Notes under the pieces: model-generated
What the model was told of the DNA's origin: nothing
Seen by the model: the letters and a program-made list of their open reading frames with translations, nothing else
Databases searched by the model: none
Program-made: the position numbers and the translations under genes
Shown: one piece after another, positions 1-64,000 of the stretch
Layout of the letters: each line of letters starts with the position of its first letter
How positions within the stretch are numbered: position 1 is the first letter of the stretch
NCBI RefSeq assembly: GCF_003987135.1
Contig: NZ_PIPJ01000008.1
Span: 1 to 64,000 of the forward strand
Direction: 5' to 3'
Length of the DNA stretch: 64,000 bases
Source: Aliidiomarina iranensis
Lineage (GTDB): Bacteria > Pseudomonadota > Gammaproteobacteria > Enterobacterales > Alteromonadaceae

Positions 1-35
1 TTTGCCAAATCGATACTAATTGTTGTAACTTTCAT

Positions 36-119
36 GGGTGGACACCTCGTTTGAGATTATTGAACACATCACTTCAATAATGGCGCATTACGACGCCGTG
101 TAAAGCGAGGTGTCCATCC
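36..119. repeat. Imperfect palindrome with nested hairpin
   Basis: The outer arms 36-49 and 106-119 are reverse complements with one mismatch (GGGTGGACACCTCG against CGAGGTGTCCATCC). An inner perfect hairpin has arms TTATTGAA (57-64) and TTCAATAA (73-80) around an 8-nt loop. The whole 84-nt stretch could fold as one long stem with bulges. No T-run follows, so it does not look like a terminator. It lacks the GTTRRRY core of an integron attC site. Together with 131-196 it fills the gene-free first 352 bases. Confidence 0.6.
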
Positions 120-130
120 CATCATCCATG

Positions 131-196
131 TGGCGCTATGATCCACGCCATCCATGGCGTGGACATTTCGGTGGCGTAAGCCCCTACAACACTCGC
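131..196 (+). repeat. Left copy of 66-bp inverted repeat flanking a lipoprotein gene
   Basis: This 66-nt segment is the reverse complement of 995-1060 with one mismatch that I can find. Inside it CCACGCCAT and ATGGCGTGG (143-162) form a 9-bp hairpin. The two copies bracket the lipoprotein gene at 353-904. Similarity continues weakly past position 196 (CCTAGCG shared with the other side). No terminal repeat of a known insertion sequence and no transposase is present. Confidence 0.8.
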
Positions 197-352
197 AGCA
201 TCCCTAGCGGTAACAACCCCTTACCAAACTCGCGTGCTCTCTCATTCAGATCAATAGATTCAGATATTAGCGGCGAATTAATTTAATAATTCACTTATCA
301 ATTAGATGCACGTAGAGTGGCGTTACTATTTGGACATTAAAGTGAAACTATT

Positions 353-904
353 ATGGATAATAAATACATTCTCGCCCCACTATTGTTACTCGCGCTTGTA
401 GGTTGTAATTCAAGCGATAACGATAACGAAAGAATAACCGTAACGATTGGAAGCAAGCCACCACTCTGTCCGCCCACAAATGAGTTCAGAACGCTTTGCA
501 CTCCCGCTTTGTTCGATGAATCTGGTTCAAATCAGGGCTCAATTGCACTGCTAGTAGATTTTCAGTACGAATTTGGCACTGAGTATGAACTATTGGTAGA
601 GATCGTTGAGTTAGCCGATCCTCCGGCCGATGGTTTTAGTGCTGAGTATCGGATCTTGGAAGTATTGCAAGAAGAGCAGGATGCCATTGGCACCGTCTAT
701 ACTTACGAATCTGTAACCTTAATCCATGATGCTTTTGTCTTTGTCGATGAGGGAATTTACGCACTCCCACCTCATAACTTTTTATGTGCTGACGACGTTG
801 ATTGTGACACCTTGGTTGATATGGCCAACAGCGGTGGCGTAGTTTCCATCGAACTCACAATGACCGGCGGCGAGATTCCAGTTACCGTCACCAACTGGAA
901 TTAA
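353..904 (+). CDS. Predicted lipoprotein, possibly DUF4377-like
   Basis: This 183-residue protein has a classic lipoprotein signal: hydrophobic residues 6-16, then lipobox LVGC with the modified Cys near residue 18. Acylation and anchoring in the envelope are inferred from this. The mature part is acidic. It has four further Cys (CPP, LCT, LCAD, DCD) that could pair as disulfides. The stretch around residues 70-100 (EYELLVEIVELADPPADG, then EYRILEV) recalls DUF4377 domains, from memory only. The ATG lacks a strong ribosome binding site. The gene stands alone on its strand between inverted repeats, with no operon partner. Function unknown. Confidence 0.7.
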   Translation: MDNKYILAPLLLLALVGCNSSDNDNERITVTIGSKPPLCPPTNEFRTLCTPALFDESGSNQGSIALLVDFQYEFGTEYELLVEIVELADPPADGFSAEYRILEVLQEEQDAIGTVYTYESVTLIHDAFVFVDEGIYALPPHNFLCADDVDCDTLVDMANSGGVVSIELTMTGGEIPVTVTNWN

Positions 905-910
905 AACCGG

Positions 911-1251
911 GATCGTAGCGCTGCATAGATGTGCTCGAGCGGTTCGAGGTGGCAAGCTCTCATGCCACGGAAGTGCCTCATCGCTAGGAATACCGCGAGT
1001 GTTGTAGGGGCTTACGCCACCGAAATGTCCACGCCATGGATGGCGCGGATCATAGCGCCATAGGCGTGTGCTTGAGTGGTTCGAGGTGACAAGCCCTCAC
1101 ACTACGGAAGGTATTCCGGGTAAAGCTTCAGGGACGCGAGTGCGGTGAGGCGCTGTAAGCTTGAAATGTCCGCGCCAAGGATGGCGCGGATCATAGCGCC
1201 ACATGGATGTGCTTGAGCGATTCGAGCTTACAGTGCCTCACCGCACGGAAG
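911..1251. repeat. Three direct 63-nt repeats with GGA-loop hairpins
   Basis: Copies are 911-973, 1048-1110 and 1189-1251, each starting GATCRTAGCGC and ending CGGAAG. They are separated by 74- and 78-nt spacers; the second and third copies follow a GAAATGTCC(A/G)CGCC palindrome (1021-1048 and 1162-1189). The third copy contains CACATGGATGTG (1200-1211), a 5-bp hairpin. The palindromes carry ATGGAT or AAGGAT at their centres. The array fills the gap between the lipoprotein gene and the rplS terminator. There is no open reading frame of note. Function is unknown; a CsrA-binding RNA is one idea, discussed in the findings. Confidence 0.75.
995..1060 (-). repeat. Right copy of 66-bp inverted repeat
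   Basis: Reverse complement of 131-196 with a single mismatch (GCGCGGAT here against the complement of ATCCACGC). It overlaps the start of the second 63-nt direct repeat, so the same repeat family supplies both the inverted flanks and the direct array. Confidence 0.8.
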
Positions 1252-1273
1252 TCACTGAAGATCCACACGCACA

Positions 1274-1299
1274 AAAAAAGGCCCCGGAGGGCCTTTTTT
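1274..1299 (-). terminator. Intrinsic terminator of the rpsP-rplS operon
   Basis: The stem GGCCC (1280-1284) and GGGCC (1289-1293) has a 4-nt loop and is flanked by A-runs and T-runs, so it can act on both strands. It lies 17 nt past the rplS stop codon. Confidence 0.9.
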
Positions 1300-1315
1300 A
1301 TGCTCGAAGAGAAGC

Positions 1316-1675
1316 TTAACCAAGCTTTTCTTTGATACGAGCAGATTTACCGCTACGCTCACGAAGATAGTACAGTTTCGCACGGCGAACAGCACCACGA
1401 CGTTTCACGGTGATACCCGCGATAAGAGGGCTGTGCGTTTGGAAAGTACGCTCAACGCCTTCACTGTTCGAGATTTTACGAACGGTAAATGCACTGTGTA
1501 AACCACGGTTACGAATGCGAATAACAACACCTTCAAAGGCCTGTACACGCTCACGCTCACCTTCTTTAACCTTTACATTGACGACAACAGTGTCACCCGG
1601 AGCGAACGCCGGGAGATCTTGCTTCAGTTGCTCATCTTCAAGCAACTTAATAATATTCTTGTTAACTTTAGCCAT
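1316..1675 (-). CDS. rplS: 50S ribosomal protein L19
   Basis: The 119-residue product has the usual length of bL19, which sits at the 30S-50S interface. The core is recognisable: [20 protein letters not shown] near residues 26-45, [10 protein letters not shown] next, then TFQTHSPLI and a basic tail. It is the last gene of rpsP-rimM-trmD-rplS, 31 nt after trmD, followed by a strong terminator. The order is that of E. coli. Confidence 0.98.
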
Positions 1676-1706
1676 GATTTTCTCCGCCTAGAATATACTA
1701 CCCGAA

Positions 1707-2483
1707 CTAATCCTGCTGCTGCGCATCGAGGCTATCGATAAAAGCAGTTAGCAGTTTTTGCTGCTCGTCAGTCAGAGCTAGGTTATTTAAGAGTTCTGGT
1801 CGCCGTTGCCACGTTCGCCCTAGAGCTTGTTGCAACCGCCACCGCCTTATTTCTTCGTGGTTACCGCTAAGTAACACCGACGGAACCTGCTTGCCGTTCA
1901 AAATTTCCGGCCGTGTATAATGTGGGCAATCTAATAATCCATCAGCGAAAGAATCTTCCGTTGCTGAATTCTGATGCCCTAAAACACCCGGCACTTCGCG
2001 CGCTAACGTATCAATCATTACCATTGCTGGGAGCTCACCGCCGCTGAGAACAAAATCCCCAATCGACCACTCTTCATCAATATCAGTTTCGATCACACGT
2101 TCATCTATACCTTCATAACGACCTGCAACTAACACCAACGCTTTATGTTGGGAAAGTTCGCGAACACCCTGTTGATCTAACTTGCGGCCTTGCGGCGATA
2201 AGTAAATCACTTTCGGTTCCACGCCAGCTTGTTGCTGAACTCCAGCTTTTGCATCGCGTATAGCGGCAAGCAGCGGAGCAACCATCATCAGCATTCCCGG
2301 GCCACCGCCATAAGGGCGATCATCCACGGTGCGATGGCGATCTGTTGCATAATCTCGTGGGTTCCAAGGGGTTACTGAAAGTAAACCCTCTTGTACCGCC
2401 CGCCGAGTTACGCCGTATTCAGTGATCGCACTGAACATTTCCGGAAAGAGCGATACCACGCCCACATGCAAACTAGCAGCCAT
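1707..2483 (-). CDS. trmD: tRNA (guanine-N1-)-methyltransferase TrmD
   Basis: TrmD methylates G37 of tRNAs reading CNN codons, using S-adenosylmethionine, and so prevents +1 frameshifting. The 258-residue product shows [11 protein letters not shown] at the N-terminus, [11 protein letters not shown] near residue 57-67, and the trefoil-knot AdoMet site with [11 protein letters not shown] and [14 protein letters not shown]. Its ATG overlaps the rimM stop by one base, which implies translational coupling. A short C-terminal tail rich in Gln (DAQQQD) is present. Confidence 0.98.
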
Positions 2484-3043
2484 TAGAAATCAGCTGGCCA
2501 ATCTACCGTTATCCGGCCTTCTTCTGCATCAACCTTCACAATATATTGTGATTGTAAAAACGGAATTAGGCGTTCACGTTTACCAAACGCATCGTTATGG
2601 TTGGCTGTTACTACCAAAACATCATTCGCAACGGTAGATAACAGATGACTCACAGTGCCCATATCGTAATTTTCAGTATTTACAACACGCAGCCCTACGA
2701 GATCACGCCAATAAAATTCATCTTCTGCAAGCTCCGGTAACTCAGTTACCGGAACGGCGATCTCCAATCCCGTTAACTGCTGCGCAGTATTTCGGTCTTG
2801 AATATCCGCCAATCGTGCTACCAGATCTTTGTTGTGCCAACGCCATTGGCTCACTTCGATCTCGCGCCACTGCCCATTGCGGCCAATTAGCCAAGGGCTG
2901 TAATCGAATATGCCTTCTTGATTCTCAGTGTAAGCATTGATGCGCACCCAGCCTTTGATTCCGTAAACTGCACCAATGGTGCCTACTACTACGTTCTCAT
3001 TATCTTGAGTTTGCTGTTCTGCCATTACTTGAGATTCACTCAT
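2483..3043 (-). CDS. rimM: Ribosome maturation factor RimM
   Basis: RimM binds S19 and helps process 16S rRNA and assemble the 30S head. The 186-residue protein has the expected two parts: an N-terminal barrel starting [20 protein letters not shown], then a PRC barrel with [14 protein letters not shown] and a C-terminal RLIPFL segment. About 18 polar residues precede the conserved start. It lies 25 nt after rpsP and overlaps trmD by one base. Confidence 0.97.
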
Positions 3044-3068
3044 ATTCAGTTGTGTACCGGTGTGTTGA

Positions 3069-3317
3069 TTACGCAGCTTTACGCGCGTCTTTGATCAACT
3101 TAGCTACGCGCTCAGAAAGTTGTGCGCCTTGACCTACCCAATGTTCAACACGGTTTAGATCTACACGTACTTTTTCTTCCTGGCCACGAGCTACCGGGTT
3201 AAAGAAACCGACATTCTCAATGAAACGTCCATCACGGGCGTTCCGGCTGTCGGTAACTACCATTTGGTAGAATGGACGCTTTTTAGCGCCACCCCGTTGT
3301 AATCGAATGGTTACCAT
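3069..3317 (-). CDS. rpsP: 30S ribosomal protein S16
   Basis: The 82-residue product matches bS16 in length and sequence: [20 protein letters not shown] at the start, then [19 protein letters not shown]. It is the first gene of the rpsP-rimM-trmD-rplS operon. The 130-nt gap from ffh holds a candidate terminator, so an own promoter is likely. Confidence 0.98.
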
Positions 3318-3354
3318 TACCGTTATCCTATCTTTTTCAATGTTTTCAAAGGTT

Positions 3355-3382
3355 AAAGAAACCCACCCAACACTAGGTTGGG
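3355..3382 (-). terminator. Candidate terminator between ffh and rpsP
   Basis: Arms CCCAAC (3366-3371) and GTTGGG (3377-3382) form a 6-bp stem. On the minus strand it is followed by GGTGGGTTTCTTT, an imperfect U-tract. It lies about 65 nt past the ffh stop and just upstream of rpsP, so partial readthrough is possible. Confidence 0.55.
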
Positions 3383-3446
3383 GGGCTGCATTATTCTACG
3401 TATTTTTCGCGTAAACGCAAGTAAAACTGAGGGTTTGAGCAGATTC

Positions 3447-4811
3447 TTAACGGCCAGGGAACATTCCTGGGGGCATTTCCCCCCCCATTTGCCGCATCAT
3501 TTTCGCCATGCCGCCGCCTTTCATTTTTTTCATCATTTTTTGCATTTGCATAAATTGCTTCAGCAGTTTATTCACATCTTGCACCTGCACACCGGAACCT
3601 GCGGCGATTCGGCGTTTCCGCGAGCCCTTAATTAAATCAGGATGCTCCCGCTCCTTCGGCGTCATGGAACTGATAATGGCCTCCATACGAACCGTTGTTT
3701 TATCGTCCATTTGCCCTTGCATCTTTCCGGCCATTTGGCCCATGCCAGGCAATTTATCCATCAACCCCATCATACCGCCCATGCTCCGCATTTGTTGCAG
3801 CTGTTGGCGGAAATCTTCGAGGCTGAACTTACCACTCTTCATTACCTTCTTGGCAACTTTCTCGGCTTGTGCTCGATCTACTTTCGATTCCACTTCTTCA
3901 ATAAGTGAAAGCACATCGCCCATACCCAAAATGCGAGAAGCCACACGGTCAGGATGGAATGGTTCGAGCGCGTCATTCTTTTCACCAACCCCAAGAAACT
4001 TAATCGGTTGGCCAGTAATATGGCGAATAGAAAGGGCGGCACCGCCGCGGGCATCACCATCAACTTTGGTTAAAATCACCCCAGTCAACGGCAGCGCCTC
4101 GCCAAAGGCTTTTGCCGTGTTGGCCGCGTCTTGCCCGGTCATGGCATCTACCACAAACAAGGTTTCGATCGGTTTTATCGCCGCATGCAGCGCCTTAATT
4201 TCCGCCATCATGGCTTCATCAATGGCTAACCGGCCGGCGGTATCCACTAACACTACATCGATAAATTTTTTCCGCGCGTAATCGATAGCCGCATTCGCGA
4301 TATCAACAGGCTTTTGCTCTACCGACGATGGGAAAAATTCCACATCAACATCCGCCGCTAATCGTTCGAGCTGGGCAATCGCCGCAGGCCGATAAACATC
4401 GGCGCTCACCACCAAAACCTTTTTCTTCTGCTTTTCTTTCAAAAAGCGCGCAAGTTTACCCACACTGGTGGTTTTACCCGCACCTTGCAGGCCCGCCATC
4501 ATCATTACTGCTGGTGGTTGCGTGGCTAGGTTTAAGGGCGCATTTGCTTCGCCCATCGCCGCTTCGAGTTCGGCCTGAACGATTTTTACAAACACTTGCC
4601 CGGGATTAAGGTTTTTATTTACCTCTACGCCTAGCGCGCGTTCCTTCACTTTGGCGATGAACGCTTTCACCACTGGCAGCGCTACATCTGCTTCAAGCAA
4701 CGCCATTCGCACTTCGCGTAAAGTATCTTTAATATTATCTTCAGTTAATCGCCCGCGTCCGCTGATATTGCGTAAACTTTGCGATAAACGATCGCTCAGG
4801 TTTTCAAACAT
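3447..4811 (-). CDS. ffh: Signal recognition particle protein Ffh
   Basis: Ffh is the GTPase of the SRP. With 4.5S RNA it delivers nascent inner-membrane proteins to FtsY. The 454-residue protein has the N domain, then the G domain with GLQGAGKTTSVGKLA near residue 107, DTAGRL near 190 and TKVDGDARGG near 248. The M domain follows, with Met-rich runs such as GGMMGLMDKLPGMGQ and a Met-rich C-terminus for signal-peptide and RNA binding. It is divergent from the CcsA-like gene. The 4.5S RNA gene is not seen here. Confidence 0.98.
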   Translation of the reverse strand: MFENLSDRLSQSLRNISGRGRLTEDNIKDTLREVRMALLEADVALPVVKAFIAKVKERALGVEVNKNLNPGQVFVKIVQAELEAAMGEANAPLNLATQPPAVMMMAGLQGAGKTTSVGKLARFLKEKQKKKVLVVSADVYRPAAIAQLERLAADVDVEFFPSSVEQKPVDIANAAIDYARKKFIDVVLVDTAGRLAIDEAMMAEIKALHAAIKPIETLFVVDAMTGQDAANTAKAFGEALPLTGVILTKVDGDARGGAALSIRHITGQPIKFLGVGEKNDALEPFHPDRVASRILGMGDVLSLIEEVESKVDRAQAEKVAKKVMKSGKFSLEDFRQQLQQMRSMGGMMGLMDKLPGMGQMAGKMQGQMDDKTTVRMEAIISSMTPKEREHPDLIKGSRKRRIAAGSGVQVQDVNKLLKQFMQMQKMMKKMKGGGMAKMMRQMGGEMPPGMFPGR

Positions 4812-4997
4812 ACTATCTTCCTGTAAGCCGAGTTTCAGGTATTATAACGGAATGAGGTTGGGTTTGGCGATTTACAAGCCTATACTCATCTTTTATTTTG
4901 ATCTTTTTCTTATACTTTGTGCTAATTAAGCTCTGTATGTGCGAGAATCTAAGCAATAATTTATGAGTGACAGCTGGAAACGGAGAATACATATCTA

Positions 4998-5789
4998 ATG
5001 CTCACAGCGTTAACTATCTTTAGCATTGTGGCTTATCTCTTAGCCGGGTTTCTGGTGAGCAAGCGTATCAGTTCGCCAAACAACATGCAGCGGCGCACAT
5101 TAATTATTTCCGTATTGGCACTCATTAGCCACTTTTTAGTACTTACCAGCATCGTAACGGAAACGGCGTTGGTAAAAATTAATCTCTTTACTACGCTAGC
5201 TATTATCACTTGGTTAATTGGTGTATTTAATAGTTTGCGCGGCGAGCAACCTGCTAGCTTGTTGCTGCGCCCATCGATCTATGCACTTGCAGCAATGAGT
5301 TTGTTAGCCCTATTTTTGGTACCCGAGGATGTTGGCCGGCCGCTAGAAATGAGCCCGGTATTTGCCTTACACATTAGTTTATCGTTACTCGCTTCGAGCA
5401 TTCTCACCTTAGCCACGTTCTACGGTATTCAGCTCCTTTACGTAACGCGCTTACTAAAAACTCATAGCGTGAAAGCCGTTTCCGAACGCATGCCTTCATT
5501 GTTGTCAGTGGAGCAATATTTCTTCCGCTTACTCACTGCCGGTAGTGTTTTACTGGCGCTCGCGATTATTGTGGGCTTCATTTATCTCGATGATATTTTT
5601 GCCCGTGGCCAATTACATAAAACCATATTCTCAATGGCTGCCTGCTTAAGTTTTGGCGCTATTGTAGTGATTCACTATTGGCGCGGGCTACGTGGCCGTA
5701 TAGCGGTGTTTTATACCTTGATCGCCAGTGCCTTGCTCATTTTAGGGTATTTTGGCAGCCGCTTTGTACGCGATATCATCATAAGCTAA
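4998..5789 (+). CDS. CcsA/HemX-like cytochrome c assembly family membrane protein
   Basis: This 263-residue protein has about eight hydrophobic segments spread over its length, so it is an inner-membrane protein. The pattern and length match the YpjD/HemX branch of the cytochrome c assembly superfamily, often found next to ffh in gammaproteobacteria. Conserved features seen are FALHISLSLLASSILTLATF in the middle and a late VIHYWRGLRGR segment. I do not see the full Trp-rich haem-handling motif of CcmC or CcsA, so a direct cytochrome c role is unproven. It lies 83 nt ahead of the CorC-type gene on the same strand. Confidence 0.75.
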   Translation: MLTALTIFSIVAYLLAGFLVSKRISSPNNMQRRTLIISVLALISHFLVLTSIVTETALVKINLFTTLAIITWLIGVFNSLRGEQPASLLLRPSIYALAAMSLLALFLVPEDVGRPLEMSPVFALHISLSLLASSILTLATFYGIQLLYVTRLLKTHSVKAVSERMPSLLSVEQYFFRLLTAGSVLLALAIIVGFIYLDDIFARGQLHKTIFSMAACLSFGAIVVIHYWRGLRGRIAVFYTLIASALLILGYFGSRFVRDIIIS

Positions 5790-5872
5790 ATAATGAAAGG
5801 CAACGGCAGAACTTGACTTCACCACTGCTATCTCTACATTAAGAGTCTTATAATAAACCACAGGGTTCTCTC

Positions 5873-7177
5873 TTGAACGACATTGCGACTAGCACTTTAT
5901 TTCTCATTCTCATTGTTTTAATTTTCGTTTCTGGCTATTTTTCCGGCTCAGAAACCGGAATGATGTCGGTTAACCGCTACAAGCTTCGGCATTTAGCCCA
6001 AGGTGGCGATAAAGGCGCAAAACGCGTATCGGCTATGCTCGATCGCCCAGATCGCCTAATCGGCCTCATCTTGATCGGCAACAATCTAGTGAATATTGCC
6101 GCTTCCGCCATAGCTACCATTATCGGCATGCGCTTATATGGTGATTATGGTATCGCCTTGGCTACTGTTGTGCTCACCCTAGTAATCCTGATTTTTGCAG
6201 AAGTAACGCCGAAAACTATTGCCGCTTTGCATCCAGAGAAAGTAGCCTATCCGAGCTCTTTGTTACTTTCCCCGTTAATGAAAATCTTTTATCCCATCGT
6301 TGCCACAGTTAACTTTATTACCAACAACCTTATGCGTTTGTTGGGCATTAACCCTAAAGCTGCCGGCCGAGATACGCTAAGCGCCGAGGAGTTACGAACA
6401 GTAGTGCACGAGGCCGGTTCTCTCATTCCATCACGCCACCAAGAAATGCTAGTAAGTATCCTTGATTTAGAAAAAGTAACGGTGGATGACATCATGATTC
6501 CACGGAATGAAATTGTCGCCATCGATGTAAATGATGAGTTACCGGCTATTATTCGCCAATTGAATCATATGCAGCACACGCTTATTTTGCTCTACCGCGG
6601 AGAAATCGACGATGCCATTGGTTTCTTGCACGCGCGCGATATCCTGCGCCTACTCACCCGCACTCATGTAGATCCAGAAAAAGCCGCTATTGTTCGGGCG
6701 GCAAGAGATATCTATTTTATTCCTGAGGGCACGCCACTAAACGTACAATTGCTAAAGTTCCAACGCAATAAAGAGCGTATCGGCCTAGTGGTTGATGAAT
6801 ACGGGGATATTCAAGGTTTAGTAACGTTGGAAGATATTCTTGAAGAAATTGTCGGGGAATTTACTACTAATATTGGTGGCCAAAGCCATGAACACATGGA
6901 AAAGCATGCCGATGGTAGTTTTATCGTTGAGGGTACGGTGAATTTACGGGATCTTAACCGCGAACTGAAAATATCACTGCCTATCGACGGCCCGAAAACT
7001 TTAAACGGCCTAATCATCGAGGAGTTTGGCGATATCCCTGAACATCCGATGTGTATTCGTATTTCTGGCTACGCCATTGAAATAGTATCGGTTAACGATA
7101 ATCGAATAGAAAAAGTAAGGGTACAACCGCAAACGAAAAAGCGCCGAAAGCTGCTGAGTAAAGATAATAAAACCTAG
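5873..7177 (+). CDS. CorC/HlyC-family transporter with DUF21 and CBS domains
   Basis: The 434-residue protein has an N-terminal DUF21/CNNM membrane domain of about 180 residues (starting FLILIVLIFVSGYFSGSETG), then paired CBS domains with VDDIMIPRNEIVAID and GLVVDEYGDIQGLVTLEDIL, and a C-terminal CorC_HlyC domain. This is the architecture of E. coli YfjD and of magnesium or cobalt efflux-related proteins; the actual ion is not shown by sequence. The start is TTG at 5873, with a GGG-rich site shortly upstream. The gene ends 4 nt from the convergent lytic transglycosylase gene, with no terminator visible between them. Confidence 0.9.
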   Translation: MNDIATSTLFLILIVLIFVSGYFSGSETGMMSVNRYKLRHLAQGGDKGAKRVSAMLDRPDRLIGLILIGNNLVNIAASAIATIIGMRLYGDYGIALATVVLTLVILIFAEVTPKTIAALHPEKVAYPSSLLLSPLMKIFYPIVATVNFITNNLMRLLGINPKAAGRDTLSAEELRTVVHEAGSLIPSRHQEMLVSILDLEKVTVDDIMIPRNEIVAIDVNDELPAIIRQLNHMQHTLILLYRGEIDDAIGFLHARDILRLLTRTHVDPEKAAIVRAARDIYFIPEGTPLNVQLLKFQRNKERIGLVVDEYGDIQGLVTLEDILEEIVGEFTTNIGGQSHEHMEKHADGSFIVEGTVNLRDLNRELKISLPIDGPKTLNGLIIEEFGDIPEHPMCIRISGYAIEIVSVNDNRIEKVRVQPQTKKRRKLLSKDNKT

Positions 7178-7181
7178 AATA

Positions 7182-7862
7182 TTAGCCGAAGAATAAGCGC
7201 CGGAACCAGCCTCGATTCAACTTCTCTTCACATTGGTTTAATTGTTGCGCGTACGTAATTGCGCGGGCATCTACGCGCCGAGCCACTTGTACTAACCATT
7301 CTTTTTGCAAATAAGTTTGCCGCTGATAACCGCCCCACCCTTCATGATAATTCAAGTATTGCGCATAGGCATCCCACTTAGAAACTCCGTTAATACGCTG
7401 CGATTTATCCATAAACCAACCAATAAAATCGATAGCATCATCAAAGTTATCTCGGCGGGCGCGGCGTTTACCGGTTTCCCGAATGTAATCATCCCAGGTC
7501 ATGGTTTTAGCTTGGGCATACCCATAGGCATCGCTAATACGGCCCCAAGGAATAAAACCGAGAAAATATTTTCGCGGTGGCGCTGCATTGTGCTTGAACG
7601 AGCTTTCTTGATACATAATCGACATCGGCACATGAATAGGAACGCCCCACTCTTTATTCATATCTTTTGCGGCCCGCCACCAATCTCGCCGCTCTTCAAA
7701 AATATTACAAATATTATCTGGTTCCCGAGGCGGCGCTGTGGCGCAGCCGGCGGTAATTACAACGAGAGAGGCTACAATTAAAGTTCGAATTATATTTTTT
7801 TTCATAGTTTGTTGGAACTTTTCCCTAATCACATGTTCAGAGTTTATGTGTAGAGTTTTCAT
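7182..7862 (-). CDS. Lytic transglycosylase-like lipoprotein (SLT domain)
   Basis: The product is predicted to cleave peptidoglycan glycan strands at the outer membrane. A lipobox ITAGC follows a hydrophobic segment, and the SLT fold shows SIMYQESSFKHN with the catalytic Glu, then AYGYAQAKTMTWDDY and QYLNYHEGWGGY. Two starts compete. ATG at 7862 has a good AAGGGA site 8 nt upstream and gives 226 residues with a long n-region; ATG at 7805 gives a standard 207-residue lipoprotein but lacks a clear site. I keep 7862 because of its ribosome binding site. Family close to EmtA-like transglycosylases, from memory. Confidence 0.85.
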   Translation of the reverse strand: MKTLHINSEHVIREKFQQTMKKNIIRTLIVASLVVITAGCATAPPREPDNICNIFEERRDWWRAAKDMNKEWGVPIHVPMSIMYQESSFKHNAAPPRKYFLGFIPWGRISDAYGYAQAKTMTWDDYIRETGKRRARRDNFDDAIDFIGWFMDKSQRINGVSKWDAYAQYLNYHEGWGGYQRQTYLQKEWLVQVARRVDARAITYAQQLNQCEEKLNRGWFRRLFFG

Positions 7863-7890
7863 GTGTTAGATCCCTTGGTAAGTTTGGTTA

Positions 7891-7918
7891 GCGCGCCTTT
7901 TTAGGCGCGCTTTTTTTT
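7891..7918 (+). terminator. GC-rich hairpin with T-run on the plus strand at the gshA 3' end
   Basis: GCGCGCCT (7891-7898) and AGGCGCGC (7903-7910) form an 8-bp stem followed by eight T on the plus strand. It overlaps the last codons and stop of gshA, which is on the minus strand. In gshA sense the T-run becomes the A-run encoding the Lys-rich C-terminus, and no U-tract follows the hairpin. It therefore looks like a terminator facing against gshA. Confidence 0.6.
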
Positions 7919-9487
7919 ATCTAAAGCTTGTTCGAAATATGCTGCTAAAAAATCACCAAAACTTCCCTTATCTTGCGCTTCTATCTCAGCTTGTTCCGCA
8001 AGTGATTGCGCGGCCATTTTCTGGAAATCTGCTTCAGTATAAAATTCGTAACCAGAGTTTTTTAACCTATCTCGATATTCCACAGCAAAACGCATTCCAA
8101 CATGCTGGAAAATCTTGCTGGCTTCTTCGTACATGCGCAACAGTTTTGCTGAAAAAGTGGCATCGGGGTTGCTAATTGCTGGCGCAAAGCTTTGCAGGGC
8201 CCGATGATAAGCGCTACTTTCAGCTTCTAACACATCGGCAATCTTTGCCATCTCCGCGAACAAGTGCGCTAGCCGCTCTTGCACTGAATACTCACCAGCT
8301 TCATCCATTAGGGTTAATCCGGGCTCGCGGCCACGCAACACAACCTTGTTCACATTTTTTTCCGTGGCTTGTTGGCACTCAATACTCAGCTCAGGGCTTT
8401 CGGTAAACAAACAGAACAACAAGAATAAATCTAAAAACCGCATTTGCTCGGCAGTAATTCCCACTTCACTAAACGGATTAACATCTAATGCTCGTACTTC
8501 AATGTATTGAATGCCGCCGCGCTCTAAAGCCTGAGTTGGTGTTTCGCCGGAATCCGCTACCCGCTTTGGCCGAATGGGTGAGTAGAATTCATTTTCAATT
8601 TGTAGAATATTGGCATTTAACTGTTGCCATTTATCACCAGTTTGCACACCAATATCGGCAAATTGTTCCGAGCGTGTAAACACAGCACGGCGCAGGCCAT
8701 CAACGTAATCATCAAGAGAATTATAAGTAATTTTTAAGGCGGCTTGTTCCTTGTTGGTATAGCCTAAATCACTCATGCGCAACGAGGTTGAGTGTGGTAC
8801 ATACACCATACCCGAGCTGAGTTCGTGAAAATCAAGATCAGCAGAACTATGTTTTAGAAAGGATTTACATAAAACAGGAGAAGCGCCGAATAAATAAGGA
8901 ATCACCCAAGCCCAACGCTTAAAATTGCGAATTAAACCAAAATACCGTTCTGAGCGATAATCAGCATTGTTTTCCCGCCCTTCCTCCGCAGCAAGCAGAG
9001 GCCAAAGTTCATCACTTACCGACCAATTAAAATGCACCCCAGAAATGGTTTGCATCACCGCACCATAGCGATGAGTGAGGCCCTGACGATAAACCGTTTT
9101 CATTCGGCCAACATGAGATTTACCAAATTGAGCTAAGCGGATATCACTGGTAGCGTTCAAATAACATGGCATGCTCAACGGCCATAAGTATTCATCGCCA
9201 ATATGTTGATAAGTAAAACGGTGTACATCACGAAGTTGCGCTAATGTGGTTGTGATTGAGGTGCTCACCGGCGTGATAAATTCCATCAACGCCTCAGCGT
9301 AATCGGTTGTAATTAACGGATGCGTTAAAGTTGCGCCAAGCGCTGCTGGGTGCATTGTGGTTGCCAGCTGGCCTTCACTGGTAATCCGCAAGCTTTCTCG
9401 CTCAATACCACGGTTCATTTTTGCCAATGCAGAACGAATATCTGCGCGCTCGAATTGCTCTAAACGAATGGTTTGCTTCATTGACAA
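7901..9487 (-). CDS. gshA: Glutamate--cysteine ligase
   Basis: GshA makes gamma-glutamylcysteine from glutamate, cysteine and ATP, the first and usually limiting step of glutathione synthesis. The 528-residue length fits the E. coli-type family. Recognisable parts are MNRGIERESLRI near the start, TDYAEALMEFITPV, SGVHFNWSVSDELWP and YIEVRALDVNPFSEVGI. The C-terminus is DKKKRA, with the Lys codons formed by an A-run. The partner gshB is not in the window. It shares the minus strand with the lytic transglycosylase gene, 38 nt further on. Confidence 0.97.
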   Translation of the reverse strand: MSMKQTIRLEQFERADIRSALAKMNRGIERESLRITSEGQLATTMHPAALGATLTHPLITTDYAEALMEFITPVSTSITTTLAQLRDVHRFTYQHIGDEYLWPLSMPCYLNATSDIRLAQFGKSHVGRMKTVYRQGLTHRYGAVMQTISGVHFNWSVSDELWPLLAAEEGRENNADYRSERYFGLIRNFKRWAWVIPYLFGASPVLCKSFLKHSSADLDFHELSSGMVYVPHSTSLRMSDLGYTNKEQAALKITYNSLDDYVDGLRRAVFTRSEQFADIGVQTGDKWQQLNANILQIENEFYSPIRPKRVADSGETPTQALERGGIQYIEVRALDVNPFSEVGITAEQMRFLDLFLLFCLFTESPELSIECQQATEKNVNKVVLRGREPGLTLMDEAGEYSVQERLAHLFAEMAKIADVLEAESSAYHRALQSFAPAISNPDATFSAKLLRMYEEASKIFQHVGMRFAVEYRDRLKNSGYEFYTEADFQKMAAQSLAEQAEIEAQDKGSFGDFLAAYFEQALDKKKRA

Positions 9488-9568
9488 GGCAACATCCCGG
9501 AAATTGTCTGATATGATATGCCTTAGTGTGCCACATTAATTGGCAAAATGCAGCGAAAGGAATACAGC

Positions 9569-12223
9569 TTGAAAACAAAACCTCGCTCTCGAATTTTAGT
9601 GCTTTTGCATCATAGCTATTGGCTTTGGAACATTCTCGGCTGTGTTGCTATCTTACTGATGCCAGCGCCTATTCCAACTGTGGTTGCCGCGATTTTATTG
9701 CTCATGGCTTTAATTTACGGTTGGCAAACTTGGCGTGGCTACCGCGAGAGCACTTTGAATACGGGTTCGGCAAAACCAGAGTTTTTCTCCACCTCGAGCA
9801 CGCAACTTTTGCAGCAGGTATTCAATGATTTACCGAATCGGGTTTACTGGCGAGATAAGAACCTACGTTTTGTTGGTGCCAACCCCGGGTTTTTGCGAGA
9901 TTTCGGCTTGTCTTCGGTTCAGGAATTACACGGCTTAACTGATGCCGATTTGCCACTTCTAGCGCAAAACCCGGAGCTTCGTGCCCGTGATGAGGCAACC
10001 TTCAAACAACAAGTTGCCTCGTGTAATCAAGAGCTCCGAATACAACTTAAACTTGATGATGATTCTCTTGAAAACGTACGTTGGGCGGAACACTCTAGCG
10101 TGCCGCTCTACGATGAATTCGGCGAGATTATTGGGATTCTTGGTAGCTATTACGATATCTCAAGTATTAAACGTGCCGCTGAAGAAATGTCCCGTGCGCG
10201 AGAAACCGCGGAAGAGGCACGCTCTGCCGCTGAAACGGCGAATCTAGCGAAAAGTGATTTTCTGGCCAATATGAGCCATGAAATTCGCACTCCGATTAAT
10301 GCGATTGTGGGTATGGCGAACTTAGCGCTGAAAACTGATTTAACCGATAAACAAAAACGTTATGTGAAGGTAATTGATTCCTCTTCCCAAGCCCTTCTTG
10401 GGGTTATCAACGATATCCTTGATTTTTCAAAAATCGAGGCGAACAAACTAACTATTGAGCGGATCCCTTTCGATCTTGATGAAGTGCTCGGCACCCTAGC
10501 GGATATGTTTGCCTACAAGGCCTATGATAAGGGCCTTGAGTTCATCATAAACTTACCTGCGAACATTCCTACAATGCTGATGGGCGATCCTTTGCGCTTG
10601 CAGCAAGTGCTAATCAATCTGGTGAGCAATGCCATCAAATTCACAGATGACGGGGAAATTAATGTTTCCTGCACGCTGCTCGATATAAGTGAAGATAAAG
10701 TTTGGTTGCGTATTGAGGTGAAAGATACGGGCCTTGGCATGACAGCCGAACAAACTGCGAAATTGTTTCAAGCGTTTACCCAAGCGGATACCTCAACCAC
10801 CCGTAAGTTCGGAGGCACGGGCCTTGGCCTAACTATTTCCCGCCGTTTAGTAACACTTATGCAAGGTGATATTGGGGTGAGTAGTAGCCCAAATCAGGGC
10901 TCTAACTTCTTTATTGAATTAGTTCTGCCACTGCAAGAAAGCCAGGATAGCTCTCATCACCAGCTTTTGATGTCGCAACTTCGCGATGTGAAAGTGTTAG
11001 CGGTTGACGACAACACCAGCACACGGGAAATGCTCAAAGAAACTCTGCGTTCCTACCGCATGAACGCTTTCACTTGCCACAGTGGTGAGCAAGCTATTAA
11101 ACAGGTTGCCGCGGCCATTGCTGAAAAAGAGCCCTATCAACTCATGCTCATCGATTGGCGCTTACCCGGCATGGACGGGCTTACTTTAGTTGAGCGTATT
11201 AAGCAAAAAATTCCGCCTGAGCAGCAGCCTAAAATGATTTTAGCCACGGGCTACTACGCCGAGGAATTAGCTGAAAAAGCGCGGCAAGTAGGCACTGATG
11301 ATTTCATCACTAAGCCTTACACAACCGCTACACTTGCCCGTGTAATGACAGGTGCTATGTTTGGTAGCCGGAAACAACAGGCAACTGAAAGCAATACTCA
11401 AAATATTCCCGAGGCGCTGCAAGGTGCGCCGCTTTTGGTGGTTGAAGATAATGAAATTAACCAGCATGTTGCTCGGGAAATGCTCTCCGGCCATGGTTTC
11501 AATGTGGATATCGCTGAAAATGGTGAAGTTGCTGTGAATATGGTGCAAGAAAATCAATACGCTGTGGTGTTAATGGATATTCAAATGCCCGTTATGGATG
11601 GCTACCAAGCGGCTGAGAAAATACGGCAATTTTATAGCTATCAACAATTGCCCATTTTAGCGATGACGGCCAATGCCATGAGTGGTGATGCTGAACGCTC
11701 GCTCGCCGCGGGTATGCAGGGCCACATTCCAAAGCCCATTGATGAAGCCTTACTACTTTCACAAATTGCGAAATGGGCAGTGCCAGGCCCCTACGAGAAG
11801 GTTGAGAAGCCGGCTAACAACGAAACGCCAGCAGAACAACCTCATCGTTACCCACAAATGCGCGGTATTCATCTTGAGCAAGCGCTGAGCCGGATTAATC
11901 ATAACGTTGAGTTGTATACGAAGTTACTCGATCATTTGGTAGCAAGCTATCGCGGCAGTGCGATTAAAGTTTCGGAGTACATTAGCCGCGGCCAACACGA
12001 AGATGCGCGGCGTTATTTTCACTCGTTAAAAGGTGCTTCGGCTAATTTGGGTTTAACCGCACTGGCAGAAAAAGCAGCTCACTTAGAGAGCGCCGTTGTT
12101 GATCGCGATGTTGGGTTGATAGCCGACCAAATAAGTGGTTTAGAAGGATTACTGAACCACGCTGAACAAGCGGCGCAAGATTTACGTAGCTTAGATAGTG
12201 ATTCACTGATAACACCGGAATAA
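9569..12223 (+). CDS. Hybrid sensor histidine kinase (PAS, HisKA, HATPase, REC, REC, HPt)
   Basis: From TTG at 9569, preceded by AAAGGA with 7-nt spacing, the protein is 884 residues; an in-frame ATG at 9548 has a weaker site. Order: two membrane segments within about residues 10-60, a short-loop hairpin; a PAS domain about 75-195; a short coiled coil; HisKA with SHEIRTP (His about 236); ATPase with [15 protein letters not shown] and [10 protein letters not shown]; a first receiver with Asp in [11 protein letters not shown] (about 527); a second with Asp in [11 protein letters not shown] (about 669); and an HPt domain with [12 protein letters not shown] (about 817). It resembles BarA/ArcB phosphorelay kinases but has PAS and two receivers, so I give no symbol. 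No response regulator is adjacent. Confidence 0.92.
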
Positions 12224-12227
12224 CACC

Positions 12228-12401
12228 ATGATTCGATTTTTGTTCTTAATACCTCTATTGCTCTGTGTGATTTGGACGCTCTACCTGCAAATGCGCGGAT
12301 TTCGCATTCGTGATGGCAAACAGGGTTATATCTACATCATCGTTGTAAGCGCGGTTATTGCTGCGTTTTATACAATAATGCTCTGGCTTACCAATTTGTA
12401 A
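12228..12401 (+). CDS. Small two-TM membrane protein
   Basis: An ATG 4 nt after the kinase stop opens a 57-residue frame: MIRFLFLIPLLLCVIWTLYL, then a basic loop QMRGFRIRDGKQG, then YIYIIVVSAVIAAFYTIMLW and a short LTNL end. Two hydrophobic helices around a basic loop suggest an inner-membrane protein. The hairpin overlapping its stop suggests that it closes the kinase transcript. I do not recognise the family. Its position suggests co-expression with the sensor kinase, perhaps as an accessory; this is inference. Confidence 0.7.
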   Translation: MIRFLFLIPLLLCVIWTLYLQMRGFRIRDGKQGYIYIIVVSAVIAAFYTIMLWLTNL

Positions 12402-12411
12402 ACCAGAGCAT
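12377..12411 (+). terminator. Hairpin ending the sensor-kinase transcript
   Basis: AATGCTCTGG (12377-12386) and CCAGAGCATT (12402-12411) form a 10-bp stem across the stop codon of the small membrane gene. The following T-run is poor (AATTAGGTTTT), so termination strength is uncertain. Confidence 0.5.
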
Positions 12412-12445
12412 TAATTAGGTTTTAACCCGCCAAAAACACAGGTTA

Positions 12446-13576
12446 CTAGCCCGCGAGCGCTAATAAAATACCGGCCGCCACTGCAGAACCAAGCACGCCG
12501 GCCACATTTGGGCCCATAGCATGCATGAGCAGGAAGTTATGCTGATTCGCGCGTAAACCTTCCTGATTCACAACCCGCGCCGCCATCGGCACAGCAGATA
12601 CACCGGCGGCGCCGATCAATGGGTTAATCTCTTGTTTGCTTACCAAGTTCATCAACTTCGCCATCAACACCCCAGCGGCGGTTCCTAAACAGAATGCAAA
12701 CGCACCTAACAACAAGATGCCTAAAGTTTGCACGGTTAAGAACGACGTTGCCGTAAGTTGTGCACCCACAGCCAAGCCTAAAAAGATAGTTACCAAGTTG
12801 ATCAACTCGTTTTGCGCGGCTTTACTCAAGCGATCAACCACGCCTGATTCGCGCATCAAGTTACCAAAACAGAACATACCAATTAGCGGCGCTGCGGTTG
12901 GTAGTAACAAGAAGGTAAGAATTAGCACCATCAATGGAAACAGAATTTTTGCGCGCTTAGAAACCGGCTTCAACTGCACCATTTTAATTTCACGCTCTTT
13001 CTTGGTGGTTAACAACCGCATAATCGGCGGTTGTAGCACCGGCACTAACGCCATATACGAATATGCAGCTACTGCAATTGCACCCAGTAACTCAGGGGCT
13101 AATTGAGAAGAAAGATAAATTGCAGTGGGGCCATCAGCACCACCAATAATAGCAATCGCCGCTGCTTGCTGAATGGTGAATTCCACGCCTGGCACTAAGT
13201 TTAATGCAATTGCACCTACTAAAGTGGCAAAAATACCAAATTGCGCCGCGGCTCCTAACAACAACATTCGAGGATTCGCTAAAAGTGCGCTGAAATCGGT
13301 CATTGCGCCCACGCCAAGGAAAATCAGCAATGGGAATAAGCCAGTGGCTACGCCGGAATTATAGAGGGTGTAGAGCACTCCGCCTGCCTCGTTCATACCA
13401 GCCAGCGGAATGTTGGTTAACACAGCACCAAAGCCAATAGGCAAAAGTAACAGCGGTTCAAATTTGTGCACGATAGCGAGGTAAATTAATACCAAGCCTA
13501 CTGTGATCATTACAAGAGCACCAAAGGTGAGCGAGGCTATGCCCGTTGTTGCCCATAAGGTATTTAACGTATCCAA
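12446..13576 (-). CDS. oadB: Oxaloacetate decarboxylase beta subunit (sodium pump)
   Basis: OadB is the membrane subunit that decarboxylates carboxybiotin and couples this to sodium export. The 376-residue protein is mostly hydrophobic with about ten helices. The sodium-site region [20 protein letters not shown] near the middle, with its conserved Asp, is intact, as is the C-terminal [19 protein letters not shown]. It follows oadA by 3 nt and is the last gene of oadGAB. It is convergent with the sensor-kinase transcript. Confidence 0.96.
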
Positions 13577-13579
13577 ACC

Positions 13580-15388
13580 TTAAGCTCCTTGCAGGGTTAA
13601 CAATACATCACCAGAAATCACACTATCGCCTTCCCGCGCAGAAATCTCCGCTACGGTACCATCAATCTCGGAGCGAACTTCTGTTTCCATTTTCATGGCC
13701 TCTAAAATCACAACAACATCGCCCGCTTTCACCTTATCGCCTACTCGCACCTGATATTTCCAAAGATTACCGGAGAGCGGTGCATTAATCGGCCGAGAAT
13801 TGCCGGCAGCCGGCTTTTCTGCAGGCGCTGGTGCACTTGCTTGCTCTTCTTTCTGCGCAGGCTGTTGGCTTTGCTCAGAGGCTTTCAAGCTGCCATCAGG
13901 GCCAACTTCTACCGAGAAACACTCACCCGAAATACACACATCGTAGCGTTCAATACTATTATCGCCAGTTTCCGATTTTCGTACTGGTTTCTCTTTCTCT
14001 GTGCCCGGAGCCGGTTCAAACGCACTTTTATCATCTCGATTCTGTAAAAACTTCAAGCCTACTTGCGGGAACAACGCATAAGTGAGCACGTCGTCTACCA
14101 CATCGGTAGCAAGGCGGATGTTCTCAACCTTCGCTTTTTCTTGCAGTTCGGCAGTTAGGCTATCTAATTCGTTCTCTATCAAATCAGCTGGACGACACGT
14201 AATGGGTTCCGCATCACCCAAAACTGTTTTCTGCAATTCCGCATTCACCGGCGCTGCCGTTGCACCGTATTCGCCTTTCAGCACGCCCGCGGTTTCTTTA
14301 CTTACCGATTTATACCGTTCACCAGTAAGCACGTTCAATACCGCCTGCGTGCCTACAATTTGCGAAGTTGGGGTAACCAAAGGGATAAAGCCTAAATCTT
14401 CCCGTACCCGAGGAATTTCTTCCAATACCTGATCAAATTTATCTAAGGCCTTTTGTTCACGCAGTTGGTTTTCCATGTTCGTTAACATGCCACCTGGCAC
14501 CTGCGCTAGAAGAATGCGTGCATCTACGCCTTTCAACGAGCCTTCAAAACGGGCATATTTCTTCCGAACATGGCGGAAATAACCAGCGATTTCCTCTAAT
14601 TCCGCTAAATTCAATCCGGTATCCCGTTCTGTGCCCTCAACCATGGCTACTAAGGTTTCTGTTGCACTGTGGCCGTATGTCATACTCATGGATGAAATCG
14701 CGGTATCGAGCATATCAATGCCCGCATCAATGGCCTTTTGATAGGTTGCGGTGCTTAATCCTGTAGTGGCATGGCACTGCATGGCTACTGGAATTTTTAA
14801 GTTCGCCTTTAAATCGGTAATGAGCGCTTCGGCTTCGTATGGCCGTAACAACCCCGCCATATCTTTAATACAAATTGAATGGCAGCCCATGGCTTCCATT
14901 TCCAACGCCATTGCTACCCAACGCTCACGGGTATGCACTGGGCTTACCGTGTAAGATAAGGTTCCTTGTGCATGGCCATCATTGGCAATAGTGGCTTCAA
15001 TCGCAGTTTTTAAATTACGCACATCGTTCATGGCATCAAAAATTCGAAACACATCAACGCCGTTAACGCGCGCGCGCTCCACAAAACGTTTTACTACATC
15101 ATCCGCATAATGCCGGTAACCCAGCAAGTTTTGCCCCCGCAATAGCATTTGCTGGCGGGTATTCGGCATCGCCTTTTTGATTTCTCGTAAACGTTCCCAC
15201 GGATCTTCACCCAAGTAGCGAATACAGGCATCGAACGTGGCACCACCCCAAGATTCCATCGACCAATAGCCCACTTTATCGAGCTTCTCCGCAATTGGCA
15301 GCATATCTTCGATTCTTAACCGCGTAGCGAGCAGAGATTGATGCGCATCGCGAAGTACGAGTTCTGTTAGTAAAAGAGGTTTAGACAT
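13580..15388 (-). CDS. oadA: Oxaloacetate decarboxylase alpha subunit (biotin-containing)
   Basis: OadA transfers the carboxyl group of oxaloacetate to biotin, leaving pyruvate. The 602-residue protein begins with the carboxyltransferase barrel ([18 protein letters not shown], metal ligands in the [15 protein letters not shown] region) and the conserved PYC-OADA domain. A linker rich in Ala, Pro, Glu and Gln follows near residues 505-530. The biotinyl domain ends the protein, with the biotinylated Lys in [11 protein letters not shown]. Spacing to oadG and oadB is 3 nt on each side, so one operon is likely. Confidence 0.97.
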
Positions 15389-15391
15389 GAA

Positions 15392-15682
15392 TTACTCCTG
15401 TTGGTCCGCGGAACTTTCGCGGGCTTGCCGATACTTTTGCACGGCAACGGTAACAGCCGCGAGTTTTGTCGCTCTTGTTGTCGATTCTTGGTCACCGGCT
15501 GAGGCGGCTTCGCTACCCGCAGCTGTGCTAGCTTGCTTGCTATTGGGGCCTTGCGATGCATCACCTTCGGAAAAAAATTGAGTAAGGAGAGTAACGGCTA
15601 TGGTTAAAAGAATAAGGAAAAGAAACACACCGCCCATTCCGGCTAGCATTATTTCTATGGTTTCGGCGAACAGTTCATGCAT
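15392..15682 (-). CDS. oadG: Oxaloacetate decarboxylase gamma subunit
   Basis: The 96-residue protein has one N-terminal membrane helix (MLAGMGGVFLFLILLTIAV, after a short N-terminus) and a soluble tail rich in Ala, Ser and Gln. This is the usual form of OadG, which links the alpha and beta subunits and stabilises the pump. It is first in oadGAB. The upstream 250 nt contain no other convincing gene. Confidence 0.92.
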   Translation of the reverse strand: MHELFAETIEIMLAGMGGVFLFLILLTIAVTLLTQFFSEGDASQGPNSKQASTAAGSEAASAGDQESTTRATKLAAVTVAVQKYRQARESSADQQE

Positions 15683-15930
15683 AACAAGCCCCTGTAACCC
15701 GCACGTTTAGAACGAGTGTATAAATTTGTTATGTAATTGTAGAGTGCTGCGCCGGGAAAGAAAAGGATAAACCTTATGCAGAGGAATGATAAAGGCTATA
15801 GCCGCAAACAATAAAGCGTAAGAATTGTACATCTTTTGTGGGCAAATAATGACTACCAAAGCGTAAGCATCAAAATGTGAGAATATCTGAGAACAAAGAA
15901 AAAGTAACCGCAAAGGCCTAGTGCACATTT
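15683..15930. other. Intergenic region upstream of oadG
   Basis: AT-rich sequence between the oadG start and the tandem repeat. It must hold the oadGAB promoter, but I cannot pick one with confidence. A 73-codon minus-strand frame at 15707-15928 has no recognisable content and I do not call it. Confidence 0.5.
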
Positions 15931-16005
15931 GAGTTAAAACGAAGTGAGTTAAAACGAAGTGAGTTAAAACGAAGTGAGTTAAAACGAAGTGAGTTGAAAC
16001 AAGAT
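15931..16005. repeat. 15-bp tandem repeat, four perfect copies and one degenerate
   Basis: GAGTTAAAACGAAGT occurs exactly at 15931, 15946, 15961 and 15976. A fifth, decayed copy (GAGTTGAAACAAGAT) starts at 15991. The array lies 36 nt past the 3' end of the tRNA-Arg gene and upstream of oadG. Exact identity of four copies implies recent expansion. Confidence 0.95.
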
Positions 16006-16040
16006 AGTGCTGAGTTTTTATAACTCAAGGAGGGAATCAA

Positions 16041-16117
16041 TGGCGCGCTCGGGAGGATTCGAACCTCCGACCGCCTGGTTCGTAGCCAGGTACTCTATCC
16101 AGCTGAGCTACGAGCGC
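16041..16117 (-). tRNA. tRNA-Arg(ACG), copy 1
   Basis: 77 nt with encoded CCA. The acceptor stem GCGCTCG pairs with CGAGCGC. The anticodon loop CTACGAA has anticodon ACG, normally edited to ICG. Sequence is identical to the copy at 16174-16250. Position after csrA and tRNA-Ser matches the argV cluster of E. coli. Confidence 0.98.
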
Positions 16118-16173
16118 GTATTGATCCTATTGCATGTGATTTTTCAATCACCAAGTTGCAGAGCGTTTTGAAT

Positions 16174-16250
16174 TGGCGCGCTCGGGAGGATTCGAACCTC
16201 CGACCGCCTGGTTCGTAGCCAGGTACTCTATCCAGCTGAGCTACGAGCGC
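16174..16250 (-). tRNA. tRNA-Arg(ACG), copy 2
   Basis: 77 nt, identical to the copy at 16041-16117, CCA encoded. Transcribed with tRNA-Ser from the promoter at 16440-16467. Confidence 0.98.
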
Positions 16251-16329
16251 GTCACATAACAATTTCAAGTAAGAATTAAGCTGCTGTTGAAGCTAGCTAC
16301 TTTCTTTCTATCAACCATCTTTTCAAAAC

Positions 16330-16422
16330 TGGCGGTGAGAGAGGGATTCGAACCCTCGATAGGGCTATAAACCCTATACTCCCTTAGCAGGGGAGCGCCT
16401 TCAGCCGCTCGGCCACCTCACC
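16330..16422 (-). tRNA. tRNA-Ser(GCT)
   Basis: 93 nt with a long variable arm (TATAGGGTTTATAGCCCTA) typical of tRNA-Ser. Anticodon GCT reads AGC/AGU. CCA is encoded. First gene of the tRNA-Ser-Arg-Arg transcript, equivalent in place to serV of E. coli. Confidence 0.98.
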
Positions 16423-16439
16423 GCAACTTGTGGGCACGA

Positions 16440-16467
16440 ATGATAGCGATTTGAGCGAGCATGTCAA
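16440..16467 (-). promoter_or_regulatory. Sigma-70 promoter of the tRNA-Ser-Arg-Arg cluster
   Basis: On the minus strand TTGACA (16462-16467) and TATCAT (16440-16445) are 16 nt apart. The -10 box lies 17 nt from the mature tRNA-Ser 5' end. The -35 box is a perfect consensus. Confidence 0.8.
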
Positions 16468-16552
16468 ACGCTTTTTCAACTTTGCACTTCTAACTGCGGT
16501 ATATTTAAGCATTATGCTTAAATTTTGCTAGTTTTCATTCATTTTATAAGAG

Positions 16553-16573
16553 AAAAGCCGGCATTGCCGGCTT
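16553..16573 (-). terminator. Terminator of csrA
   Basis: AAGCCGGC (16555-16562) and GCCGGCTT (16566-16573) form an 8-bp stem with a 3-nt loop. On the minus strand TTTTCTCTT follows. It lies about 50 nt past the csrA stop and separates csrA from the tRNA promoter. Confidence 0.85.
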
Positions 16574-16624
16574 CTTATTTCTTTCTAAATTTCTCGAGAT
16601 TTGCGGAGCCAAAACTACAAAAAA

Positions 16625-16813
16625 CTAATCAGTGTTATCTGAATCGTCTTTCTCTGCTTGGATTCGCATGTAAATCTCTTCACGATGAACTGAAACATCT
16701 TTCGGAGCATTCACACCGATGCGTACTTGGTTACCCTTTACGCCCAAGACAGTGACCGTGACGTCATCGCCTATCATTAATGTCTCTCCGACACGTCGCG
16801 TCAATATTAGCAT
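16625..16813 (-). CDS. csrA: Carbon storage regulator CsrA
   Basis: CsrA is a dimeric RNA-binding protein that blocks or stabilises mRNAs at GGA motifs, often in hairpin loops over the ribosome binding site. The 62-residue product begins [20 protein letters not shown] and has [19 protein letters not shown] and [10 protein letters not shown], including the RNA-contacting Leu4 and Arg44-type residues. Its own ribosome binding site contains a GGA (AAAGGAGCAG then ATG), consistent with autoregulation. A 7-bp hairpin (16842-16862) sits in the leader. Confidence 0.98.
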
Positions 16814-16841
16814 CCATCTGCTCCTTTCATGTTAGCTTCTC

Positions 16842-16862
16842 GTGCGTCTATCAACGACGCAC
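16842..16862 (-). promoter_or_regulatory. Hairpin in the csrA leader
   Basis: GTGCGTC (16842-16848) and GACGCAC (16856-16862) form a 7-bp stem with a 7-nt loop. No T-run follows on the minus strand, so it is not an alaS terminator. It may shape the csrA 5' leader; function is inferred only from position. Confidence 0.4.
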
Positions 16863-16962
16863 TACAACAGAAGCCGTGAAATAGTATCAATTTGCCTAGA
16901 TTTCGCGATATGACGATCTTCATATTTCGCTATGATTTACCTATAGCATCGTACGAGAAGCC

Positions 16963-19566
16963 TTACAGCGCACTCTCAAGCCAATGTTTGGCAGCTGCTA
17001 ACGCAGCATCTAAATTTTCAGGTTGGGTGCCACCAGCTTGAGCCATATCTGGCCGGCCACCACCTTTGCCACCAACTTTTTCGGCAGCTACATTTACTAG
17101 GTCACCCGCTTTAACTTTACCGGTTAAATTCTTCGTAACCCCAACGATTAAACTTACCTTATCGTCTTGGCGGAGGCCGAGTACAACAATACCCTCGCCA
17201 ATTCGATTTTTCAGATCGTCAACCATTTCGCGCAAAGCCTTAGCTTCTGTATTGTGAACTTCCGCTACAATAACTTTAACGCCGTGTATCTCACTTGCGG
17301 TATCCAGTAAAGATGCGCCAGCTTGTGCAGATGCTTGCTTTTGCAACTCCGCAAGATCTTTCTCTAGTTGTTTTTGCTTTCCTAGCAGCAACTCAATACG
17401 ATCCGCTAATGCGCTGGGATCACTCTTTAATAAGCTTGCCGCAGTTAAAAGCTTCTGTTGCTGAGCTTGTGTATAAGCTACTGCACCCGCCCCTGTAACC
17501 GCATCAATACGGCGAATACCCGATGCAATTCCAGATTCAGCAACAATGCGAAAACTACCTATATCACCCGTGCGCTCAACGTGAGTACCACCACAAAGTT
17601 CCAACGAGTAATCGCTCATTTGAACGACACGCACGTTATCCGCATATTTTTCGCCAAATAACGCCATTGCACCGCGTGCTTTGGCTTCTTCCAAAGGCAA
17701 TACATCGGTTGCCAACGGGCTATTCAAGCGAATTTGCTCGTTCACCTGTGTTTCAATCGCTTGTAACTCGGCATCGGTAACCGGTTGTGGATGGGCAAAA
17801 TCGAAACGTAAGCGCTGTTCATTTACCAACGAACCTTTCTGAGCAACATGATCACCCAAAATATTTCGCAGTGCAGCATGAATCAGGTGAGTAGCTGAGT
17901 GGTTACGCCGAATCGCCCAGCGCCTTTCATCATCAACCACAGCAAGCACGGTATCGCCTACCCGCAGATCGCTATCAGCGGTGCCATGGTGGCCAATAGC
18001 CTTACCAATATACTGAGTATCCGCCACGGTATAAACCGGTTCGCCGGCTACTTCGAGCACACCAATATCGCCAACTTGGCCACCGCTCTCGGCGTAAAAA
18101 GGTGAGTTGTTCAATACGATAATACCGGTATCACCTGATTTAAGCTCGCCAACCGATTCCCCGTTGGCAAAAATCTCAACGATTTTGGCTTCACTCTCAT
18201 AGGCACTGTAGCCCTCAAAATCGGAAACTACTTCAGATTGCAAACGTTCATTATAATCGGCACCGAATTGCGAGGCCTGTTGGGCTCTTGCTCGTTGTTC
18301 GGCCATCGCCTGCTCAAAACCCGCTTCATCTAACCCAAAGCCACGTTCGCGCAAAATATCAGCGGTTAAATCGTAAGGAAAGCCATAAGTATCGTACAAT
18401 TTAAAAGCAACATCGCCAGCTAACACGCCTGCTTCGGGTAGTTGCGCCACTTCGTCTTCTAACAAACTCATACCGCGTTGCAAGGTACGTGCGAATTGTT
18501 GTTCTTCCTGCAGCAATGCCTTTTCAATTTGCTTTTGCGCAGCTGCTAATTCTGGGAATGCTTCGCCCATTAAACGGACAAGCTCGGCAACTAACGTATG
18601 GAAAAACGGTTCGCTGGCGCCGAGTTTCGAACCATGGCGCACAGCGCGGCGAATAATACGGCGCAATACGTATCCACGGCCCTCATTCGAGGGTAAAACA
18701 CCATCAGCAATTAAAAAGGAACAGGAACGAATATGATCGGCAATTACACGCAGTGATTGTGCATTTAAGTCATCAGTGCCAACCGCCGCAGCGGCCGCTT
18801 TAATAAGGGCAACAAAGGTATCGGTTTCATAGTTCGAATGCACATTCTGCAATACCGCAGCAATGCGCTCTAAGCCCATACCGGTATCTACTGAAGGCTT
18901 AGGTAGCGGCTCCATGGAACCATCAGCTTGGCGGTTGAACTGCATAAACACCAAGTTCCAGATTTCAATATAACGATCACCATCTTCTTCCGGTGTTCCC
19001 GGCGGCCCGCCCCACACGTCTTCACCGTGGTCATAGAAAATTTCAGAGCATGGTCCACAAGGGCCCGTATCACCCATTTGCCAAAAATTATCTTTAGCGC
19101 CTATCCGGCTAATACGATCGTGAGGCACGCCAATTTCATCAGCCCAAATATCGTAAGCTTCGTCATCTTCTTCAAAAACAGTAACCCAAAGCTTCTCTTT
19201 TGGTAATTGCAGCTCTTCGGTTAAGAACGACCAGGCATACTGAATTGCTTCGCGCTTGAAATAATCACCAAAGCTAAAATTACCGAGCATCTCAAAGAAA
19301 GTATGGTGGCGCGCCGTGTAGCCCACATTCTCTAGATCGTTATGCTTACCACCGGCACGCACACAGCGCTGAGAACTGGTTGCACGCGTATAATCACGCT
19401 TATCTGAGCCCAAGAACACATCTTTAAACGGCACCATTCCCGCATTGGTAAATAGCAGCGTGGCATCATTACCCGGAATGAGCGAAGAACTTTGCACAAC
19501 CTGATGGCCACGCTCAGCAAAGAAATTCAAAAAAGCCGTACGGATCTCGGCGCTTGTCATGCTCAT
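16963..19566 (-). CDS. alaS: Alanyl-tRNA synthetase
   Basis: AlaRS charges tRNA-Ala and edits Ser and Gly mischarging. At 867 residues it has full family length. The class II core starts with [20 protein letters not shown] and holds [15 protein letters not shown]; the editing domain has the zinc motif [12 protein letters not shown] and [11 protein letters not shown]; the C-terminal C-Ala domain ends [10 protein letters not shown]-like ([16 protein letters not shown]). It lies between recX and csrA as in E. coli. Confidence 0.98.
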
Positions 19567-19628
19567 AAATACTACCCTGCCTCAAGTTCGAATCTTCGGT
19601 ATATGCTAAATTTTATGGCGCGATCTTC

Positions 19629-20138
19629 TCACAAAATGGCCACTTCGTCATCATCTTCCGCCGCTGCAATCGCAGCATATACTTGCTCTGCGGTGAAGCC
19701 ACGTTGGGCTAAAAACCGCTGGCGTTTAGCCCGTTCTTTTGCATCTAATTGGCGAAAATTACCGGCTTTTGCAAAGCGCCGTTGATAGCGATCTTTGGCT
19801 AGTTCTCGCCAATCAGGCGCGCTAGTGGCAAACACTTCCTCAATTTCCAAATCAGAAAGGCCTTTTTGGCTCATTTCCATACGAATTCGCAAAGGCCCAT
19901 ACCCTTGCTCCACGCGTTGCCGAAAGAAACTTGCCGCGAACCGTTCGTTTGATTGCCATTGGCGTTCTTGCAAGCGTGCTAAAACGCGTTTTATGGCTTC
20001 AACATCGAAGCCTTTGTGTTCAAGTTTACGCCGTAACTCATAATCGCTGTGTTCTCTGCGGCTGAGAAGATCCACAGCCCGATGTTCAATCGAACTCTCA
20101 TCATTCGGATCTTTTGGCGGTTTTGGCACACGATTCAA
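19629..20138 (-). CDS. recX: Regulatory protein RecX
   Basis: RecX binds RecA filaments and inhibits RecA. The 169-residue protein has the three-helix repeats of the family: AVDLLSRREHSDYELRRKL, then GFDVEAIKRVLARLQERQ and FAASFFRQRVEQGYGPLRIR. A basic C-terminal domain ends in an acidic tail (EDDDEVAIL). alaS follows by 62 nt as in E. coli. The expected recA is not upstream; a SIMPL-domain gene lies there, 12 nt away on the same strand. Confidence 0.93.
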   Translation of the reverse strand: MNRVPKPPKDPNDESSIEHRAVDLLSRREHSDYELRRKLEHKGFDVEAIKRVLARLQERQWQSNERFAASFFRQRVEQGYGPLRIRMEMSQKGLSDLEIEEVFATSAPDWRELAKDRYQRRFAKAGNFRQLDAKERAKRQRFLAQRGFTAEQVYAAIAAAEDDDEVAIL

Positions 20139-20150
20139 AAGGTTAACCCA

Positions 20151-20924
20151 CTACTGAAAAATAAATTTCACACTTACCGATACTGATAATTGTTGTTGCC
20201 CTACTTCGGTAGCCGTATCCCGTGTACGCAAGGCCATGGAACGCTCTGCATAAGCCGGCGCGGCCCCATGTTCTACCACTTCATGCACGCGAGCAATAGT
20301 GCGGTTACTCGCCTCAGCCAACTCTCTCGCTTTTTGCCACGCTTGGGCCATGGCATCAGCGCGAGCTTCGGCGTACAACGGAGAAGGGTCCGCTACTTGA
20401 AACTGCACCTGCTCAACACGGCCAATATCCGCCGCCAAGGCTTGATCAATAATTACATCGAAGTTTGCAATATCATCGAGCTGCACTTTCACTGACCGGC
20501 TTACCCGATAGCCCAAAAATTGCTGCTCACCATCACGATAATTATACCGAGGGGAAACATCGAGTTGCCAACTGCTAATATTCTCTCGCGGCACTTGCAA
20601 TCCATCCAGCACCTCTAAAAACGTAAGTGTGGTGTTATCCACGGCCTGCTTAAGCACCCCGAGTTCAGTACCTTCTTCAACAATTACAAAGCTTAAACGT
20701 GCTTGATCTGGAATACCCAAGGCCGAGCCTGTTGCCTGCACTTGCACAGTATCCATCACTGCTGCCGTTCCAGAAGCTTGCCCACTCGATTGCCCACAAC
20801 CTCCGAGAGCCAGTGCGAATAACAGGAGCAAAGAATAAGGTAAAAATTTGTTCACATGTAATGCCTTTCTCGCCTCAACGGGGGCTGCTGCGTTAATACG
20901 CGAACTATGGTAAATCGAATTCAT
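20151..20924 (-). CDS. SIMPL-domain (DUF541) lipoprotein
   Basis: The mature part is a SIMPL/DUF541 domain, a periplasmic or outer-membrane fold of unclear role, related to E. coli YggE: VQVQATGSALGIPDQARLSF, then ISSWQLDVSPRYNYRDGEQQ, YRVSRSVKVQL and LSVSVSVKFIF at the end. A lipobox LGGC follows a hydrophobic run near residues 28-41. ATG at 20924 has a strong AAGGAG site with 6-nt spacing but gives a 27-residue polar extension before the signal. A GTG further in (HVNKFLPY, with AAGG upstream) would give a normal lipoprotein signal. 257 residues from the ATG. Confidence 0.82.
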   Translation of the reverse strand: MNSIYHSSRINAAAPVEARKALHVNKFLPYSLLLLFALALGGCGQSSGQASGTAAVMDTVQVQATGSALGIPDQARLSFVIVEEGTELGVLKQAVDNTTLTFLEVLDGLQVPRENISSWQLDVSPRYNYRDGEQQFLGYRVSRSVKVQLDDIANFDVIIDQALAADIGRVEQVQFQVADPSPLYAEARADAMAQAWQKARELAEASNRTIARVHEVVEHGAAPAYAERSMALRTRDTATEVGQQQLSVSVSVKFIFQ

Positions 20925-21023
20925 GGCCTACTCCTTGGTTATTTCCTAAATTAAGCTTACCAGCAAGATTGCTGCTCACGTAAAGAATGAGCTACAGAGC
21001 AAGATTAAATTACTCCCTTAACC

Positions 21024-22214
21024 TCAATACGCAAAGCTTGCACAATGCCAACCGCCCCCGCCCACGAGCAATGCGCGAGCAGGAACGCTTACTACGCGAT
21101 AATCAGGCAACCATTTTGCCATCAGGTTCCTTGCAATCTCATCACTAGGCAAGCCAAAGCCCGGCATTACAATTAATTTACTTTGCACAGGGCTTCCACT
21201 TTCCTCCGAATCTGCGGCAAGCCGACAGTTTATTCGCAAAAAGTTGACGTAAGAGGCCATCAAAGGCATCCCAGCGATCCGCCGCCGCACACCCGGCCGC
21301 TGTTTAATAGTAACCGCTTCGGCGGCACTTAATCGCGGCGCTCTAGGCAGCGGTAGTTTGTGGATTACAAACGCACGGCCCTGTGCATCAACCGCATCCT
21401 CAAAAAAATCCAAAACGCGCCGACAAGTTGCATAATCTGGGTGGCTAGCATCATCTGTGTAAGCAATTACCACCACACCCGGCGCTAAAAACGTCGCTAG
21501 GTTATCAATATGGCCTCCGGTTTCATCGGCGGCCAAGCGCCCCGGCACCATTAACACTTTATCGATCGCAAACACATCATGCAGCTTTTGCCGAAATTCC
21601 GCCGCGGTTAACCCATCGTTACCTGGCCGGAACAAAATACTGCCCGCACAGGCAATTGCCGTTCCTTCACCGTCGTGGTGCAGGGCACCGCCCTCTAGCA
21701 CCATACTATCGGTTTGTACCCCATCTGCGGGTACACCTAGTTGTGCAGTTAACCAATCGCGCGCTTGAATATCACTTGGATATTGATCATCGATTCCGCC
21801 CCAGCCATCAAACTGAAAGTGCCAAGCTGCCGGCTTCGAGCTAGGCGTGCTAGAACTATTCGCGCTCGAACCACCTGAGTTAACCGCAAGAAAAGGTGCA
21901 CAATCACGCAGCCAAACATCACCATAGCTCACTTCGTGCAAATGAACCGCAAGTGCCGGCGTGAAACTTTGCGCTGCTAACCACTTATTCACAGTGTCTA
22001 AGTGCCCGGGCGCAACTTGCAAATTCACCGGAATATTCGCCGCCGCCAACGCTTGTAACAATAGTAAATATTCATTTTGCACAGCAGCCCACTCATCGGC
22101 GGTTTGCGGCCAAACTTCCTCGCGATATGGCCAGCGCAACCAAAGGCTTTCGCTTTCGCTCCACTCAGTTCGCAACGCTATGGCCGTAGCTTGCTCGATC
22201 GATACACTACTCAT
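21024..22214 (-). CDS. aguA: Agmatine deiminase family protein
   Basis: AguA converts agmatine to N-carbamoylputrescine and ammonia for polyamine synthesis. The 396-residue protein has the guanidino-group-modifying fold: WLRWPYREEVWPQ near the start, MVLEGGALHHDGEGT with the acidic residue, ETGGHIDNLATFL with the catalytic His, and the C-terminal GGGGWHC with the catalytic Cys. The end differs from the common GGGNIHCITQQ form. The usual partner aguB is not adjacent. It starts 5 nt after rluB ends, so both may be one transcript. Confidence 0.88.
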   Translation of the reverse strand: MSSVSIEQATAIALRTEWSESESLWLRWPYREEVWPQTADEWAAVQNEYLLLLQALAAANIPVNLQVAPGHLDTVNKWLAAQSFTPALAVHLHEVSYGDVWLRDCAPFLAVNSGGSSANSSSTPSSKPAAWHFQFDGWGGIDDQYPSDIQARDWLTAQLGVPADGVQTDSMVLEGGALHHDGEGTAIACAGSILFRPGNDGLTAAEFRQKLHDVFAIDKVLMVPGRLAADETGGHIDNLATFLAPGVVVIAYTDDASHPDYATCRRVLDFFEDAVDAQGRAFVIHKLPLPRAPRLSAAEAVTIKQRPGVRRRIAGMPLMASYVNFLRINCRLAADSEESGSPVQSKLIVMPGFGLPSDEIARNLMAKWLPDYRVVSVPARALLVGGGGWHCASFAY

Positions 22215-22219
22215 ACTGC

Positions 22220-23317
22220 TTACTTCTTCCCACTACCCGATGTATTTTGCGCTTGCCCTTGATGTTGCCGTTGTGGCCGGCCTTTACCTTGCCCTTTGCC
22301 ACTATGCTTACCTTGATGCTTGCCATGATTTTTGCCGCGTGCTGCTGGCTTGCGATCTTGCCGTGCGCCATCTTGTCCCGTGCCCTCGTTGCGTTCTTCG
22401 CTGCGTTTCACATTCCGTGAATGCTCGCGGGCACTGATTGAATCCGAACCAGCGGATAATCGGCGGCCACCTCGGCCTACCGGATTCTCCTTTCGATGCC
22501 GCATACTGCCACGGCGCGCTTGCTTTAATTGCCGGCGCTGCTCTTCATCGGTAATTACCGGTGCCGATTCAATCAGTGGTAACTCCACCAAGCGCCGTAA
22601 ATAATTTACTTGCTCGGTTTGCAACTCCATCCAGCCGCCCTGCACCAAGCCCTTCGGCAACAATAAATCGCCCATGCGAACACGCATCAAGCGGCTCACG
22701 GTGCAACCTTGTGATTCCCATAAGCGCCGAACTTCTCGGTTTTTACCCTCAGTTAGAATCACATGGAACCACTGGTTCATGCCTTCGCCACCACGGCGTT
22801 TAATCTTCTTAAACTTTGAAACGCCGTCTTCTAATTTCACACCCTTCAACAGCCGTTGAATTTGCGCTTCGCCAACTTCCCCAAACACGCGTACTGCGTA
22901 TTCGCGTTCTACTTCATAGCTTGGGTGCATGAGCCGGTTTGCCAACTCGCCGTCGGTTGTCATTAACAATAAGCCGGAAGTATTGATATCTAAACGGCCC
23001 ACCGCAATCCAACGGGCCGCATTTACATAGGGCATGCGTTCATACACGGTCGCACGCCCCTCAGGATCTTTCCGTGTCACTAGCTCACCTTCCGGCTTGT
23101 GATACACCAAAACACGACATGGCTGTTCCTCGGCATTGCGCACCTTTACGTGATGACCATCAATACGAATATCCGCAGTGGCGGTTACCCGCTCGCCAAG
23201 TGTGGCAACGTGGCCATCAACACGAATTCGGCCTTCGCTAATCATCGTTTCTAGTTCACGGCGTGAGCCATGGCCAGAACGTGCTAATACTTTTTGTAAC
23301 TTTTCGGTGTCTTTCAC
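22220..23317 (-). CDS. rluB: 23S rRNA pseudouridine(2605) synthase RluB
   Basis: RluB makes pseudouridine 2605 in 23S rRNA. The S4 RNA-binding domain is at the N-terminus ([20 protein letters not shown]). The catalytic domain has [20 protein letters not shown] with the active-site Asp. From about residue 260 comes a long basic tail rich in Lys, Arg, Gly, Gln and His, ending [17 protein letters not shown], common in RluB and probably RNA-binding. It overlaps scpB by 4 nt. The place next to scpAB and yciO supports RluB rather than RluE or RluF. Confidence 0.95.
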
Positions 23318-23919
23318 GGGTTTTCTTCCTTATTTGTGCCACGCTCCCGCGTGTCATTAGTATCTGCTGCACTTTCCAAGTCGAGCTCAAGCTCAGGCCG
23401 AGGTTGTGCTAAAGCCGGTAAATCAGCCACAGATTGTAGCGAAAAATAATCTAAAAATGCTTTCGTTGTTGCATAGAGCGCGGGCCTTCCCGGCACTTCT
23501 TTGTGGCCTACTACTTTTACCCAGCCCCGTTCTTGCAACGTTTTCATAATTTGTGTGCTTACCGAAACACCACGCACAGCCTCAATTTCACCGCGTGTTA
23601 CCGGTTGCCGCCAAGCGATTAAAGCCAAAGTTTCAAACAATGCCGCCGAATATCGGGGCGCGCGATCTGGCCACATATTAACCAATGCCGGGCCTAATTC
23701 CGAGCGTGTTTGGAAACGATACCCCGAGGCTACTTCTACCAGCTCAATCCCGCGTTCCCGGTAATCATCTTTCAATTCATCCAGTACTTGCCGAAGCCGT
23801 GGCCGATTCAAGCGATAATCTGCAAGCACGCCACCAAGCAGTTGATCCAGAGTAACGGGTGCTTCAGCTGCAAACACGGCCGCTTCTACCAGTTGCTTTA
23901 ATTGTTTATCTGCAATCAT
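23314..23919 (-). CDS. scpB: Segregation and condensation protein B
   Basis: ScpB is a kite protein that dimerises through winged helices and clamps ScpA on SMC. The 201-residue product has [19 protein letters not shown] at the start and [39 protein letters not shown] and [18 protein letters not shown], the conserved core. An acidic tail follows. It is 5 nt after scpA. No smc or mukBEF gene is in the window. Confidence 0.95.
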
Positions 23920-23924
23920 GCCAA

Positions 23925-24749
23925 TTAACCCTCGGCTCTATGCTCTGTTGCGCCTGCGGTTGATTTGCTAACAACATAAATCACTGAATATGATTCAGCC
24001 TGAGTAAGCGCGATCAAACCCTCTTTATTGAGCTCTAAAATTGCCAAAAAGCTTACAACAACGCCGGATCGCCCTTCATTTGTTTCGAAAAGCTGCGAAA
24101 ACTCAATTCTGGTATTCGTTTGCAGCTTCTCAAGTATTCGGCTCATACGCTCACGCGTAGAAAGCGCTTCACGTTTCACTTGGTGATGGGCTTGCACATC
24201 CACTAGTTGCATCACTTTTAGCAGCGCTAAACTTAACTCCTCTAGGCTTACCTCTGGCGGCGCATGGCCTGCCAAATCGCGTGCATCCGTATCAGCGTGA
24301 GCAATAAAGTAATCGCGCTCTTGCTGCGGTTGCATATCGAGTTCATGGGCACCACTGCGCACGATTTCATATTCTTTTAAGCGCCGAACCAACTCAGCGC
24401 GCGGATCTTCCTCTTCATCTTCATCGCTGGCTATCTTGGGCAACAACATGCGGCTTTTGATTTCTGCTAACATCGCTGCCATCAATAAATAATCAGCCGC
24501 TAGCTCTAACTTCATTTCCCGCATCATATCCACATACACCATGTATTGCTCGGTAATACGGAGAATGGGTAAATCAAGAATGTCCATTTTTTGCTTGCGA
24601 ATCAGATACAGCAATAAATCCATCGGCCCAGAGAATAAATCCAGCATCAATTCCAGGGCTTCCGGGGGAATATATAAATCCTCCGGTTGTTCAAAAACCG
24701 GTTCGCCCCGCACAAAGCCTAAGGGTAAGGATTGCTGCTCAGTAACCAA
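23925..24749 (-). CDS. scpA: Segregation and condensation protein A
   Basis: ScpA is the kleisin that bridges SMC heads. The 274-residue protein has FSGPMDLLLYLIRKQKMDIL after about 40 residues, ITEQYMVYVDMMREMKLELA and EYLLMAAMLAEIKSRMLLP-like sequence (ADYLLMAAMLAEIKSRMLLP). The C-terminal winged helix has VVSFLAILELNKEGLIALTQ. The presence of scpAB implies an SMC-type condensin, unlike MukBEF of enterobacteria. Confidence 0.95.
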   Translation of the reverse strand: MVTEQQSLPLGFVRGEPVFEQPEDLYIPPEALELMLDLFSGPMDLLLYLIRKQKMDILDLPILRITEQYMVYVDMMREMKLELAADYLLMAAMLAEIKSRMLLPKIASDEDEEEDPRAELVRRLKEYEIVRSGAHELDMQPQQERDYFIAHADTDARDLAGHAPPEVSLEELSLALLKVMQLVDVQAHHQVKREALSTRERMSRILEKLQTNTRIEFSQLFETNEGRSGVVVSFLAILELNKEGLIALTQAESYSVIYVVSKSTAGATEHRAEG

Positions 24750-24800
24750 ATGCTGTTTCCTAATTAGTTATCTTGTTGGCTCAAAAGAACCCTGTTCAAT

Positions 24801-25421
24801 TCAACTAAAACGGCTTGGATCGCCCTCACCTACGCGAATAATTTCCACTTCATCATCCACCAAATCAACCACTGTAGTGGGCTTTTCCATTAAATGGCCA
24901 CCATCAATAATTAAATCCACTAACTTTTCTAAGCGTAGGCGAATTTCGTAAGGATCAGGCTCTGCAAACTCTTCGTTTGGAAAAATCATCGTGGTCGACA
25001 TCATCGGCTCGCCCAACTCCGCCAACAAAGCTTGGGCGATATCGTTGTCTGGCACCCGCAAGCCGATCGTTTTTCGTTTTGGATTCATTAACCGTTTCGG
25101 TACTTCTTTCGTCGCCATTAACACAAAAGTATAGGGACCAGGCGTATTATTCTTGATTAATCGAAATGCTTGGTTTCCTACTCGCGCATAAACTGAAAGC
25201 TCCGATAAATCACGGCACATCAGGGTAAAGTTATGTTCTTTCCCGAGTTGGCGAATAGTTAAAATTCGTTCTACCGCATCTTTATTTTGTAACTGGCAAC
25301 CAATACCGTAGCCGGAATCTGTGGGATACACGACCACGCCACCCTTGCGGACAATATCAGCCGCTTGCACTATTAATCGATGCTGTGGATTTTCCGGATG
25401 GATTTGAAAAAACTGGCTCAT
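24801..25421 (-). CDS. L-threonylcarbamoyladenylate synthase-type protein (YciO family)
   Basis: YciO proteins share the Sua5/TsaC fold, which forms threonylcarbamoyl-AMP for tRNA t6A; the exact role of YciO is debated. From ATG at 25421, with GAGG upstream, the protein is 206 residues. It has KGGVVVYPTDSGYGIGCQL, the binding-site segment TLMCRDLSELS, GPYTFVLMATKEVPKR, KRKTIGLRVPD and MMSTTMIFPNEE. An earlier in-frame start would overlap the upstream gene by 37 nt and has no better site. It lies 2 nt after rnm. Confidence 0.9.
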   Translation of the reverse strand: MSQFFQIHPENPQHRLIVQAADIVRKGGVVVYPTDSGYGIGCQLQNKDAVERILTIRQLGKEHNFTLMCRDLSELSVYARVGNQAFRLIKNNTPGPYTFVLMATKEVPKRLMNPKRKTIGLRVPDNDIAQALLAELGEPMMSTTMIFPNEEFAEPDPYEIRLRLEKLVDLIIDGGHLMEKPTTVVDLVDDEVEIIRVGEGDPSRFS

Positions 25422-25423
25422 CC

Positions 25424-26302
25424 TTACATTCCTCTTATCTGGAGCGGCCAATCGTGCCACACCGGTGTGAGTTCATTCGGCATTGTTAAATTACGCCCCA
25501 ACTCACGGTAGCGCCCTGGATAATGAAAATCTGAGCCTGCCGATGCTAATAGCTCGTATTCTAGCGCTAATTCCGTGAGCCATCGGCGCTGCTCTGGGTT
25601 TTGCTGGCTACTGATTACTTCCAGCGCTTGGCCGCCATCATCTTTAAATTCGGTAATTAACCGCCGTAACCACTTGTTACTCAAATCATACGCTAATGGG
25701 TGGGCAATGCTGGCAACACCGCCAGCAGCATTTATCACGGCTACTGCCTCACTCATCAAACACCACTGGGGCTTTTCGTAGGCGCACTGGCCCTTTCCTA
25801 AGTACTTTTCAAAGGCATTTTGCACCGAATTACAATAGCCATGGGCAAATAGCGCTTCTGCATAGTGCAGGCGCGTTACCACCTTAGCGGTAGATTCAGA
25901 GTTCAGCTCCGGCCTTGAGTCCGGCCTCGGTGTGGGCAACACATCGGCCGCAACCCCTTGCTTTACAAGTTTGGCATGAATGGCTTCCGAACGTTGATGC
26001 CGCCGCTCACGTTGTTCCGCAAGCAACCGAACAATTGCTGGATGCTCAAGGTCAAACTGCCAACCTAAAATATGGATTTCAAAACCTTCCCAAAGCGTGC
26101 TGAATTCAACCCCGGGAATCAATTGCAAGCGCGCTAAACGTTGCTCTTCGCGGGCTTTCTTTGCCGCATAAAAGCCACTCACAGAATCATGGTCGGTAAT
26201 GGCTAATACATCGATTTGCATTACCCCAGCTCGCATCACCATTTCTGCAGGCGTGAGTGCCCCATCAGAGGCCGTGGTATGGCAATGTAAATCAATTTGC
26301 AT
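25424..26302 (-). CDS. rnm: PHP-domain phosphoesterase, RNase AM/YciV family
   Basis: Rnm (YciV/TrpH) is a PHP-family enzyme; in E. coli it trims the 5' ends of 23S, 16S and 5S rRNA. Metal-binding motifs are present: DLHCHTTASDGALTP at the N-terminus, AITDHDSVSG, PGVEFST, IAHPLAY and SAGSDFHYPG. ATG at 26302 has GGAGG 7 nt upstream, which decides it over a GTG two codons earlier. The 292-residue product opens the rnm-yciO-scpA-scpB-rluB run and is divergent from trpL, as in E. coli. Confidence 0.92.
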   Translation of the reverse strand: MQIDLHCHTTASDGALTPAEMVMRAGVMQIDVLAITDHDSVSGFYAAKKAREEQRLARLQLIPGVEFSTLWEGFEIHILGWQFDLEHPAIVRLLAEQRERRHQRSEAIHAKLVKQGVAADVLPTPRPDSRPELNSESTAKVVTRLHYAEALFAHGYCNSVQNAFEKYLGKGQCAYEKPQWCLMSEAVAVINAAGGVASIAHPLAYDLSNKWLRRLITEFKDDGGQALEVISSQQNPEQRRWLTELALEYELLASAGSDFHYPGRYRELGRNLTMPNELTPVWHDWPLQIRGM

Positions 26303-26487
26303 GAGCACGCCTCCATGTATAGTTGCTAGTAGTGATGTAAGTAAGGTTAGCAGTGTGTTTTACAGTATAATTAATAACAAAATTCATAGCGTTATCATAC
26401 GCCCTTTGCACACACAAAACCATTATTGTGCCCGCCTGTCAGGTTACTGTTCGCGCAAATTTCTTGTCGCGATCTTGTCTGGCCCTT

Positions 26488-26517
26488 GTTCTGGTGTGTT
26501 TAGTTCTAGTGTGCTCA
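26488..26517. repeat. 15-bp tandem repeat, two copies
   Basis: GTTCTGGTGTGTTTA (26488-26502) and GTTCTAGTGTGCTCA (26503-26517) differ at three positions. A third, weaker match (GTTCTGTACTACTCG) follows. Confidence 0.7.
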
Positions 26518-26588
26518 GTTCTGTACTACTCGCATACAACTCGCGTTCAACTCATTCTCCAAGGTTTCACAGCTTTTTGAAAAACCTA

Positions 26589-26617
26589 TTGACAGATTTT
26601 AGCGCTGCCGTTATCGT
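26589..26617 (+). promoter_or_regulatory. Candidate trp operon promoter
   Basis: TTGACA (26589-26594) and TATCGT (26612-26617) with 17-nt spacing. The -35 box is perfect, the -10 box matches four of six. It would give a leader of about 220 nt before trpL, longer than in E. coli, so a nearer promoter is possible. Confidence 0.4.
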
Positions 26618-26652
26618 TCACCTATTAATTTTTGCATACAACTTGCATGCTC

Positions 26653-26697
26653 TTGTAAACGCACAGTTTGTAAACATTCGTTTTGTAATTGTTTGTG
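26653..26697. repeat. 15-bp tandem repeat, three diverged copies
   Basis: TTGTAAACGCACAGT, TTGTAAACATTCGTT and TTGTAATTGTTTGTG are contiguous at 26653, 26668 and 26683. The first 6-8 bases are conserved, the rest decayed. Confidence 0.7.
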
Positions 26698-26708
26698 CTT
26701 TGAAGTTT

Positions 26709-26750
26709 CGCAACAATTTTCGAGCAACAATTTTTCGAACAACAATGTTT
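26709..26750. repeat. 15-bp tandem repeat, three copies
   Basis: CGCAACAATTTT, CGAGCAACAATTTTT and CGAACAACAATGTTT are contiguous. The shared part is CAACAAT. It ends about 90 nt upstream of trpL. Confidence 0.7.
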
Positions 26751-26839
26751 CCCATTACAAAAGCATCAACGTATACCCTTTAATTTGTAACGAGCCCGCC
26801 AGAAAGGTTGGGGTTAAACTGTTAAGAGAAACGCACAAT

Positions 26840-26896
26840 ATGAACCAATTCGCATCTGTACAACATCATTGGTGGTGGCACTTCCTTCGCGGGTAG
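26840..26896 (+). CDS. trpL: trp operon leader peptide
   Basis: The 18-residue frame MNQFASVQHHWWWHFLRG has three consecutive Trp codons, the hallmark of a tryptophan attenuator. AAGAGAA upstream of the ATG could serve as ribosome binding site. A strong terminator hairpin follows at 26950-26982, then trpE. Ribosome stalling at the Trp codons when charged tRNA-Trp is scarce would favour readthrough; this is known biology of such leaders and inferred here. Confidence 0.95.
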   Translation: MNQFASVQHHWWWHFLRG

Positions 26897-26949
26897 TGGA
26901 TGCGTCTGTGCGCTTTTTATAAAGCAAATTAGAAAACAGAAATTCATTC

Positions 26950-26982
26950 AAAACCCGCTTAGTAAGCGGGTTTTGCTGTTTT
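26950..26982 (+). terminator. trp attenuator terminator
   Basis: AAACCCGCTT (26951-26960) and AAGCGGGTTT (26964-26973) form a 10-bp stem with a 3-nt loop, followed by a T-rich run (TGCTGTTTT). GCGGGT in the trpL coding end (26889-26894) can pair instead with ACCCGC (26953-26958), giving a possible competing structure. It lies 54 nt past trpL and about 110 nt before trpE. Confidence 0.9.
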
Positions 26983-27094
26983 AGCATTCCGCTGAGTGGG
27001 TATAAGAAGTACCAAAAAAGCGAGTAAAGGCGAATAAAACACACGCATTTACTAAATACGAAAAGTTTAAATCTAAAATGGATGCCGAAACATC

Positions 27095-28852
27095 ATGCTT
27101 GGGAACGAAACAACCAGCACATCGTTAAAGCAGTTACAAACACTGGGAAATCTTTTTCCGATTTCGGTGGCTACGCAATATCAAGCCGACCCGGTTGACG
27201 TACTAAAGCGCCTTGCACACAGTGGCGGTGAGCACATTCTGTTGGAATCAGCAGAAATTGATTCACGGCAAAATCTCAAAAGCCTGTTTATGATCGACGC
27301 TTCCTTGAAGCTTGTTTGTAGAGGCCAGCAGGTAACGGTTCAGGCGCTTAGTGAAAACGGTGAATGCATTTTAAGTTGGTTACGAGCAGAGCTAAATGAG
27401 TTTTTAATCGAAGATGAAGCCAGCGCTAACACCAACTCTAAGGCTAACGCAGGCAAGAGGCAGTGTGTGTTCGAATTTACACTCCCCAAGAGCGATTTAA
27501 CCGAGCAAGAGCGTTTATCAGCACCGGCCAATACCTTGCCGTTGCGCACACTGCAACAACAGTTAACCGCTTTACAACCGCACCCTTTCGCCATCTTTTT
27601 AGCCGGCGTTTTTGCCTACGATTTGTTAGCTACATTCGAGCAGCTTCCGGCCGTAGCCGAAGGCATTAACGATTGCCCTGACTATCAATTCTATTTGGCC
27701 GAAACCCTGCTCATAATGGACCATGCAGCGCAACAAACGGAACTGCTTGGGGTTCTCGCCAGCGGTAACAACGCCGAATACAGGCACCAACAACTATGCC
27801 AGCGCTTAGGCGAATTAATGAGCCGCATGCAGGCACCTTTTAGCGGTGGTGCTGATCTCTTTTCAACGCATAGCGCGCCAAAACAAGAGCATAGCGCGCC
27901 AAAACAAGAGCAAAGCGAACCTAAGCACAGTTCCGGGGCAACAGCCAAAACAACAAGAGCAAAGCTTGATTTCGCTAAAATAACCAGCCACCCGAAACGC
28001 GAAGAATTTAAAGCCATTGTTTTGGATATGAAGAAGCACATTGCCGCCGGTGATATTTTCCAAGTTGTGCCCTCGCGCAACTTCACGTTGCCTTGTACAA
28101 ACGCCTTACTTAGTTACGCTGAATTAAAAAAGAGCAACCCAAGCCCTTACATGTTTTATCTCCGCACTGCTGAGTTCGAACTCTTTGGTGCTTCACCCGA
28201 ATCCGCATTGAAATTTACCGCCAGTAATCGGCAGGTAGAACTTTACCCTATCGCCGGCACCCGCAGCCGAGCGCGTGATGCTGCGGGTAACATTAAGCCC
28301 GATCAGGATTCCCGCATTGAACTTGCTTTGCGGCAAGATCAAAAGGAGCTGGCCGAGCACATGATGCTGGTTGATTTGGCCCGCAATGATCTAGCTCGCA
28401 TTGCCCGCACAGGCAGCCGCTACGTAGCTGATTTGTTGAAAGTTGATCGCTATTCCCATGTGATGCATTTGGTATCGAGAGTAGTAGCCACGTTGCGCGA
28501 TGATCTCGATGCCATCGATGCCTACCGCGCCTGCATGAACATGGGCACCTTAGTTGGCGCGCCAAAAATTAGTGCAGCCAGCCTTATTCGAGGTGCCGAA
28601 GGCTGCCGCCGAGGCAGTTACGGCGGCGCCGTTGGCTACCTGAACGGAGCCGGTGATATGGATACCTGTATTGTGATTCGTTCAGCTTATGTGAAAAACG
28701 GCAACGCTATCGTGCAAGCCGGCGCAGGTGTTGTATTTGATTCCGATGCTGATGCCGAGGTGGCGGAAACCGAACAAAAAGCTGGCGCAGTGCTCCAGGC
28801 AATTTTGCATGCCAATGAAGCACTTTCCGCCGAAAATGAGGTAACTGCATGA
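27095..28852 (+). CDS. trpE: Anthranilate synthase component I
   Basis: TrpE makes anthranilate from chorismate and ammonia supplied by TrpG. The 585-residue protein is longer than E. coli TrpE (520). The N-terminal feedback motif LLES (in HILLESAEI) is present, so tryptophan inhibition is likely. The chorismate-binding domain has IFQVVPSRNFTLP, SPYMFYLRT, GASPESALKF, PIAGTRSR and LVDLARNDLARI. The extra length is a low-complexity linker near residues 255-290 with HSAPKQE repeats. The stop overlaps trpG by 4 nt. No strong ribosome binding site precedes the ATG. Confidence 0.97.
   Translation: MLGNETTSTSLKQLQTLGNLFPISVATQYQADPVDVLKRLAHSGGEHILLESAEIDSRQNLKSLFMIDASLKLVCRGQQVTVQALSENGECILSWLRAELNEFLIEDEASANTNSKANAGKRQCVFEFTLPKSDLTEQERLSAPANTLPLRTLQQQLTALQPHPFAIFLAGVFAYDLLATFEQLPAVAEGINDCPDYQFYLAETLLIMDHAAQQTELLGVLASGNNAEYRHQQLCQRLGELMSRMQAPFSGGADLFSTHSAPKQEHSAPKQEQSEPKHSSGATAKTTRAKLDFAKITSHPKREEFKAIVLDMKKHIAAGDIFQVVPSRNFTLPCTNALLSYAELKKSNPSPYMFYLRTAEFELFGASPESALKFTASNRQVELYPIAGTRSRARDAAGNIKPDQDSRIELALRQDQKELAEHMMLVDLARNDLARIARTGSRYVADLLKVDRYSHVMHLVSRVVATLRDDLDAIDAYRACMNMGTLVGAPKISAASLIRGAEGCRRGSYGGAVGYLNGAGDMDTCIVIRSAYVKNGNAIVQAGAGVVFDSDADAEVAETEQKAGAVLQAILHANEALSAENEVTA
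27869..27931 (+). repeat. 21-nt in-frame tandem repeat in trpE
   Basis: Two identical 21-nt copies (27869-27889 and 27890-27910) encode HSAPKQE twice; a third degraded copy gives QSEPKHS. The repeat falls between the N-terminal regulatory region and the catalytic core. Confidence 0.95.
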
Positions 28853-29493
28853 GCGCTGAACTGAAAAATCACAACGCCAACACAGCAGCCAAAGGCCACA
28901 TTATTTTTATCGATAATCTCGATAGCTTCACCTATAACTTGGTTGATGAGCTTGCACAAATGGGCTTCGGGCTCGATGTTTATCGCAATACTGTGAGCAC
29001 TGATTTCATCGCCGCTCGTTTGGCCGAACAAGCAGCCAAAGGCCCCGTACTTTTGTGTTTATCACCGGGACCTGGGCACCCTAGCGATGCAGGCAACTTA
29101 ATACCGATCATTCAACATGCTAATGGTGTTTACCCAATGCTCGGCATCTGTTTGGGTTTCCAAGCTTTGCTTCAACAAGCTGGCGGTGTTGTTGATCGCT
29201 GTTTTGAAACCGTACACGGCAAAACTAGCCACATTGAGTGTTTAGAACATCCTATTTTCGCCGGCTTAGCGAATCCACTACCGGTGGCTCGATATCATTC
29301 CCTTATGGCCACTGTGGTTCCTACTGGAACAGAAATTATTGCGTCAGTGAATAAGATTCCAATGGCCTTTTACCATGCTAAGCAACGTAGTATTGGGTTC
29401 CAATTTCACCCGGAATCCATCATGACAACTGATGGCGTGCAGCTATTGCAGCAAAGTATCGAATTTTTAATGCAGGAGAGAGTAAATGCTTGA
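28849..29493 (+). CDS. trpG: Anthranilate synthase component II (glutamine amidotransferase)
   Basis: TrpG releases ammonia from glutamine for TrpE. The 214-residue protein is a single class I amidotransferase domain, not fused to TrpD as it is in E. coli. It shows IDNLDSFTYNLVDELAQ at the start, LSPGPGHPSDAG, the nucleophile Cys in MLGICLGFQAL, and the His-Glu pair in GFQFHPESIMT. It overlaps trpE by 4 nt and trpD by 8 nt. Confidence 0.97.
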   Translation: MSAELKNHNANTAAKGHIIFIDNLDSFTYNLVDELAQMGFGLDVYRNTVSTDFIAARLAEQAAKGPVLLCLSPGPGHPSDAGNLIPIIQHANGVYPMLGICLGFQALLQQAGGVVDRCFETVHGKTSHIECLEHPIFAGLANPLPVARYHSLMATVVPTGTEIIASVNKIPMAFYHAKQRSIGFQFHPESIMTTDGVQLLQQSIEFLMQERVNA

Positions 29494-30490
29494 ACTCGTG
29501 AAAGTGATTAATGGTGAAGTGTTGTCGATGGATGAAACAACCAAACTATTTCAGCATTTAATTGCTGGCCAGCTCACGCAAAACCAAATTTCTGCCATGC
29601 TCATTGCCCTGAAAGTGCGCGGCGAAACGCCAGCCGAAATTGCTGGGGCTGCGCGTGCTCTGGTGAACGGTAGTAAAAAGTTCCCCGAGCTAGCTTATGC
29701 TGTTGCCGATACCTGCGGTACTGGCGGCGATGGAAGCAACACAATTAATATCTCTACTGCTGCAGCCTTGGTTTCCGCCAGTATGGGCCTAAAAGTGGCC
29801 AAACATGGTAATCGCAGCGTATCCTCACGCTCGGGTTCCGCTGATGTTTTAGAATCACTGGGGGTACCCCTTGATCTATCACCTGATGAGAATAAAGTGC
29901 TACTCGATGAGTTCGGCTTTTGTTTCTTATTTGCACCTCACTATCACCCGGGTATTCGTTACGCGATGCCGGTGCGGCAAGAATTGAAAACCCGCACACT
30001 GTTTAACCTTCTCGGCCCCCTTTTGAATCCGGCTCGGCCGCAAGCACAATTACTCGGTGTTTACACACCTGATTTGTGTTTGCCCATGGCGCAAACCCTG
30101 CAACTTTTAGGCTGCGAGCGTGCGATGGTAGTAAACGGCAGCGGGCTCGATGAAATTGCATTACATGGGCCTACCAAAGTAGTGGAAATCAATGCTGGCG
30201 AATTACGTGAATACGAGCTCACGCCGGCTGATTTTGGCCTTGAAGAAGCGAGTTTAGAAAGCCTTCGAGGTGGTGATGGCAACCAAAATGCACGCATGCT
30301 ACACGATGTGTTTAATGGTTGTGGAAAAGATGAGCATGCCAACGCCATCGCCATGAATGCCGCGGCGGTGCGCTATTTAACTGGCAACGCCGATAGCCTA
30401 AAAACAGCCACTAACGATGTGCTCGAGCACTTAGCCAGCGGCAAAGCCGCTGAGCATTTACGTCGCATGCAGGAGGAATTTAAAGCATGA
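29486..30490 (+). CDS. trpD: Anthranilate phosphoribosyltransferase
   Basis: TrpD joins anthranilate to PRPP. The 334-residue length is that of the stand-alone enzyme. The PRPP-binding loop DTCGTGGDGSNTINIST and KHGNRSVSSRSGSADVLESL are intact, followed by FLFAPHYHPGIRYAMPVRQE and RTLFNLLGPLLNPA. It overlaps trpCF by 4 nt, so it is translationally coupled. Confidence 0.98.
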   Translation: MLELVKVINGEVLSMDETTKLFQHLIAGQLTQNQISAMLIALKVRGETPAEIAGAARALVNGSKKFPELAYAVADTCGTGGDGSNTINISTAAALVSASMGLKVAKHGNRSVSSRSGSADVLESLGVPLDLSPDENKVLLDEFGFCFLFAPHYHPGIRYAMPVRQELKTRTLFNLLGPLLNPARPQAQLLGVYTPDLCLPMAQTLQLLGCERAMVVNGSGLDEIALHGPTKVVEINAGELREYELTPADFGLEEASLESLRGGDGNQNARMLHDVFNGCGKDEHANAIAMNAAAVRYLTGNADSLKTATNDVLEHLASGKAAEHLRRMQEEFKA

Positions 30491-32043
30491 GCTTTGTAGT
30501 TCATTCCGATACGCCAACCGTATTACAAGAAATTGTTGCTAAGCGCCAGCAACGGCTAGCAGCAATGCGTGAGCATTATCCTGAAGCGGAGATCGCAGCC
30601 AGTGCCCTTGCAAGCTCGCGGCCTGTGCGTGATTTCACTGCAGCACTTGCCGAGCCGGGCGCACAATTTATTTTGGAGTGCAAGAAAGCATCGCCTTCCA
30701 AAGGGCTTATCCGAGAAAACTTCGATCCAGTAGCAATTGCTCGGGTTTATGGCAGTTATGCAGCGGCTATTTCCGTGTTAACTGAGCCCGATTATTTCCA
30801 AGGTGATTTTGCCTATTTACAGGCGGTAAGCGCACAGGTAAACACCCCTGTGTTGTGCAAAGATTTTATTGTTAGTACTTATCAAGTTGATCTTGCCCGA
30901 TACTTTGGGGCTGATGCCATTTTGCTGATGCTTTCGGTGTTATCGGATGATGAATACCGGGCGTTGGCAGCGCGAGCGGAACAACTTGGCTTGCATATTC
31001 TAACCGAGGTAAGCGATGCTGAGGAAATGCACCGTGCCGCGGCTTTAGAAGCCCGAGTGATTGGTGTTAACCACCGCAATTTGCGCGATCTTTCTGTGGA
31101 TTTAAACCGTAGCCAAGAACTAGCAGCACTAGCGCCAAAAAATGCCTTGCTGATTGCCGAATCAGGTATCGAAAATAACCGCCAAGTGCGCAGTATCAGC
31201 CCGCATGTTGATGGCTTCTTAGTTGGGGGTGCGCTAACTGCGCAAGATGATGTTGATATGGCTTGCCGAGCGCTGATTTACGGTGAGCACAAGGTTTGCG
31301 GTATCACCAGCGAAGCACAAGCCATTGCTGCGCGCAGTGCCGGCGCAGTTTATGCGGGGTTAATTTTTGCTAAACGCTCACCGCGGGCGGTTACTCAAAC
31401 GCAGGCAAAGCAAATCTGCCAAACGAGTGGTTTACAGTTTGTGGGGGTTTTCAGCCTCGATGATTATCCCCATGCAACGGAGCACGATACAACGGAAACG
31501 GCAGAGGCCATTGCAAAACTTGCCATCGATTTGGATTTAGCGGCCGTGCAATTACATGATGTTACCGAAAATCAGGTGATTACCAAGCTAGCGGCACTGT
31601 TGCAAGTGCAAGCACAAAGCCAGGTGCATTCAAGCTCGCGAGTAAAAGCGCGTGGAAAAGATAACTTAGTAACAGGTAACTCAAAAACAGCTAACTCAGC
31701 AACAGAGAACCAGCACAAGGTTATTGAGATTTGGCAGGCTCATAGTGTGAAACCTGAGGAATCAGCGATTAACACAGCACCATTTACGCCAGAAGTTGCA
31801 CGCATATTGTTTGATCATGGCCGCGGTGGCAGCGGCCAAACCTTTGATTGGCAATTGTTACCGGCAACGCCAGAGCAACGGCAACACATTCAACTCGCCG
31901 GCGGTTTAAACAGAGAGAATATTGCAAAAGCTGCAGCACAAGGCTGCCGTGGTTTAGATATTAATTCAGGATTAGAGCGCCAGCCGGGGCATAAAGATCC
32001 GGCATGGTTGCAACAAGCATTTCGCGCGATTCGGTTATATTAA
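30487..32043 (+). CDS. trpCF: Bifunctional indole-3-glycerol-phosphate synthase / phosphoribosylanthranilate isomerase
   Basis: Two barrels are fused as in E. coli. TrpC covers about residues 1-265 ([60 protein letters not shown]). TrpF follows ([50 protein letters not shown]). The fusion is 518 residues against about 450 in E. coli. The extra part is inside TrpF near residues 375-420, a low-complexity insert with 5-residue repeats. It lies between the LHD strand and WQAHSV, where a surface loop is expected. Confidence 0.97.
31672..31716 (+). repeat. 15-nt in-frame tandem repeat in trpCF
   Basis: ACAGGTAACTCAAAA, ACAGCTAACTCAGCA and ACAGAGAACCAGCAC are contiguous. They encode a five-residue repeat: [15 protein letters not shown] (reading frame offset by one base). 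The period equals that of the intergenic arrays. Confidence 0.8.
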
Positions 32044-32056
32044 CGAGGTTATGACG

Positions 32057-33277
32057 ATGAGTTCAGAACAAATTTTAAGCCCCTATTTTGGGAATTTCGG
32101 TGGCCAATTCGTGCCAGAAATTTTACTCCCAGCGCTCGATCAACTAGAGCGCGCGTTCATTGATGCGCAGAATGATCCTGAATTTCAGGCCGAATTTAAA
32201 GATCTTCTTAGCACCTATTTAGGCCGCCCTACACCCTTAACCCTATGCCATAATTTAACCAAAGGCTCACCGGTTAAAATTTACTTAAAACGTGAAGATT
32301 TACTCCATGGTGGCGCTCACAAAACGAACCAAGTGCTCGGCCAAGCACTCTTGGCCAAACGCATGGGTAAAACTCGGATTATTGCCGAAACCGGTGCTGG
32401 CCAACATGGTACCGCAACCGCATTAGCATGTGCCCTTCTTGGCCTTGAATGCATTATCTATATGGGCCGCAAAGATGCCGAGCGCCAACAACCTAATGTA
32501 TTTCGCATGGAATTAATGGGGGCAACAGTAGTGCCAGTTGATGCTGGCAGTGGCACCTTGAAAGATGCGGTAAACGAAGCAATGCGTGATTGGACAGCAA
32601 GCTACCCGAACACCCATTATCTTTTGGGTACCGCCGCTGGGCCGCATCCCTTCCCTACCATTGTGCGCGAATTTCACCGCATGATTGGCGCCGAAGCAAA
32701 AGAGCAAATTTTAGCTCAAGAAGGCCGGTTACCCGATGAAGTGATCGCTTGCGTAGGTGGTGGCTCGAATGCGATTGGTATGTTTGCCGAATTCATTGAT
32801 GAACCCAGTGTGCGTTTAACTGGGGTGGAACCTGCTGGCCACGGGATTGATAGTGGTGAACATGGCGCTACCTTGAGCGCGGGTAAGCCTGGCGTATTGC
32901 ACGGCTGCCGTTCATTTTTAATGCAAGATACGGATGGTCAAATCGAAGAGAGTTACTCCGTATCAGCGGGGCTTGATTACCCCGGTGTAGGCCCACAACA
33001 CGCCCATTTGCACTCGATTGGCCGCGCTGAATATACTAGCGTTACCGATCAAGAAGCCTTAGATGCCTTTAAGATTTTATCCAGCACTGAGGGTATCATT
33101 CCAGCTTTGGAACCTGCCCATGCCTTGGCCTATGCTATTAAGCGTGCCCAAACCAGCACTAAGCCAGAAATTTTACTGGTAAACTTATCTGGGCGCGGCG
33201 ATAAAGACATTGATCACGTACGTAAAATTCTTGCCATGCAAGCAGAAGAAAAAAAACCACAGGAAGGTGAAGTATGA
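32057..33277 (+). CDS. trpB: Tryptophan synthase beta subunit
   Basis: TrpB condenses indole with serine using PLP. The PLP Lys is in [15 protein letters not shown], with [24 protein letters not shown] and LSGRGDKD for phosphate binding. ATG at 32057 has GAGG 8 nt upstream; another ATG two codons earlier sits too close to the site. That gives 406 residues. The C-terminal extra [11 protein letters not shown] is charged. It overlaps trpA by 4 nt. Confidence 0.98.
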
Positions 33278-34095
33278 GCCAAGCCGGAAAACGCTATGAA
33301 ACCATGTTCACGGCCCTAAAAGAGCGAAATCAGGGTGCGTTTGTACCCTTTGTTACTTTGGCTGATCCTGATTTAGCCACCAGTGAAAAGATTATCCGTA
33401 CACTTATTGAGAATGGTGCCGATGCATTAGAGCTTGGTTTACCTTTCTCAGATCCTGTGGCGGATGGCCCGGTAATACAGGCCGCGAATATTCGAGCGTT
33501 ACAACATCATGTAACTAAGCAGCAATGCTTCGATTTAGTTGCTCGCATTCGCGCTGATTACCCAGAAATTCCGATCGGCTTGTTGGTGTATTGCAACTTG
33601 GTGGTTGCAAACGGTGCGGACGCTTTTTACGCCCAAGCTGCGGCTGCAGGTGTTGATTCGGTATTAGTAGCCGATGTACCGGTAAAAGAAGGTGCTAGCT
33701 TTATCAAAGCAGCCCACGGTGCCGGTGTGCAACCGATTTTTATTGCACCACCCGATGCTTCCGCAACCACATTACACCGAGTTGCCGAGGCTAGCGAAGG
33801 GTATATCTATTTACTGAGCCGCTCTGGGGTAACGGGCGATACTCAGCAAGCGAGTGCTGCACCAGCGGCCGAATTAATTCAAGTATTGAAAGATGCAGGT
33901 GGTGCACCACCATTATTGGGTTTTGGCATTGCCAAGCCAGAACATGTTCAAGCCGCAGTTTCTGCCGGTGCAGCAGGGGCCATAAGTGGTTCAGCTATTG
34001 TTCGAATCATTGCCGATAACCTTGAAAATACCGAAAGTATGCTAGATAAACTCGGCGTTTTTGTAAAAAATATGAAGGCGGCTACCCAGCTTTAA
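33274..34095 (+). CDS. trpA: Tryptophan synthase alpha subunit
   Basis: TrpA cleaves indole-3-glycerol phosphate and channels indole to TrpB. The 273-residue protein has the catalytic Glu and Asp in [19 protein letters not shown], then [15 protein letters not shown] and the phosphate loops SRSGVTGD and [10 protein letters not shown]. It is the last gene of trpEGD(CF)BA, followed by an 8-nt tandem repeat and a terminator. Confidence 0.98.
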
Positions 34096-34113
34096 TGCGC
34101 TAGCCTAGCTCGG

Positions 34114-34193
34114 GAGTTCAAGAGTTCAGGAGTTCAGGAGTTCAAGAGTTCAAGAGTTCAAGAGTTCAAGAGTTCAAGAGTTCAGGAGTTCAC
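34114..34193. repeat. 8-bp tandem repeat, ten copies
   Basis: GAGTTCAR is repeated ten times in 80 nt, with the last base A or G (C in the final copy). It lies between the trpA stop and the terminator at 34194, so it is in the 3' UTR of the trp transcript. It has no reading-frame role. Arrays like this vary in copy number through slippage. Confidence 0.97.
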
Positions 34194-34233
34194 AAAAAAG
34201 CACCGCTAATACATAATTAGTGGTGCTTTTTTT
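34194..34233. terminator. Terminator of the trp operon
   Basis: AAAAAAGCACC/GCTAAT pairs with ATTAGT/GGTGCTTTTTT around a 5-nt loop, with a U-run on the plus strand and an A-run giving a U-run on the minus strand. It can serve both trpA and the convergent permease gene. Confidence 0.92.
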
Positions 34234-34291
34234 ATATTCCCGAAGCCTTTTCGCGAAAACCTAAGCTGTTATGGAATAAGAAAAGTGCGGC

Positions 34292-35377
34292 CTAGCCATC
34301 TGTTTTTTCAATCGGCAACTGTTGAGTTTCCGCATCGAGGTGGCGTACTTCATCGCCCGAGAGCAAAATAGCGAGCCAACGCGTGCCCGGATTTTCATTA
34401 AAACCAATTTTCACGCCCATGGTAAGCGGCACCGAGAGCAACATACCCACCGGGCCCAAGAGCCAACCCCAGAATATCAAGGATAGAAACACCACTAGGG
34501 TTGATAAGCCAAGGCCACGGCCCATCATTCTTGGCTCTACAAAATTACCCATCACTACGTTAACGGCTAAGAATAGTAACGCAACGAAACCAGCCATCGC
34601 TGGGTTAAACTGAATTAATGCCATTAACACGGCCGGAACCGCCGCAATAATCGAACCAATATTTGGAATATAATTGAACAAGAAAGCGATAACGCCCCAA
34701 AGGATATAGTGGTCAACCCCCATCAGCCAAAGCCCAGCACCGATCAACACGCCGGTTAAAATACTGATCACGGTTTTCAAGGCGAGGTATTTATTAATTG
34801 CCATTAAAAGGTGGCTCATTTGCGAGAGCTTCTTCTCTGGGCTTGGGAATGCTAACGCTATTTTTTTCGGCATCAGGGCCGCTTCGCTCAGCATAAACAC
34901 CACGATAAGTAGAATAATGAAAATATTTGTCATCATATTGCCAAGCCCAGATAACAAATTCACCGACATTGAAAGCAAGCGCGAAGGATCGAATTGATTT
35001 TGCAGCATCTGCGTATCTAAATGAATATTGAAACCTGCCGCGAAAACCGTTAACGCCTGAAACTGCTCACTCAAGCGCCCCCGATACTCCGGCATATTGG
35101 TAGTAAATTCATTTACCGAGTTCACCACTAACCCTGCAAACCCAGAACCGAGCACCAAAATAATTACAAAAATGGCGCTAGTGGCTAAAATTGGCGGTAG
35201 CCCTTTGCTGCGAAACCAAAAAATGGCCGGCTGGAATACAATAGCGATAAATAAGGCCAATAAAAACGGCACCACAATCACGCTGGCGGCTTTTATGCTT
35301 GCTAAAATTACCATGATAGCCGCGGCTACCAAGAAAAAACGGCTACTGGTTAATAGACCCGGATTGTGGTCTGACAT
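34292..35377 (-). CDS. AI-2E family transporter (PerM-like permease)
   Basis: The 361-residue protein has about eight membrane segments: a pair near the N-terminus (FFLVAAAIMVILASIKAA, FLLALFIAIVFQPAIFWF), a soluble stretch about 75-150, and a C-terminal bundle with NYIPNIGSIIAAVPAVLMAL and EPRMMGRGLGLSTLVVFLSL. This is the AI-2E/PerM family. The substrate is not predicted by sequence; members include TqsA-like exporters and sodium-proton antiporters. It is monocistronic, convergent with trpA. Confidence 0.88.
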   Translation of the reverse strand: MSDHNPGLLTSSRFFLVAAAIMVILASIKAASVIVVPFLLALFIAIVFQPAIFWFRSKGLPPILATSAIFVIILVLGSGFAGLVVNSVNEFTTNMPEYRGRLSEQFQALTVFAAGFNIHLDTQMLQNQFDPSRLLSMSVNLLSGLGNMMTNIFIILLIVVFMLSEAALMPKKIALAFPSPEKKLSQMSHLLMAINKYLALKTVISILTGVLIGAGLWLMGVDHYILWGVIAFLFNYIPNIGSIIAAVPAVLMALIQFNPAMAGFVALLFLAVNVVMGNFVEPRMMGRGLGLSTLVVFLSLIFWGWLLGPVGMLLSVPLTMGVKIGFNENPGTRWLAILLSGDEVRHLDAETQQLPIEKTDG

Positions 35378-35557
35378 TGTGAGTTCTCCGTATTCGTAAC
35401 CACATCATCCGCAAAAAGCGTTGTTGGTTTTTTATATCCCAAATCATTATCTTACGTTAAGGCTTCGAAATTAACTATACTGCTTTTGCAACAGCGTATA
35501 TTGCCATAACGATACGGCAAACCCATATCAGCGGCAACGCATTAAGGGAGGAATCAC

Positions 35558-36457
35558 ATGAAAATTCTAATTACCGGCGCCACAGGGCTAGTTGGCTCGG
35601 CATTTATTCGTAAATATGGCGAGCAGCATGAAATAACCGCCCTCTCGCGAACGCCAAGTAAAGCCAGTAAAAAATTGGGTAGAGGTATTCGTGTGTTAGG
35701 TTCGCTTGCTGAACTTGATAATCTGAACAACTATGATGCGGTAATCAATTTGGCCGGTGAACCTATTGCCGAGAAACGTTGGAGCGAGGCGCAAAAAGAA
35801 CGCATCGAAAACAGCCGTTTTCGTATCACCGAGCAGCTCACGGCATTGATTAAAAACTCTGAACATCCGCCGGAGGTGTTCATTTCTGGCTCCGCCGTGG
35901 GTTTTTATGGACGCCAAGGCGAGAAGCTTGTATCGGAAACCGAAGGTACGCCACATAAAGAGTTCAGCCATGAACTTTGCCAGCGCTGGGAGCAATTAGC
36001 GAATGAGGCGGCTTCCTCGCAAACTCGGGTATGCCTACTGCGCACGGGAATTGTGCTCGCTCGTTCCGGAGGGGCCTTACAACGAATGGCACCGCCGTTT
36101 AAGTTTGGCTTGGGCGGCCCGATCGGTGATGGGCAGCAAATGATGTCGTGGATTCATATTGCCGATATGGTGGCTGCCATCGATTTTCTACTCAACAAAA
36201 CAGCCTGTGCCGGCGCCTATAACCTTACCGCGCCAGAGCCTGTGAACAACGAAGTTTTTTCGAAAACCCTTGCGAAAGTGCTGCATCGGCCCGCTATTTT
36301 TCGAGTTCCCGCGTTTGTGATGCGTTTAGCTTTTGGCGAAATGTCTGATCTCTTGCTCACTGGGCAAGCTGTGGTGCCAAAACGTTTACTCGAAGCTGGA
36401 TTCCAATTCGAATATTCTAAACTTGAGCCTGCATTGGCAAACGTTTACCCAAGGTAA
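35558..36457 (+). CDS. TIGR01777-type NAD-dependent epimerase (YfcH-like)
   Basis: The 299-residue protein has an N-terminal Rossmann fold with ITGATGLVGSAFIRKY, INLAGEPIAEKRWSEAQKE, SGSAVGFYGRQG, and the C-terminal DUF1731 segment EMSDLLLTGQAVVPKRLLEA. It belongs to the extended SDR group that includes E. coli YfcH; a substrate is not known to me. The ATG has GGGAGGA 6-9 nt upstream. It is monocistronic and ends with a terminator. Confidence 0.9.
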   Translation: MKILITGATGLVGSAFIRKYGEQHEITALSRTPSKASKKLGRGIRVLGSLAELDNLNNYDAVINLAGEPIAEKRWSEAQKERIENSRFRITEQLTALIKNSEHPPEVFISGSAVGFYGRQGEKLVSETEGTPHKEFSHELCQRWEQLANEAASSQTRVCLLRTGIVLARSGGALQRMAPPFKFGLGGPIGDGQQMMSWIHIADMVAAIDFLLNKTACAGAYNLTAPEPVNNEVFSKTLAKVLHRPAIFRVPAFVMRLAFGEMSDLLLTGQAVVPKRLLEAGFQFEYSKLEPALANVYPR

Positions 36458-36516
36458 TTGTGCTCGGCGTTTACTCTGCACCTTTGTGCCAGTGCCAACG
36501 CGTTTATACCGATAAC

Positions 36517-36555
36517 AAAAAGCACCGCTACTCTACTAAGAGTGCGGTGCTTTTT
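36517..36555 (+). terminator. Terminator after the YfcH-like gene
   Basis: AAAAAGCACCGC pairs with GCGGTGCTTTTT, extended by ACTCT/AGAGT around a short loop. It is followed by C and A, with T5 in the stem end. The stem core GCACCGC is the same as in the trp terminator, but I see no further homology. Confidence 0.88.
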
Positions 36556-36559
36556 CACT

Positions 36560-36604
36560 GCGCGCTACGTAATTGTACGCTAGGTAATTGCGCGCTACGT
36601 AAAT
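36560..36604. repeat. 15-bp tandem repeat, three copies
   Basis: GCGCGCTACGTAATT, GTACGCTAGGTAATT and GCGCGCTACGTAAAT are contiguous from 36560, 4 nt after a terminator. They lie between convergent genes. Confidence 0.88.
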
Positions 36605-36655
36605 TAGCGATATTAGGTGCTCAAAACCACAGCTATTGCCAGGTATTTCGCCACG

Positions 36656-39208
36656 CTAATTCAGTTGCCGAATCAAATTCCCCGTTTGTTGCCGCATTAA
36701 CCGCCAACACACCGACCAACCCAACAAGGCAACAATACCCGCACCCACTAATGGCCCGAGAATCCAGAAACGCAAGTGAATACTTGGGTCCATGTTAAAC
36801 ACTTGGGTTTGCAGCATGAAAATCGATAGCTCCATGGCTATGGTGGCAATTACACCAGCTAACGCCCCAAGCACCACAAACTCATAGGTAATAGCCCGAG
36901 TAAGTAACGCTGATTTTGCGCCTAAGGTGCGTAAAATCACGAGTTCTTGTTCCCGCTCTTCTAACGAAGCTTGCACTTGCGCAACAAGCACTAACGCACC
37001 TGCCCCAATCACTAATACCATCACAAAAGTAACCGCGAGGGAAACATGGCTGATGACATCGCGTACCTGCTGCAAAATATCATCCACATCAATTAAAGAT
37101 GCTTGTGGGAAATCACGAAATAGCTGGTAAAGCTCCGGCTGCCGCTCTTCCGGCAAATGAAAGCTCGCAATATAGGTAGCCGGCATGTTTTCAATAAGAT
37201 TGGGGCTGAACACCATGTAAAAGTTTGGCTGCATGGTGTTCCAATCAACATTACGAATATTACTTACTGGCACAGTAAATTCATCGGCACCAATCAAAAA
37301 TGTGAGTTCATCGCCAATGTTGATACCAATCCGATCTGCTACCTGAGATTCTACCGATACCCCAGATTCGCCCTCGGCAAACCACTCGCCTTCCCGCAAT
37401 GTATTTTCTTCTGGAAGATCAGCCTGCCAAGTGAGCTGTAGCTCACGGCCAAAGCCTTCGCGATATTCACTATCATCCCGCTCCTCTTTGCTTACGGCAT
37501 CGCGCACCAGCGTACCGTTAATTGCAGTTAAGCGCCCGGGAACAATTGGATACAAGGTAGTTGCCGACAAATTTTCCCGATCAAACATCGCTTGCATCGG
37601 CTCTGCTTGCTGGCTTGCCACATTAACCACGAAGTAGTTGGGTGCATCCGCTGGTAATTGTCCGCGCCAATCTTCAAGTAATTCGTGGCGCAATGCGAGT
37701 ACCAGCAAAAACAACATAATAGCCACGGAAAAACTCAGCATTTGCATGCTGTTTTCTTTCGCTCGGCGTTGCAAGCCTGCCATGGCTAAACGCCAACTGC
37801 TTCCCGCTTGCATGCCGGCTTGCCGGCTGGCGCGAATGAATAATCGGCTCACTGCGAGTAATAACAACATCGCCAACAAACCACCAGCAAACAGCGCAAG
37901 CGATAGCATGGCACTGCCGCTGTATATCACCATTAATAGGAATATCGTGCCACCGGAAATAACCCAATGTAGCCAACGCGCTAATCCAGAAGCGGTTAAA
38001 TCACGGCGCAGCACCCGCAAAGGTGGGACCTTCAGTAAGCGCAACAAGGGGTACAAGCTGAACATGAGAGCACATAAAAGCCCGGTTGCAATGGCTAATA
38101 AATATGGGCCTGAGCCTGTGGCTGGCAAATCATAACCAAGCGCGCCACTCACCCAACCCACCACGGAGGCTTGCAAGCCAATACCCAGCAACAAACCAAC
38201 TACAATGCTTGCCGAGGTTAACAGCAATAAATGTAGCGTGAAAATCTTGCCCACTTGTGATTTTCGCCCACCTAGGGTTTTCATCACGGCTACGGCATCG
38301 AAGTTACGCTGTGCATAGCGTTGTGCTGCCACGGCAACTGCGGTAGCCGCCAACACAACCCCTAACAAGCTAGCGAGCAGCATAAAGCGTTCCGCTCGTT
38401 CAAGCGCAGCTGAAAGCGGCGAATCACCATCTTGTACATTGCGCCAACGCTGGGTTACTTCGTCGAGTTGTGGTAACAGCCAGTTCTCGAAGCGTTCTAA
38501 ATCAGCGGGATTCCCCGCGAACAAATAGTTATAGTTAACCCGGCTGCCTGGTTGAATTAGCGCGGTTGCTGCTAACTCATCAAAATGAATGAGTACCGTG
38601 GGGCTATCGGCGAATACATTAAAGCCCGCATCGGGTTCGCGGCTTAATACTCGAGTAACCACGAACTCAGATTCGCCCACTTCCAAGCGATCGCCCAATG
38701 CTAAACCCAACTGCTGAAATAAAGTGCTTTGCACCCAGGTTTCACCCGGGCCTGGCAAACCCTCGGCTACCTCACCCTGAATAAAAGGTTCTTCGGCTGT
38801 TTCCAGGTTGCCCCGCAAGGGATAACCATCACTTACCGCCTTCACATCAACAAGCGCAAGCTCACCGTTGGCGAACGCCATCGAATTGAATGTTACTCGG
38901 CGCGCACTGGCCACGTTCTCTGCCTGGGCGCGAGTTAACCATTCAGTGGGTATTTCATCGCCACGGCTACGAAGTACCCGATCAGCCGCCAAAAATTCTG
39001 CGCTGCGCTCCATTAAGCCAAGCTGTAAACGCTCGCTAAACACCGACAACGACAACACCGCACATACGGCTAAGGCCACGGCCGCAGCCATGATGGTGAG
39101 CTCTCCCCGGCGCAACTCGTGTTTTAATAAACGCCAAGAGATCTTGTGCCAATTCGATTGTTTTTGCCCAGCAACCTGAGCTGTTTCCTGGTGAGTGCCA
39201 TTACCCAT
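36656..39208 (-). CDS. ybbP: FtsX-like ABC transporter permease (YbbP family)
   Basis: The 850-residue membrane protein has FtsX-type helices at the N-terminus (ELTIMAAAVALAVCAVLSLS), a large periplasmic domain, a central set near 260-510, another periplasmic part, and C-terminal helices (TFVMVLVIGAGALVLVAQVQ). This matches E. coli YbbP. With YbbA it forms a MacB-type ABC complex of uncertain substrate, tied to esterase TesA by gene order. It overlaps ybbA by 8 nt. Confidence 0.9.
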   Translation of the reverse strand: MGNGTHQETAQVAGQKQSNWHKISWRLLKHELRRGELTIMAAAVALAVCAVLSLSVFSERLQLGLMERSAEFLAADRVLRSRGDEIPTEWLTRAQAENVASARRVTFNSMAFANGELALVDVKAVSDGYPLRGNLETAEEPFIQGEVAEGLPGPGETWVQSTLFQQLGLALGDRLEVGESEFVVTRVLSREPDAGFNVFADSPTVLIHFDELAATALIQPGSRVNYNYLFAGNPADLERFENWLLPQLDEVTQRWRNVQDGDSPLSAALERAERFMLLASLLGVVLAATAVAVAAQRYAQRNFDAVAVMKTLGGRKSQVGKIFTLHLLLLTSASIVVGLLLGIGLQASVVGWVSGALGYDLPATGSGPYLLAIATGLLCALMFSLYPLLRLLKVPPLRVLRRDLTASGLARWLHWVISGGTIFLLMVIYSGSAMLSLALFAGGLLAMLLLLAVSRLFIRASRQAGMQAGSSWRLAMAGLQRRAKENSMQMLSFSVAIMLFLLVLALRHELLEDWRGQLPADAPNYFVVNVASQQAEPMQAMFDRENLSATTLYPIVPGRLTAINGTLVRDAVSKEERDDSEYREGFGRELQLTWQADLPEENTLREGEWFAEGESGVSVESQVADRIGINIGDELTFLIGADEFTVPVSNIRNVDWNTMQPNFYMVFSPNLIENMPATYIASFHLPEERQPELYQLFRDFPQASLIDVDDILQQVRDVISHVSLAVTFVMVLVIGAGALVLVAQVQASLEEREQELVILRTLGAKSALLTRAITYEFVVLGALAGVIATIAMELSIFMLQTQVFNMDPSIHLRFWILGPLVGAGIVALLGWSVCWRLMRQQTGNLIRQLN

Positions 39209-39878
39209 CGCTTGGCTCCAGCAATTTACCCGCGCTTAACCGTAAAATGCGATCGCAGCGTGCCGCCAATTCATCATCGTGGGTAACCATCACCAGCGTG
39301 GTGCCATACTCACGGTTTAATTCAAACAATAACGCCTCTACTTTTGCACCGGTGGCAGAATCAAGATTGCCGGTAGGCTCATCGGCAAATAAAATTTGCG
39401 GTTGGCCGATAAATGCTCGAGCAATGGCAACGCGCTGTTGTTCACCGCCTGATAGCTGATTTGGGTAGTGGGTAGTGCGATCGCCTAGCCCTACCTTTTC
39501 AAGAAGCTCACGCGCTTGTTTTTCGGCATCGCGGCTGCCGGCCAGTTCCGCCGGTAACATAACGTTTTCTAAAGCGGTTAAACTTTGAATCAGCAAAAAC
39601 GATTGGAAGATGAAGCCGATTTTCTCGCCCCGTAAAATCGCCCGTTGCTCCTCATCCAAATCATTGAGTTTTACGTTATCAATTACAATATCGCCAGTTG
39701 TAGGTAAATCTAAACCTGCCAATAAAGATAGCAAAGTAGATTTACCTGAGCCTGAAGTTCCCACAATCGCTACCACTTCTCCGGCATCGATAGAAAGGCT
39801 TAAGGGCGAGAGAATTTGCAATTCACCAGCGGTGGTTGCAACATTGCGAGACACTGAAGATGCTTCTATTAGGGCCAT
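39201..39878 (-). CDS. ybbA: ABC transporter ATP-binding protein (YbbA family)
   Basis: From ATG at 39878 the protein is 225 residues, beginning MALIEASSVSRNV. Walker A is GTSGSGKSTL, the signature LSGGEQQRVAIARAF, Walker B ILFADEPTGNLD, and the switch His lies in VMVTHDDELA. This is the LolD/MacB ATPase class. A longer frame to 39974 would run antisense through the tesA signal peptide and is unlikely. The start codon is one base away from the divergent tesA start. Confidence 0.93.
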   Translation of the reverse strand: MALIEASSVSRNVATTAGELQILSPLSLSIDAGEVVAIVGTSGSGKSTLLSLLAGLDLPTTGDIVIDNVKLNDLDEEQRAILRGEKIGFIFQSFLLIQSLTALENVMLPAELAGSRDAEKQARELLEKVGLGDRTTHYPNQLSGGEQQRVAIARAFIGQPQILFADEPTGNLDSATGAKVEALLFELNREYGTTLVMVTHDDELAARCDRILRLSAGKLLEPSDG

Positions 39879-39879
39879 A

Positions 39880-40665
39880 ATGATTAAAATTTTCCTTACA
39901 AAACTGAGTTCCATTAAATTAGCATACCAGCCGCTAACCCGAACGTTGCTGCTCGCTGCCATGGCGGTTGTCATGTCGCTGTCATTTTCAATACGCGCTG
40001 CACATGCAAACGTATCACTTATGGTGTTAGGTGATAGCCTAAGCGCGGGCTATGGCCTATCGCAAGCAGATAGCTGGGTGAGTGAAATAGCCAGAGATTG
40101 GCAAGCCAATCACCCGCACCTAGAAATTATTAATGCCAGCATTAGCGGCGAAACCACCGCTGGTGGATTAAATCGGTTACCTGATCTGCTTGAACGCCAC
40201 CAACCGAGTATGGTGTTTATTGAGCTTGGTGGCAACGATGGCCTGCGCGGTTTTAATTTAACCACGATGGAAAATAATTTACGGGAAATGGTTGCCCTCA
40301 TCGAAAGCAGAAACATTAAAGTGGCATTGAGCGAAGTTGAAATACCACCCAACCTTGGTCGCCGCTATACCGAAATGTTCAAACAAGTATTTCATGATGT
40401 TGCCGAAGATATGGATATTCCGCTGGTGCCATTCTTTATGCGGGAGATCGCAATCGATGAGAGCCTAATGCAAAACGATGGTATTCACCCTAACCTCGCC
40501 GCGCAGCCGATTATCGCTACCATCATGGAACCGCAGCTGCGCCAGCTCTTGGAGAAAGAGGTTCTCGCCGAACAAGCGAGTAGCGGCCAAACGCAATTCA
40601 AACAAGCCAAACCCACGTATTTGCAAACCGAATTTCGGCAACACAAAACAGGAATATCCCAGTGA
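39880..40665 (+). CDS. tesA: Periplasmic esterase/lysophospholipase TesA
   Basis: TesA is an SGNH hydrolase acting on thioesters and lysophospholipids in the periplasm. The ATG at 39880 has AGGG upstream and gives a 261-residue precursor with a signal peptide ending near IRAAHA-N. The SGNH blocks are VLGDSLSAGYG (Ser nucleophile), INASISGETT, IELGGNDGLRG and NDGIHPNLAAQP (Asp, His). The C-terminus is about 35 residues longer than usual and polar. It overlaps folK by 4 nt (GTGA). Confidence 0.93.
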   Translation: MIKIFLTKLSSIKLAYQPLTRTLLLAAMAVVMSLSFSIRAAHANVSLMVLGDSLSAGYGLSQADSWVSEIARDWQANHPHLEIINASISGETTAGGLNRLPDLLERHQPSMVFIELGGNDGLRGFNLTTMENNLREMVALIESRNIKVALSEVEIPPNLGRRYTEMFKQVFHDVAEDMDIPLVPFFMREIAIDESLMQNDGIHPNLAAQPIIATIMEPQLRQLLEKEVLAEQASSGQTQFKQAKPTYLQTEFRQHKTGISQ

Positions 40666-41339
40666 TTTTTTACCTAAGTTTAGGCAGTAATCTAGCACCC
40701 GATGAACACATCGCCCGCGCACTCCGTGAATTGAGTGAGCGTTATGGCTCTATACTCGTTCTGCCTATTGTGCGTACTGAACCCTGTGCAATAAACTCCA
40801 GCAACGGCTTTTTAAACACCATTGCGGTGATATCCAGCAAGGAAAGTAGCTCAGCATTAAAGGCTTGGTTAAATAGTTTAGAGATGGCGCACGGGCGCGA
40901 TCGTAACGACCCGAATCGAAGCACGAAAGATCGTACACTAGACATCGATATCTTATTGGAGCAAGGGTGTTTTGATTTTAGCGTGGCGCACAGCCAACAT
41001 GAAGCGTTCGCAGAACCTTACGTGCAAGCCTCGATAAAAGCGTTAGATAAATACCTTGAGCAACCGGTAACGAATGACGCTAACGGATCTGAAGCTCAGG
41101 TATCGGAAGCAAATGAATCTGGGGCAAAGATTGATGCTGAAGCAACCTCCACGCCCGCTAACGATTCTGTAAATACAACCACAGTTCGTATTCCGGGCGC
41201 GCCTGTATCTTTAGGTCACCGAGCGGCCACCATCGATTTTGAGTACAGTAGCGGTGATATACTCATTGCCGAGAATAGCCTCAATACCCTTCTCCAGCGC
41301 TTCGAAGCCACCTTCGATCGGCAACAAGGTTTCGCTTAA
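40662..41339 (+). CDS. folK: Divergent 6-hydroxymethyl-7,8-dihydropterin pyrophosphokinase (FolK-like) with long tail
   Basis: The first 100 residues resemble FolK, which pyrophosphorylates hydroxymethyldihydropterin in folate synthesis: YLSLGSNLAPDEHIARAL, RTEPC, FLNTIAVI and KDRTLDIDILL with the two metal-binding Asp. After this the usual HPRxxxRxFVLxPL segment is not recognisable. From about residue 135 comes a low-complexity acidic linker with five-residue periodicity (GSEAQ, VSEAN, ESGAK). The last 43 residues are simply the antisense of folM. The GTG start overlaps tesA. At 225 residues it exceeds the usual 160. It may be a paralogue with altered activity. Confidence 0.75.
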   Translation: MIFYLSLGSNLAPDEHIARALRELSERYGSILVLPIVRTEPCAINSSNGFLNTIAVISSKESSSALKAWLNSLEMAHGRDRNDPNRSTKDRTLDIDILLEQGCFDFSVAHSQHEAFAEPYVQASIKALDKYLEQPVTNDANGSEAQVSEANESGAKIDAEATSTPANDSVNTTTVRIPGAPVSLGHRAATIDFEYSSGDILIAENSLNTLLQRFEATFDRQQGFA

Positions 41340-41966
41340 CACCTGCGCTTGCTCATTACTCGAGTGCTCGGGCAAAAATTTAATGGGCCCGGGCTGTATT
41401 GCATTAACACGAATTTTCGGGGCTAATCGTTTAGCGAAACTCAGCATCAAATTTTCCAACCCAGCTTTGGTGGAGCAATATAGCGCGTACTCTTCATTTG
41501 GGTTGGTGGCGTAGATATCAGTGATATGAATAATGTTGCCGCTAGGCCGCACCGTGTTCTCTAGCAAGCCGCTGAAAGCACGATTTAACGCTGCTGGCAA
41601 TTTCATATGAATTTGATAGAGGGCATCATAGAAGGCACTAAAATCATCCTCGTGGGCGTTATCACGCTCGTAAATTGAGGCATTGTGTAAGATAAAATCA
41701 AGATGTGGGTAATTGCTTTGTACATAGGCAATTACTGCATTCACACTCTCATCACTCAGCGCATCGCACTCCACAATATCAAGTTCTGAAGTTTCTTCTG
41801 CAAGCTCTGCAAGTTCACCACCACGGCTACGTGATAGCGCAATAACGCGCCACCCTTGAGCAAGGAGTGAACGGCTCATGTGTAAGCCTAAGCGGCGCCC
41901 AGCTCCAGTAATCAAAGCCACTGGTTGTTGATTGTGTTCGGGTAAAGTAACTGATGAGTGTGACAA
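41211..41966 (-). CDS. folM: Dihydromonapterin reductase-like SDR (FolM)
   Basis: FolM is a short-chain dehydrogenase that reduces dihydromonapterin or dihydrofolate with NADPH. It has VALITGAGRRLGLHMSRSL, ILHNASIYERDN, the active-site YALYCSTKAGLENL (YxxxK) and the C-terminal LKIDGGRSVT. The best start is TTG at 41966, with GAGGGA 6 nt upstream, giving 251 residues; an upstream ATG at 42044 would add a hydrophobic 26-residue stretch of no family value. The last 129 nt lie antisense to folK. Confidence 0.88.
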   Translation of the reverse strand: MSHSSVTLPEHNQQPVALITGAGRRLGLHMSRSLLAQGWRVIALSRSRGGELAELAEETSELDIVECDALSDESVNAVIAYVQSNYPHLDFILHNASIYERDNAHEDDFSAFYDALYQIHMKLPAALNRAFSGLLENTVRPSGNIIHITDIYATNPNEEYALYCSTKAGLENLMLSFAKRLAPKIRVNAIQPGPIKFLPEHSSNEQAQVLSETLLPIEGGFEALEKGIEAILGNEYITATVLKIDGGRSVT

Positions 41967-42052
41967 AGAGAATCCCTCATTTGAAAAGCGAATAATGCAT
42001 AGCTTAACGGATTCTAAGAAAAAGCAGATCAAAAACCAGATCACAAAAACGC

Positions 42053-42077
42053 AAAAACCCGCAGATAGCGGGCTTTT
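42053..42077 (-). terminator. Terminator of the tRNA-Glu/Ala cluster
   Basis: AAACCCGC and GCGGGCTT form the stem around AGATA, with A-run and T-run on either side. On the minus strand TTTTTGCGTTTTTG follows. It lies about 35 nt past the last tRNA-Glu and ahead of folM. Confidence 0.85.
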
Positions 42078-42111
42078 TGTGTTTACTGGTAGAGCTGGCT
42101 TGTTTTGGAAG

Positions 42112-42187
42112 TGGCGTCCCCTAGGGGATTCGAACCCCTGTTACCGCCGTGAAAGGGCGGTGTCCTAGGCCTCTAGACGAAGGGGAC
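42112..42187 (-). tRNA. tRNA-Glu(TTC), copy 1
   Basis: 76 nt, acceptor GTCCCCT, anticodon TTC in CTTTCAC, CCA encoded. Identical to the copies at 42226 and 42327. Confidence 0.98.
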
Positions 42188-42225
42188 TAAGTATATACAC
42201 AGCACTTCAAAACATATCACAAAAT

Positions 42226-42301
42226 TGGCGTCCCCTAGGGGATTCGAACCCCTGTTACCGCCGTGAAAGGGCGGTGTCCTAGGCCTCTAGACGAAGGGGA
42301 C
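42226..42301 (-). tRNA. tRNA-Glu(TTC), copy 2
   Basis: 76 nt, identical to the neighbouring copies; spacers of 38 and 25 nt separate the three. Confidence 0.98.
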
Positions 42302-42326
42302 GCAGCATTTGTGAGTGTAAGCAGAT

Positions 42327-42402
42327 TGGCGTCCCCTAGGGGATTCGAACCCCTGTTACCGCCGTGAAAGGGCGGTGTCCTAGGCCTCTAGACGAAGGGG
42401 AC
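42327..42402 (-). tRNA. tRNA-Glu(TTC), copy 3
   Basis: 76 nt, identical to the other two copies. It follows tRNA-Ala(GGC) in the same transcript. Confidence 0.98.
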
Positions 42403-42479
42403 GCATTTCTGTTTACGCTGCAAAACTTTTCACGTTGGTTATTATACGTGTAATTAACACTTAATGTTCATTACATGAT

Positions 42480-42555
<76 letters not shown>

Positions 42556-42610
42556 AAATAACCAGATTTTGCAGTTTGCCACCAGGACTTCATCCCCGAC
42601 AGCGAGGCGC

Positions 42611-42639
42611 ATTCTATGAATAGCCCGCTAAAGTGTCAA
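42611..42639 (-). promoter_or_regulatory. Sigma-70 promoter of the tRNA-Ala/Glu cluster
   Basis: On the minus strand TTGACA (42634-42639) and TAGAAT (42611-42616) are 17 nt apart. The discriminator is GC-rich (GCGCCTCGCTG), as in stringently controlled stable-RNA promoters. Confidence 0.85.
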
Positions 42640-42733
42640 CTTTTTTTTCGGACTTATTGACCGTTCGCCTATTTTTTTACCAATATGAGTTCTTTTTCAA
42701 CAAATCAATAGCAAATAGGCGCCGATAAGCGTT

Positions 42734-43276
42734 TTATTCTTCATCTGAATTTTCACGAAGATAATCGATTAAAGCGTTCATCATTGGATAAAAATTGTGC
42801 TGATCCGTAATGCCGGTCCAAGTCGTGTCCAGATAAGTTTCCGTGATAAAGTAATCATCTAACGTTAATGGATCCGTCAATATGAGTTGCTGATATGACC
42901 GGAATCCATCTTCTCGGATATCCCAACGTATCCACAGAAATGGCTTGTACTCTTTAGCTGCACGATTCACTCCAATACGATCAGAAATCGACGATACTTC
43001 ATCGGTAAGATCTTCTTGGATAATGATTTTCTCTAGATCCTCAAAGTTAATAACCCGGTCAAAGTAACCAATATTTTCTATCATTCCTTTCGTGAAATCG
43101 CCATTAGGAACCAAAACCAGCTCTTTTCTCGAGCTAAGGTCAATAGTTTCACTTTTAACCACAACAGCTACTTGTTGAGTTGGAAAATAGCCAGTGTCGG
43201 CATCAGTTTCCACTACCTTAAAGGTGGTGCAACCTGATAGGATAAATAGCATTACAAAAACAACGAAATTACGCAT
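42734..43276 (-). CDS. Hypothetical lipoprotein
   Basis: The 180-residue protein begins MRNFVVFVMLFILSGC, a short lipoprotein signal with lipobox LSGC. The mature part is acidic and soluble, with no motif I recognise. There is one long charged stretch near 75-95 (DLEKIIIQEDLTDEVSSISD) and aromatic segments LWIRWDIREDGF and TTWTGITDQHNFYP. It stands alone between the tRNA promoter and the gltX-can terminator. Its base composition is more AT-rich than its neighbours, which could mean transfer; this is only an impression. Confidence 0.75.
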   Translation of the reverse strand: MRNFVVFVMLFILSGCTTFKVVETDADTGYFPTQQVAVVVKSETIDLSSRKELVLVPNGDFTKGMIENIGYFDRVINFEDLEKIIIQEDLTDEVSSISDRIGVNRAAKEYKPFLWIRWDIREDGFRSYQQLILTDPLTLDDYFITETYLDTTWTGITDQHNFYPMMNALIDYLRENSDEE

Positions 43277-43429
43277 GTAAACCCCTAAAGTTATTGTTCG
43301 CCGAAGCTTAGTTTTTATTATTTAAAATTATTTATGTGTTTCAGATAGGAAAATGAAGCGGCCAAACAAATTCGGGGCGTTCAAGCTCATACTGATGGTT
43401 TCTGTATACTTACTCGCTATTTATAATAC

Positions 43430-43460
43430 AAAAAGAGTAAAAACTCTCGAGTTTTTACTC
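43430..43460 (-). terminator. Terminator of the gltX-can operon
   Basis: GAGTAAAAACTC (43435-43446) and GAGTTTTTACTC (43449-43460) form a perfect 12-bp stem with a 2-nt centre. On the minus strand TTTTTGTATTATA follows. It is about 70 nt past the can stop. The stem is AT-rich for a terminator. Confidence 0.75.
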
Positions 43461-43531
43461 TCAAAATTGTAACAAATTGTGTTTACATTCGATGAAACAA
43501 TAAAAACCAAACACGCATTTGGCACTTAATC

Positions 43532-44179
43532 TTAATCGTCCGATTCTTCATCTGAATAATATTGGTAAATCGGATCTAAGCCCTCTTTACCGGTAATGGT
43601 GACACCTAGATCACGGACAATGCCATCGCGAACACTGTAGCACCAGCCATGAATACTCAGCTTTTGGCCGCGATCCCAAGCTTCTTGGATAATATGATTC
43701 TTGGATAAGTTATGTACCTGCTCAATCACATTGAGTTCGCACATGCGATCGAATTGCGCTTCATACGGCAAGCCCAGCAGCGTTGATTCATTACTCCGAT
43801 AAATATCTTTTATCGGGTGTAACCAATGATCTACTAACCCATGGCGGCTGGTTTCCAAAGCGGCTTTCACGCCACCACAGCCGTAATGGCCTACAACTAA
43901 AATGTGTTTCACTTGCAAATTCAGCACCGCGAATTCAACCACCGCCAAGCAATTGAAATCAGTTTGGATAACCTGATTTGCCACGTTTCGATGCACAAAT
44001 ACTTCACCGGGCGCCATACCAACAATCTGATTCGCGGGCACACGGCTATCGGAGCAGCCGATCCATAAATATTCGGGTTTTTGTTGATTCACCAATCGAT
44101 TGAAGTACTCAGGATCTTGCTGCAATTGGCCTTTTGCCCAACTCTTATTATTGGCGAGTAAATCGCGAATCTTCGGCAT
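43532..44179 (-). CDS. can: Beta-class carbonic anhydrase
   Basis: The enzyme interconverts carbon dioxide and bicarbonate in the cytoplasm. The zinc ligands are visible: Cys and Asp in WIGCSDSRVPANQIVGM (near residue 42), then His and Cys in VGHYGCGGVKAAL (near 98-101). SIHGWCYSVRDGIVRDLGV is the conserved C-terminal part. The 215-residue length matches E. coli Can. It overlaps gltX by one base and so should be co-translated with it. A link between bicarbonate supply and gltX is not obvious. Confidence 0.97.
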   Translation of the reverse strand: MPKIRDLLANNKSWAKGQLQQDPEYFNRLVNQQKPEYLWIGCSDSRVPANQIVGMAPGEVFVHRNVANQVIQTDFNCLAVVEFAVLNLQVKHILVVGHYGCGGVKAALETSRHGLVDHWLHPIKDIYRSNESTLLGLPYEAQFDRMCELNVIEQVHNLSKNHIIQEAWDRGQKLSIHGWCYSVRDGIVRDLGVTITGKEGLDPIYQYYSDEESDD

Positions 44180-45603
44180 TAACTGTTTTCCTCTCGCGCC
44201 CGAATGAACGCGAGTGCTAAATCAATTCGTTCAACAACAGTGTGCCTTGGGATTAAAGCAAGGGTGGCATCCAAGGATGGTGAATTCCCACCTCCGGTAG
44301 CGGCTACACGCAATGGCATACCCACTTTACCCATGCCAATATCGAGCGCAGTGCAGGTTTCTTGAATAGCCTGTTGTATCGCTTCCGGTGTCCAGGTGCT
44401 TAATGCTTCAAAGCGATCCCGAATATCCTGCAAAGCATCTTTAGCCACTGGCCGTAGATGTTTTTTCGCGGCTTGCGCTTCAAACTCGGTAACGGGTTCA
44501 AAGAAATAACGGCTTATTTCCGCCATTTCCTTCAACGTTTTTACCCTATCTGCCTGCAGCGTAACAATTGCAGCCAAATTCGGGCCACGATCTGTGGCTA
44601 CACCAATGCGGCCAAAATGCCACGCTAACTCAGCTGCCACCTGCTCAGCCGGTAAGGTTTTCATGTAATGTTGGTTTAGCCAATTTAGCTTTTCGGTATT
44701 AAAAGCTGACGCTGCTTTATTGATGTCGCTTAATTTGAAAATCTTAATTAATTCATCACGGCTAAAAATTTCCTGATCGCCATGGGACCAACCCAATCGT
44801 ACTAAGTAATTGATCACAGCATCCGCTAAATACCCATTATCGCGATACTCAGTAACACTCACTGCACCATGGCGCTTGGATAACTTCTTGCCATCATCGC
44901 CCAAAATCATGGATACATGGGCATACTCTGGAATGGGTGCGCCAAGTGCTTGCAGGATATTGATTTGCCGTGGTGTATTATTGATATGATCTTCGCCACG
45001 CACCACATGGGTGATACCCATATCCCAATCATCTACCACTACACAAAAATTGTAGGTTGGTGCGCCATCGGTGCGAGCAATGATTAAATCATCAAGCTCT
45101 TTATTTCCAATTTCAATACGCCCGCGAATATGATCATCAAAAACTACTGAGCCATCTTGTGGGTTACGGAAACGTATTACAAAGGGCTTGCCTTCAAGCT
45201 CCGCCTGTTGTTCAGTGCTTAAATGCCTGCACTTACCGTCATAACGAGGTTTCAAACCGGCTTCCATTTGCTCTTCGCGCATTTTTTCTAAACGCTCATG
45301 GGAGCAATAACACTTATAAGCTTTATCTTCAGTGAGCAGCTTATCAATCAGGGTTTTATAACGATCAAAACGCTGAGTTTGATAAATAGGCTCTTCATCC
45401 CACGTGAGGCCAAGCCATTGCATTCCCTCAAAGATGGCATCAATCGCTTCTTGTGTGGAACGTTCACGATCCGTATCTTCGATTCGCAATACAAACTTAC
45501 CGCCAGCCGCGCGGGCGACAAGCCATGCATAAAGCGCTGTACGAGCGCCACCTACGTGTAAGTATCCGGTGGGGCTAGGTGCAAAACGAGAAACAACTGA
45601 CAT
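44179..45603 (-). CDS. gltX: Glutamyl-tRNA synthetase
   Basis: GluRS charges tRNA-Glu. The 474-residue class I enzyme begins [20 protein letters not shown], with HVGG as its HIGH motif, and has [16 protein letters not shown] as the KMSKS-type loop. A zinc-like Cys/His set ([15 protein letters not shown], then CRHLS) is present near 100-140. It lies between the tRNA-Ala/Glu and tRNA-Val clusters, an arrangement like alaXW-gltX-valUXY in E. coli. Confidence 0.98.
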
Positions 45604-45801
45604 AGATCATTTTCCTGTGGGCAGAAGAGGTTAAACGAATTTTTTCGATGCCCGCGATTATAGCAGAATTATCTACACCACTACACTGATCCACTTTCAT
45701 GTTCCGCGGCTATTCATAGTGTTGAATAGTACATTTGTGGCACACAACGTATAATATTTGTGCAAAACAATAATCATAAACCCACAACGAGGACAATTTC
45801 T

Positions 45802-46197
45802 GTGAACATAATTTTCACGACATTATTCATAACAATGCTATTGCCCTTCTTGGCGAAAGCACCATTGGTAATCGCAATGAACCGGCAGCCCGGCGGTTAC
45901 AACAACCGCTACCCGCGTAAACAACAAGCCGCTTTAACAGGCTTCGGCGAGCGCGCTACCGCGGCTCACTATAACAGCTTTGAAGCCCTAGCAATTTATG
46001 CGAGCGCAGTGCTCATGGTTGCGATTTCAGGAACTGCTGATGCAGTTACGATTGGTTTAGCCTGGGTATTTGTAGCCTCCCGCATACTTTATCTCATTTG
46101 CTATTGGTATGATCGCAGCAGTATCCGCTCCTTGGTTTGGTTGGCAGGCATCGTTGCGGCGTTTGTAATGGCCGGCAGAGCAATTTGGGGTTCGTAA
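45802..46197 (+). CDS. MAPEG family membrane protein
   Basis: The 131-residue protein from GTG at 45802 has GAGGA 8 nt upstream, a better start than the GTG at 45760. It shows four hydrophobic segments. The MAPEG signature is recognisable: PGGYNNRYPRKQQAALTGFG and ERATAAHYNSFEALAIYASA. Bacterial members may have glutathione-dependent activity, but this is not proven for this branch. It is monocistronic and divergent from gltX. Confidence 0.88.
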   Translation: MNIIFTTLFITMLLPFLAKAPLVIAMNRQPGGYNNRYPRKQQAALTGFGERATAAHYNSFEALAIYASAVLMVAISGTADAVTIGLAWVFVASRILYLICYWYDRSSIRSLVWLAGIVAAFVMAGRAIWGS

Positions 46198-46242
46198 CTC
46201 GCAACAGCGGTTTAGGCTTAGCAACAAAAATACCGAGCAACA

Positions 46243-46276
46243 AAAAACGCCCTTTAATTACTTAAAGGGCGTTTTT
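46243..46276. terminator. Bidirectional terminator of the MAPEG gene and tRNA-Val cluster
   Basis: AAAAACGCCCTTTAA pairs with TTAAAGGGCGTTTTT around TTAC, a 15-bp stem. It ends 4 nt from the tRNA-Val 3' end, so on the minus strand it closes the tRNA transcript, and on the plus strand the MAPEG transcript. Confidence 0.92.
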
Positions 46277-46280
46277 AATT

Positions 46281-46356
46281 TGGTGGATGGTACTGGGCTC
46301 GAACCAGTGACCCCCGCCTTGTAAGGGCGGTGCTCTCCCAGCTGAGCTAACCATCC
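46281..46356 (-). tRNA. tRNA-Val(TAC), copy 1
   Basis: 76 nt, acceptor GGATGGT paired with ACCATCC, anticodon TAC in CTTACAA, CCA encoded. Identical to the copies at 46414 and 46552. Confidence 0.98.
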
Positions 46357-46413
46357 GGGAAACTTGCTTGTACTAATTACGCCAAAAACTAAACTTGGCA
46401 CAACCTAAAAATT

Positions 46414-46489
46414 TGGTGGATGGTACTGGGCTCGAACCAGTGACCCCCGCCTTGTAAGGGCGGTGCTCTCCCAGCTGAGCTAACCATCC
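46414..46489 (-). tRNA. tRNA-Val(TAC), copy 2
   Basis: 76 nt, identical to the flanking copies; spacers of 57 and 62 nt. Confidence 0.98.
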
Positions 46490-46551
46490 TGGGAATTAAC
46501 TAAAATCATTATTTGTTAGATTTTAAATTAAATAGCAACTTTTGGCGAATT

Positions 46552-46627
46552 TGGTGGATGGTACTGGGCTCGAACCAGTGACCCCCGCCTTGTAAGGGCG
46601 GTGCTCTCCCAGCTGAGCTAACCATCC
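46552..46627 (-). tRNA. tRNA-Val(TAC), copy 3
   Basis: 76 nt, identical to the others and first in the transcript. Matches valU-valX-valY of E. coli in anticodon and position near gltX. Confidence 0.98.
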
Positions 46628-46652
46628 ACATTTCGCTGAGTTGCAGGCCGCT

Positions 46653-46680
46653 ATTATAGGGATGCGGCGAAAGCTGTCAA
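46653..46680 (-). promoter_or_regulatory. Sigma-70 promoter of the tRNA-Val cluster
   Basis: On the minus strand TTGACA (46675-46680) and TATAAT (46653-46658) are both perfect consensus boxes, 16 nt apart. The -10 box is 25 nt before the mature tRNA. Confidence 0.9.
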
Positions 46681-46737
46681 CCGCAATTTACCTGCTTTTA
46701 TCCTAACTGCCGATTTTTGCACCATTTCGCCGAGAAA

Positions 46738-48759
46738 TTAGCCGTGCGTTTTCAGTTGCTCCCTCAGTTGCTTTAATTCATCCCTTATTTTCGCAGCCTT
46801 TTCAAACTCTAAATCTTTTGCCGCTTGATACATAGTTTTCTCACGCACGCTAATCTCTTGCATTAACTCTTTCGGATCACGGTACTCTGGAATTCGAATG
46901 CCCGCTCCTGCAGCGGCTACTCGTTCTTTATCACGCTTACGTTTGGCCGCATTACCACCAAGATCCATTACATCGGTAACCCGTTTGTTCAAACCTTGTG
47001 GCGTAATGCCATGTTCAAGATTGTGCGCAACCTGTTTTGTTCGGCGCCGCTCCGTTTCATCCATGGCGCGTTGCATCGAGCCCGTAATGCGATCCGCATA
47101 TAGAATGGCTTTACCATTCACGTTCCGCGCTGCGCGGCCAATTGTTTGAATCAATGAGCGTTCGGCGCGCAAAAAGCCTTCTTTATCTGCATCAAGTATT
47201 GCAACTAGGGATACTTCCGGAATATCCAAACCCTCTCGCAATAAGTTAATACCAATTAGCGCATCAAACTCACCTAAACGTAGATCGCGAATAATTTCCA
47301 TGCGCTCTACCGTATCAATATCGGAATGCAAATAACGTACGCGAATACCATGTTCATCGAGATAATCGGCTAAATCTTCCGACATACGTTTGGTAAGTGT
47401 AGTAACTAAAACACGCTCACCATTCGCGGCGCGAAGCCGAATTTCCGACATCACATCATCAACCTGGGTAGCCACTGGCCGTATTTCGATTTCCGGGTCA
47501 ATCAGCCCCGTTGGCCGCACCACCTGCTCTACCACCTCGCCACCGCACTTCTCTACTTCATAATTACCGGGCGTGGCGGAAACATAAATAGTTTGTGGTG
47601 AGATAGCTTCAAATTCAGCAAACTTTAATGGCCGATTATCTAGCGCTGAAGGCAGCCGAAATCCATAGCCAACAAGATTTTCTTTCCGCGAGCGATCGCC
47701 TTTATACATGGCGCCTACTTGCGAAACCGTTACGTGTGATTCATCGATGATGAGTAGTGCATCGTCGGGCAAATAATCCATCAAAGTTGGTGGCGGCTCG
47801 CCAGGGGCTCGTCCAGAAAGATAGCGGGAATAGTTTTCAATGCCCGAGCAATAGCCAAGCTCCAACATCATTTCAATATCAAATTGAGTGCGTTCGCGAA
47901 TCCGCTGTTCTTCAATCAGCTTATTTTCACCAATAAATTGCTCACGGCGATCTTTCAGTTCTTCTTTTATCCGATCGATAGCTTCAACGATTTTATCCCG
48001 TGGCGTCACGTAGTGGGTTTTCGGATACACGGTAAAGCGCGCTAGATCGGCTTGCAGTACTTGGCCAGTTAAGGGTTCAAACAGGCTTATTCGCTCTATC
48101 TCATCATCAAAGATTTCGATACGCACGGCGGTATCATCGGATTCAGCCGGGAAGATATCAATCACTTCACCGCGTACACGGTAGGTACCCCGGGTAAAGG
48201 CCTCGTCGTTACGCTTGTATTGAATAGTGGCTAGGTTACGAATAATATCGCGCGGATCGATAATATCGCCACGGCGAATATGCAACATCATTTTCCGATA
48301 GGATTGCGGATCGCCCAAACCATAAATCGCAGAAACGGAAGCAATCAACACAACATCACGGCGTTCCATCAGCGCTTTCGTAGCAGATAAGCGCATTTGC
48401 TCGATATGCTCGTTTATTGATGCATCTTTCTCGATAAAGGTATCAGTGGTTGGTACATAGGCTTCAGGCTGATAATAATCGTAGTAGGATACGAAATATT
48501 CCACCGCATTATTCGGGAAGAACTCTTTCATTTCACCGTAGAGCTGTGCTGCAAGGGTTTTATTATGGGCAAGAATAAGGGTGGGCCGATTCGTGCTCGC
48601 AATCACATTAGCCATGGTAAAGGTTTTACCCGAACCGGTTACGCCGAGCAGCGTTTGCTGCGCAAGGCCAGCATCGAGATTCTCAATCAGTTTAGCAATC
48701 GCTTTGGGTTGATCACCTGCTGGCTGATATTCTGATACCAGCTTAAAATCACGCGCCAT
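46738..48759 (-). CDS. uvrB: Excinuclease ABC subunit B
   Basis: UvrB is the damage-verifying helicase-like subunit of nucleotide excision repair. From ATG at 48759 (AAGGAG 6 nt upstream) it is 673 residues; a start seven codons earlier lacks a site. Motifs are [14 protein letters not shown] (Walker A), the beta-hairpin [50 protein letters not shown], and a C-terminal UVR domain with [20 protein letters not shown]. The start overlaps the MATE gene by 11 nt. Confidence 0.98.
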
Positions 48760-50176
48760 GCTGTTCTCCTTTCGGTTCATTCGCAGTAGCTGTTGCTACC
48801 GCGTTAGCTGCCGTTATGCGCCCTGCTTGCCCGTTTGTTTCCCGCATAAACCAGCGGTAGGCCAAAAACGCCGTGATCACATTCGCCAGCACGCCGCCAA
48901 CGAACATGCCCGGTAAATCAGCTATCATATTGCCCAACCACGATAAGGGCACAAACATCACAAATAAACGCAGCAAACTCAATAATAAAGCTTGAATCGG
49001 CAAGTGCAGCGCGTTTAACGATGAATTCGTAAGAATTATCCAACCCTGCACGCCATACCCTAGCGGCATGATCCAAACAAACAATGCCAGCACACGCGCT
49101 ACTTCCGCATCTCGTGCAAAGGCCATTTGAATAACCGGCAACAGTGCCAGCATGAGGAGATATACCCCAGCTTGCAAAAGTAGAATGAGTTTTAGTGCGG
49201 TTTTATACGCGGCTTGAACCCGTTGGATCTTACCGGCTCCAAAGTTTTGGCTGATGAAGGGTGGCAGCGACATCGAAAGCGCCAAAATCACTACAGAAGC
49301 GATAGATTCTAACCGCGCTCCCGCACCAAATGCGGCTACCGCAGGCGCACCATGGGTGGCCACTATGGCGGTGAGCACTCCCATCGCAATCGGCGTTAAC
49401 ATATTTGCACTAGCCGCTGGAAGGCCGATACGAAGCAGCTGCTTCGATGCTCGCCAAAAATCAACAAAACCGGGCGGTAACGGCTCAATCAAGCGTTTAC
49501 GCCACACTAGTAAATAAATAATCGCAACGAAACCTATCAACCACGAGCCCACACTGGCGTATGCCGCGCCCTCCATACCCATTGCCGGCACCGGGCCCCA
49601 GCCGAAAATCAAGATGGGATCTAAAATGGCGTTTACTAAACCACCTGTAGCCATGATCAGTGAAGGGGTTTTGGTATCGCCAGAGGCGCGCAATATGCTG
49701 TTCCCCACCATGGGTAACACAAGAAAAATAGCGCCCAAAAACCAGATATTCATATACTCGTCGATTAACGGCATGATTTCAGGAGTGGCGCCGAGCATGG
49801 CGAATATTGGCCGGGAAAAAACAAAACCCAAAAACGCTAAAATACCAACTAAGAGAGCCGAGAGCCATAATGCGCTACTGCCACTATTACGAGCCTCTTC
49901 ATCTTCATTAGCTCCAAGCTTGCGGGCAATTACCGCTGACGTACCAATTCCTAAGCCAATGGTTAAGCTAATCACTGTAAAGGTTACCGGAAAGGTAAAA
50001 CCAATGGCTGCAAGGGCTTCCGTGCCTAAAAGGCTAATGAAAAAGGTATCAACTAAGTTGAAGCTAATGAGCGTGGCCACCCCAGCGATCATCGGCCAAG
50101 TCATTGACCATAAAGTAGGCGTAATGGGGCCATTAAGCATTTGTTGTGATTTTTGCGTGGATGCCGCCGAGCGCAT
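48749..50176 (-). CDS. MATE family multidrug/cation exporter
   Basis: The 475-residue protein has about twelve membrane segments in two related halves. Typical MATE features are [20 protein letters not shown] with [15 protein letters not shown] at the start, [15 protein letters not shown], and the second half [20 protein letters not shown]-type motif with [17 protein letters not shown] transporters exchange drugs or metabolites for sodium or protons; the substrate is unknown. It lies upstream of uvrB with an overlap, so co-expression is possible. Confidence 0.92.
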
Positions 50177-50436
50177 ACCATCTCCTCGAACTACTGGGCT
50201 AAAGGCGAAACAAAGGCATAAAAAACCGCCATAATGCGCTCACTTAAACACCGGCGAGTGCATCTTGCTAAAGCTACGGGGAAGCCTTGTGGAAAGCCTG
50301 ACACTATACCCGAATTAGGTTCTAAACACCATGTTGGCGGCAGCGCTACCACTGGACATTTAACCTCACTCCACATATAGTTAGCAGCCAGTGCTCACAT
50401 CTTAATTTCTCTTCAAACTACGTTAACAGGTGCCTT

Positions 50437-51627
50437 GTGGATTACAAACTTTCCAAGCGCGTCAATGCTATTAAACCATCTCCAACCTTGGCTGTTAGCC
50501 AAAAAGCGGCTGAACTAAAAGCTGCCGGTGCCGATGTAATTGGTTTAGGTGTTGGTGAGCCCGATTTTACTACCCCAAAATTTATCTGCGATGCGGCAAA
50601 AGCAGCCATTGATGCGGGCCATACGCGTTACACTGCCGTTGATGGCATCCCTGAGCTGAAACAGGCCGTTTGCGATAAGTTTGCGCGTGATAATAAGCTA
50701 CAGTATGAACCCAACCAGATTTTGGTTTCTGCCGGTGGCAAACACAGTATTTTTAATCTACTCACAGCCTGGCTAGATGAGGGCGATGAAGTAATTATTC
50801 CAGCGCCTTATTGGGTTTCCTATCCGGATATGACGTTATTAGTAGGCGCTAAACCCATTGTTATTGAAGCCGGTATTGAACAAGCCTATAAAATTACTGC
50901 CGAGCAATTGTCAGCCGCCATCACCGAAAACACTAAACTACTATTTTTGAACAGCCCATCGAATCCAACGGGTATGGCCTATACAGCAGAAGAACTCAAG
51001 GCGTTAGCAGAAGTTCTGCGCCAACACCCGCAGGTGTTGATTGCCACGGACGATATGTACGAGCATATTTTGTGGACCGAGGCATCTTTTGTGAATATCG
51101 CTATGGTAGCGCCCGATTTAATCGAGCGTACTGTGATTCTTTCTGGAGTTTCGAAAGCATACGCAATGACAGGATGGCGGATTGGTTATGCCGCTGGCCC
51201 TAAAGCCATCATTGCTGCGATGAAAAAAGTACAATCGCAAAGTACCTCCAACCCTGCTTCGATCTCGCAACATGCTGCCCTTGCTGCATTAACCGGTGAT
51301 CAAAGCTTCATTGCTGAAATGGTTACTGAATTTCGTGCTCGCCACGATACGTTAGTGGCGGATTTGAGCAAGATTCCAGGCTTAAAGGTGATTTCAGGTG
51401 ATGGTACTTTCTATACCTTTCCCAATATCGAGGGTTTAATGGCAAAAGTTGGCGTAGAAACCGACGTTGAGCTTTGTGAAAGGTTATTGAGTGAAGCTAA
51501 CGTGGCACTGGTGCCGGGGTCAGCATTCGGATCTCCGGGGCATTTCCGCTTATCCTTTGCCGCTAGCCGCGAAGTGTTAGCAGAAGCCGTGAAGCGCATT
51601 GCAAAGTTCGCTGCGGATTATGCCTAG
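50437..51627 (+). CDS. Class I PLP-dependent aminotransferase (aspartate aminotransferase type)
   Basis: The 396-residue enzyme starts at GTG with AGG upstream. It has GVGEPDFTTP, the PLP-site residues SAGGKHSIFN and LNSPSNPTGMAY, the Schiff-base Lys in LSGVSKAYAMTGWRIGYAAG, and the substrate carboxylate Arg in HFRLSFAAS. This is the Ib (prokaryotic aspartate aminotransferase) subgroup, which may also accept prephenate or aromatic substrates. Monocistronic, divergent from the MATE gene, with a strong terminator. Confidence 0.93.
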   Translation: MDYKLSKRVNAIKPSPTLAVSQKAAELKAAGADVIGLGVGEPDFTTPKFICDAAKAAIDAGHTRYTAVDGIPELKQAVCDKFARDNKLQYEPNQILVSAGGKHSIFNLLTAWLDEGDEVIIPAPYWVSYPDMTLLVGAKPIVIEAGIEQAYKITAEQLSAAITENTKLLFLNSPSNPTGMAYTAEELKALAEVLRQHPQVLIATDDMYEHILWTEASFVNIAMVAPDLIERTVILSGVSKAYAMTGWRIGYAAGPKAIIAAMKKVQSQSTSNPASISQHAALAALTGDQSFIAEMVTEFRARHDTLVADLSKIPGLKVISGDGTFYTFPNIEGLMAKVGVETDVELCERLLSEANVALVPGSAFGSPGHFRLSFAASREVLAEAVKRIAKFAADYA

Positions 51628-51658
51628 GGGCCTCACCTGCTAAATTAAAATCTCAACG

Positions 51659-51694
51659 AAAAGGCGTTAGCAATATGAATTGCTAACGCCTTTT
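51659..51694. terminator. Terminator of the aminotransferase gene
   Basis: AAAAGGCGTTAGCAAT (51659-51674) and ATTGCTAACGCCTTTT (51679-51694) form a perfect 16-bp stem with a 4-nt loop, followed by CTTTTG. Confidence 0.95.
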
Positions 51695-52070
51695 CTTTTG
51701 TTTCCATAAAAACCGTAAAAGTATTTGTTTTGATGTTCAAAAAATCACTTAAACAAGCATAAATACGAACTTGAAAGTGCAAATTAAGTCAAGCTGTCAT
51801 ATTTGCCAAATAGTATAAAAATCCCGCATGTTGGTGATTACTCCGCGTTAACTATGCGAAAAATAAAGCATTCTTAAAGCAAAAAAATTAAAGTAATACA
51901 CAAGCTTTTGCGAATATTGTTGGAATAACGCACCAAGCCTGTGCAAAATCCAACCTTTTTTGTGATAGTTTTATAACTCATTGAAAAATATGGATTATAA
52001 AAATCATGCCAGTTTTTAACCTATCACATAAATCCGCTATAACCCCCGTGAAATAGGCTCGCCCACAGAG
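51695..52070. other. AT-rich intergenic stretch
   Basis: About 375 nt without a gene on either strand. It is AT-rich with many short A- and T-runs. I see no promoter or RNA that I can name. It leads into the DnaA-box cluster. Confidence 0.5.
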
Positions 52071-52152
52071 TTAACCACAGCTTTATCCACAGAAATAGTG
52101 GATAAGATCCTACGGAGCACGTACTGTAAGCGATCAACTCAATTGTGGATAA
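52071..52152. promoter_or_regulatory. Cluster of DnaA boxes
   Basis: Four 9-mers match the DnaA box TTATCCACA: TTAACCACA at 52071 (plus, one mismatch), TTATCCACA at 52083 (plus, perfect), TTATCCACT on the minus strand at 52097-52105 (one mismatch), and a perfect minus-strand box at 52144-52152. The second and third form an 8-bp inverted repeat around 7 nt. No dnaA, mnmG or dense GATC set is near, so it does not look like oriC. Confidence 0.7.
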
Positions 52153-52292
52153 ATTGTTAGTGGCCGTAACCACAAAATTGGAGAAATCACCACACATATT
52201 TTAGTTTTTGCGTAACATAGGCGAAAATCAACACAACACGTTCAAAATATACGCAAATGGCTCGGAAATTTGAAAATTGTTCAGCTTCCATA

Positions 52293-52321
52293 TTGACAGC
52301 GTAGGCCCATGCATTTAACAT
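52293..52321 (+). promoter_or_regulatory. Sigma-70 promoter of the tRNA-Asn pair
   Basis: TTGACA (52293-52298) and TAACAT (52316-52321) are 17 nt apart, 18 nt before the first tRNA-Asn. Confidence 0.82.
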
Positions 52322-52339
52322 CTCGCCCCGTTAAGCGAT

Positions 52340-52416
52340 TCCCCAGTAGCTCAGTTGGTTAGAGCGGTGGACTGTTAATCCATGTGTCGTTGGTTCGAAT
52401 CCAACCTGGGGAGCCA
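52340..52416 (+). tRNA. tRNA-Asn(GTT), copy 1
   Basis: 77 nt, acceptor TCCCCAG paired with CTGGGGA, anticodon GTT in CTGTTAA, CCA encoded. Identical to the second copy 26 nt downstream. Confidence 0.98.
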
Positions 52417-52442
52417 CTTGCTTAACACCCTTCAATATCAAT

Positions 52443-52519
52443 TCCCCAGTAGCTCAGTTGGTTAGAGCGGTGGACTGTTAATCCATGTGTCGTTGGTTCG
52501 AATCCAACCTGGGGAGCCA
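52443..52519 (+). tRNA. tRNA-Asn(GTT), copy 2
   Basis: 77 nt, identical to the first copy. No clear terminator follows before the convergent PAP2 gene. Confidence 0.98.
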
Positions 52520-52620
52520 TTGAGCGCCAGCCAAACTCTCAAGCTAATTTCTTCTCTTTTGCCAATACTTAAACATCAGCAATGCTAAAGAATCCCGAAG
52601 AAATCCGAGAACCCATCATT

Positions 52621-53160
52621 TCAAAGCGTGAAAGGTGTTGGTAGCAAAGTAACAATGAAGGCGGCGATAGAGGTGCCGAGAATAGCTCCGGCAACCACAT
52701 CACTAGGGTAATGCACACCAAGCGCAACCCGTGAAATGGCCACGGCAGCAGCCCAGCCGTAGAACAGAGGTGCCCATACCGGAAAGCTTGCCACAACTAA
52801 GGCAGCAAATAGAAAGGCAGCCGTGGAATGGCCGGAAGGAAACGAAAACCGATCGGCGGGTTTCAAAACCACTTTTTCTTTGCGCCGCAAAATCGGGCGA
52901 TCTCGGCGGAGCAGGTTTTTCAGCGCGATAAACAGCGGGATCTCTAATGCAAAAGCCAGTAGCGCACGCTGAATGAACAAGATACTGCCTTCAAACGCCG
53001 CCACGCCCGCTAAAAGAGCGAACAGCGCATAATACGGGCCATCACCACTGCGTGAAAGCCAGAACGCGAGCCTACTTTTTCGCAATGAGCGCGTAGTATG
53101 AAATAACCAATGAAACGTCATTTCATCAAATGCGCGCAAGCGTTTAAATAATGATATCAA
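52621..53160 (-). CDS. PAP2-superfamily phosphatase
   Basis: The 179-residue membrane protein carries all three PAP2 motifs: KNLLRRDRP (KX6RP), FPSGHST, and [12 protein letters not shown] (SRX5HX3D). About five membrane segments are expected. Members remove phosphate from phosphatidic acid, undecaprenyl pyrophosphate or PGP; substrate cannot be assigned here. Monocistronic, divergent from rsxA. Confidence 0.9.
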
Positions 53161-53310
53161 ACGAGAGCCCTCACCACTCTTCTCGGCCTCCCGGCTGCAA
53201 ACTGAACCCCATATCTTACTGCAAAGAGGTACGGCTGCCTACACGGCAGTATAGGAAATTACCGGATTCAACAGAATTACCCGGAAAAACCTACATTCTG
53301 TAAGTTGTTT

Positions 53311-53417
53311 CCCGGGCCGTAAACCCGGATAATAGGCGCATGTAATAAATTTCACGAGTGCATGTTTGCACGCGATCAATTTCTTTGCCCGCACGGAATG
53401 TTCGCGTGCAGGTTTTT
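53311..53417 (+). promoter_or_regulatory. Hairpin-rich leader upstream of rsxA
   Basis: CCGGG/CCCGG (53312-53316/53324-53328), GTGCA/TGCAC (53358-53362/53367-53371) and GCACG/CGTGC (53391-53395/53405-53409) can each form a hairpin; the last is followed by GAGG-like A and five T (53413-53417). GCACGCG (53368-53374) can instead pair with CGCGTGC (53403-53409), excluding the last two. This looks like an attenuator layout, but no leader peptide or known riboswitch is visible. Confidence 0.35.
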
Positions 53418-53445
53418 CATGGGCAGGCATTGCAAAAGGTTGTAG

Positions 53446-54030
53446 ATGACAGAAATACTCTTACTTCTGGTAGCTACCGTTTTAGTTAATAACTTTGTGC
53501 TGGTTCAGTTCCTTGGGCTGTGCCCGTTTATGGGTGTTTCTAATAAACTTGAAACCGCCATTGGTATGTCGCTTGCCACCACCTTTGTACTTACCTTAGC
53601 TTCAGTAAGTAGCTACTTGGTTAATCAATATATTTTACAACCTTTCAACTTGATGTCGTTGCGCACCCTAAGTTTTATCCTAGTGATTGCTGTGGTTGTG
53701 CAATTCACCGAAATGGTTGTGCATAAAACCAGCCCCACGCTGTATCGCTTACTTGGCATTTTCTTACCGCTCATTACCACAAATTGTGCGGTACTCGGCG
53801 TGGCGTTACTGAACGTTAATGAACAGCATAATTTTGTCCAATCTATCGTATACGGTTTTGGCGCAGCTCTTGGTTTTTCTCTAGTGTTGGTGCTCTTTGC
53901 CGCTCTGCGCGAGCGCGTAGCCGCCGCTGATGTACCCAAGCCTTTTCGCGGTGCTGCTATCGGCATGATCTTAGCGGGTTTGATGTCGTTGGCATTTATG
54001 GGCTTTGCCGGATTGGTGAGTAGTTCATGA
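53446..54030 (+). CDS. rsxA: Electron transport complex subunit RsxA/RnfA
   Basis: A 194-residue membrane subunit of the Rsx/Rnf complex, which moves electrons between NADH and ferredoxin-like carriers coupled to ion flow, and in E. coli keeps SoxR reduced. It has six hydrophobic segments, with [20 protein letters not shown] near the start and the inner [15 protein letters not shown]. It is related to RsxE. First gene of rsxABCDGE; overlaps rsxB by 4 nt. Confidence 0.97.
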
Positions 54031-54629
54031 GTTGGTTAGTTGGTATTATCGCACTTTCCGCTATTGCTCTGGCGGCGGGGTTAATTTTGGGCTTTGCCGC
54101 GATTCGCTTTCGCGTTGAAAGTGATCCTATCGTGGAACAAATTGATGGTTTGCTGCCACAAACCCAATGTGGGCAATGTGGTTACCCAGGTTGCCGGCCC
54201 TATGCGGAAGCAATAGCGAATGGTGATGAACTTAATAAATGCCCACCGGGCGGCCAAGCTACGATAGATCAACTGGCCGATTTACTCGGCCGTGAGGCAA
54301 AACCACTAGATGAAGCCCATGGCGAAGAAGCGCAGAAAACTGTAGCAGTGATCCGTGAAGATGAGTGCATTGGCTGCACAAAATGTATTCAAGCGTGCCC
54401 TGTAGATGCCATCTTAGGTGCCGCCAAGCAAATGCATACGGTTATCGCGGATGAATGCACAGGTTGCGATTTGTGTGTAGAGCCTTGCCCTGTTGATTGC
54501 ATTGATATGGTGCCCGTTGCCACTAAGCCAGAGCGTTGGAAGTGGCAGCTTGACCAAATTCCAGTGGCGGTTGTTGATGCCGGTCAAAACACCGCAACAT
54601 CGGCGCCCAGCGCAAGTAAGGTAAGTTGA
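54027..54629 (+). CDS. rsxB: Electron transport complex iron-sulfur subunit RsxB/RnfB
   Basis: The 200-residue protein has an N-terminal helix, a 4Fe-4S domain with [18 protein letters not shown] and NKCPPGG, then two ferredoxin clusters: [18 protein letters not shown] and [18 protein letters not shown]. It carries electrons within the Rsx complex. Overlaps rsxA by 4 nt; its TGA overlaps the rsxC ATG. Confidence 0.97.
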
Positions 54630-56587
54630 TGGCCGTAGAAATTTCCGCAACAAGTAAGCTATGGCGTTTTCCGGGCGGTATTCATCCGCCGGAACGCAAA
54701 GCGCCGGCTAATTTAAACAATATTCAGCGCTTTCCTTTGCCACCCATGCTCTTTATCCCGCTGCATCAACATATCGGCGAGGATGGCGAACTCTGTGTTG
54801 CAGTAGGTGATTATGTTTTAAAGGGGCAACCGCTCACTATTCCGGGGGTTAATAATGGCCTGCCGGTTCATGCAACAACGTCGGGCACCATTACAGCGAT
54901 TCACGAGCACCCTCTGAACCATCCATCAGGATTAACTGGGCTAACCGTATGCCTTGAACCTGATGGCAAAGAAGCGTGGTATCCGCGCCAGCCGCTTAAC
55001 AACATGGATGCCTTAAGCCAACGTGAGGTTTTACAGCATCTTCAGGCTATGGGAATAGCGGGCCTCGGGGGCGCCGGTTTCCCAACCGCGCGAAAAGTTG
55101 CCGGTGCGAAAAATATTGATGTTTTAATTATCAACGGTGTTGAATGTGAGCCCTACATCGCCTCTGATGATCGCTTAATGCGTGAGCATGCCAAAGAAAT
55201 ATTGGCCGGTAGCCATATTTTACAAAAGCTCACCTTTGCCAAGCAACTGGTGATTGCTATAGAGGATAACAAGCCAGAAGCTGCGGCAGCATTTCGGGAA
55301 GCTATCGAGCAGTTTTCCGTAACTGCTGATTTTTCTGCTGATGGTGCTGACCCAGCCGGTTCTGCGGCAAGAACCAACAGACAACCGATTTTAAAAATTG
55401 TACCTACACGATACCCATCAGGTGGCGAAAAACAGCTTATCCAAGTACTCACCGGCAAACAGGTGCCGGTGCGCGGCTTACCGGCCGATATTGGTATTCT
55501 CATGCAAAATGTGGCAACTGCCTATGCGGTTGAACGTGCCGTGAATCATGGTGAGCCGCTGCTTGAGCGAGTTGTTACCATTACCGGTGAAGCAGTAAAA
55601 AATCCCGGCACAGCTTGGGCTTTATTAGGCACCCCAATTGATTATCTGTTGGCGCAATCAGGTTTTAAACCCGGTAAAAAACAGCGAGTGATCATGGGTG
55701 GCCCAATGATGGGTTTCACCGTTACGAACCTGCAAATTCCAGTGATTAAAACAACCAACTGTGTGTTGGCACCTACGCATAAAGAGCTTACGCCGCCACA
55801 AGCAGAAATGGCCTGTATACGCTGCGGCGCCTGTGAAATCGCCTGCCCCGCATCGCTCTTACCACAGCAATTGCAATGGTTAGCAAAAGCTCAAGATTAT
55901 GCAGGTTTGAAACAGCATCATTTAGCCGATTGTATTGAATGTGGCGCTTGCGCCTATGTATGCCCAAGCCAAATTCCACTGGTACAATATTATCGGCAAG
56001 CGAAAGCGGAAATTCGCGAACAAACGATTGAGCAACAAAAATCGGAAATTGCTCGGCAACGTTTCGAAGCGCGGCAAGCTCGGCTCGAACGTGAGAAAGA
56101 AGAGCGCTTAGAAAAGCACCGCAAAGCCGCTGAAGCTAGGAAGGCAGCGCAGGCAGCTCGGCAAAGTGAAGCCACTGCAACCGAGCAAGATCCAGTAAAG
56201 GCAGCTTTGGCGCGGGTTAAGGCCAAAAAAGCGCAACAAACTGCGCCGGCAGCAAACACGGAGAGCCCACAAGGCCCCGCAGGCTCAGCGAGCCAAACAA
56301 CACCTGAGCACAAAGTTGACCAAAAAACCGATCAAAAAGATGCCGTTGCTGCTGCGGTAGCGCGCGCGAAAGCGAAGAAAGCCGAGCGCGATCGTTTAGC
56401 GCAAGCGGAAAACAACAATGAAGCTGAGAAGCCAATTGCTGCCAAGAACGCGCCTGATCATGATAAAAAAGATGCGGTTGCTGCAGCCGTGGCACGGGCA
56501 AAAGCAAAAAAAGCCGAGCGCGAACGCTTAGCGCAAGCGGAAAACAATGCCAGCACAACCAACACTAAAGGTAGCGATAACGGATGA
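54629..56587 (+). CDS. rsxC: Electron transport complex subunit RsxC/RnfC
   Basis: The 652-residue protein has an N-terminal barrel (FPGGIHPPERKAPAN, GDYVLKGQPL), the NADH/FMN-binding middle (GLGGAGFPTARK, NGVECEPYI, YPSGGEKQLI) and two 4Fe-4S motifs CIRCGACEIACPAS and CIECGACAYVCPSQ. The C-terminal 200 residues are a charged coiled coil with Ala/Lys-rich repeats: three related units of about 43 residues with VAAAVARAKAKKAER. ATG at 54629 overlaps the rsxB stop. Such tails are known in gammaproteobacterial RsxC. Confidence 0.96.
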   Translation: MAVEISATSKLWRFPGGIHPPERKAPANLNNIQRFPLPPMLFIPLHQHIGEDGELCVAVGDYVLKGQPLTIPGVNNGLPVHATTSGTITAIHEHPLNHPSGLTGLTVCLEPDGKEAWYPRQPLNNMDALSQREVLQHLQAMGIAGLGGAGFPTARKVAGAKNIDVLIINGVECEPYIASDDRLMREHAKEILAGSHILQKLTFAKQLVIAIEDNKPEAAAAFREAIEQFSVTADFSADGADPAGSAARTNRQPILKIVPTRYPSGGEKQLIQVLTGKQVPVRGLPADIGILMQNVATAYAVERAVNHGEPLLERVVTITGEAVKNPGTAWALLGTPIDYLLAQSGFKPGKKQRVIMGGPMMGFTVTNLQIPVIKTTNCVLAPTHKELTPPQAEMACIRCGACEIACPASLLPQQLQWLAKAQDYAGLKQHHLADCIECGACAYVCPSQIPLVQYYRQAKAEIREQTIEQQKSEIARQRFEARQARLEREKEERLEKHRKAAEARKAAQAARQSEATATEQDPVKAALARVKAKKAQQTAPAANTESPQGPAGSASQTTPEHKVDQKTDQKDAVAAAVARAKAKKAERDRLAQAENNNEAEKPIAAKNAPDHDKKDAVAAAVARAKAKKAERERLAQAENNASTTNTKGSDNG

Positions 56588-57660
56588 GTTTCTATATTGC
56601 ATCATCACCCCATCACCATCAGCGGCGCACCACTGCGAAACTGATGCAATGGGTGTTAATCGCCATGCTTCCGGGCTTTTTAGCACAGCTATATTTCTTT
56701 GGCTGGGGCGTTATCTTGCAACTGTTGCTGGCAATCGCGGTGGCATTAGCGGCTGAATCGTTATGCTTACTGGCTCGAGATAGAGCCCCAAGTACCGGCT
56801 TGCAAGATAATACAGCCATCGTAACCGCAGCTTTGCTGGCCGTGAGCATTCCACCACTTGCACCTTGGTGGATTATTGTTATCGGTACCCTGTTCTCTAT
56901 CGTGGTGGTAAAACACTTATTCGGTGGCGTTGGCCACAATATTTTTAATCCCGCCATGGCTGGGTATGTTGTGTTGCTCATCTCCTTCCCGGTACAAATG
57001 ACAGCCTGGATGCCCCCTACCGGGTTGGCCACCCAAGCCCCGAGCTTTATCGATTCGCTGTATTTATTCTTGTTTCAGTTCACTAGCGAAGGGTTTAGCT
57101 TAGAGCAAATGCGGCGCGTAGATACGGGCGCTATGCTCGATGCAGTGGTGATGGCCACCCCGCTTGATCATCTAAAAACACAACTGAGCCAAGGCGCTAC
57201 GCTCAGTGAGGCCATGCAGCATCCGCAGTTTACCGGCCTCGCAGGCATGGGCTGGCAGTGGGTGAATTTAGGTTATTTACTCGGTGGTTTATTGCTACTG
57301 CAGCAACGAATAATTCAATGGCATATTCCAGTAGCCTTAATTGCATCCTTAGCGTTTTGCGCTCTGCTCGGCAGCATTTTAGCGCCTGATTATCTACCCG
57401 GCCTAAGTATCCATTTATTCAGCGGCGCTACTATGTTCGCGGCCTTTTTTATTGCTACCGATCCAGTTTCCGCGGCAACCTCTAGCAAAGGTAAGCTGAT
57501 CTACGCCGGCCTCATTGGCGTTTTGATTTATGTTATCCGCAGCTACGGCGGCTACCCTGATGCGGTTGCTTTTGCTGTGCTGCTGGCTAATTTATGTGTG
57601 CCGGTTATCGATCAATATACCCGCCCTGTTACTTATGGCCATCGCAAGGAACAAGGTTAA
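56584..57660 (+). CDS. rsxD: Electron transport complex subunit RsxD/RnfD
   Basis: The 358-residue membrane protein has a covalent-FMN motif SGAT in LFSGATMFAAFFIATDPVSA, where Thr holds the flavin. Other conserved parts are SSPHHHQRRTTAKLMQWV at the start, LQDNTAIVTAALLAVSIPP and GGVGHNIFNPAMAGYVVLL. About nine helices. Overlaps rsxC by 4 nt and rsxG by one base. Confidence 0.97.
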   Translation: MSFYIASSPHHHQRRTTAKLMQWVLIAMLPGFLAQLYFFGWGVILQLLLAIAVALAAESLCLLARDRAPSTGLQDNTAIVTAALLAVSIPPLAPWWIIVIGTLFSIVVVKHLFGGVGHNIFNPAMAGYVVLLISFPVQMTAWMPPTGLATQAPSFIDSLYLFLFQFTSEGFSLEQMRRVDTGAMLDAVVMATPLDHLKTQLSQGATLSEAMQHPQFTGLAGMGWQWVNLGYLLGGLLLLQQRIIQWHIPVALIASLAFCALLGSILAPDYLPGLSIHLFSGATMFAAFFIATDPVSAATSSKGKLIYAGLIGVLIYVIRSYGGYPDAVAFAVLLANLCVPVIDQYTRPVTYGHRKEQG

Positions 57661-58352
57661 TGTTAAAGAATATGCAAAAAAACGGGTTGATTCTGGGCGC
57701 TTTTGCTATTGCTGCTACATCGCTCGTAGTAGCCACACAATACCTCACCGCCGATCGCATTGCCGAACAACAACGTGGCGAATTATTACGCACCCTAAAC
57801 ACACTGATTCCAGCCGCACAGCATGACAATGATTTGTATGCTGATTGCACTCTAATTGCAGCACCTGATGCGCTTGGTGCGCCTTTGCAACCGGTGTATC
57901 GTTCGCGCCTAGCGGGTGAAGGCAACGCCTTAGCAATACAAGCCACAGCTACCGATGGTTATAGCGGTAACATTCATTTTCTCGTAGCGATTAATGATAA
58001 TGGATTAGTACAAGGTGTGCGGGTGCTGCAACACAAAGAAACCCCCGGCCTAGGCGATAAAATTGAACTCAAGAAAAGTGATTGGATTTTATCCTTTGAT
58101 GGCGAACGAGTGCGCAGCGAAAACGATTCACGATGGGCAGTACGCCGAGATAATGGCATGTTCGATCAATTCACGGGCGCCACAATCACCCCACGGGCGT
58201 TGGTGAACGCGGTACGCAAAGCGGTTTGGTATGGCCAAGAAAACAGTGCTGAGCTCTTTGCAGCCGCAAGTAACTGTTATACCGAGAGCACGCAAACCGC
58301 TGCAGCCGCCATGAATGAGTTAGAACCGAATATAACGGAGCTGGGCGAATGA
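57660..58352 (+). CDS. rsxG: Electron transport complex subunit RsxG/RnfG
   Basis: From ATG at 57660, overlapping the rsxD TAA, the protein is 230 residues with one N-terminal helix ([20 protein letters not shown]). The periplasmic FMN-binding domain has [31 protein letters not shown] and the flavinylation motif [15 protein letters not shown]. Overlaps rsxE by 4 nt. Confidence 0.97.
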
Positions 58353-59047
58353 ACAGTGAGTATCGCACTTTAAGCAAAGATGGCCTTTGGGAAAACAACC
58401 CGGCACTAGTGCAATTACTGGGGCTCTGCCCACTGTTGGCTGTTTCCGGCACCGTAACCAACGCGCTTGGTTTAGGGATTGCCACCCTATTAGTGCTGGT
58501 GGGCTCAAACATTACGGTATCTCTTGTGCGCAACTTTGTGCCCAATGAAATTCGTATTCCGGTGTTTGTTATTGTTATCGCCACTTTTGTAACCCTAGTA
58601 GAACTGACCATGAATGCCTTTACCTACGGCTTGTATATGGCGTTAGGTATTTTCATTCCCTTGATTGTAACCAATTGTGCCATCATCGGCCGCGCCGAAG
58701 CTTACGCCTCAAAGAACAATTGGTACAAAGCGGGCTTTGATGGCCTCATGATGGGCCTTGGTTTTGCTGCCGTTTTAGTGGCGCTAGGCGCCATCCGTGA
58801 ACTCATCGGCCAAGGCACCTTATTTGATGGCGCTGAGCTGTTGCTCGGAGAATGGGCAAGCTCGCTAAGAATTCAGCTTATTGAGTTTGATTACCCCCTA
58901 CTCCTCGCCATATTGCCGCCGGGCGCTTTTATCGGCCTAGGCTTTTTAATTGCTGGAAAAAACTGGCTTGATGAGAAAAAACGGGAAAAGCTGGCGAAAG
59001 CGCCAGTGGAGAAGGCGCAACGCGCTCGCGTAACCCATGTTTCATAA
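58349..59047 (+). CDS. rsxE: Electron transport complex subunit RsxE/RnfE
   Basis: The 232-residue membrane subunit is a paralogue of Rsx[21 protein letters not shown] with the conserved Cys, [20 protein letters not shown], and [19 protein letters not shown]. About six helices and a basic C-terminal tail. Last of the rsx genes; nth follows by 15 nt as in E. coli. Confidence 0.97.
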
Positions 59048-59062
59048 AAAGAAGAGCAGCGC

Positions 59063-59698
59063 ATGAACCAACAAAAACGTATTGAAATATTAAAACGCTT
59101 GCGGGATAACAATCCGAATCCAACAACGGAATTGAATTTTAGTAACCCCTTTGAGCTACTCATTGCAGTATTGCTCTCAGCGCAAGCTACCGATGTGGGT
59201 GTAAATAAAGCCACTGGCCCCCTATTTGCGGTTGCCAATAATCCTGCTGATATGCTCGCACTCGGTGTGGCTGGCGTAAAAAACTATATAAAAACTATCG
59301 GCTTGTTCAACACCAAAGCGGAAAACACTATTAAAACCTGCCGTATCCTTGTTGAACAACACAATGGTGAAGTGCCCGAAGATCGCGCCGCACTAGAGGC
59401 TTTACCCGGTGTTGGCCGGAAAACCGCAAACGTAGTGCTGAATACCGCCTTTGGTTGGCCCACCATTGCTGTTGATACCCATATTTTTCGGGTGAGCAAC
59501 CGAACTAAGTTAGCGAAAGGAAAAACTGTTGATGCGGTAGAACAAAAATTGCTCAAGGTCGTTCCTGCAGAATTTAAAGTGGATGTGCATCATTGGCTCA
59601 TTCTCCACGGCCGCTATACCTGTGTGGCGCGCAAACCACGCTGCGGCTCCTGCATTATTGAAGATTTGTGCGAATTTAAAGATAAAATCGAACTATAA
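59063..59698 (+). CDS. nth: Endonuclease III
   Basis: Nth excises oxidised pyrimidines and nicks abasic sites. The 211-residue protein has the helix-hairpin-helix EALPGVGRKTANVVLN with the catalytic Lys, the catalytic Asp in AVDTHIFRVSNR, and the 4Fe-4S motif CVARKPRCGSCIIEDLC. Placement after rsxE suggests shared expression under redox stress. Confidence 0.98.
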   Translation: MNQQKRIEILKRLRDNNPNPTTELNFSNPFELLIAVLLSAQATDVGVNKATGPLFAVANNPADMLALGVAGVKNYIKTIGLFNTKAENTIKTCRILVEQHNGEVPEDRAALEALPGVGRKTANVVLNTAFGWPTIAVDTHIFRVSNRTKLAKGKTVDAVEQKLLKVVPAEFKVDVHHWLILHGRYTCVARKPRCGSCIIEDLCEFKDKIEL

Positions 59699-59807
59699 CG
59701 CCTATTTTTAACGTTCTGGCCTCGCTGCTATTGGCATCTTTGGCCGTTGTTATGGTTCGGCTTTAATACCCGTACATATCAATGTGCCGCGCTCACGCAT
59801 ATTTTGT

Positions 59808-59852
59808 TCATGTATGTTGCTCTCATGCATGTTGCACTCATGTATCTTGCAC
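59808..59852. repeat. 15-bp tandem repeat, three copies
   Basis: TCATGTATGTTGCTC, TCATGCATGTTGCAC and TCATGTATCTTGCAC are contiguous. They lie in the 209-nt gap between nth and the amidohydrolase gene, 55 nt before its start, possibly in its promoter or leader. Confidence 0.9.
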
Positions 59853-59907
59853 TGGGAACGGCGCGCTGTAATACTGAGCTTATGCCCACACATTTGGAGT
59901 GACCACA

Positions 59908-61293
59908 ATGAAGCTCACTATGATTGCTTTAATCACGCTGGCGAGTACTTTTGCCGCAACCACTACTATTCAAAACAGCTATGCGCAAAATTCTGCTCAA
60001 GGCTCTGCTCAAGGTTCTGCGCAAAGCTCTGCCCAAGCAATGAGCTCCGGCGCGAACGCAACATCATCGGCGCAACACGCCAGTATCAGCGATGCCTTGG
60101 AGCAACGTGTTATTGAATGGCGCCGTGATCTGCATCAGCACCCAGAATTAAGTAATCGCGAGTTTCGTACCTCGGGTGTGGTGGCAGATCACCTTAGATC
60201 ACTTGGCCTAGAAGTCACTACCGATATCGCCCATACCGGTGTGGTGGCTATTCTTCGTGGCGCACAACCGGGGCCCACCGTAGCCTTACGTGCAGATATG
60301 GATGCTCTGCCGGTACAAGAGCTTACCGATGTGCCGTTCGCATCAACCGCAACGGGCGAATATCGCGGCCGAGAAGTATCGGTGATGCATGCCTGCGGCC
60401 ATGATTTACATGTGGCAATGTTAATGGGTGCCGCTGAGCACTTGGCCGGCATGCAAGAGCAAATCGCTGGCGATATCATGTTTATCTTCCAACCTGCCGA
60501 GGAAGGCGCGCCCGAGGGTGAGGAAGGCGGTGCGGAACTCATGCTCAAAGAAGGGTTGTTCGATATCGCAAAACCCGATGCCGTATTCGGTATTCATGTT
60601 TGGTCGGCTGCTACAACGGGCCACATTGGCTATCGCCAAGGCCCGCTAATGGCCTCCTCCGATCGCTTCGAGATTCGGGTTCTGGGTGAACAAACTCACG
60701 GCTCACGCCCTTGGGGCGGAATCGACCCGATAGTAGTGGCTAGCCAAATTATAAACAATGTACAAACCATTGTTAGCCGGCAGGTAAATATCACAAAGGC
60801 GCCTGCTGTTGTAAGTTTTGGTATTGTTGAAGGCGGTGTGCGCAACAATATTATTCCCGATGAAGTTTACTTAGAGGGTACTATTCGCAATTTTGATATG
60901 GCTATTCGCAGCGATATTTTTGCCAAACTCACCAACGCTGCCGAGATGACAGCCGCAGCCAGTGGCGCTCGCGCTGAAGTAACTATTGATGAGGGCTACC
61001 CGGTTACGGTAAATAATCCTGATTTGGTAACACAAATGCTGCCTACCACCGAACGAATTGTTGGTAGGGAAAACATGTATGAAGCCGATTTAGTAACCGG
61101 CGCTGAAGATTTTTCATTTTATGCTTTAGAAGTACCGAGTATGTTTGTGTTTCTGGGCATTACGCCACCGGGCCAAGATCCGGCCACAGCGCCAAGTAAT
61201 CATTCTCCCTACTTTTACGCCGACGAAAACTCGTTACGCGTGGGTACTGAGCTTTTAATAAATTGGGCGTTGGATTATCCAAGCACGCGCTGA
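59908..61293 (+). CDS. Secreted M20-family amidohydrolase
   Basis: The 461-residue precursor from ATG at 59908 (GGAG 8 nt upstream) starts with a signal peptide, MKLTMIALITLASTFAA, then a low-complexity stretch AQGSAQGSAQSSAQA. The mature part is an M20D metallopeptidase/amidohydrolase: WRRDLHQHPELSNREFRTS, ALRADMDALPVQE, MHACGHDLHVAML (metal ligands), FQPAEEGAPEGEEGG (catalytic Glu), EGTIRNFD and TGAEDFSFYA. Family members hydrolyse N-acyl amino acids or similar; the export signal suggests periplasmic or secreted action. Monocistronic, 32 nt before rnt. Confidence 0.9.
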   Translation: MKLTMIALITLASTFAATTTIQNSYAQNSAQGSAQGSAQSSAQAMSSGANATSSAQHASISDALEQRVIEWRRDLHQHPELSNREFRTSGVVADHLRSLGLEVTTDIAHTGVVAILRGAQPGPTVALRADMDALPVQELTDVPFASTATGEYRGREVSVMHACGHDLHVAMLMGAAEHLAGMQEQIAGDIMFIFQPAEEGAPEGEEGGAELMLKEGLFDIAKPDAVFGIHVWSAATTGHIGYRQGPLMASSDRFEIRVLGEQTHGSRPWGGIDPIVVASQIINNVQTIVSRQVNITKAPAVVSFGIVEGGVRNNIIPDEVYLEGTIRNFDMAIRSDIFAKLTNAAEMTAAASGARAEVTIDEGYPVTVNNPDLVTQMLPTTERIVGRENMYEADLVTGAEDFSFYALEVPSMFVFLGITPPGQDPATAPSNHSPYFYADENSLRVGTELLINWALDYPSTR

Positions 61294-61325
61294 GATTTTA
61301 AATATAAACAAATACAAGGATATTC

Positions 61326-62015
61326 ATGAGTGATTCACCGGCCGAGAGCACGAGTAACGGCACCAAGCCTGTAGCATTAAAAGACCGTTTTCGTGGCTAT
61401 TTACCCGTTGTGATTGATGTGGAAACCGCTGGCTTTAACGCAAAAACCGACGCGCTACTGGAAATCGCCGCCGTTATCGTTGATTTTGATGATAACGGCC
61501 AATTGGTGCCCATCGCAACACATCATGCGCATATTAAGCCCTTTGCAGGTGCCAATATCGAGCAAGCCGCAATTGATTTTAATGGCATTGAGCCGTTCAG
61601 TGAGTTGCGTGGTGCCATTGATGAGGGCGAAGCCTTACGCGATATATTTAAAGCCATACGCAAAGCGCAAAAAGCGGCGGAATGCCAACGTTGTGTGCTC
61701 GTTGGCCATAATGCCACGTTTGATCATGGTTTCGTGATGGCAGCTGCCGAGCGGGCTAACTTGAAGCGCAACCCGTTTCACCCATTTGTTACCTTCGATA
61801 CGGCGGCGTTGGCTGCACTTACTGTTGGGCAAACCGTGTTAGTGAAGGCGTGCCGTGCCGCCGGTATTGCATTTGATAGCAAAGAAGCACACAGCGCTGT
61901 ATATGATACCGAACGCACGGCAGAGCTGTTTTGTTGGATGGTAAACCGCTATCAGCAGTTAGGTGGTTGGCCGCTCACGCAAGATGAGGCAACGGCCGAG
62001 CAGCAAGCTGATTAG
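61326..62015 (+). CDS. rnt: Ribonuclease T
   Basis: RNase T trims 3' ends of tRNA and other stable RNAs. The 229-residue DEDD exonuclease shows [20 protein letters not shown] (Asp, Glu), [13 protein letters not shown] (Asp) and [16 protein letters not shown] (His, Asp). Its neighbourhood with grxD and sodB resembles E. coli. Repeats of GGTACC..AACAGAA (17 nt, two copies at 62037-62070) follow the stop. Confidence 0.97.
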
Positions 62016-62110
62016 CAACATACCTTAGGAATAGAGGGTACCTAACAACAGAAGGTACCCAGTAACAGAAAAGCTAATACCAAATTGAATCGGTGAGCGT
62101 AGGTGGAATC

Positions 62111-62476
62111 TTATTCGCTAGCGCTTTCATCGATTTCTGGCGCCGCCGCAACGACCAATGGTTGCAACTCGCCCTGCTGGAACATTTCCAAAATGATATC
62201 GCATCCACCGATTAGCTCACCGTTCACCCACAATTGGGGAAAGGTTGGCCAATCCGCTATCCGGGGTAATTCAGCGCGGATGTCAGGGTTTTGCAGAATA
62301 TCCACATAAGCAAAAGGTTTACCGCAGGCCATAAGGGCTTGGGAAGCTTGTGCGGAGAAACCACAACTAGGAAGTTTTGGCGAACCCTTCATATACAATA
62401 ACACTGGATTTTCAGCGATTTGCTCGCGAATGCGGGCTTCAGTATCTTGGGTTTGCTCTGGCTGCATATCTTGCAT
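62111..62476 (-). CDS. grxD: Monothiol glutaredoxin Grx4
   Basis: GrxD carries and hands on 2Fe-2S clusters with glutathione. The 121-residue protein has the CGFS active site (KLPSCGFSAQASQAL), WPTFPQLWVNGELIGGCDI with the cis-Pro and GG motifs, and a short acidic tail. The conserved start corresponds to about residue 12, so the N-terminus is slightly longer than usual. Convergent with rnt. Confidence 0.97.
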   Translation of the reverse strand: MQDMQPEQTQDTEARIREQIAENPVLLYMKGSPKLPSCGFSAQASQALMACGKPFAYVDILQNPDIRAELPRIADWPTFPQLWVNGELIGGCDIILEMFQQGELQPLVVAAAPEIDESASE

Positions 62477-62885
62477 AACAACTCCTTAAAATAAAATTAG
62501 GCCGATACTACAGGGTTGGCCACTTGCAATTGTCGGTTTCACCACGTTAGGCGTAACCGAATGCTTATCGCTGCGGTTAGAGCCGTATTGTAACACAAGC
62601 AAGGCCTGCGGATGAACCACCGGTGATTATGAATAAGAATGATTTTAGCCCTTGAAATCCAAAACCCTTGCCTCCATGTATACCCTATTGTTATAGAAAA
62701 TGTGTTAGCCGCTAACTAGTTACCCTCAGGGATATTTAACGGCCGCATTGTTTGTTTCGGCGTACAGCCGCTATAATAAGAAACGAATTTAGGATCACGG
62801 TTCCTTTTGCCCACTTTTTTATTTTAGTTATCTTTGAAATGGGTAATGGGTGCTAGCATTTAGTTAATGAATGGAGAAGCATAAT
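62477..62885. other. Intergenic region between grxD and sodB
   Basis: About 410 nt, no gene seen. It must hold divergent promoters for grxD and sodB. GTTAGC-C-GCTAAC (62704-62716) is a perfect dyad and could be an operator. A weak Fur-like stretch near 62623-62642 is noted but not called. Confidence 0.45.
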
Positions 62886-63467
62886 ATGGCTTTCGAATTA
62901 CCAGCACTTCCTTACGAAAAAAATGCGCTCGAACCACATATTTCTGCCGAAACGCTTGAGTATCACTATGGCAAGCATCATCAAACTTATGTTGATAAGC
63001 TCAACGGTTTGGTTGAAGGCTCTGAGTTTGCCGGTAAATCTCTTGAAGATATCGTAAAAACTTCAAGCGGCGGTGTATTCAATAATGCCGCGCAAATCTG
63101 GAACCACACTTTCTATTGGCATTGCTTAAGCCCAAATGGTGGCGGTGAGCCAACAGGCGCTCTAGCTGAAGCCATTAACAACAAATGGGGTTCATTTGAG
63201 AAGTTTAAAGAAGCCTTCACCACCAGCGCCGTAAACAACTTCGGCTCAAGCTGGACATGGCTTGTGAAAACTAAAGATGGCGGTGTGGATATCGTGAATA
63301 CGAGCAACGCTGAAACCCCAGTAACCAATGAAAACCACGTGCCACTATTAACCGTGGATCTTTGGGAACATGCTTATTACATTGATTACCGGAATGCACG
63401 TCCGAAGTATATGGATGCTTTCTGGTCTTTAGTGAACTGGGAATTTGCCAGCAAAAACTTCGGTTAA
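62886..63467 (+). CDS. sodB: Superoxide dismutase [Fe]
   Basis: SodB dismutes superoxide in the cytoplasm. From ATG at 62886 it is 193 residues, the E. coli length, beginning [20 protein letters not shown], with GGAG 9 nt upstream; an ATG five codons earlier overlaps that site. Metal ligands lie in [22 protein letters not shown], and [11 protein letters not shown]. The [14 protein letters not shown] segment with Gln is typical of iron enzymes. Confidence 0.98.
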
Positions 63468-63521
63468 TTGGTTGGCCCAGCTTAGCATTTGCCGGCGCTC
63501 GCCGGCATAACCTGAGCGAAG

Positions 63522-63577
63522 CACCAGAAACAAAGAACCAGAAACAAAGAACCAGAAACAAAGAACCAGAAACGAAA
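63522..63577. repeat. 14-bp tandem repeat, four copies
   Basis: AACCAGAAACAAAG occurs four times in a row from 63522, with CACC in the first and CGAAA in the last. It ends at the sodB terminator and so lies in the sodB 3' UTR. Confidence 0.93.
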
Positions 63578-63604
63578 AACGGCACCTCAGGGTGCCGTTT
63601 TTGT
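63575..63604. terminator. Terminator of sodB
   Basis: AAAAACGGCACC and GGTGCCGTTTTT form a 12-bp stem around TCAG, with U-runs on both strands. It can serve sodB and the convergent peptidase gene. Confidence 0.95.
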
Positions 63605-63617
63605 TTTTAGTTAACGC

Positions 63618-64000
63618 TTATTCACTTTTCTCGCGATACTTCTCAAACCAATAAATAACGTAGGCTGGTTTTGCCATATGGTTACTCGGCCGCGTGTGTA
63701 ATGCATGGGAAGCGCCCGGCACTCGCACCATGGCGGTATCAATACCACGCAATTGCAGGGCTTGGTAATACTGCTCTGTCTCTGAAATAGGCGTGCGGTG
63801 ATCCGCCTCACCAGTAAACAATAGTGTTGGCGTAGAAACATTGCCCACATAAGATATAGGCGAATGCTTCAGATAATGCTCTGGGTTTTCCCAAGGCAAA
63901 TCAGGGAACCAGTATTGGCTGAAATACGTGTACATATCCGCATTGAGCACGAAGCTATACCAATTGATGACTGGGTTTACCGCCGCCGCGGCACGGAACC
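63618..64000 (-). CDS. S9-family peptidase, C-terminal part (truncated by window edge)
   Basis: The reading frame is open to the window end, so only the last 127 residues are seen. They match the C-terminus of S9C acylaminoacyl-type peptidases: AAVNPVINWYSF, the catalytic Asp region LLFTGEADHRTPISETEQYY and the catalytic His in GASHALHTRPSNHMAKPAYV. The nucleophile Ser lies outside the window. The enzyme probably releases peptides, perhaps secreted. Confidence 0.85.
   Translation of the reverse strand, partial: FRAAAAVNPVINWYSFVLNADMYTYFSQYWFPDLPWENPEHYLKHSPISYVGNVSTPTLLFTGEADHRTPISETEQYYQALQLRGIDTAMVRVPGASHALHTRPSNHMAKPAYVIYWFEKYREKSE

What the first reader, a model, noticed from the sequence alone, without database searches (positions are those of the whole stretch)
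15931..63577. Many unrelated short tandem arrays share a period of 15 bp
Arrays with different sequences but a 15-bp period occur at 15931-16005, 26488-26517, 26653-26697, 26709-26750, 36560-36604 and 59808-59852, with a 14-bp array at 63522 and an 8-bp one at 34114. All are intergenic. The sequences are not homologous, so the shared feature is the period, not the unit. This points to a mechanism that makes 15-bp duplications, such as polymerase slippage or a repair process, rather than spread of one repeat. Some arrays are exact, others decayed, so the process seems ongoing.
Basis: partly seen in the sequence, partly recalled or inferred. Interest (0 to 1): 0.7.

Follow-up and report, generated by a model that had tools for sequence, protein, structure and literature searches.

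The report
Recurrent private 12-16 bp tandem duplications
In this bacterium and some close relatives, short stretches of about 12 to 16 DNA letters seem to be duplicated in place again and again, mostly between genes, leaving many unrelated little repeat arrays of similar unit size; the effect is real, but it looks like a mutational habit rather than a new genetic system.

Summary
The arrays are real, far above shuffles, with unrelated units. "Period 15" is partly a property of this window: in the 25% of the genome read (an Aliidiomarina relative), 28 of 43 intergenic arrays have periods of 12-16 bp, 11 of them 15. The p12-16 rate is 30.6 per 100 kb intergenic here and 32.9 in three close relatives, against 0 in 61 kb of four family/order genomes and 2.3 in Pseudomonas-, Burkholderia-, enteric- and Shewanella-type loci. 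Against uniqueness: ten other gammaproteobacterial loci (5 in 33 kb) are not significantly lower, and counting all periods, Burkholderia-type loci are nearly as array-rich. None of 11 arrays at orthologous gaps is shared with the relatives that could be compared. Coding arrays here (39 of 39) have periods divisible by 3. Convergent gaps are enriched. Short-extension duplications show more junction homology than chance. Best reading: lineage-elevated short tandem duplication by slippage or repair, then copy growth and decay. No Ku match in this genome; MutS, PolA, RecJ and ExoVII are present. The cause was not identified. A mutational signature rather than a system.

The parts
15930..16000 (.). 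15-bp array, 4.7 copies of TGAGTTAAAACGAAG, between an oxaloacetate decarboxylase gamma gene and tRNA-Arg
   Evidence: the stretch holding the array is absent from the matching gap of G004, the only relative compared
26488..26522 (.). decayed 15-bp array, 2.3 copies, in the divergent gap upstream of the trp operon
   Evidence: no array in the G004, G002, G001 gaps
26653..26697 (.). claimed 15-bp array; weak, not reported by TRF or the self-match scan
26710..26751 (.). 15-bp array, 2.9 copies, about 90 bp before a trp leader-like reading frame
   Evidence: no array in the G004, G002, G001 gaps
34114..34192 (.). 8-bp array, 9.9 copies of GAGTTCAA, convergent gap after trpA
   Evidence: the gap is 196 bp here, 20 bp in G004 and 89 bp in G002
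36559..36602 (.). 15-bp array, 2.9 copies, 79% matches, convergent gap
   Evidence: no array in the G004, G002, G001 gaps
59808..59853 (.). 15-bp array, 3.1 copies of TCATGTATGTTGCAC, between an endonuclease III-type gene and an M20 peptidase gene
   Evidence: near-empty site in G004, the only relative compared
63519..63580 (.). 14-bp array, about 4 copies of AAGAACCAGAAACA, before a terminator-like hairpin (by eye) in the convergent gap after a superoxide dismutase gene
   Evidence: G004 has an unrelated 20-bp array in the same gap, G001 none
31662..31705 (+).
   Evidence: between aligned blocks 133 bp here, 37 bp in G004
27868..27917 (+). 21-bp in-frame array inside trpE
   Evidence: between aligned blocks 95 bp here, 41 bp in G004
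59977..60037 (+). 12/24-bp in-frame array near the start of the M20 peptidase gene
   Evidence: between aligned blocks 98 bp here, 35 bp in G004

Best explanation
These are products of a mutational process, elevated in part of one clade of this genus, that duplicates about 10-16 bp in tandem at unrelated sites. Shown here: the unit-length band, the lack of a common unit, lack of sharing with near relatives at orthologous gaps, periods divisible by three inside genes, and crowding in convergent gaps. Inferred: a first duplication forms by polymerase slippage or by re-ligation of a displaced strand at a nick, often helped by a few bases of homology and without Ku end joining; existing copies then expand by ordinary slippage; point mutations erode them; selection removes those in promoters and those that break reading frames. 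The arrays themselves probably have no conserved function.
For: Adjacent copies with at most one mismatch in G000, observed (shuffled mean): 10 bp 8 (2.3), 11 bp 2 (0.3), 12 bp 7 (0.3), 13 bp 4 (0), 14 bp 6 (0), 15 bp 6 (0), then 0-1 at each length from 16 to 45; three close relatives: 12 bp 3, 13 bp 3, 14 bp 2, 15 bp 4, 16 bp 2, 20 bp 2. Intergenic p12-16 arrays: 28 in 91.6 kb (G000), 14 in 42.6 kb (G004+G002+G001), 0 in 61.5 kb (four family/order genomes). None of 11 arrays of period 10-24 at orthologous gaps (6 of G000, 5 of G004 or G001) is shared with the one to three genomes compared at that gap. Units not clearly related. 39 of 39 coding arrays in G000 have periods divisible by 3. Convergent gaps hold 16 of 41 assignable arrays (43 in all) but 15% of the gap bases, p = 2e-4. 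Junction extension averages 2.2 bp in 18 short-extension events against 0.70 by chance, P = 0.0008. No Ku match in G000.
Against: G006, inside the same clade, shows 0 arrays in 7.9 kb; its contig matches a metagenome-assembled genome in length, where repeats may collapse. Ten other gammaproteobacterial loci have a p12-16 rate not significantly lower (p = 0.17), and Burkholderia-type loci reach 38.1 arrays per 100 kb for all periods against 46.9 here. Coding arrays fit the band only in part: 20 of 39 at 12 or 15 bp, 7 at 21 bp. Junction homology could be inflated by eroded third copies; 17 of 36 events with extension of 8 bp or more and one doubled 7-bp array were dropped before that count. No causal gene difference was found among those tested. 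Copy-number variation within the species was not observed.
Confidence: 0.66

Rival explanations
1. The arrays are regulatory sites (protein-binding clusters or transcript-end elements) kept by selection, and the common period reflects DNA-helix spacing.
For: Some sit upstream of operons or beside a terminator-like hairpin (trp, sod); 16 of 41 are in convergent gaps.
Against: Units share no motif clearly beyond permuted units; none of 11 is shared at orthologous gaps; arrays also occur in genes; 12-16 bp is not a multiple of the helical repeat (recalled).
Confidence: 0.08
2. A specific enzyme sets the length: paired nicks about 12-16 nt apart, a repair patch (UvrABC excises 12-13 nt, recalled), or a displaced 5' flap of that size is filled in and re-ligated. 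A changed flap nuclease part of PolA in this clade could be the cause.
For: Sharp upper edge at 15-16 bp. PolA residue 212, in the 5'-nuclease part (placement recalled), is A in G000, G004, G002 and E in G001, G006, but D in the 12 other genus members.
Against: The PolA change is one of several substitutions that track the clade; as recalled it is not a catalytic residue; PolA is a full open frame in 17 of 17 genomes. Junction homology above chance favours slippage.
Confidence: 0.2
3. A mobile or spreading minisatellite family.
For: A dispersed 14-bp unit of this kind does exist in genus member G016.
Against: In G000 the units are not clearly related, and two adjacent copies of the strongest 15-bp unit occur at one place only in the whole genome at up to 3 mismatches.
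Confidence: 0.03
4. Chance, low complexity or assembly artefact.
For: Array units are more A+T-rich than random intergenic stretches (9.35 against 7.91 bases per unit), and G000 intergenic DNA is A+T-rich (34% G+C).
Against: Shuffles give almost none; G012, G008 and G014, with intergenic G+C of 39-45%, have 0, 1 and 1 p12-16 arrays, while G004, G002 and G001 at 41-43% have 4, 3 and 7.
Confidence: 0.03

Closest known systems
Tandem repeats of Borg archaeal elements (PMC9879509; passages and the first part of the Results)
   Same: Many short arrays formed independently, recently and in a genome-specific way; rarely conserved in alignable regions of near relatives; coding units divisible by three.
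   Different: Borg arrays are perfect by definition, enriched in adenine, and in extrachromosomal elements, with units of 18-36 nt in the four examples I saw; here arrays are often decayed, strand skew is not significant (|A-T| p = 0.06), and they lie in a bacterial genome.
Bacterial minisatellites / VNTR loci used in strain typing (PMC2884548; passages)
   Same: Small tandem arrays in genomes; change by slippage is recalled, not read there.
   Different: That paper counts motifs of 20 bp or more; I saw no link to a narrow unit-length band or one clade in its passages.
Small tandem duplications at eukaryotic breaks (PMC8355091; passages) and patch-mediated duplications in rice (recalled, Vaughn and Bennetzen; nothing read)
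   Same: Short de novo tandem duplications.
   Different: In those passages most depend on end joining with Ku, the rest on polymerase theta with more microhomology; G000 has no Ku match.

Membership tests
Minisatellite loci born by short tandem duplication and slippage | head-to-tail copies of one unit, often with partial end copies | tested here: met
Minisatellite loci born by short tandem duplication and slippage | arrays absent at orthologous sites of relatives | tested here: met
   0 of 11 shared with the relatives compared
Minisatellite loci born by short tandem duplication and slippage | copy number varies between strains | not testable with these tools
   The genome search holds one genome per species; no strain set was available for this species
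Dispersed repeat family | homologous units at many loci | tested here: not met
   (one unit searched genome-wide, all sampled units compared with each other)
Ku-dependent end-joining duplications | Ku protein present | tested here: not met
   no match in G000; 1 of 17 genus genomes (G009) has it
Mismatch-repair-deficient mutator | MutS lost | tested here: not met
   MutS over the cut-off in 17 of 17 genus genomes
Mismatch-repair-deficient mutator | MutL or MutH lost | not tested
   no search was made

The most novel reading that the evidence does not exclude
A bacterial clade carries a heritable change in replication or repair that makes tandem duplications of a set length (12-16 bp), growing its intergenic DNA and protein linkers and offering a natural bacterial counterpart of flap-nuclease-deficient duplication mutators.
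Probability: 0.2. Interest if true: 0.7.

Novelty: new variant of a known kind. Interest (0 to 1): 0.4.

Why it matters
How bacterial minisatellites are born, and why their unit length is what it is, seems poorly known (from recall). A clade where births look frequent, unshared and banded in length, beside relatives where they are rare, gives a natural comparison for finding the gene or lesion responsible, and shows a route by which intergenic DNA and protein linkers can grow.

Tried and rejected
Shared motif: GAGTT/AACTC in several units looked suggestive by eye, but k-mer sharing was within or near permuted units. Lag autocorrelation of intergenic DNA: a lag 11-13 excess appears in G000, G004 and G002 and weakly at lag 12 in G008 and G026, so it is not specific to the arrays and adds little. 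Hairpin potential of units: no difference from shuffled units; strand skew of units: not significant. Y-family polymerases: 2-4 matches in each of 17 genus genomes, no pattern. RecJ and ExoVII: in 17 of 17. SbcC: near full-length matches, all under the family cut-off, in 12 of 17, none in G003, G008, G012, G015, G016; all five clade members have it, and the sampled genomes without it are array-poor once the G016 repeat family is set aside, but G014 has it and only one array, and the sample is too small for a conclusion. The flat Pseudomonas period counts probably came from low-complexity runs; a stricter filter left 9 arrays of 46. The Idiomarina fontislapidosi and Aliidiomarina loci L074 and L075 (2.1 and 1.7 kb intergenic; one 21-bp array and none) were left out of the rate table. 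The first codon-usage gene caller was too weak and was replaced. Literature: 'short tandem duplications', 'intergenic', 'bacteria', 'slippage' together gave no paper; in the listings I saw no description of such a band in this genus; two searches gave eukaryotic or enzyme papers. One search ended in a script error after printing its counts; the chance part was rerun.

Full report
Setting. The window is bases 1-64000 of contig 35 of a 2.65-Mb genome, G000. Its alaS protein is 84% identical (best segment) to that of a named Aliidiomarina metagenome genome and 67% to Idiomarina fontislapidosi; records of the genome itself may be left out there. A PolA tree of 17 genus members places G004 as sister, then G002, then G001 with G006. 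Trp operon genes, tRNA clusters and other ordinary genes surround the arrays.

Check of the observation. Five of the six claimed 15-bp arrays, the 14-bp and the 8-bp array are found by TRF at the stated places; the array at 26653-26697 is not. Further arrays lie inside genes, among them a 15-bp one at 31662. With my own gene calls and an ungapped self-match scan, 20 shuffles of the intergenic segments gave a mean of 0.0-0.05 arrays per period at 12-15 bp against 4, 5, 8 and 11 observed.

Period distribution. I read 654,011 of 2,647,903 bases of G000 (window plus 40 stretches). After merging overlaps, 43 intergenic arrays of period 6-40 remain: 28 at 12-16, 3 shorter, 12 longer; 11 at 15. Because a fixed score favours long units, I also counted adjacent near-exact copies directly at each length: observed (shuffled) 10 bp 8 (2.3), 11 bp 2 (0.3), 12 bp 7 (0.3), 13 bp 4 (0), 14 bp 6 (0), 15 bp 6 (0), then at most 1 at any length from 16 to 45. 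The process thus makes units of about 10-16 bp with an upper edge near 16. The window is skewed to 15: 5 of 7 arrays, against 6 of 36 elsewhere (p = 0.008, after the fact).

Lineage. Rates of 12-16 bp intergenic arrays per 100 kb: G000 30.6 (26.9 without the window); G004 20.8 (4 arrays), G002 22.7 (3), G001 69.1 (7), G006 0 (0 in 7.9 kb); other genus members G012 0, G008 7.2 (1), G014 16.6 (1), G016 42.4 (4, all copies of one dispersed 14-bp unit, so not independent). G006, G016, G012, G008 and G014 pooled, G016 included, give 6 in 55 kb (p = 0.02). Four family/order genomes give 0 in 61.5 kb; Pseudomonas-type loci 2.0, Burkholderia-type 5.9, enteric 0, Shewanella/Corallincola 0; ten other gammaproteobacterial loci 15.2 (5), not significantly below G000 (p = 0.17). 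For all periods 6-40 together the picture is less special: G000 46.9, G001 69.1, ten other gammaproteobacterial loci 45.5, Burkholderia-type 38.1, enteric 11.9, Pseudomonas-type 6.0. What sets this clade apart is the 12-16 band, not array density as such. G000 intergenic DNA is A+T-rich (34% G+C), but G004, G002 and G001 (41-43%) resemble the array-poor G012, G008 and G014 (39-45%), so base composition is not the main cause. Samples of the single relatives are small (6 to 19 kb intergenic each).

Independent origin. At orthologous gaps, six G000 arrays (periods 10-24) have no matching array in the one to three relatives that could be compared, and five arrays of G004 or G001 have none in G000 or the others compared; the sod gap holds a 14-bp array in G000 and an unrelated 20-bp one in G004. 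The 8-bp array is likewise missing from the shorter G004 and G002 gaps. The clearest near-empty site is at 59808. Gap lengths otherwise change both ways between G000 and G004. Units are not clearly related.

Where they survive. Convergent gaps hold 16 of the 41 assignable arrays (of 43) but 15% of gap bases (p = 2e-4); in G004, G002 and G001 they hold 2 of 5, 2 of 5 and 2 of 7, small counts that point the same way. In G000 genes, 39 of 39 arrays have periods divisible by three, 20 of them 12 or 15 bp and 7 of them 21 bp; in relatives the rule has exceptions (one 13-bp array of 14 in G004). Both fit removal by selection from promoters and frames (inferred).

How it may arise. Among 36 exact-run events in G000, G004, G002 and G001, I kept 18 with short extension (dropped: 17 with 8 bp or more, read as multi-copy arrays, and one doubled 7-bp array). 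Their junction extension is 0-6 bp, 17 of 18 at 4 bp or less, mean 2.2 bp, 8 of 18 at 3 bp or more; the chance mean is 0.70. This favours slippage with short homology, though eroded third copies could mimic it. Ku is not found in G000; PolA, MutS, RecJ and ExoVII are present in 17 of 17 genus genomes. A PolA residue (212) differs in the clade; this is only a lead, confounded with descent.

Comparison. The nearest published picture I saw is the Borg tandem repeats (PMC9879509; passages and the first part of the Results), which share independent, recent, genome-specific origin and frame filtering but are perfect and adenine-enriched. Bacterial minisatellites in general (PMC2884548, passages) are the known kind. 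I file this as a variant: minisatellite birth with a narrow unit length in one clade.

Limits.

Noticed in passing
L245 7276-7780, L246 16416-16773, L247 2543-2579 (G016): A 14-bp unit (TGCGTTGGCTACGA) is dispersed at several loci of G016 and was found in none of the 16 other genus genomes searched (two copies, up to 2 mismatches); in L246 it recurs every 81 bp. It looks like a separate species-specific repeat family.
   Followed up: partly
window 26840-26896: A trp leader-like reading frame with three adjacent Trp codons lies upstream of trpE (read; the name is recalled); short arrays sit just before it.
   Followed up: no
window 16041-16250, 42112-42402, 46281-46627, 52340-52519: tRNA genes of one anticodon in tandem (2 Arg, 3 Glu, 3 Val, 2 Asn), two Glu copies within an exact 101-bp repeat.
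   Followed up: no
L231, L232 (G009): Only one of 17 genus genomes has Ku matches, as two neighbouring frames.
   Followed up: no
genus genomes: Near full-length SbcC matches (all under the family cut-off) are missing in G003, G008, G012, G015 and G016 but present in the other 12.
   Followed up: no
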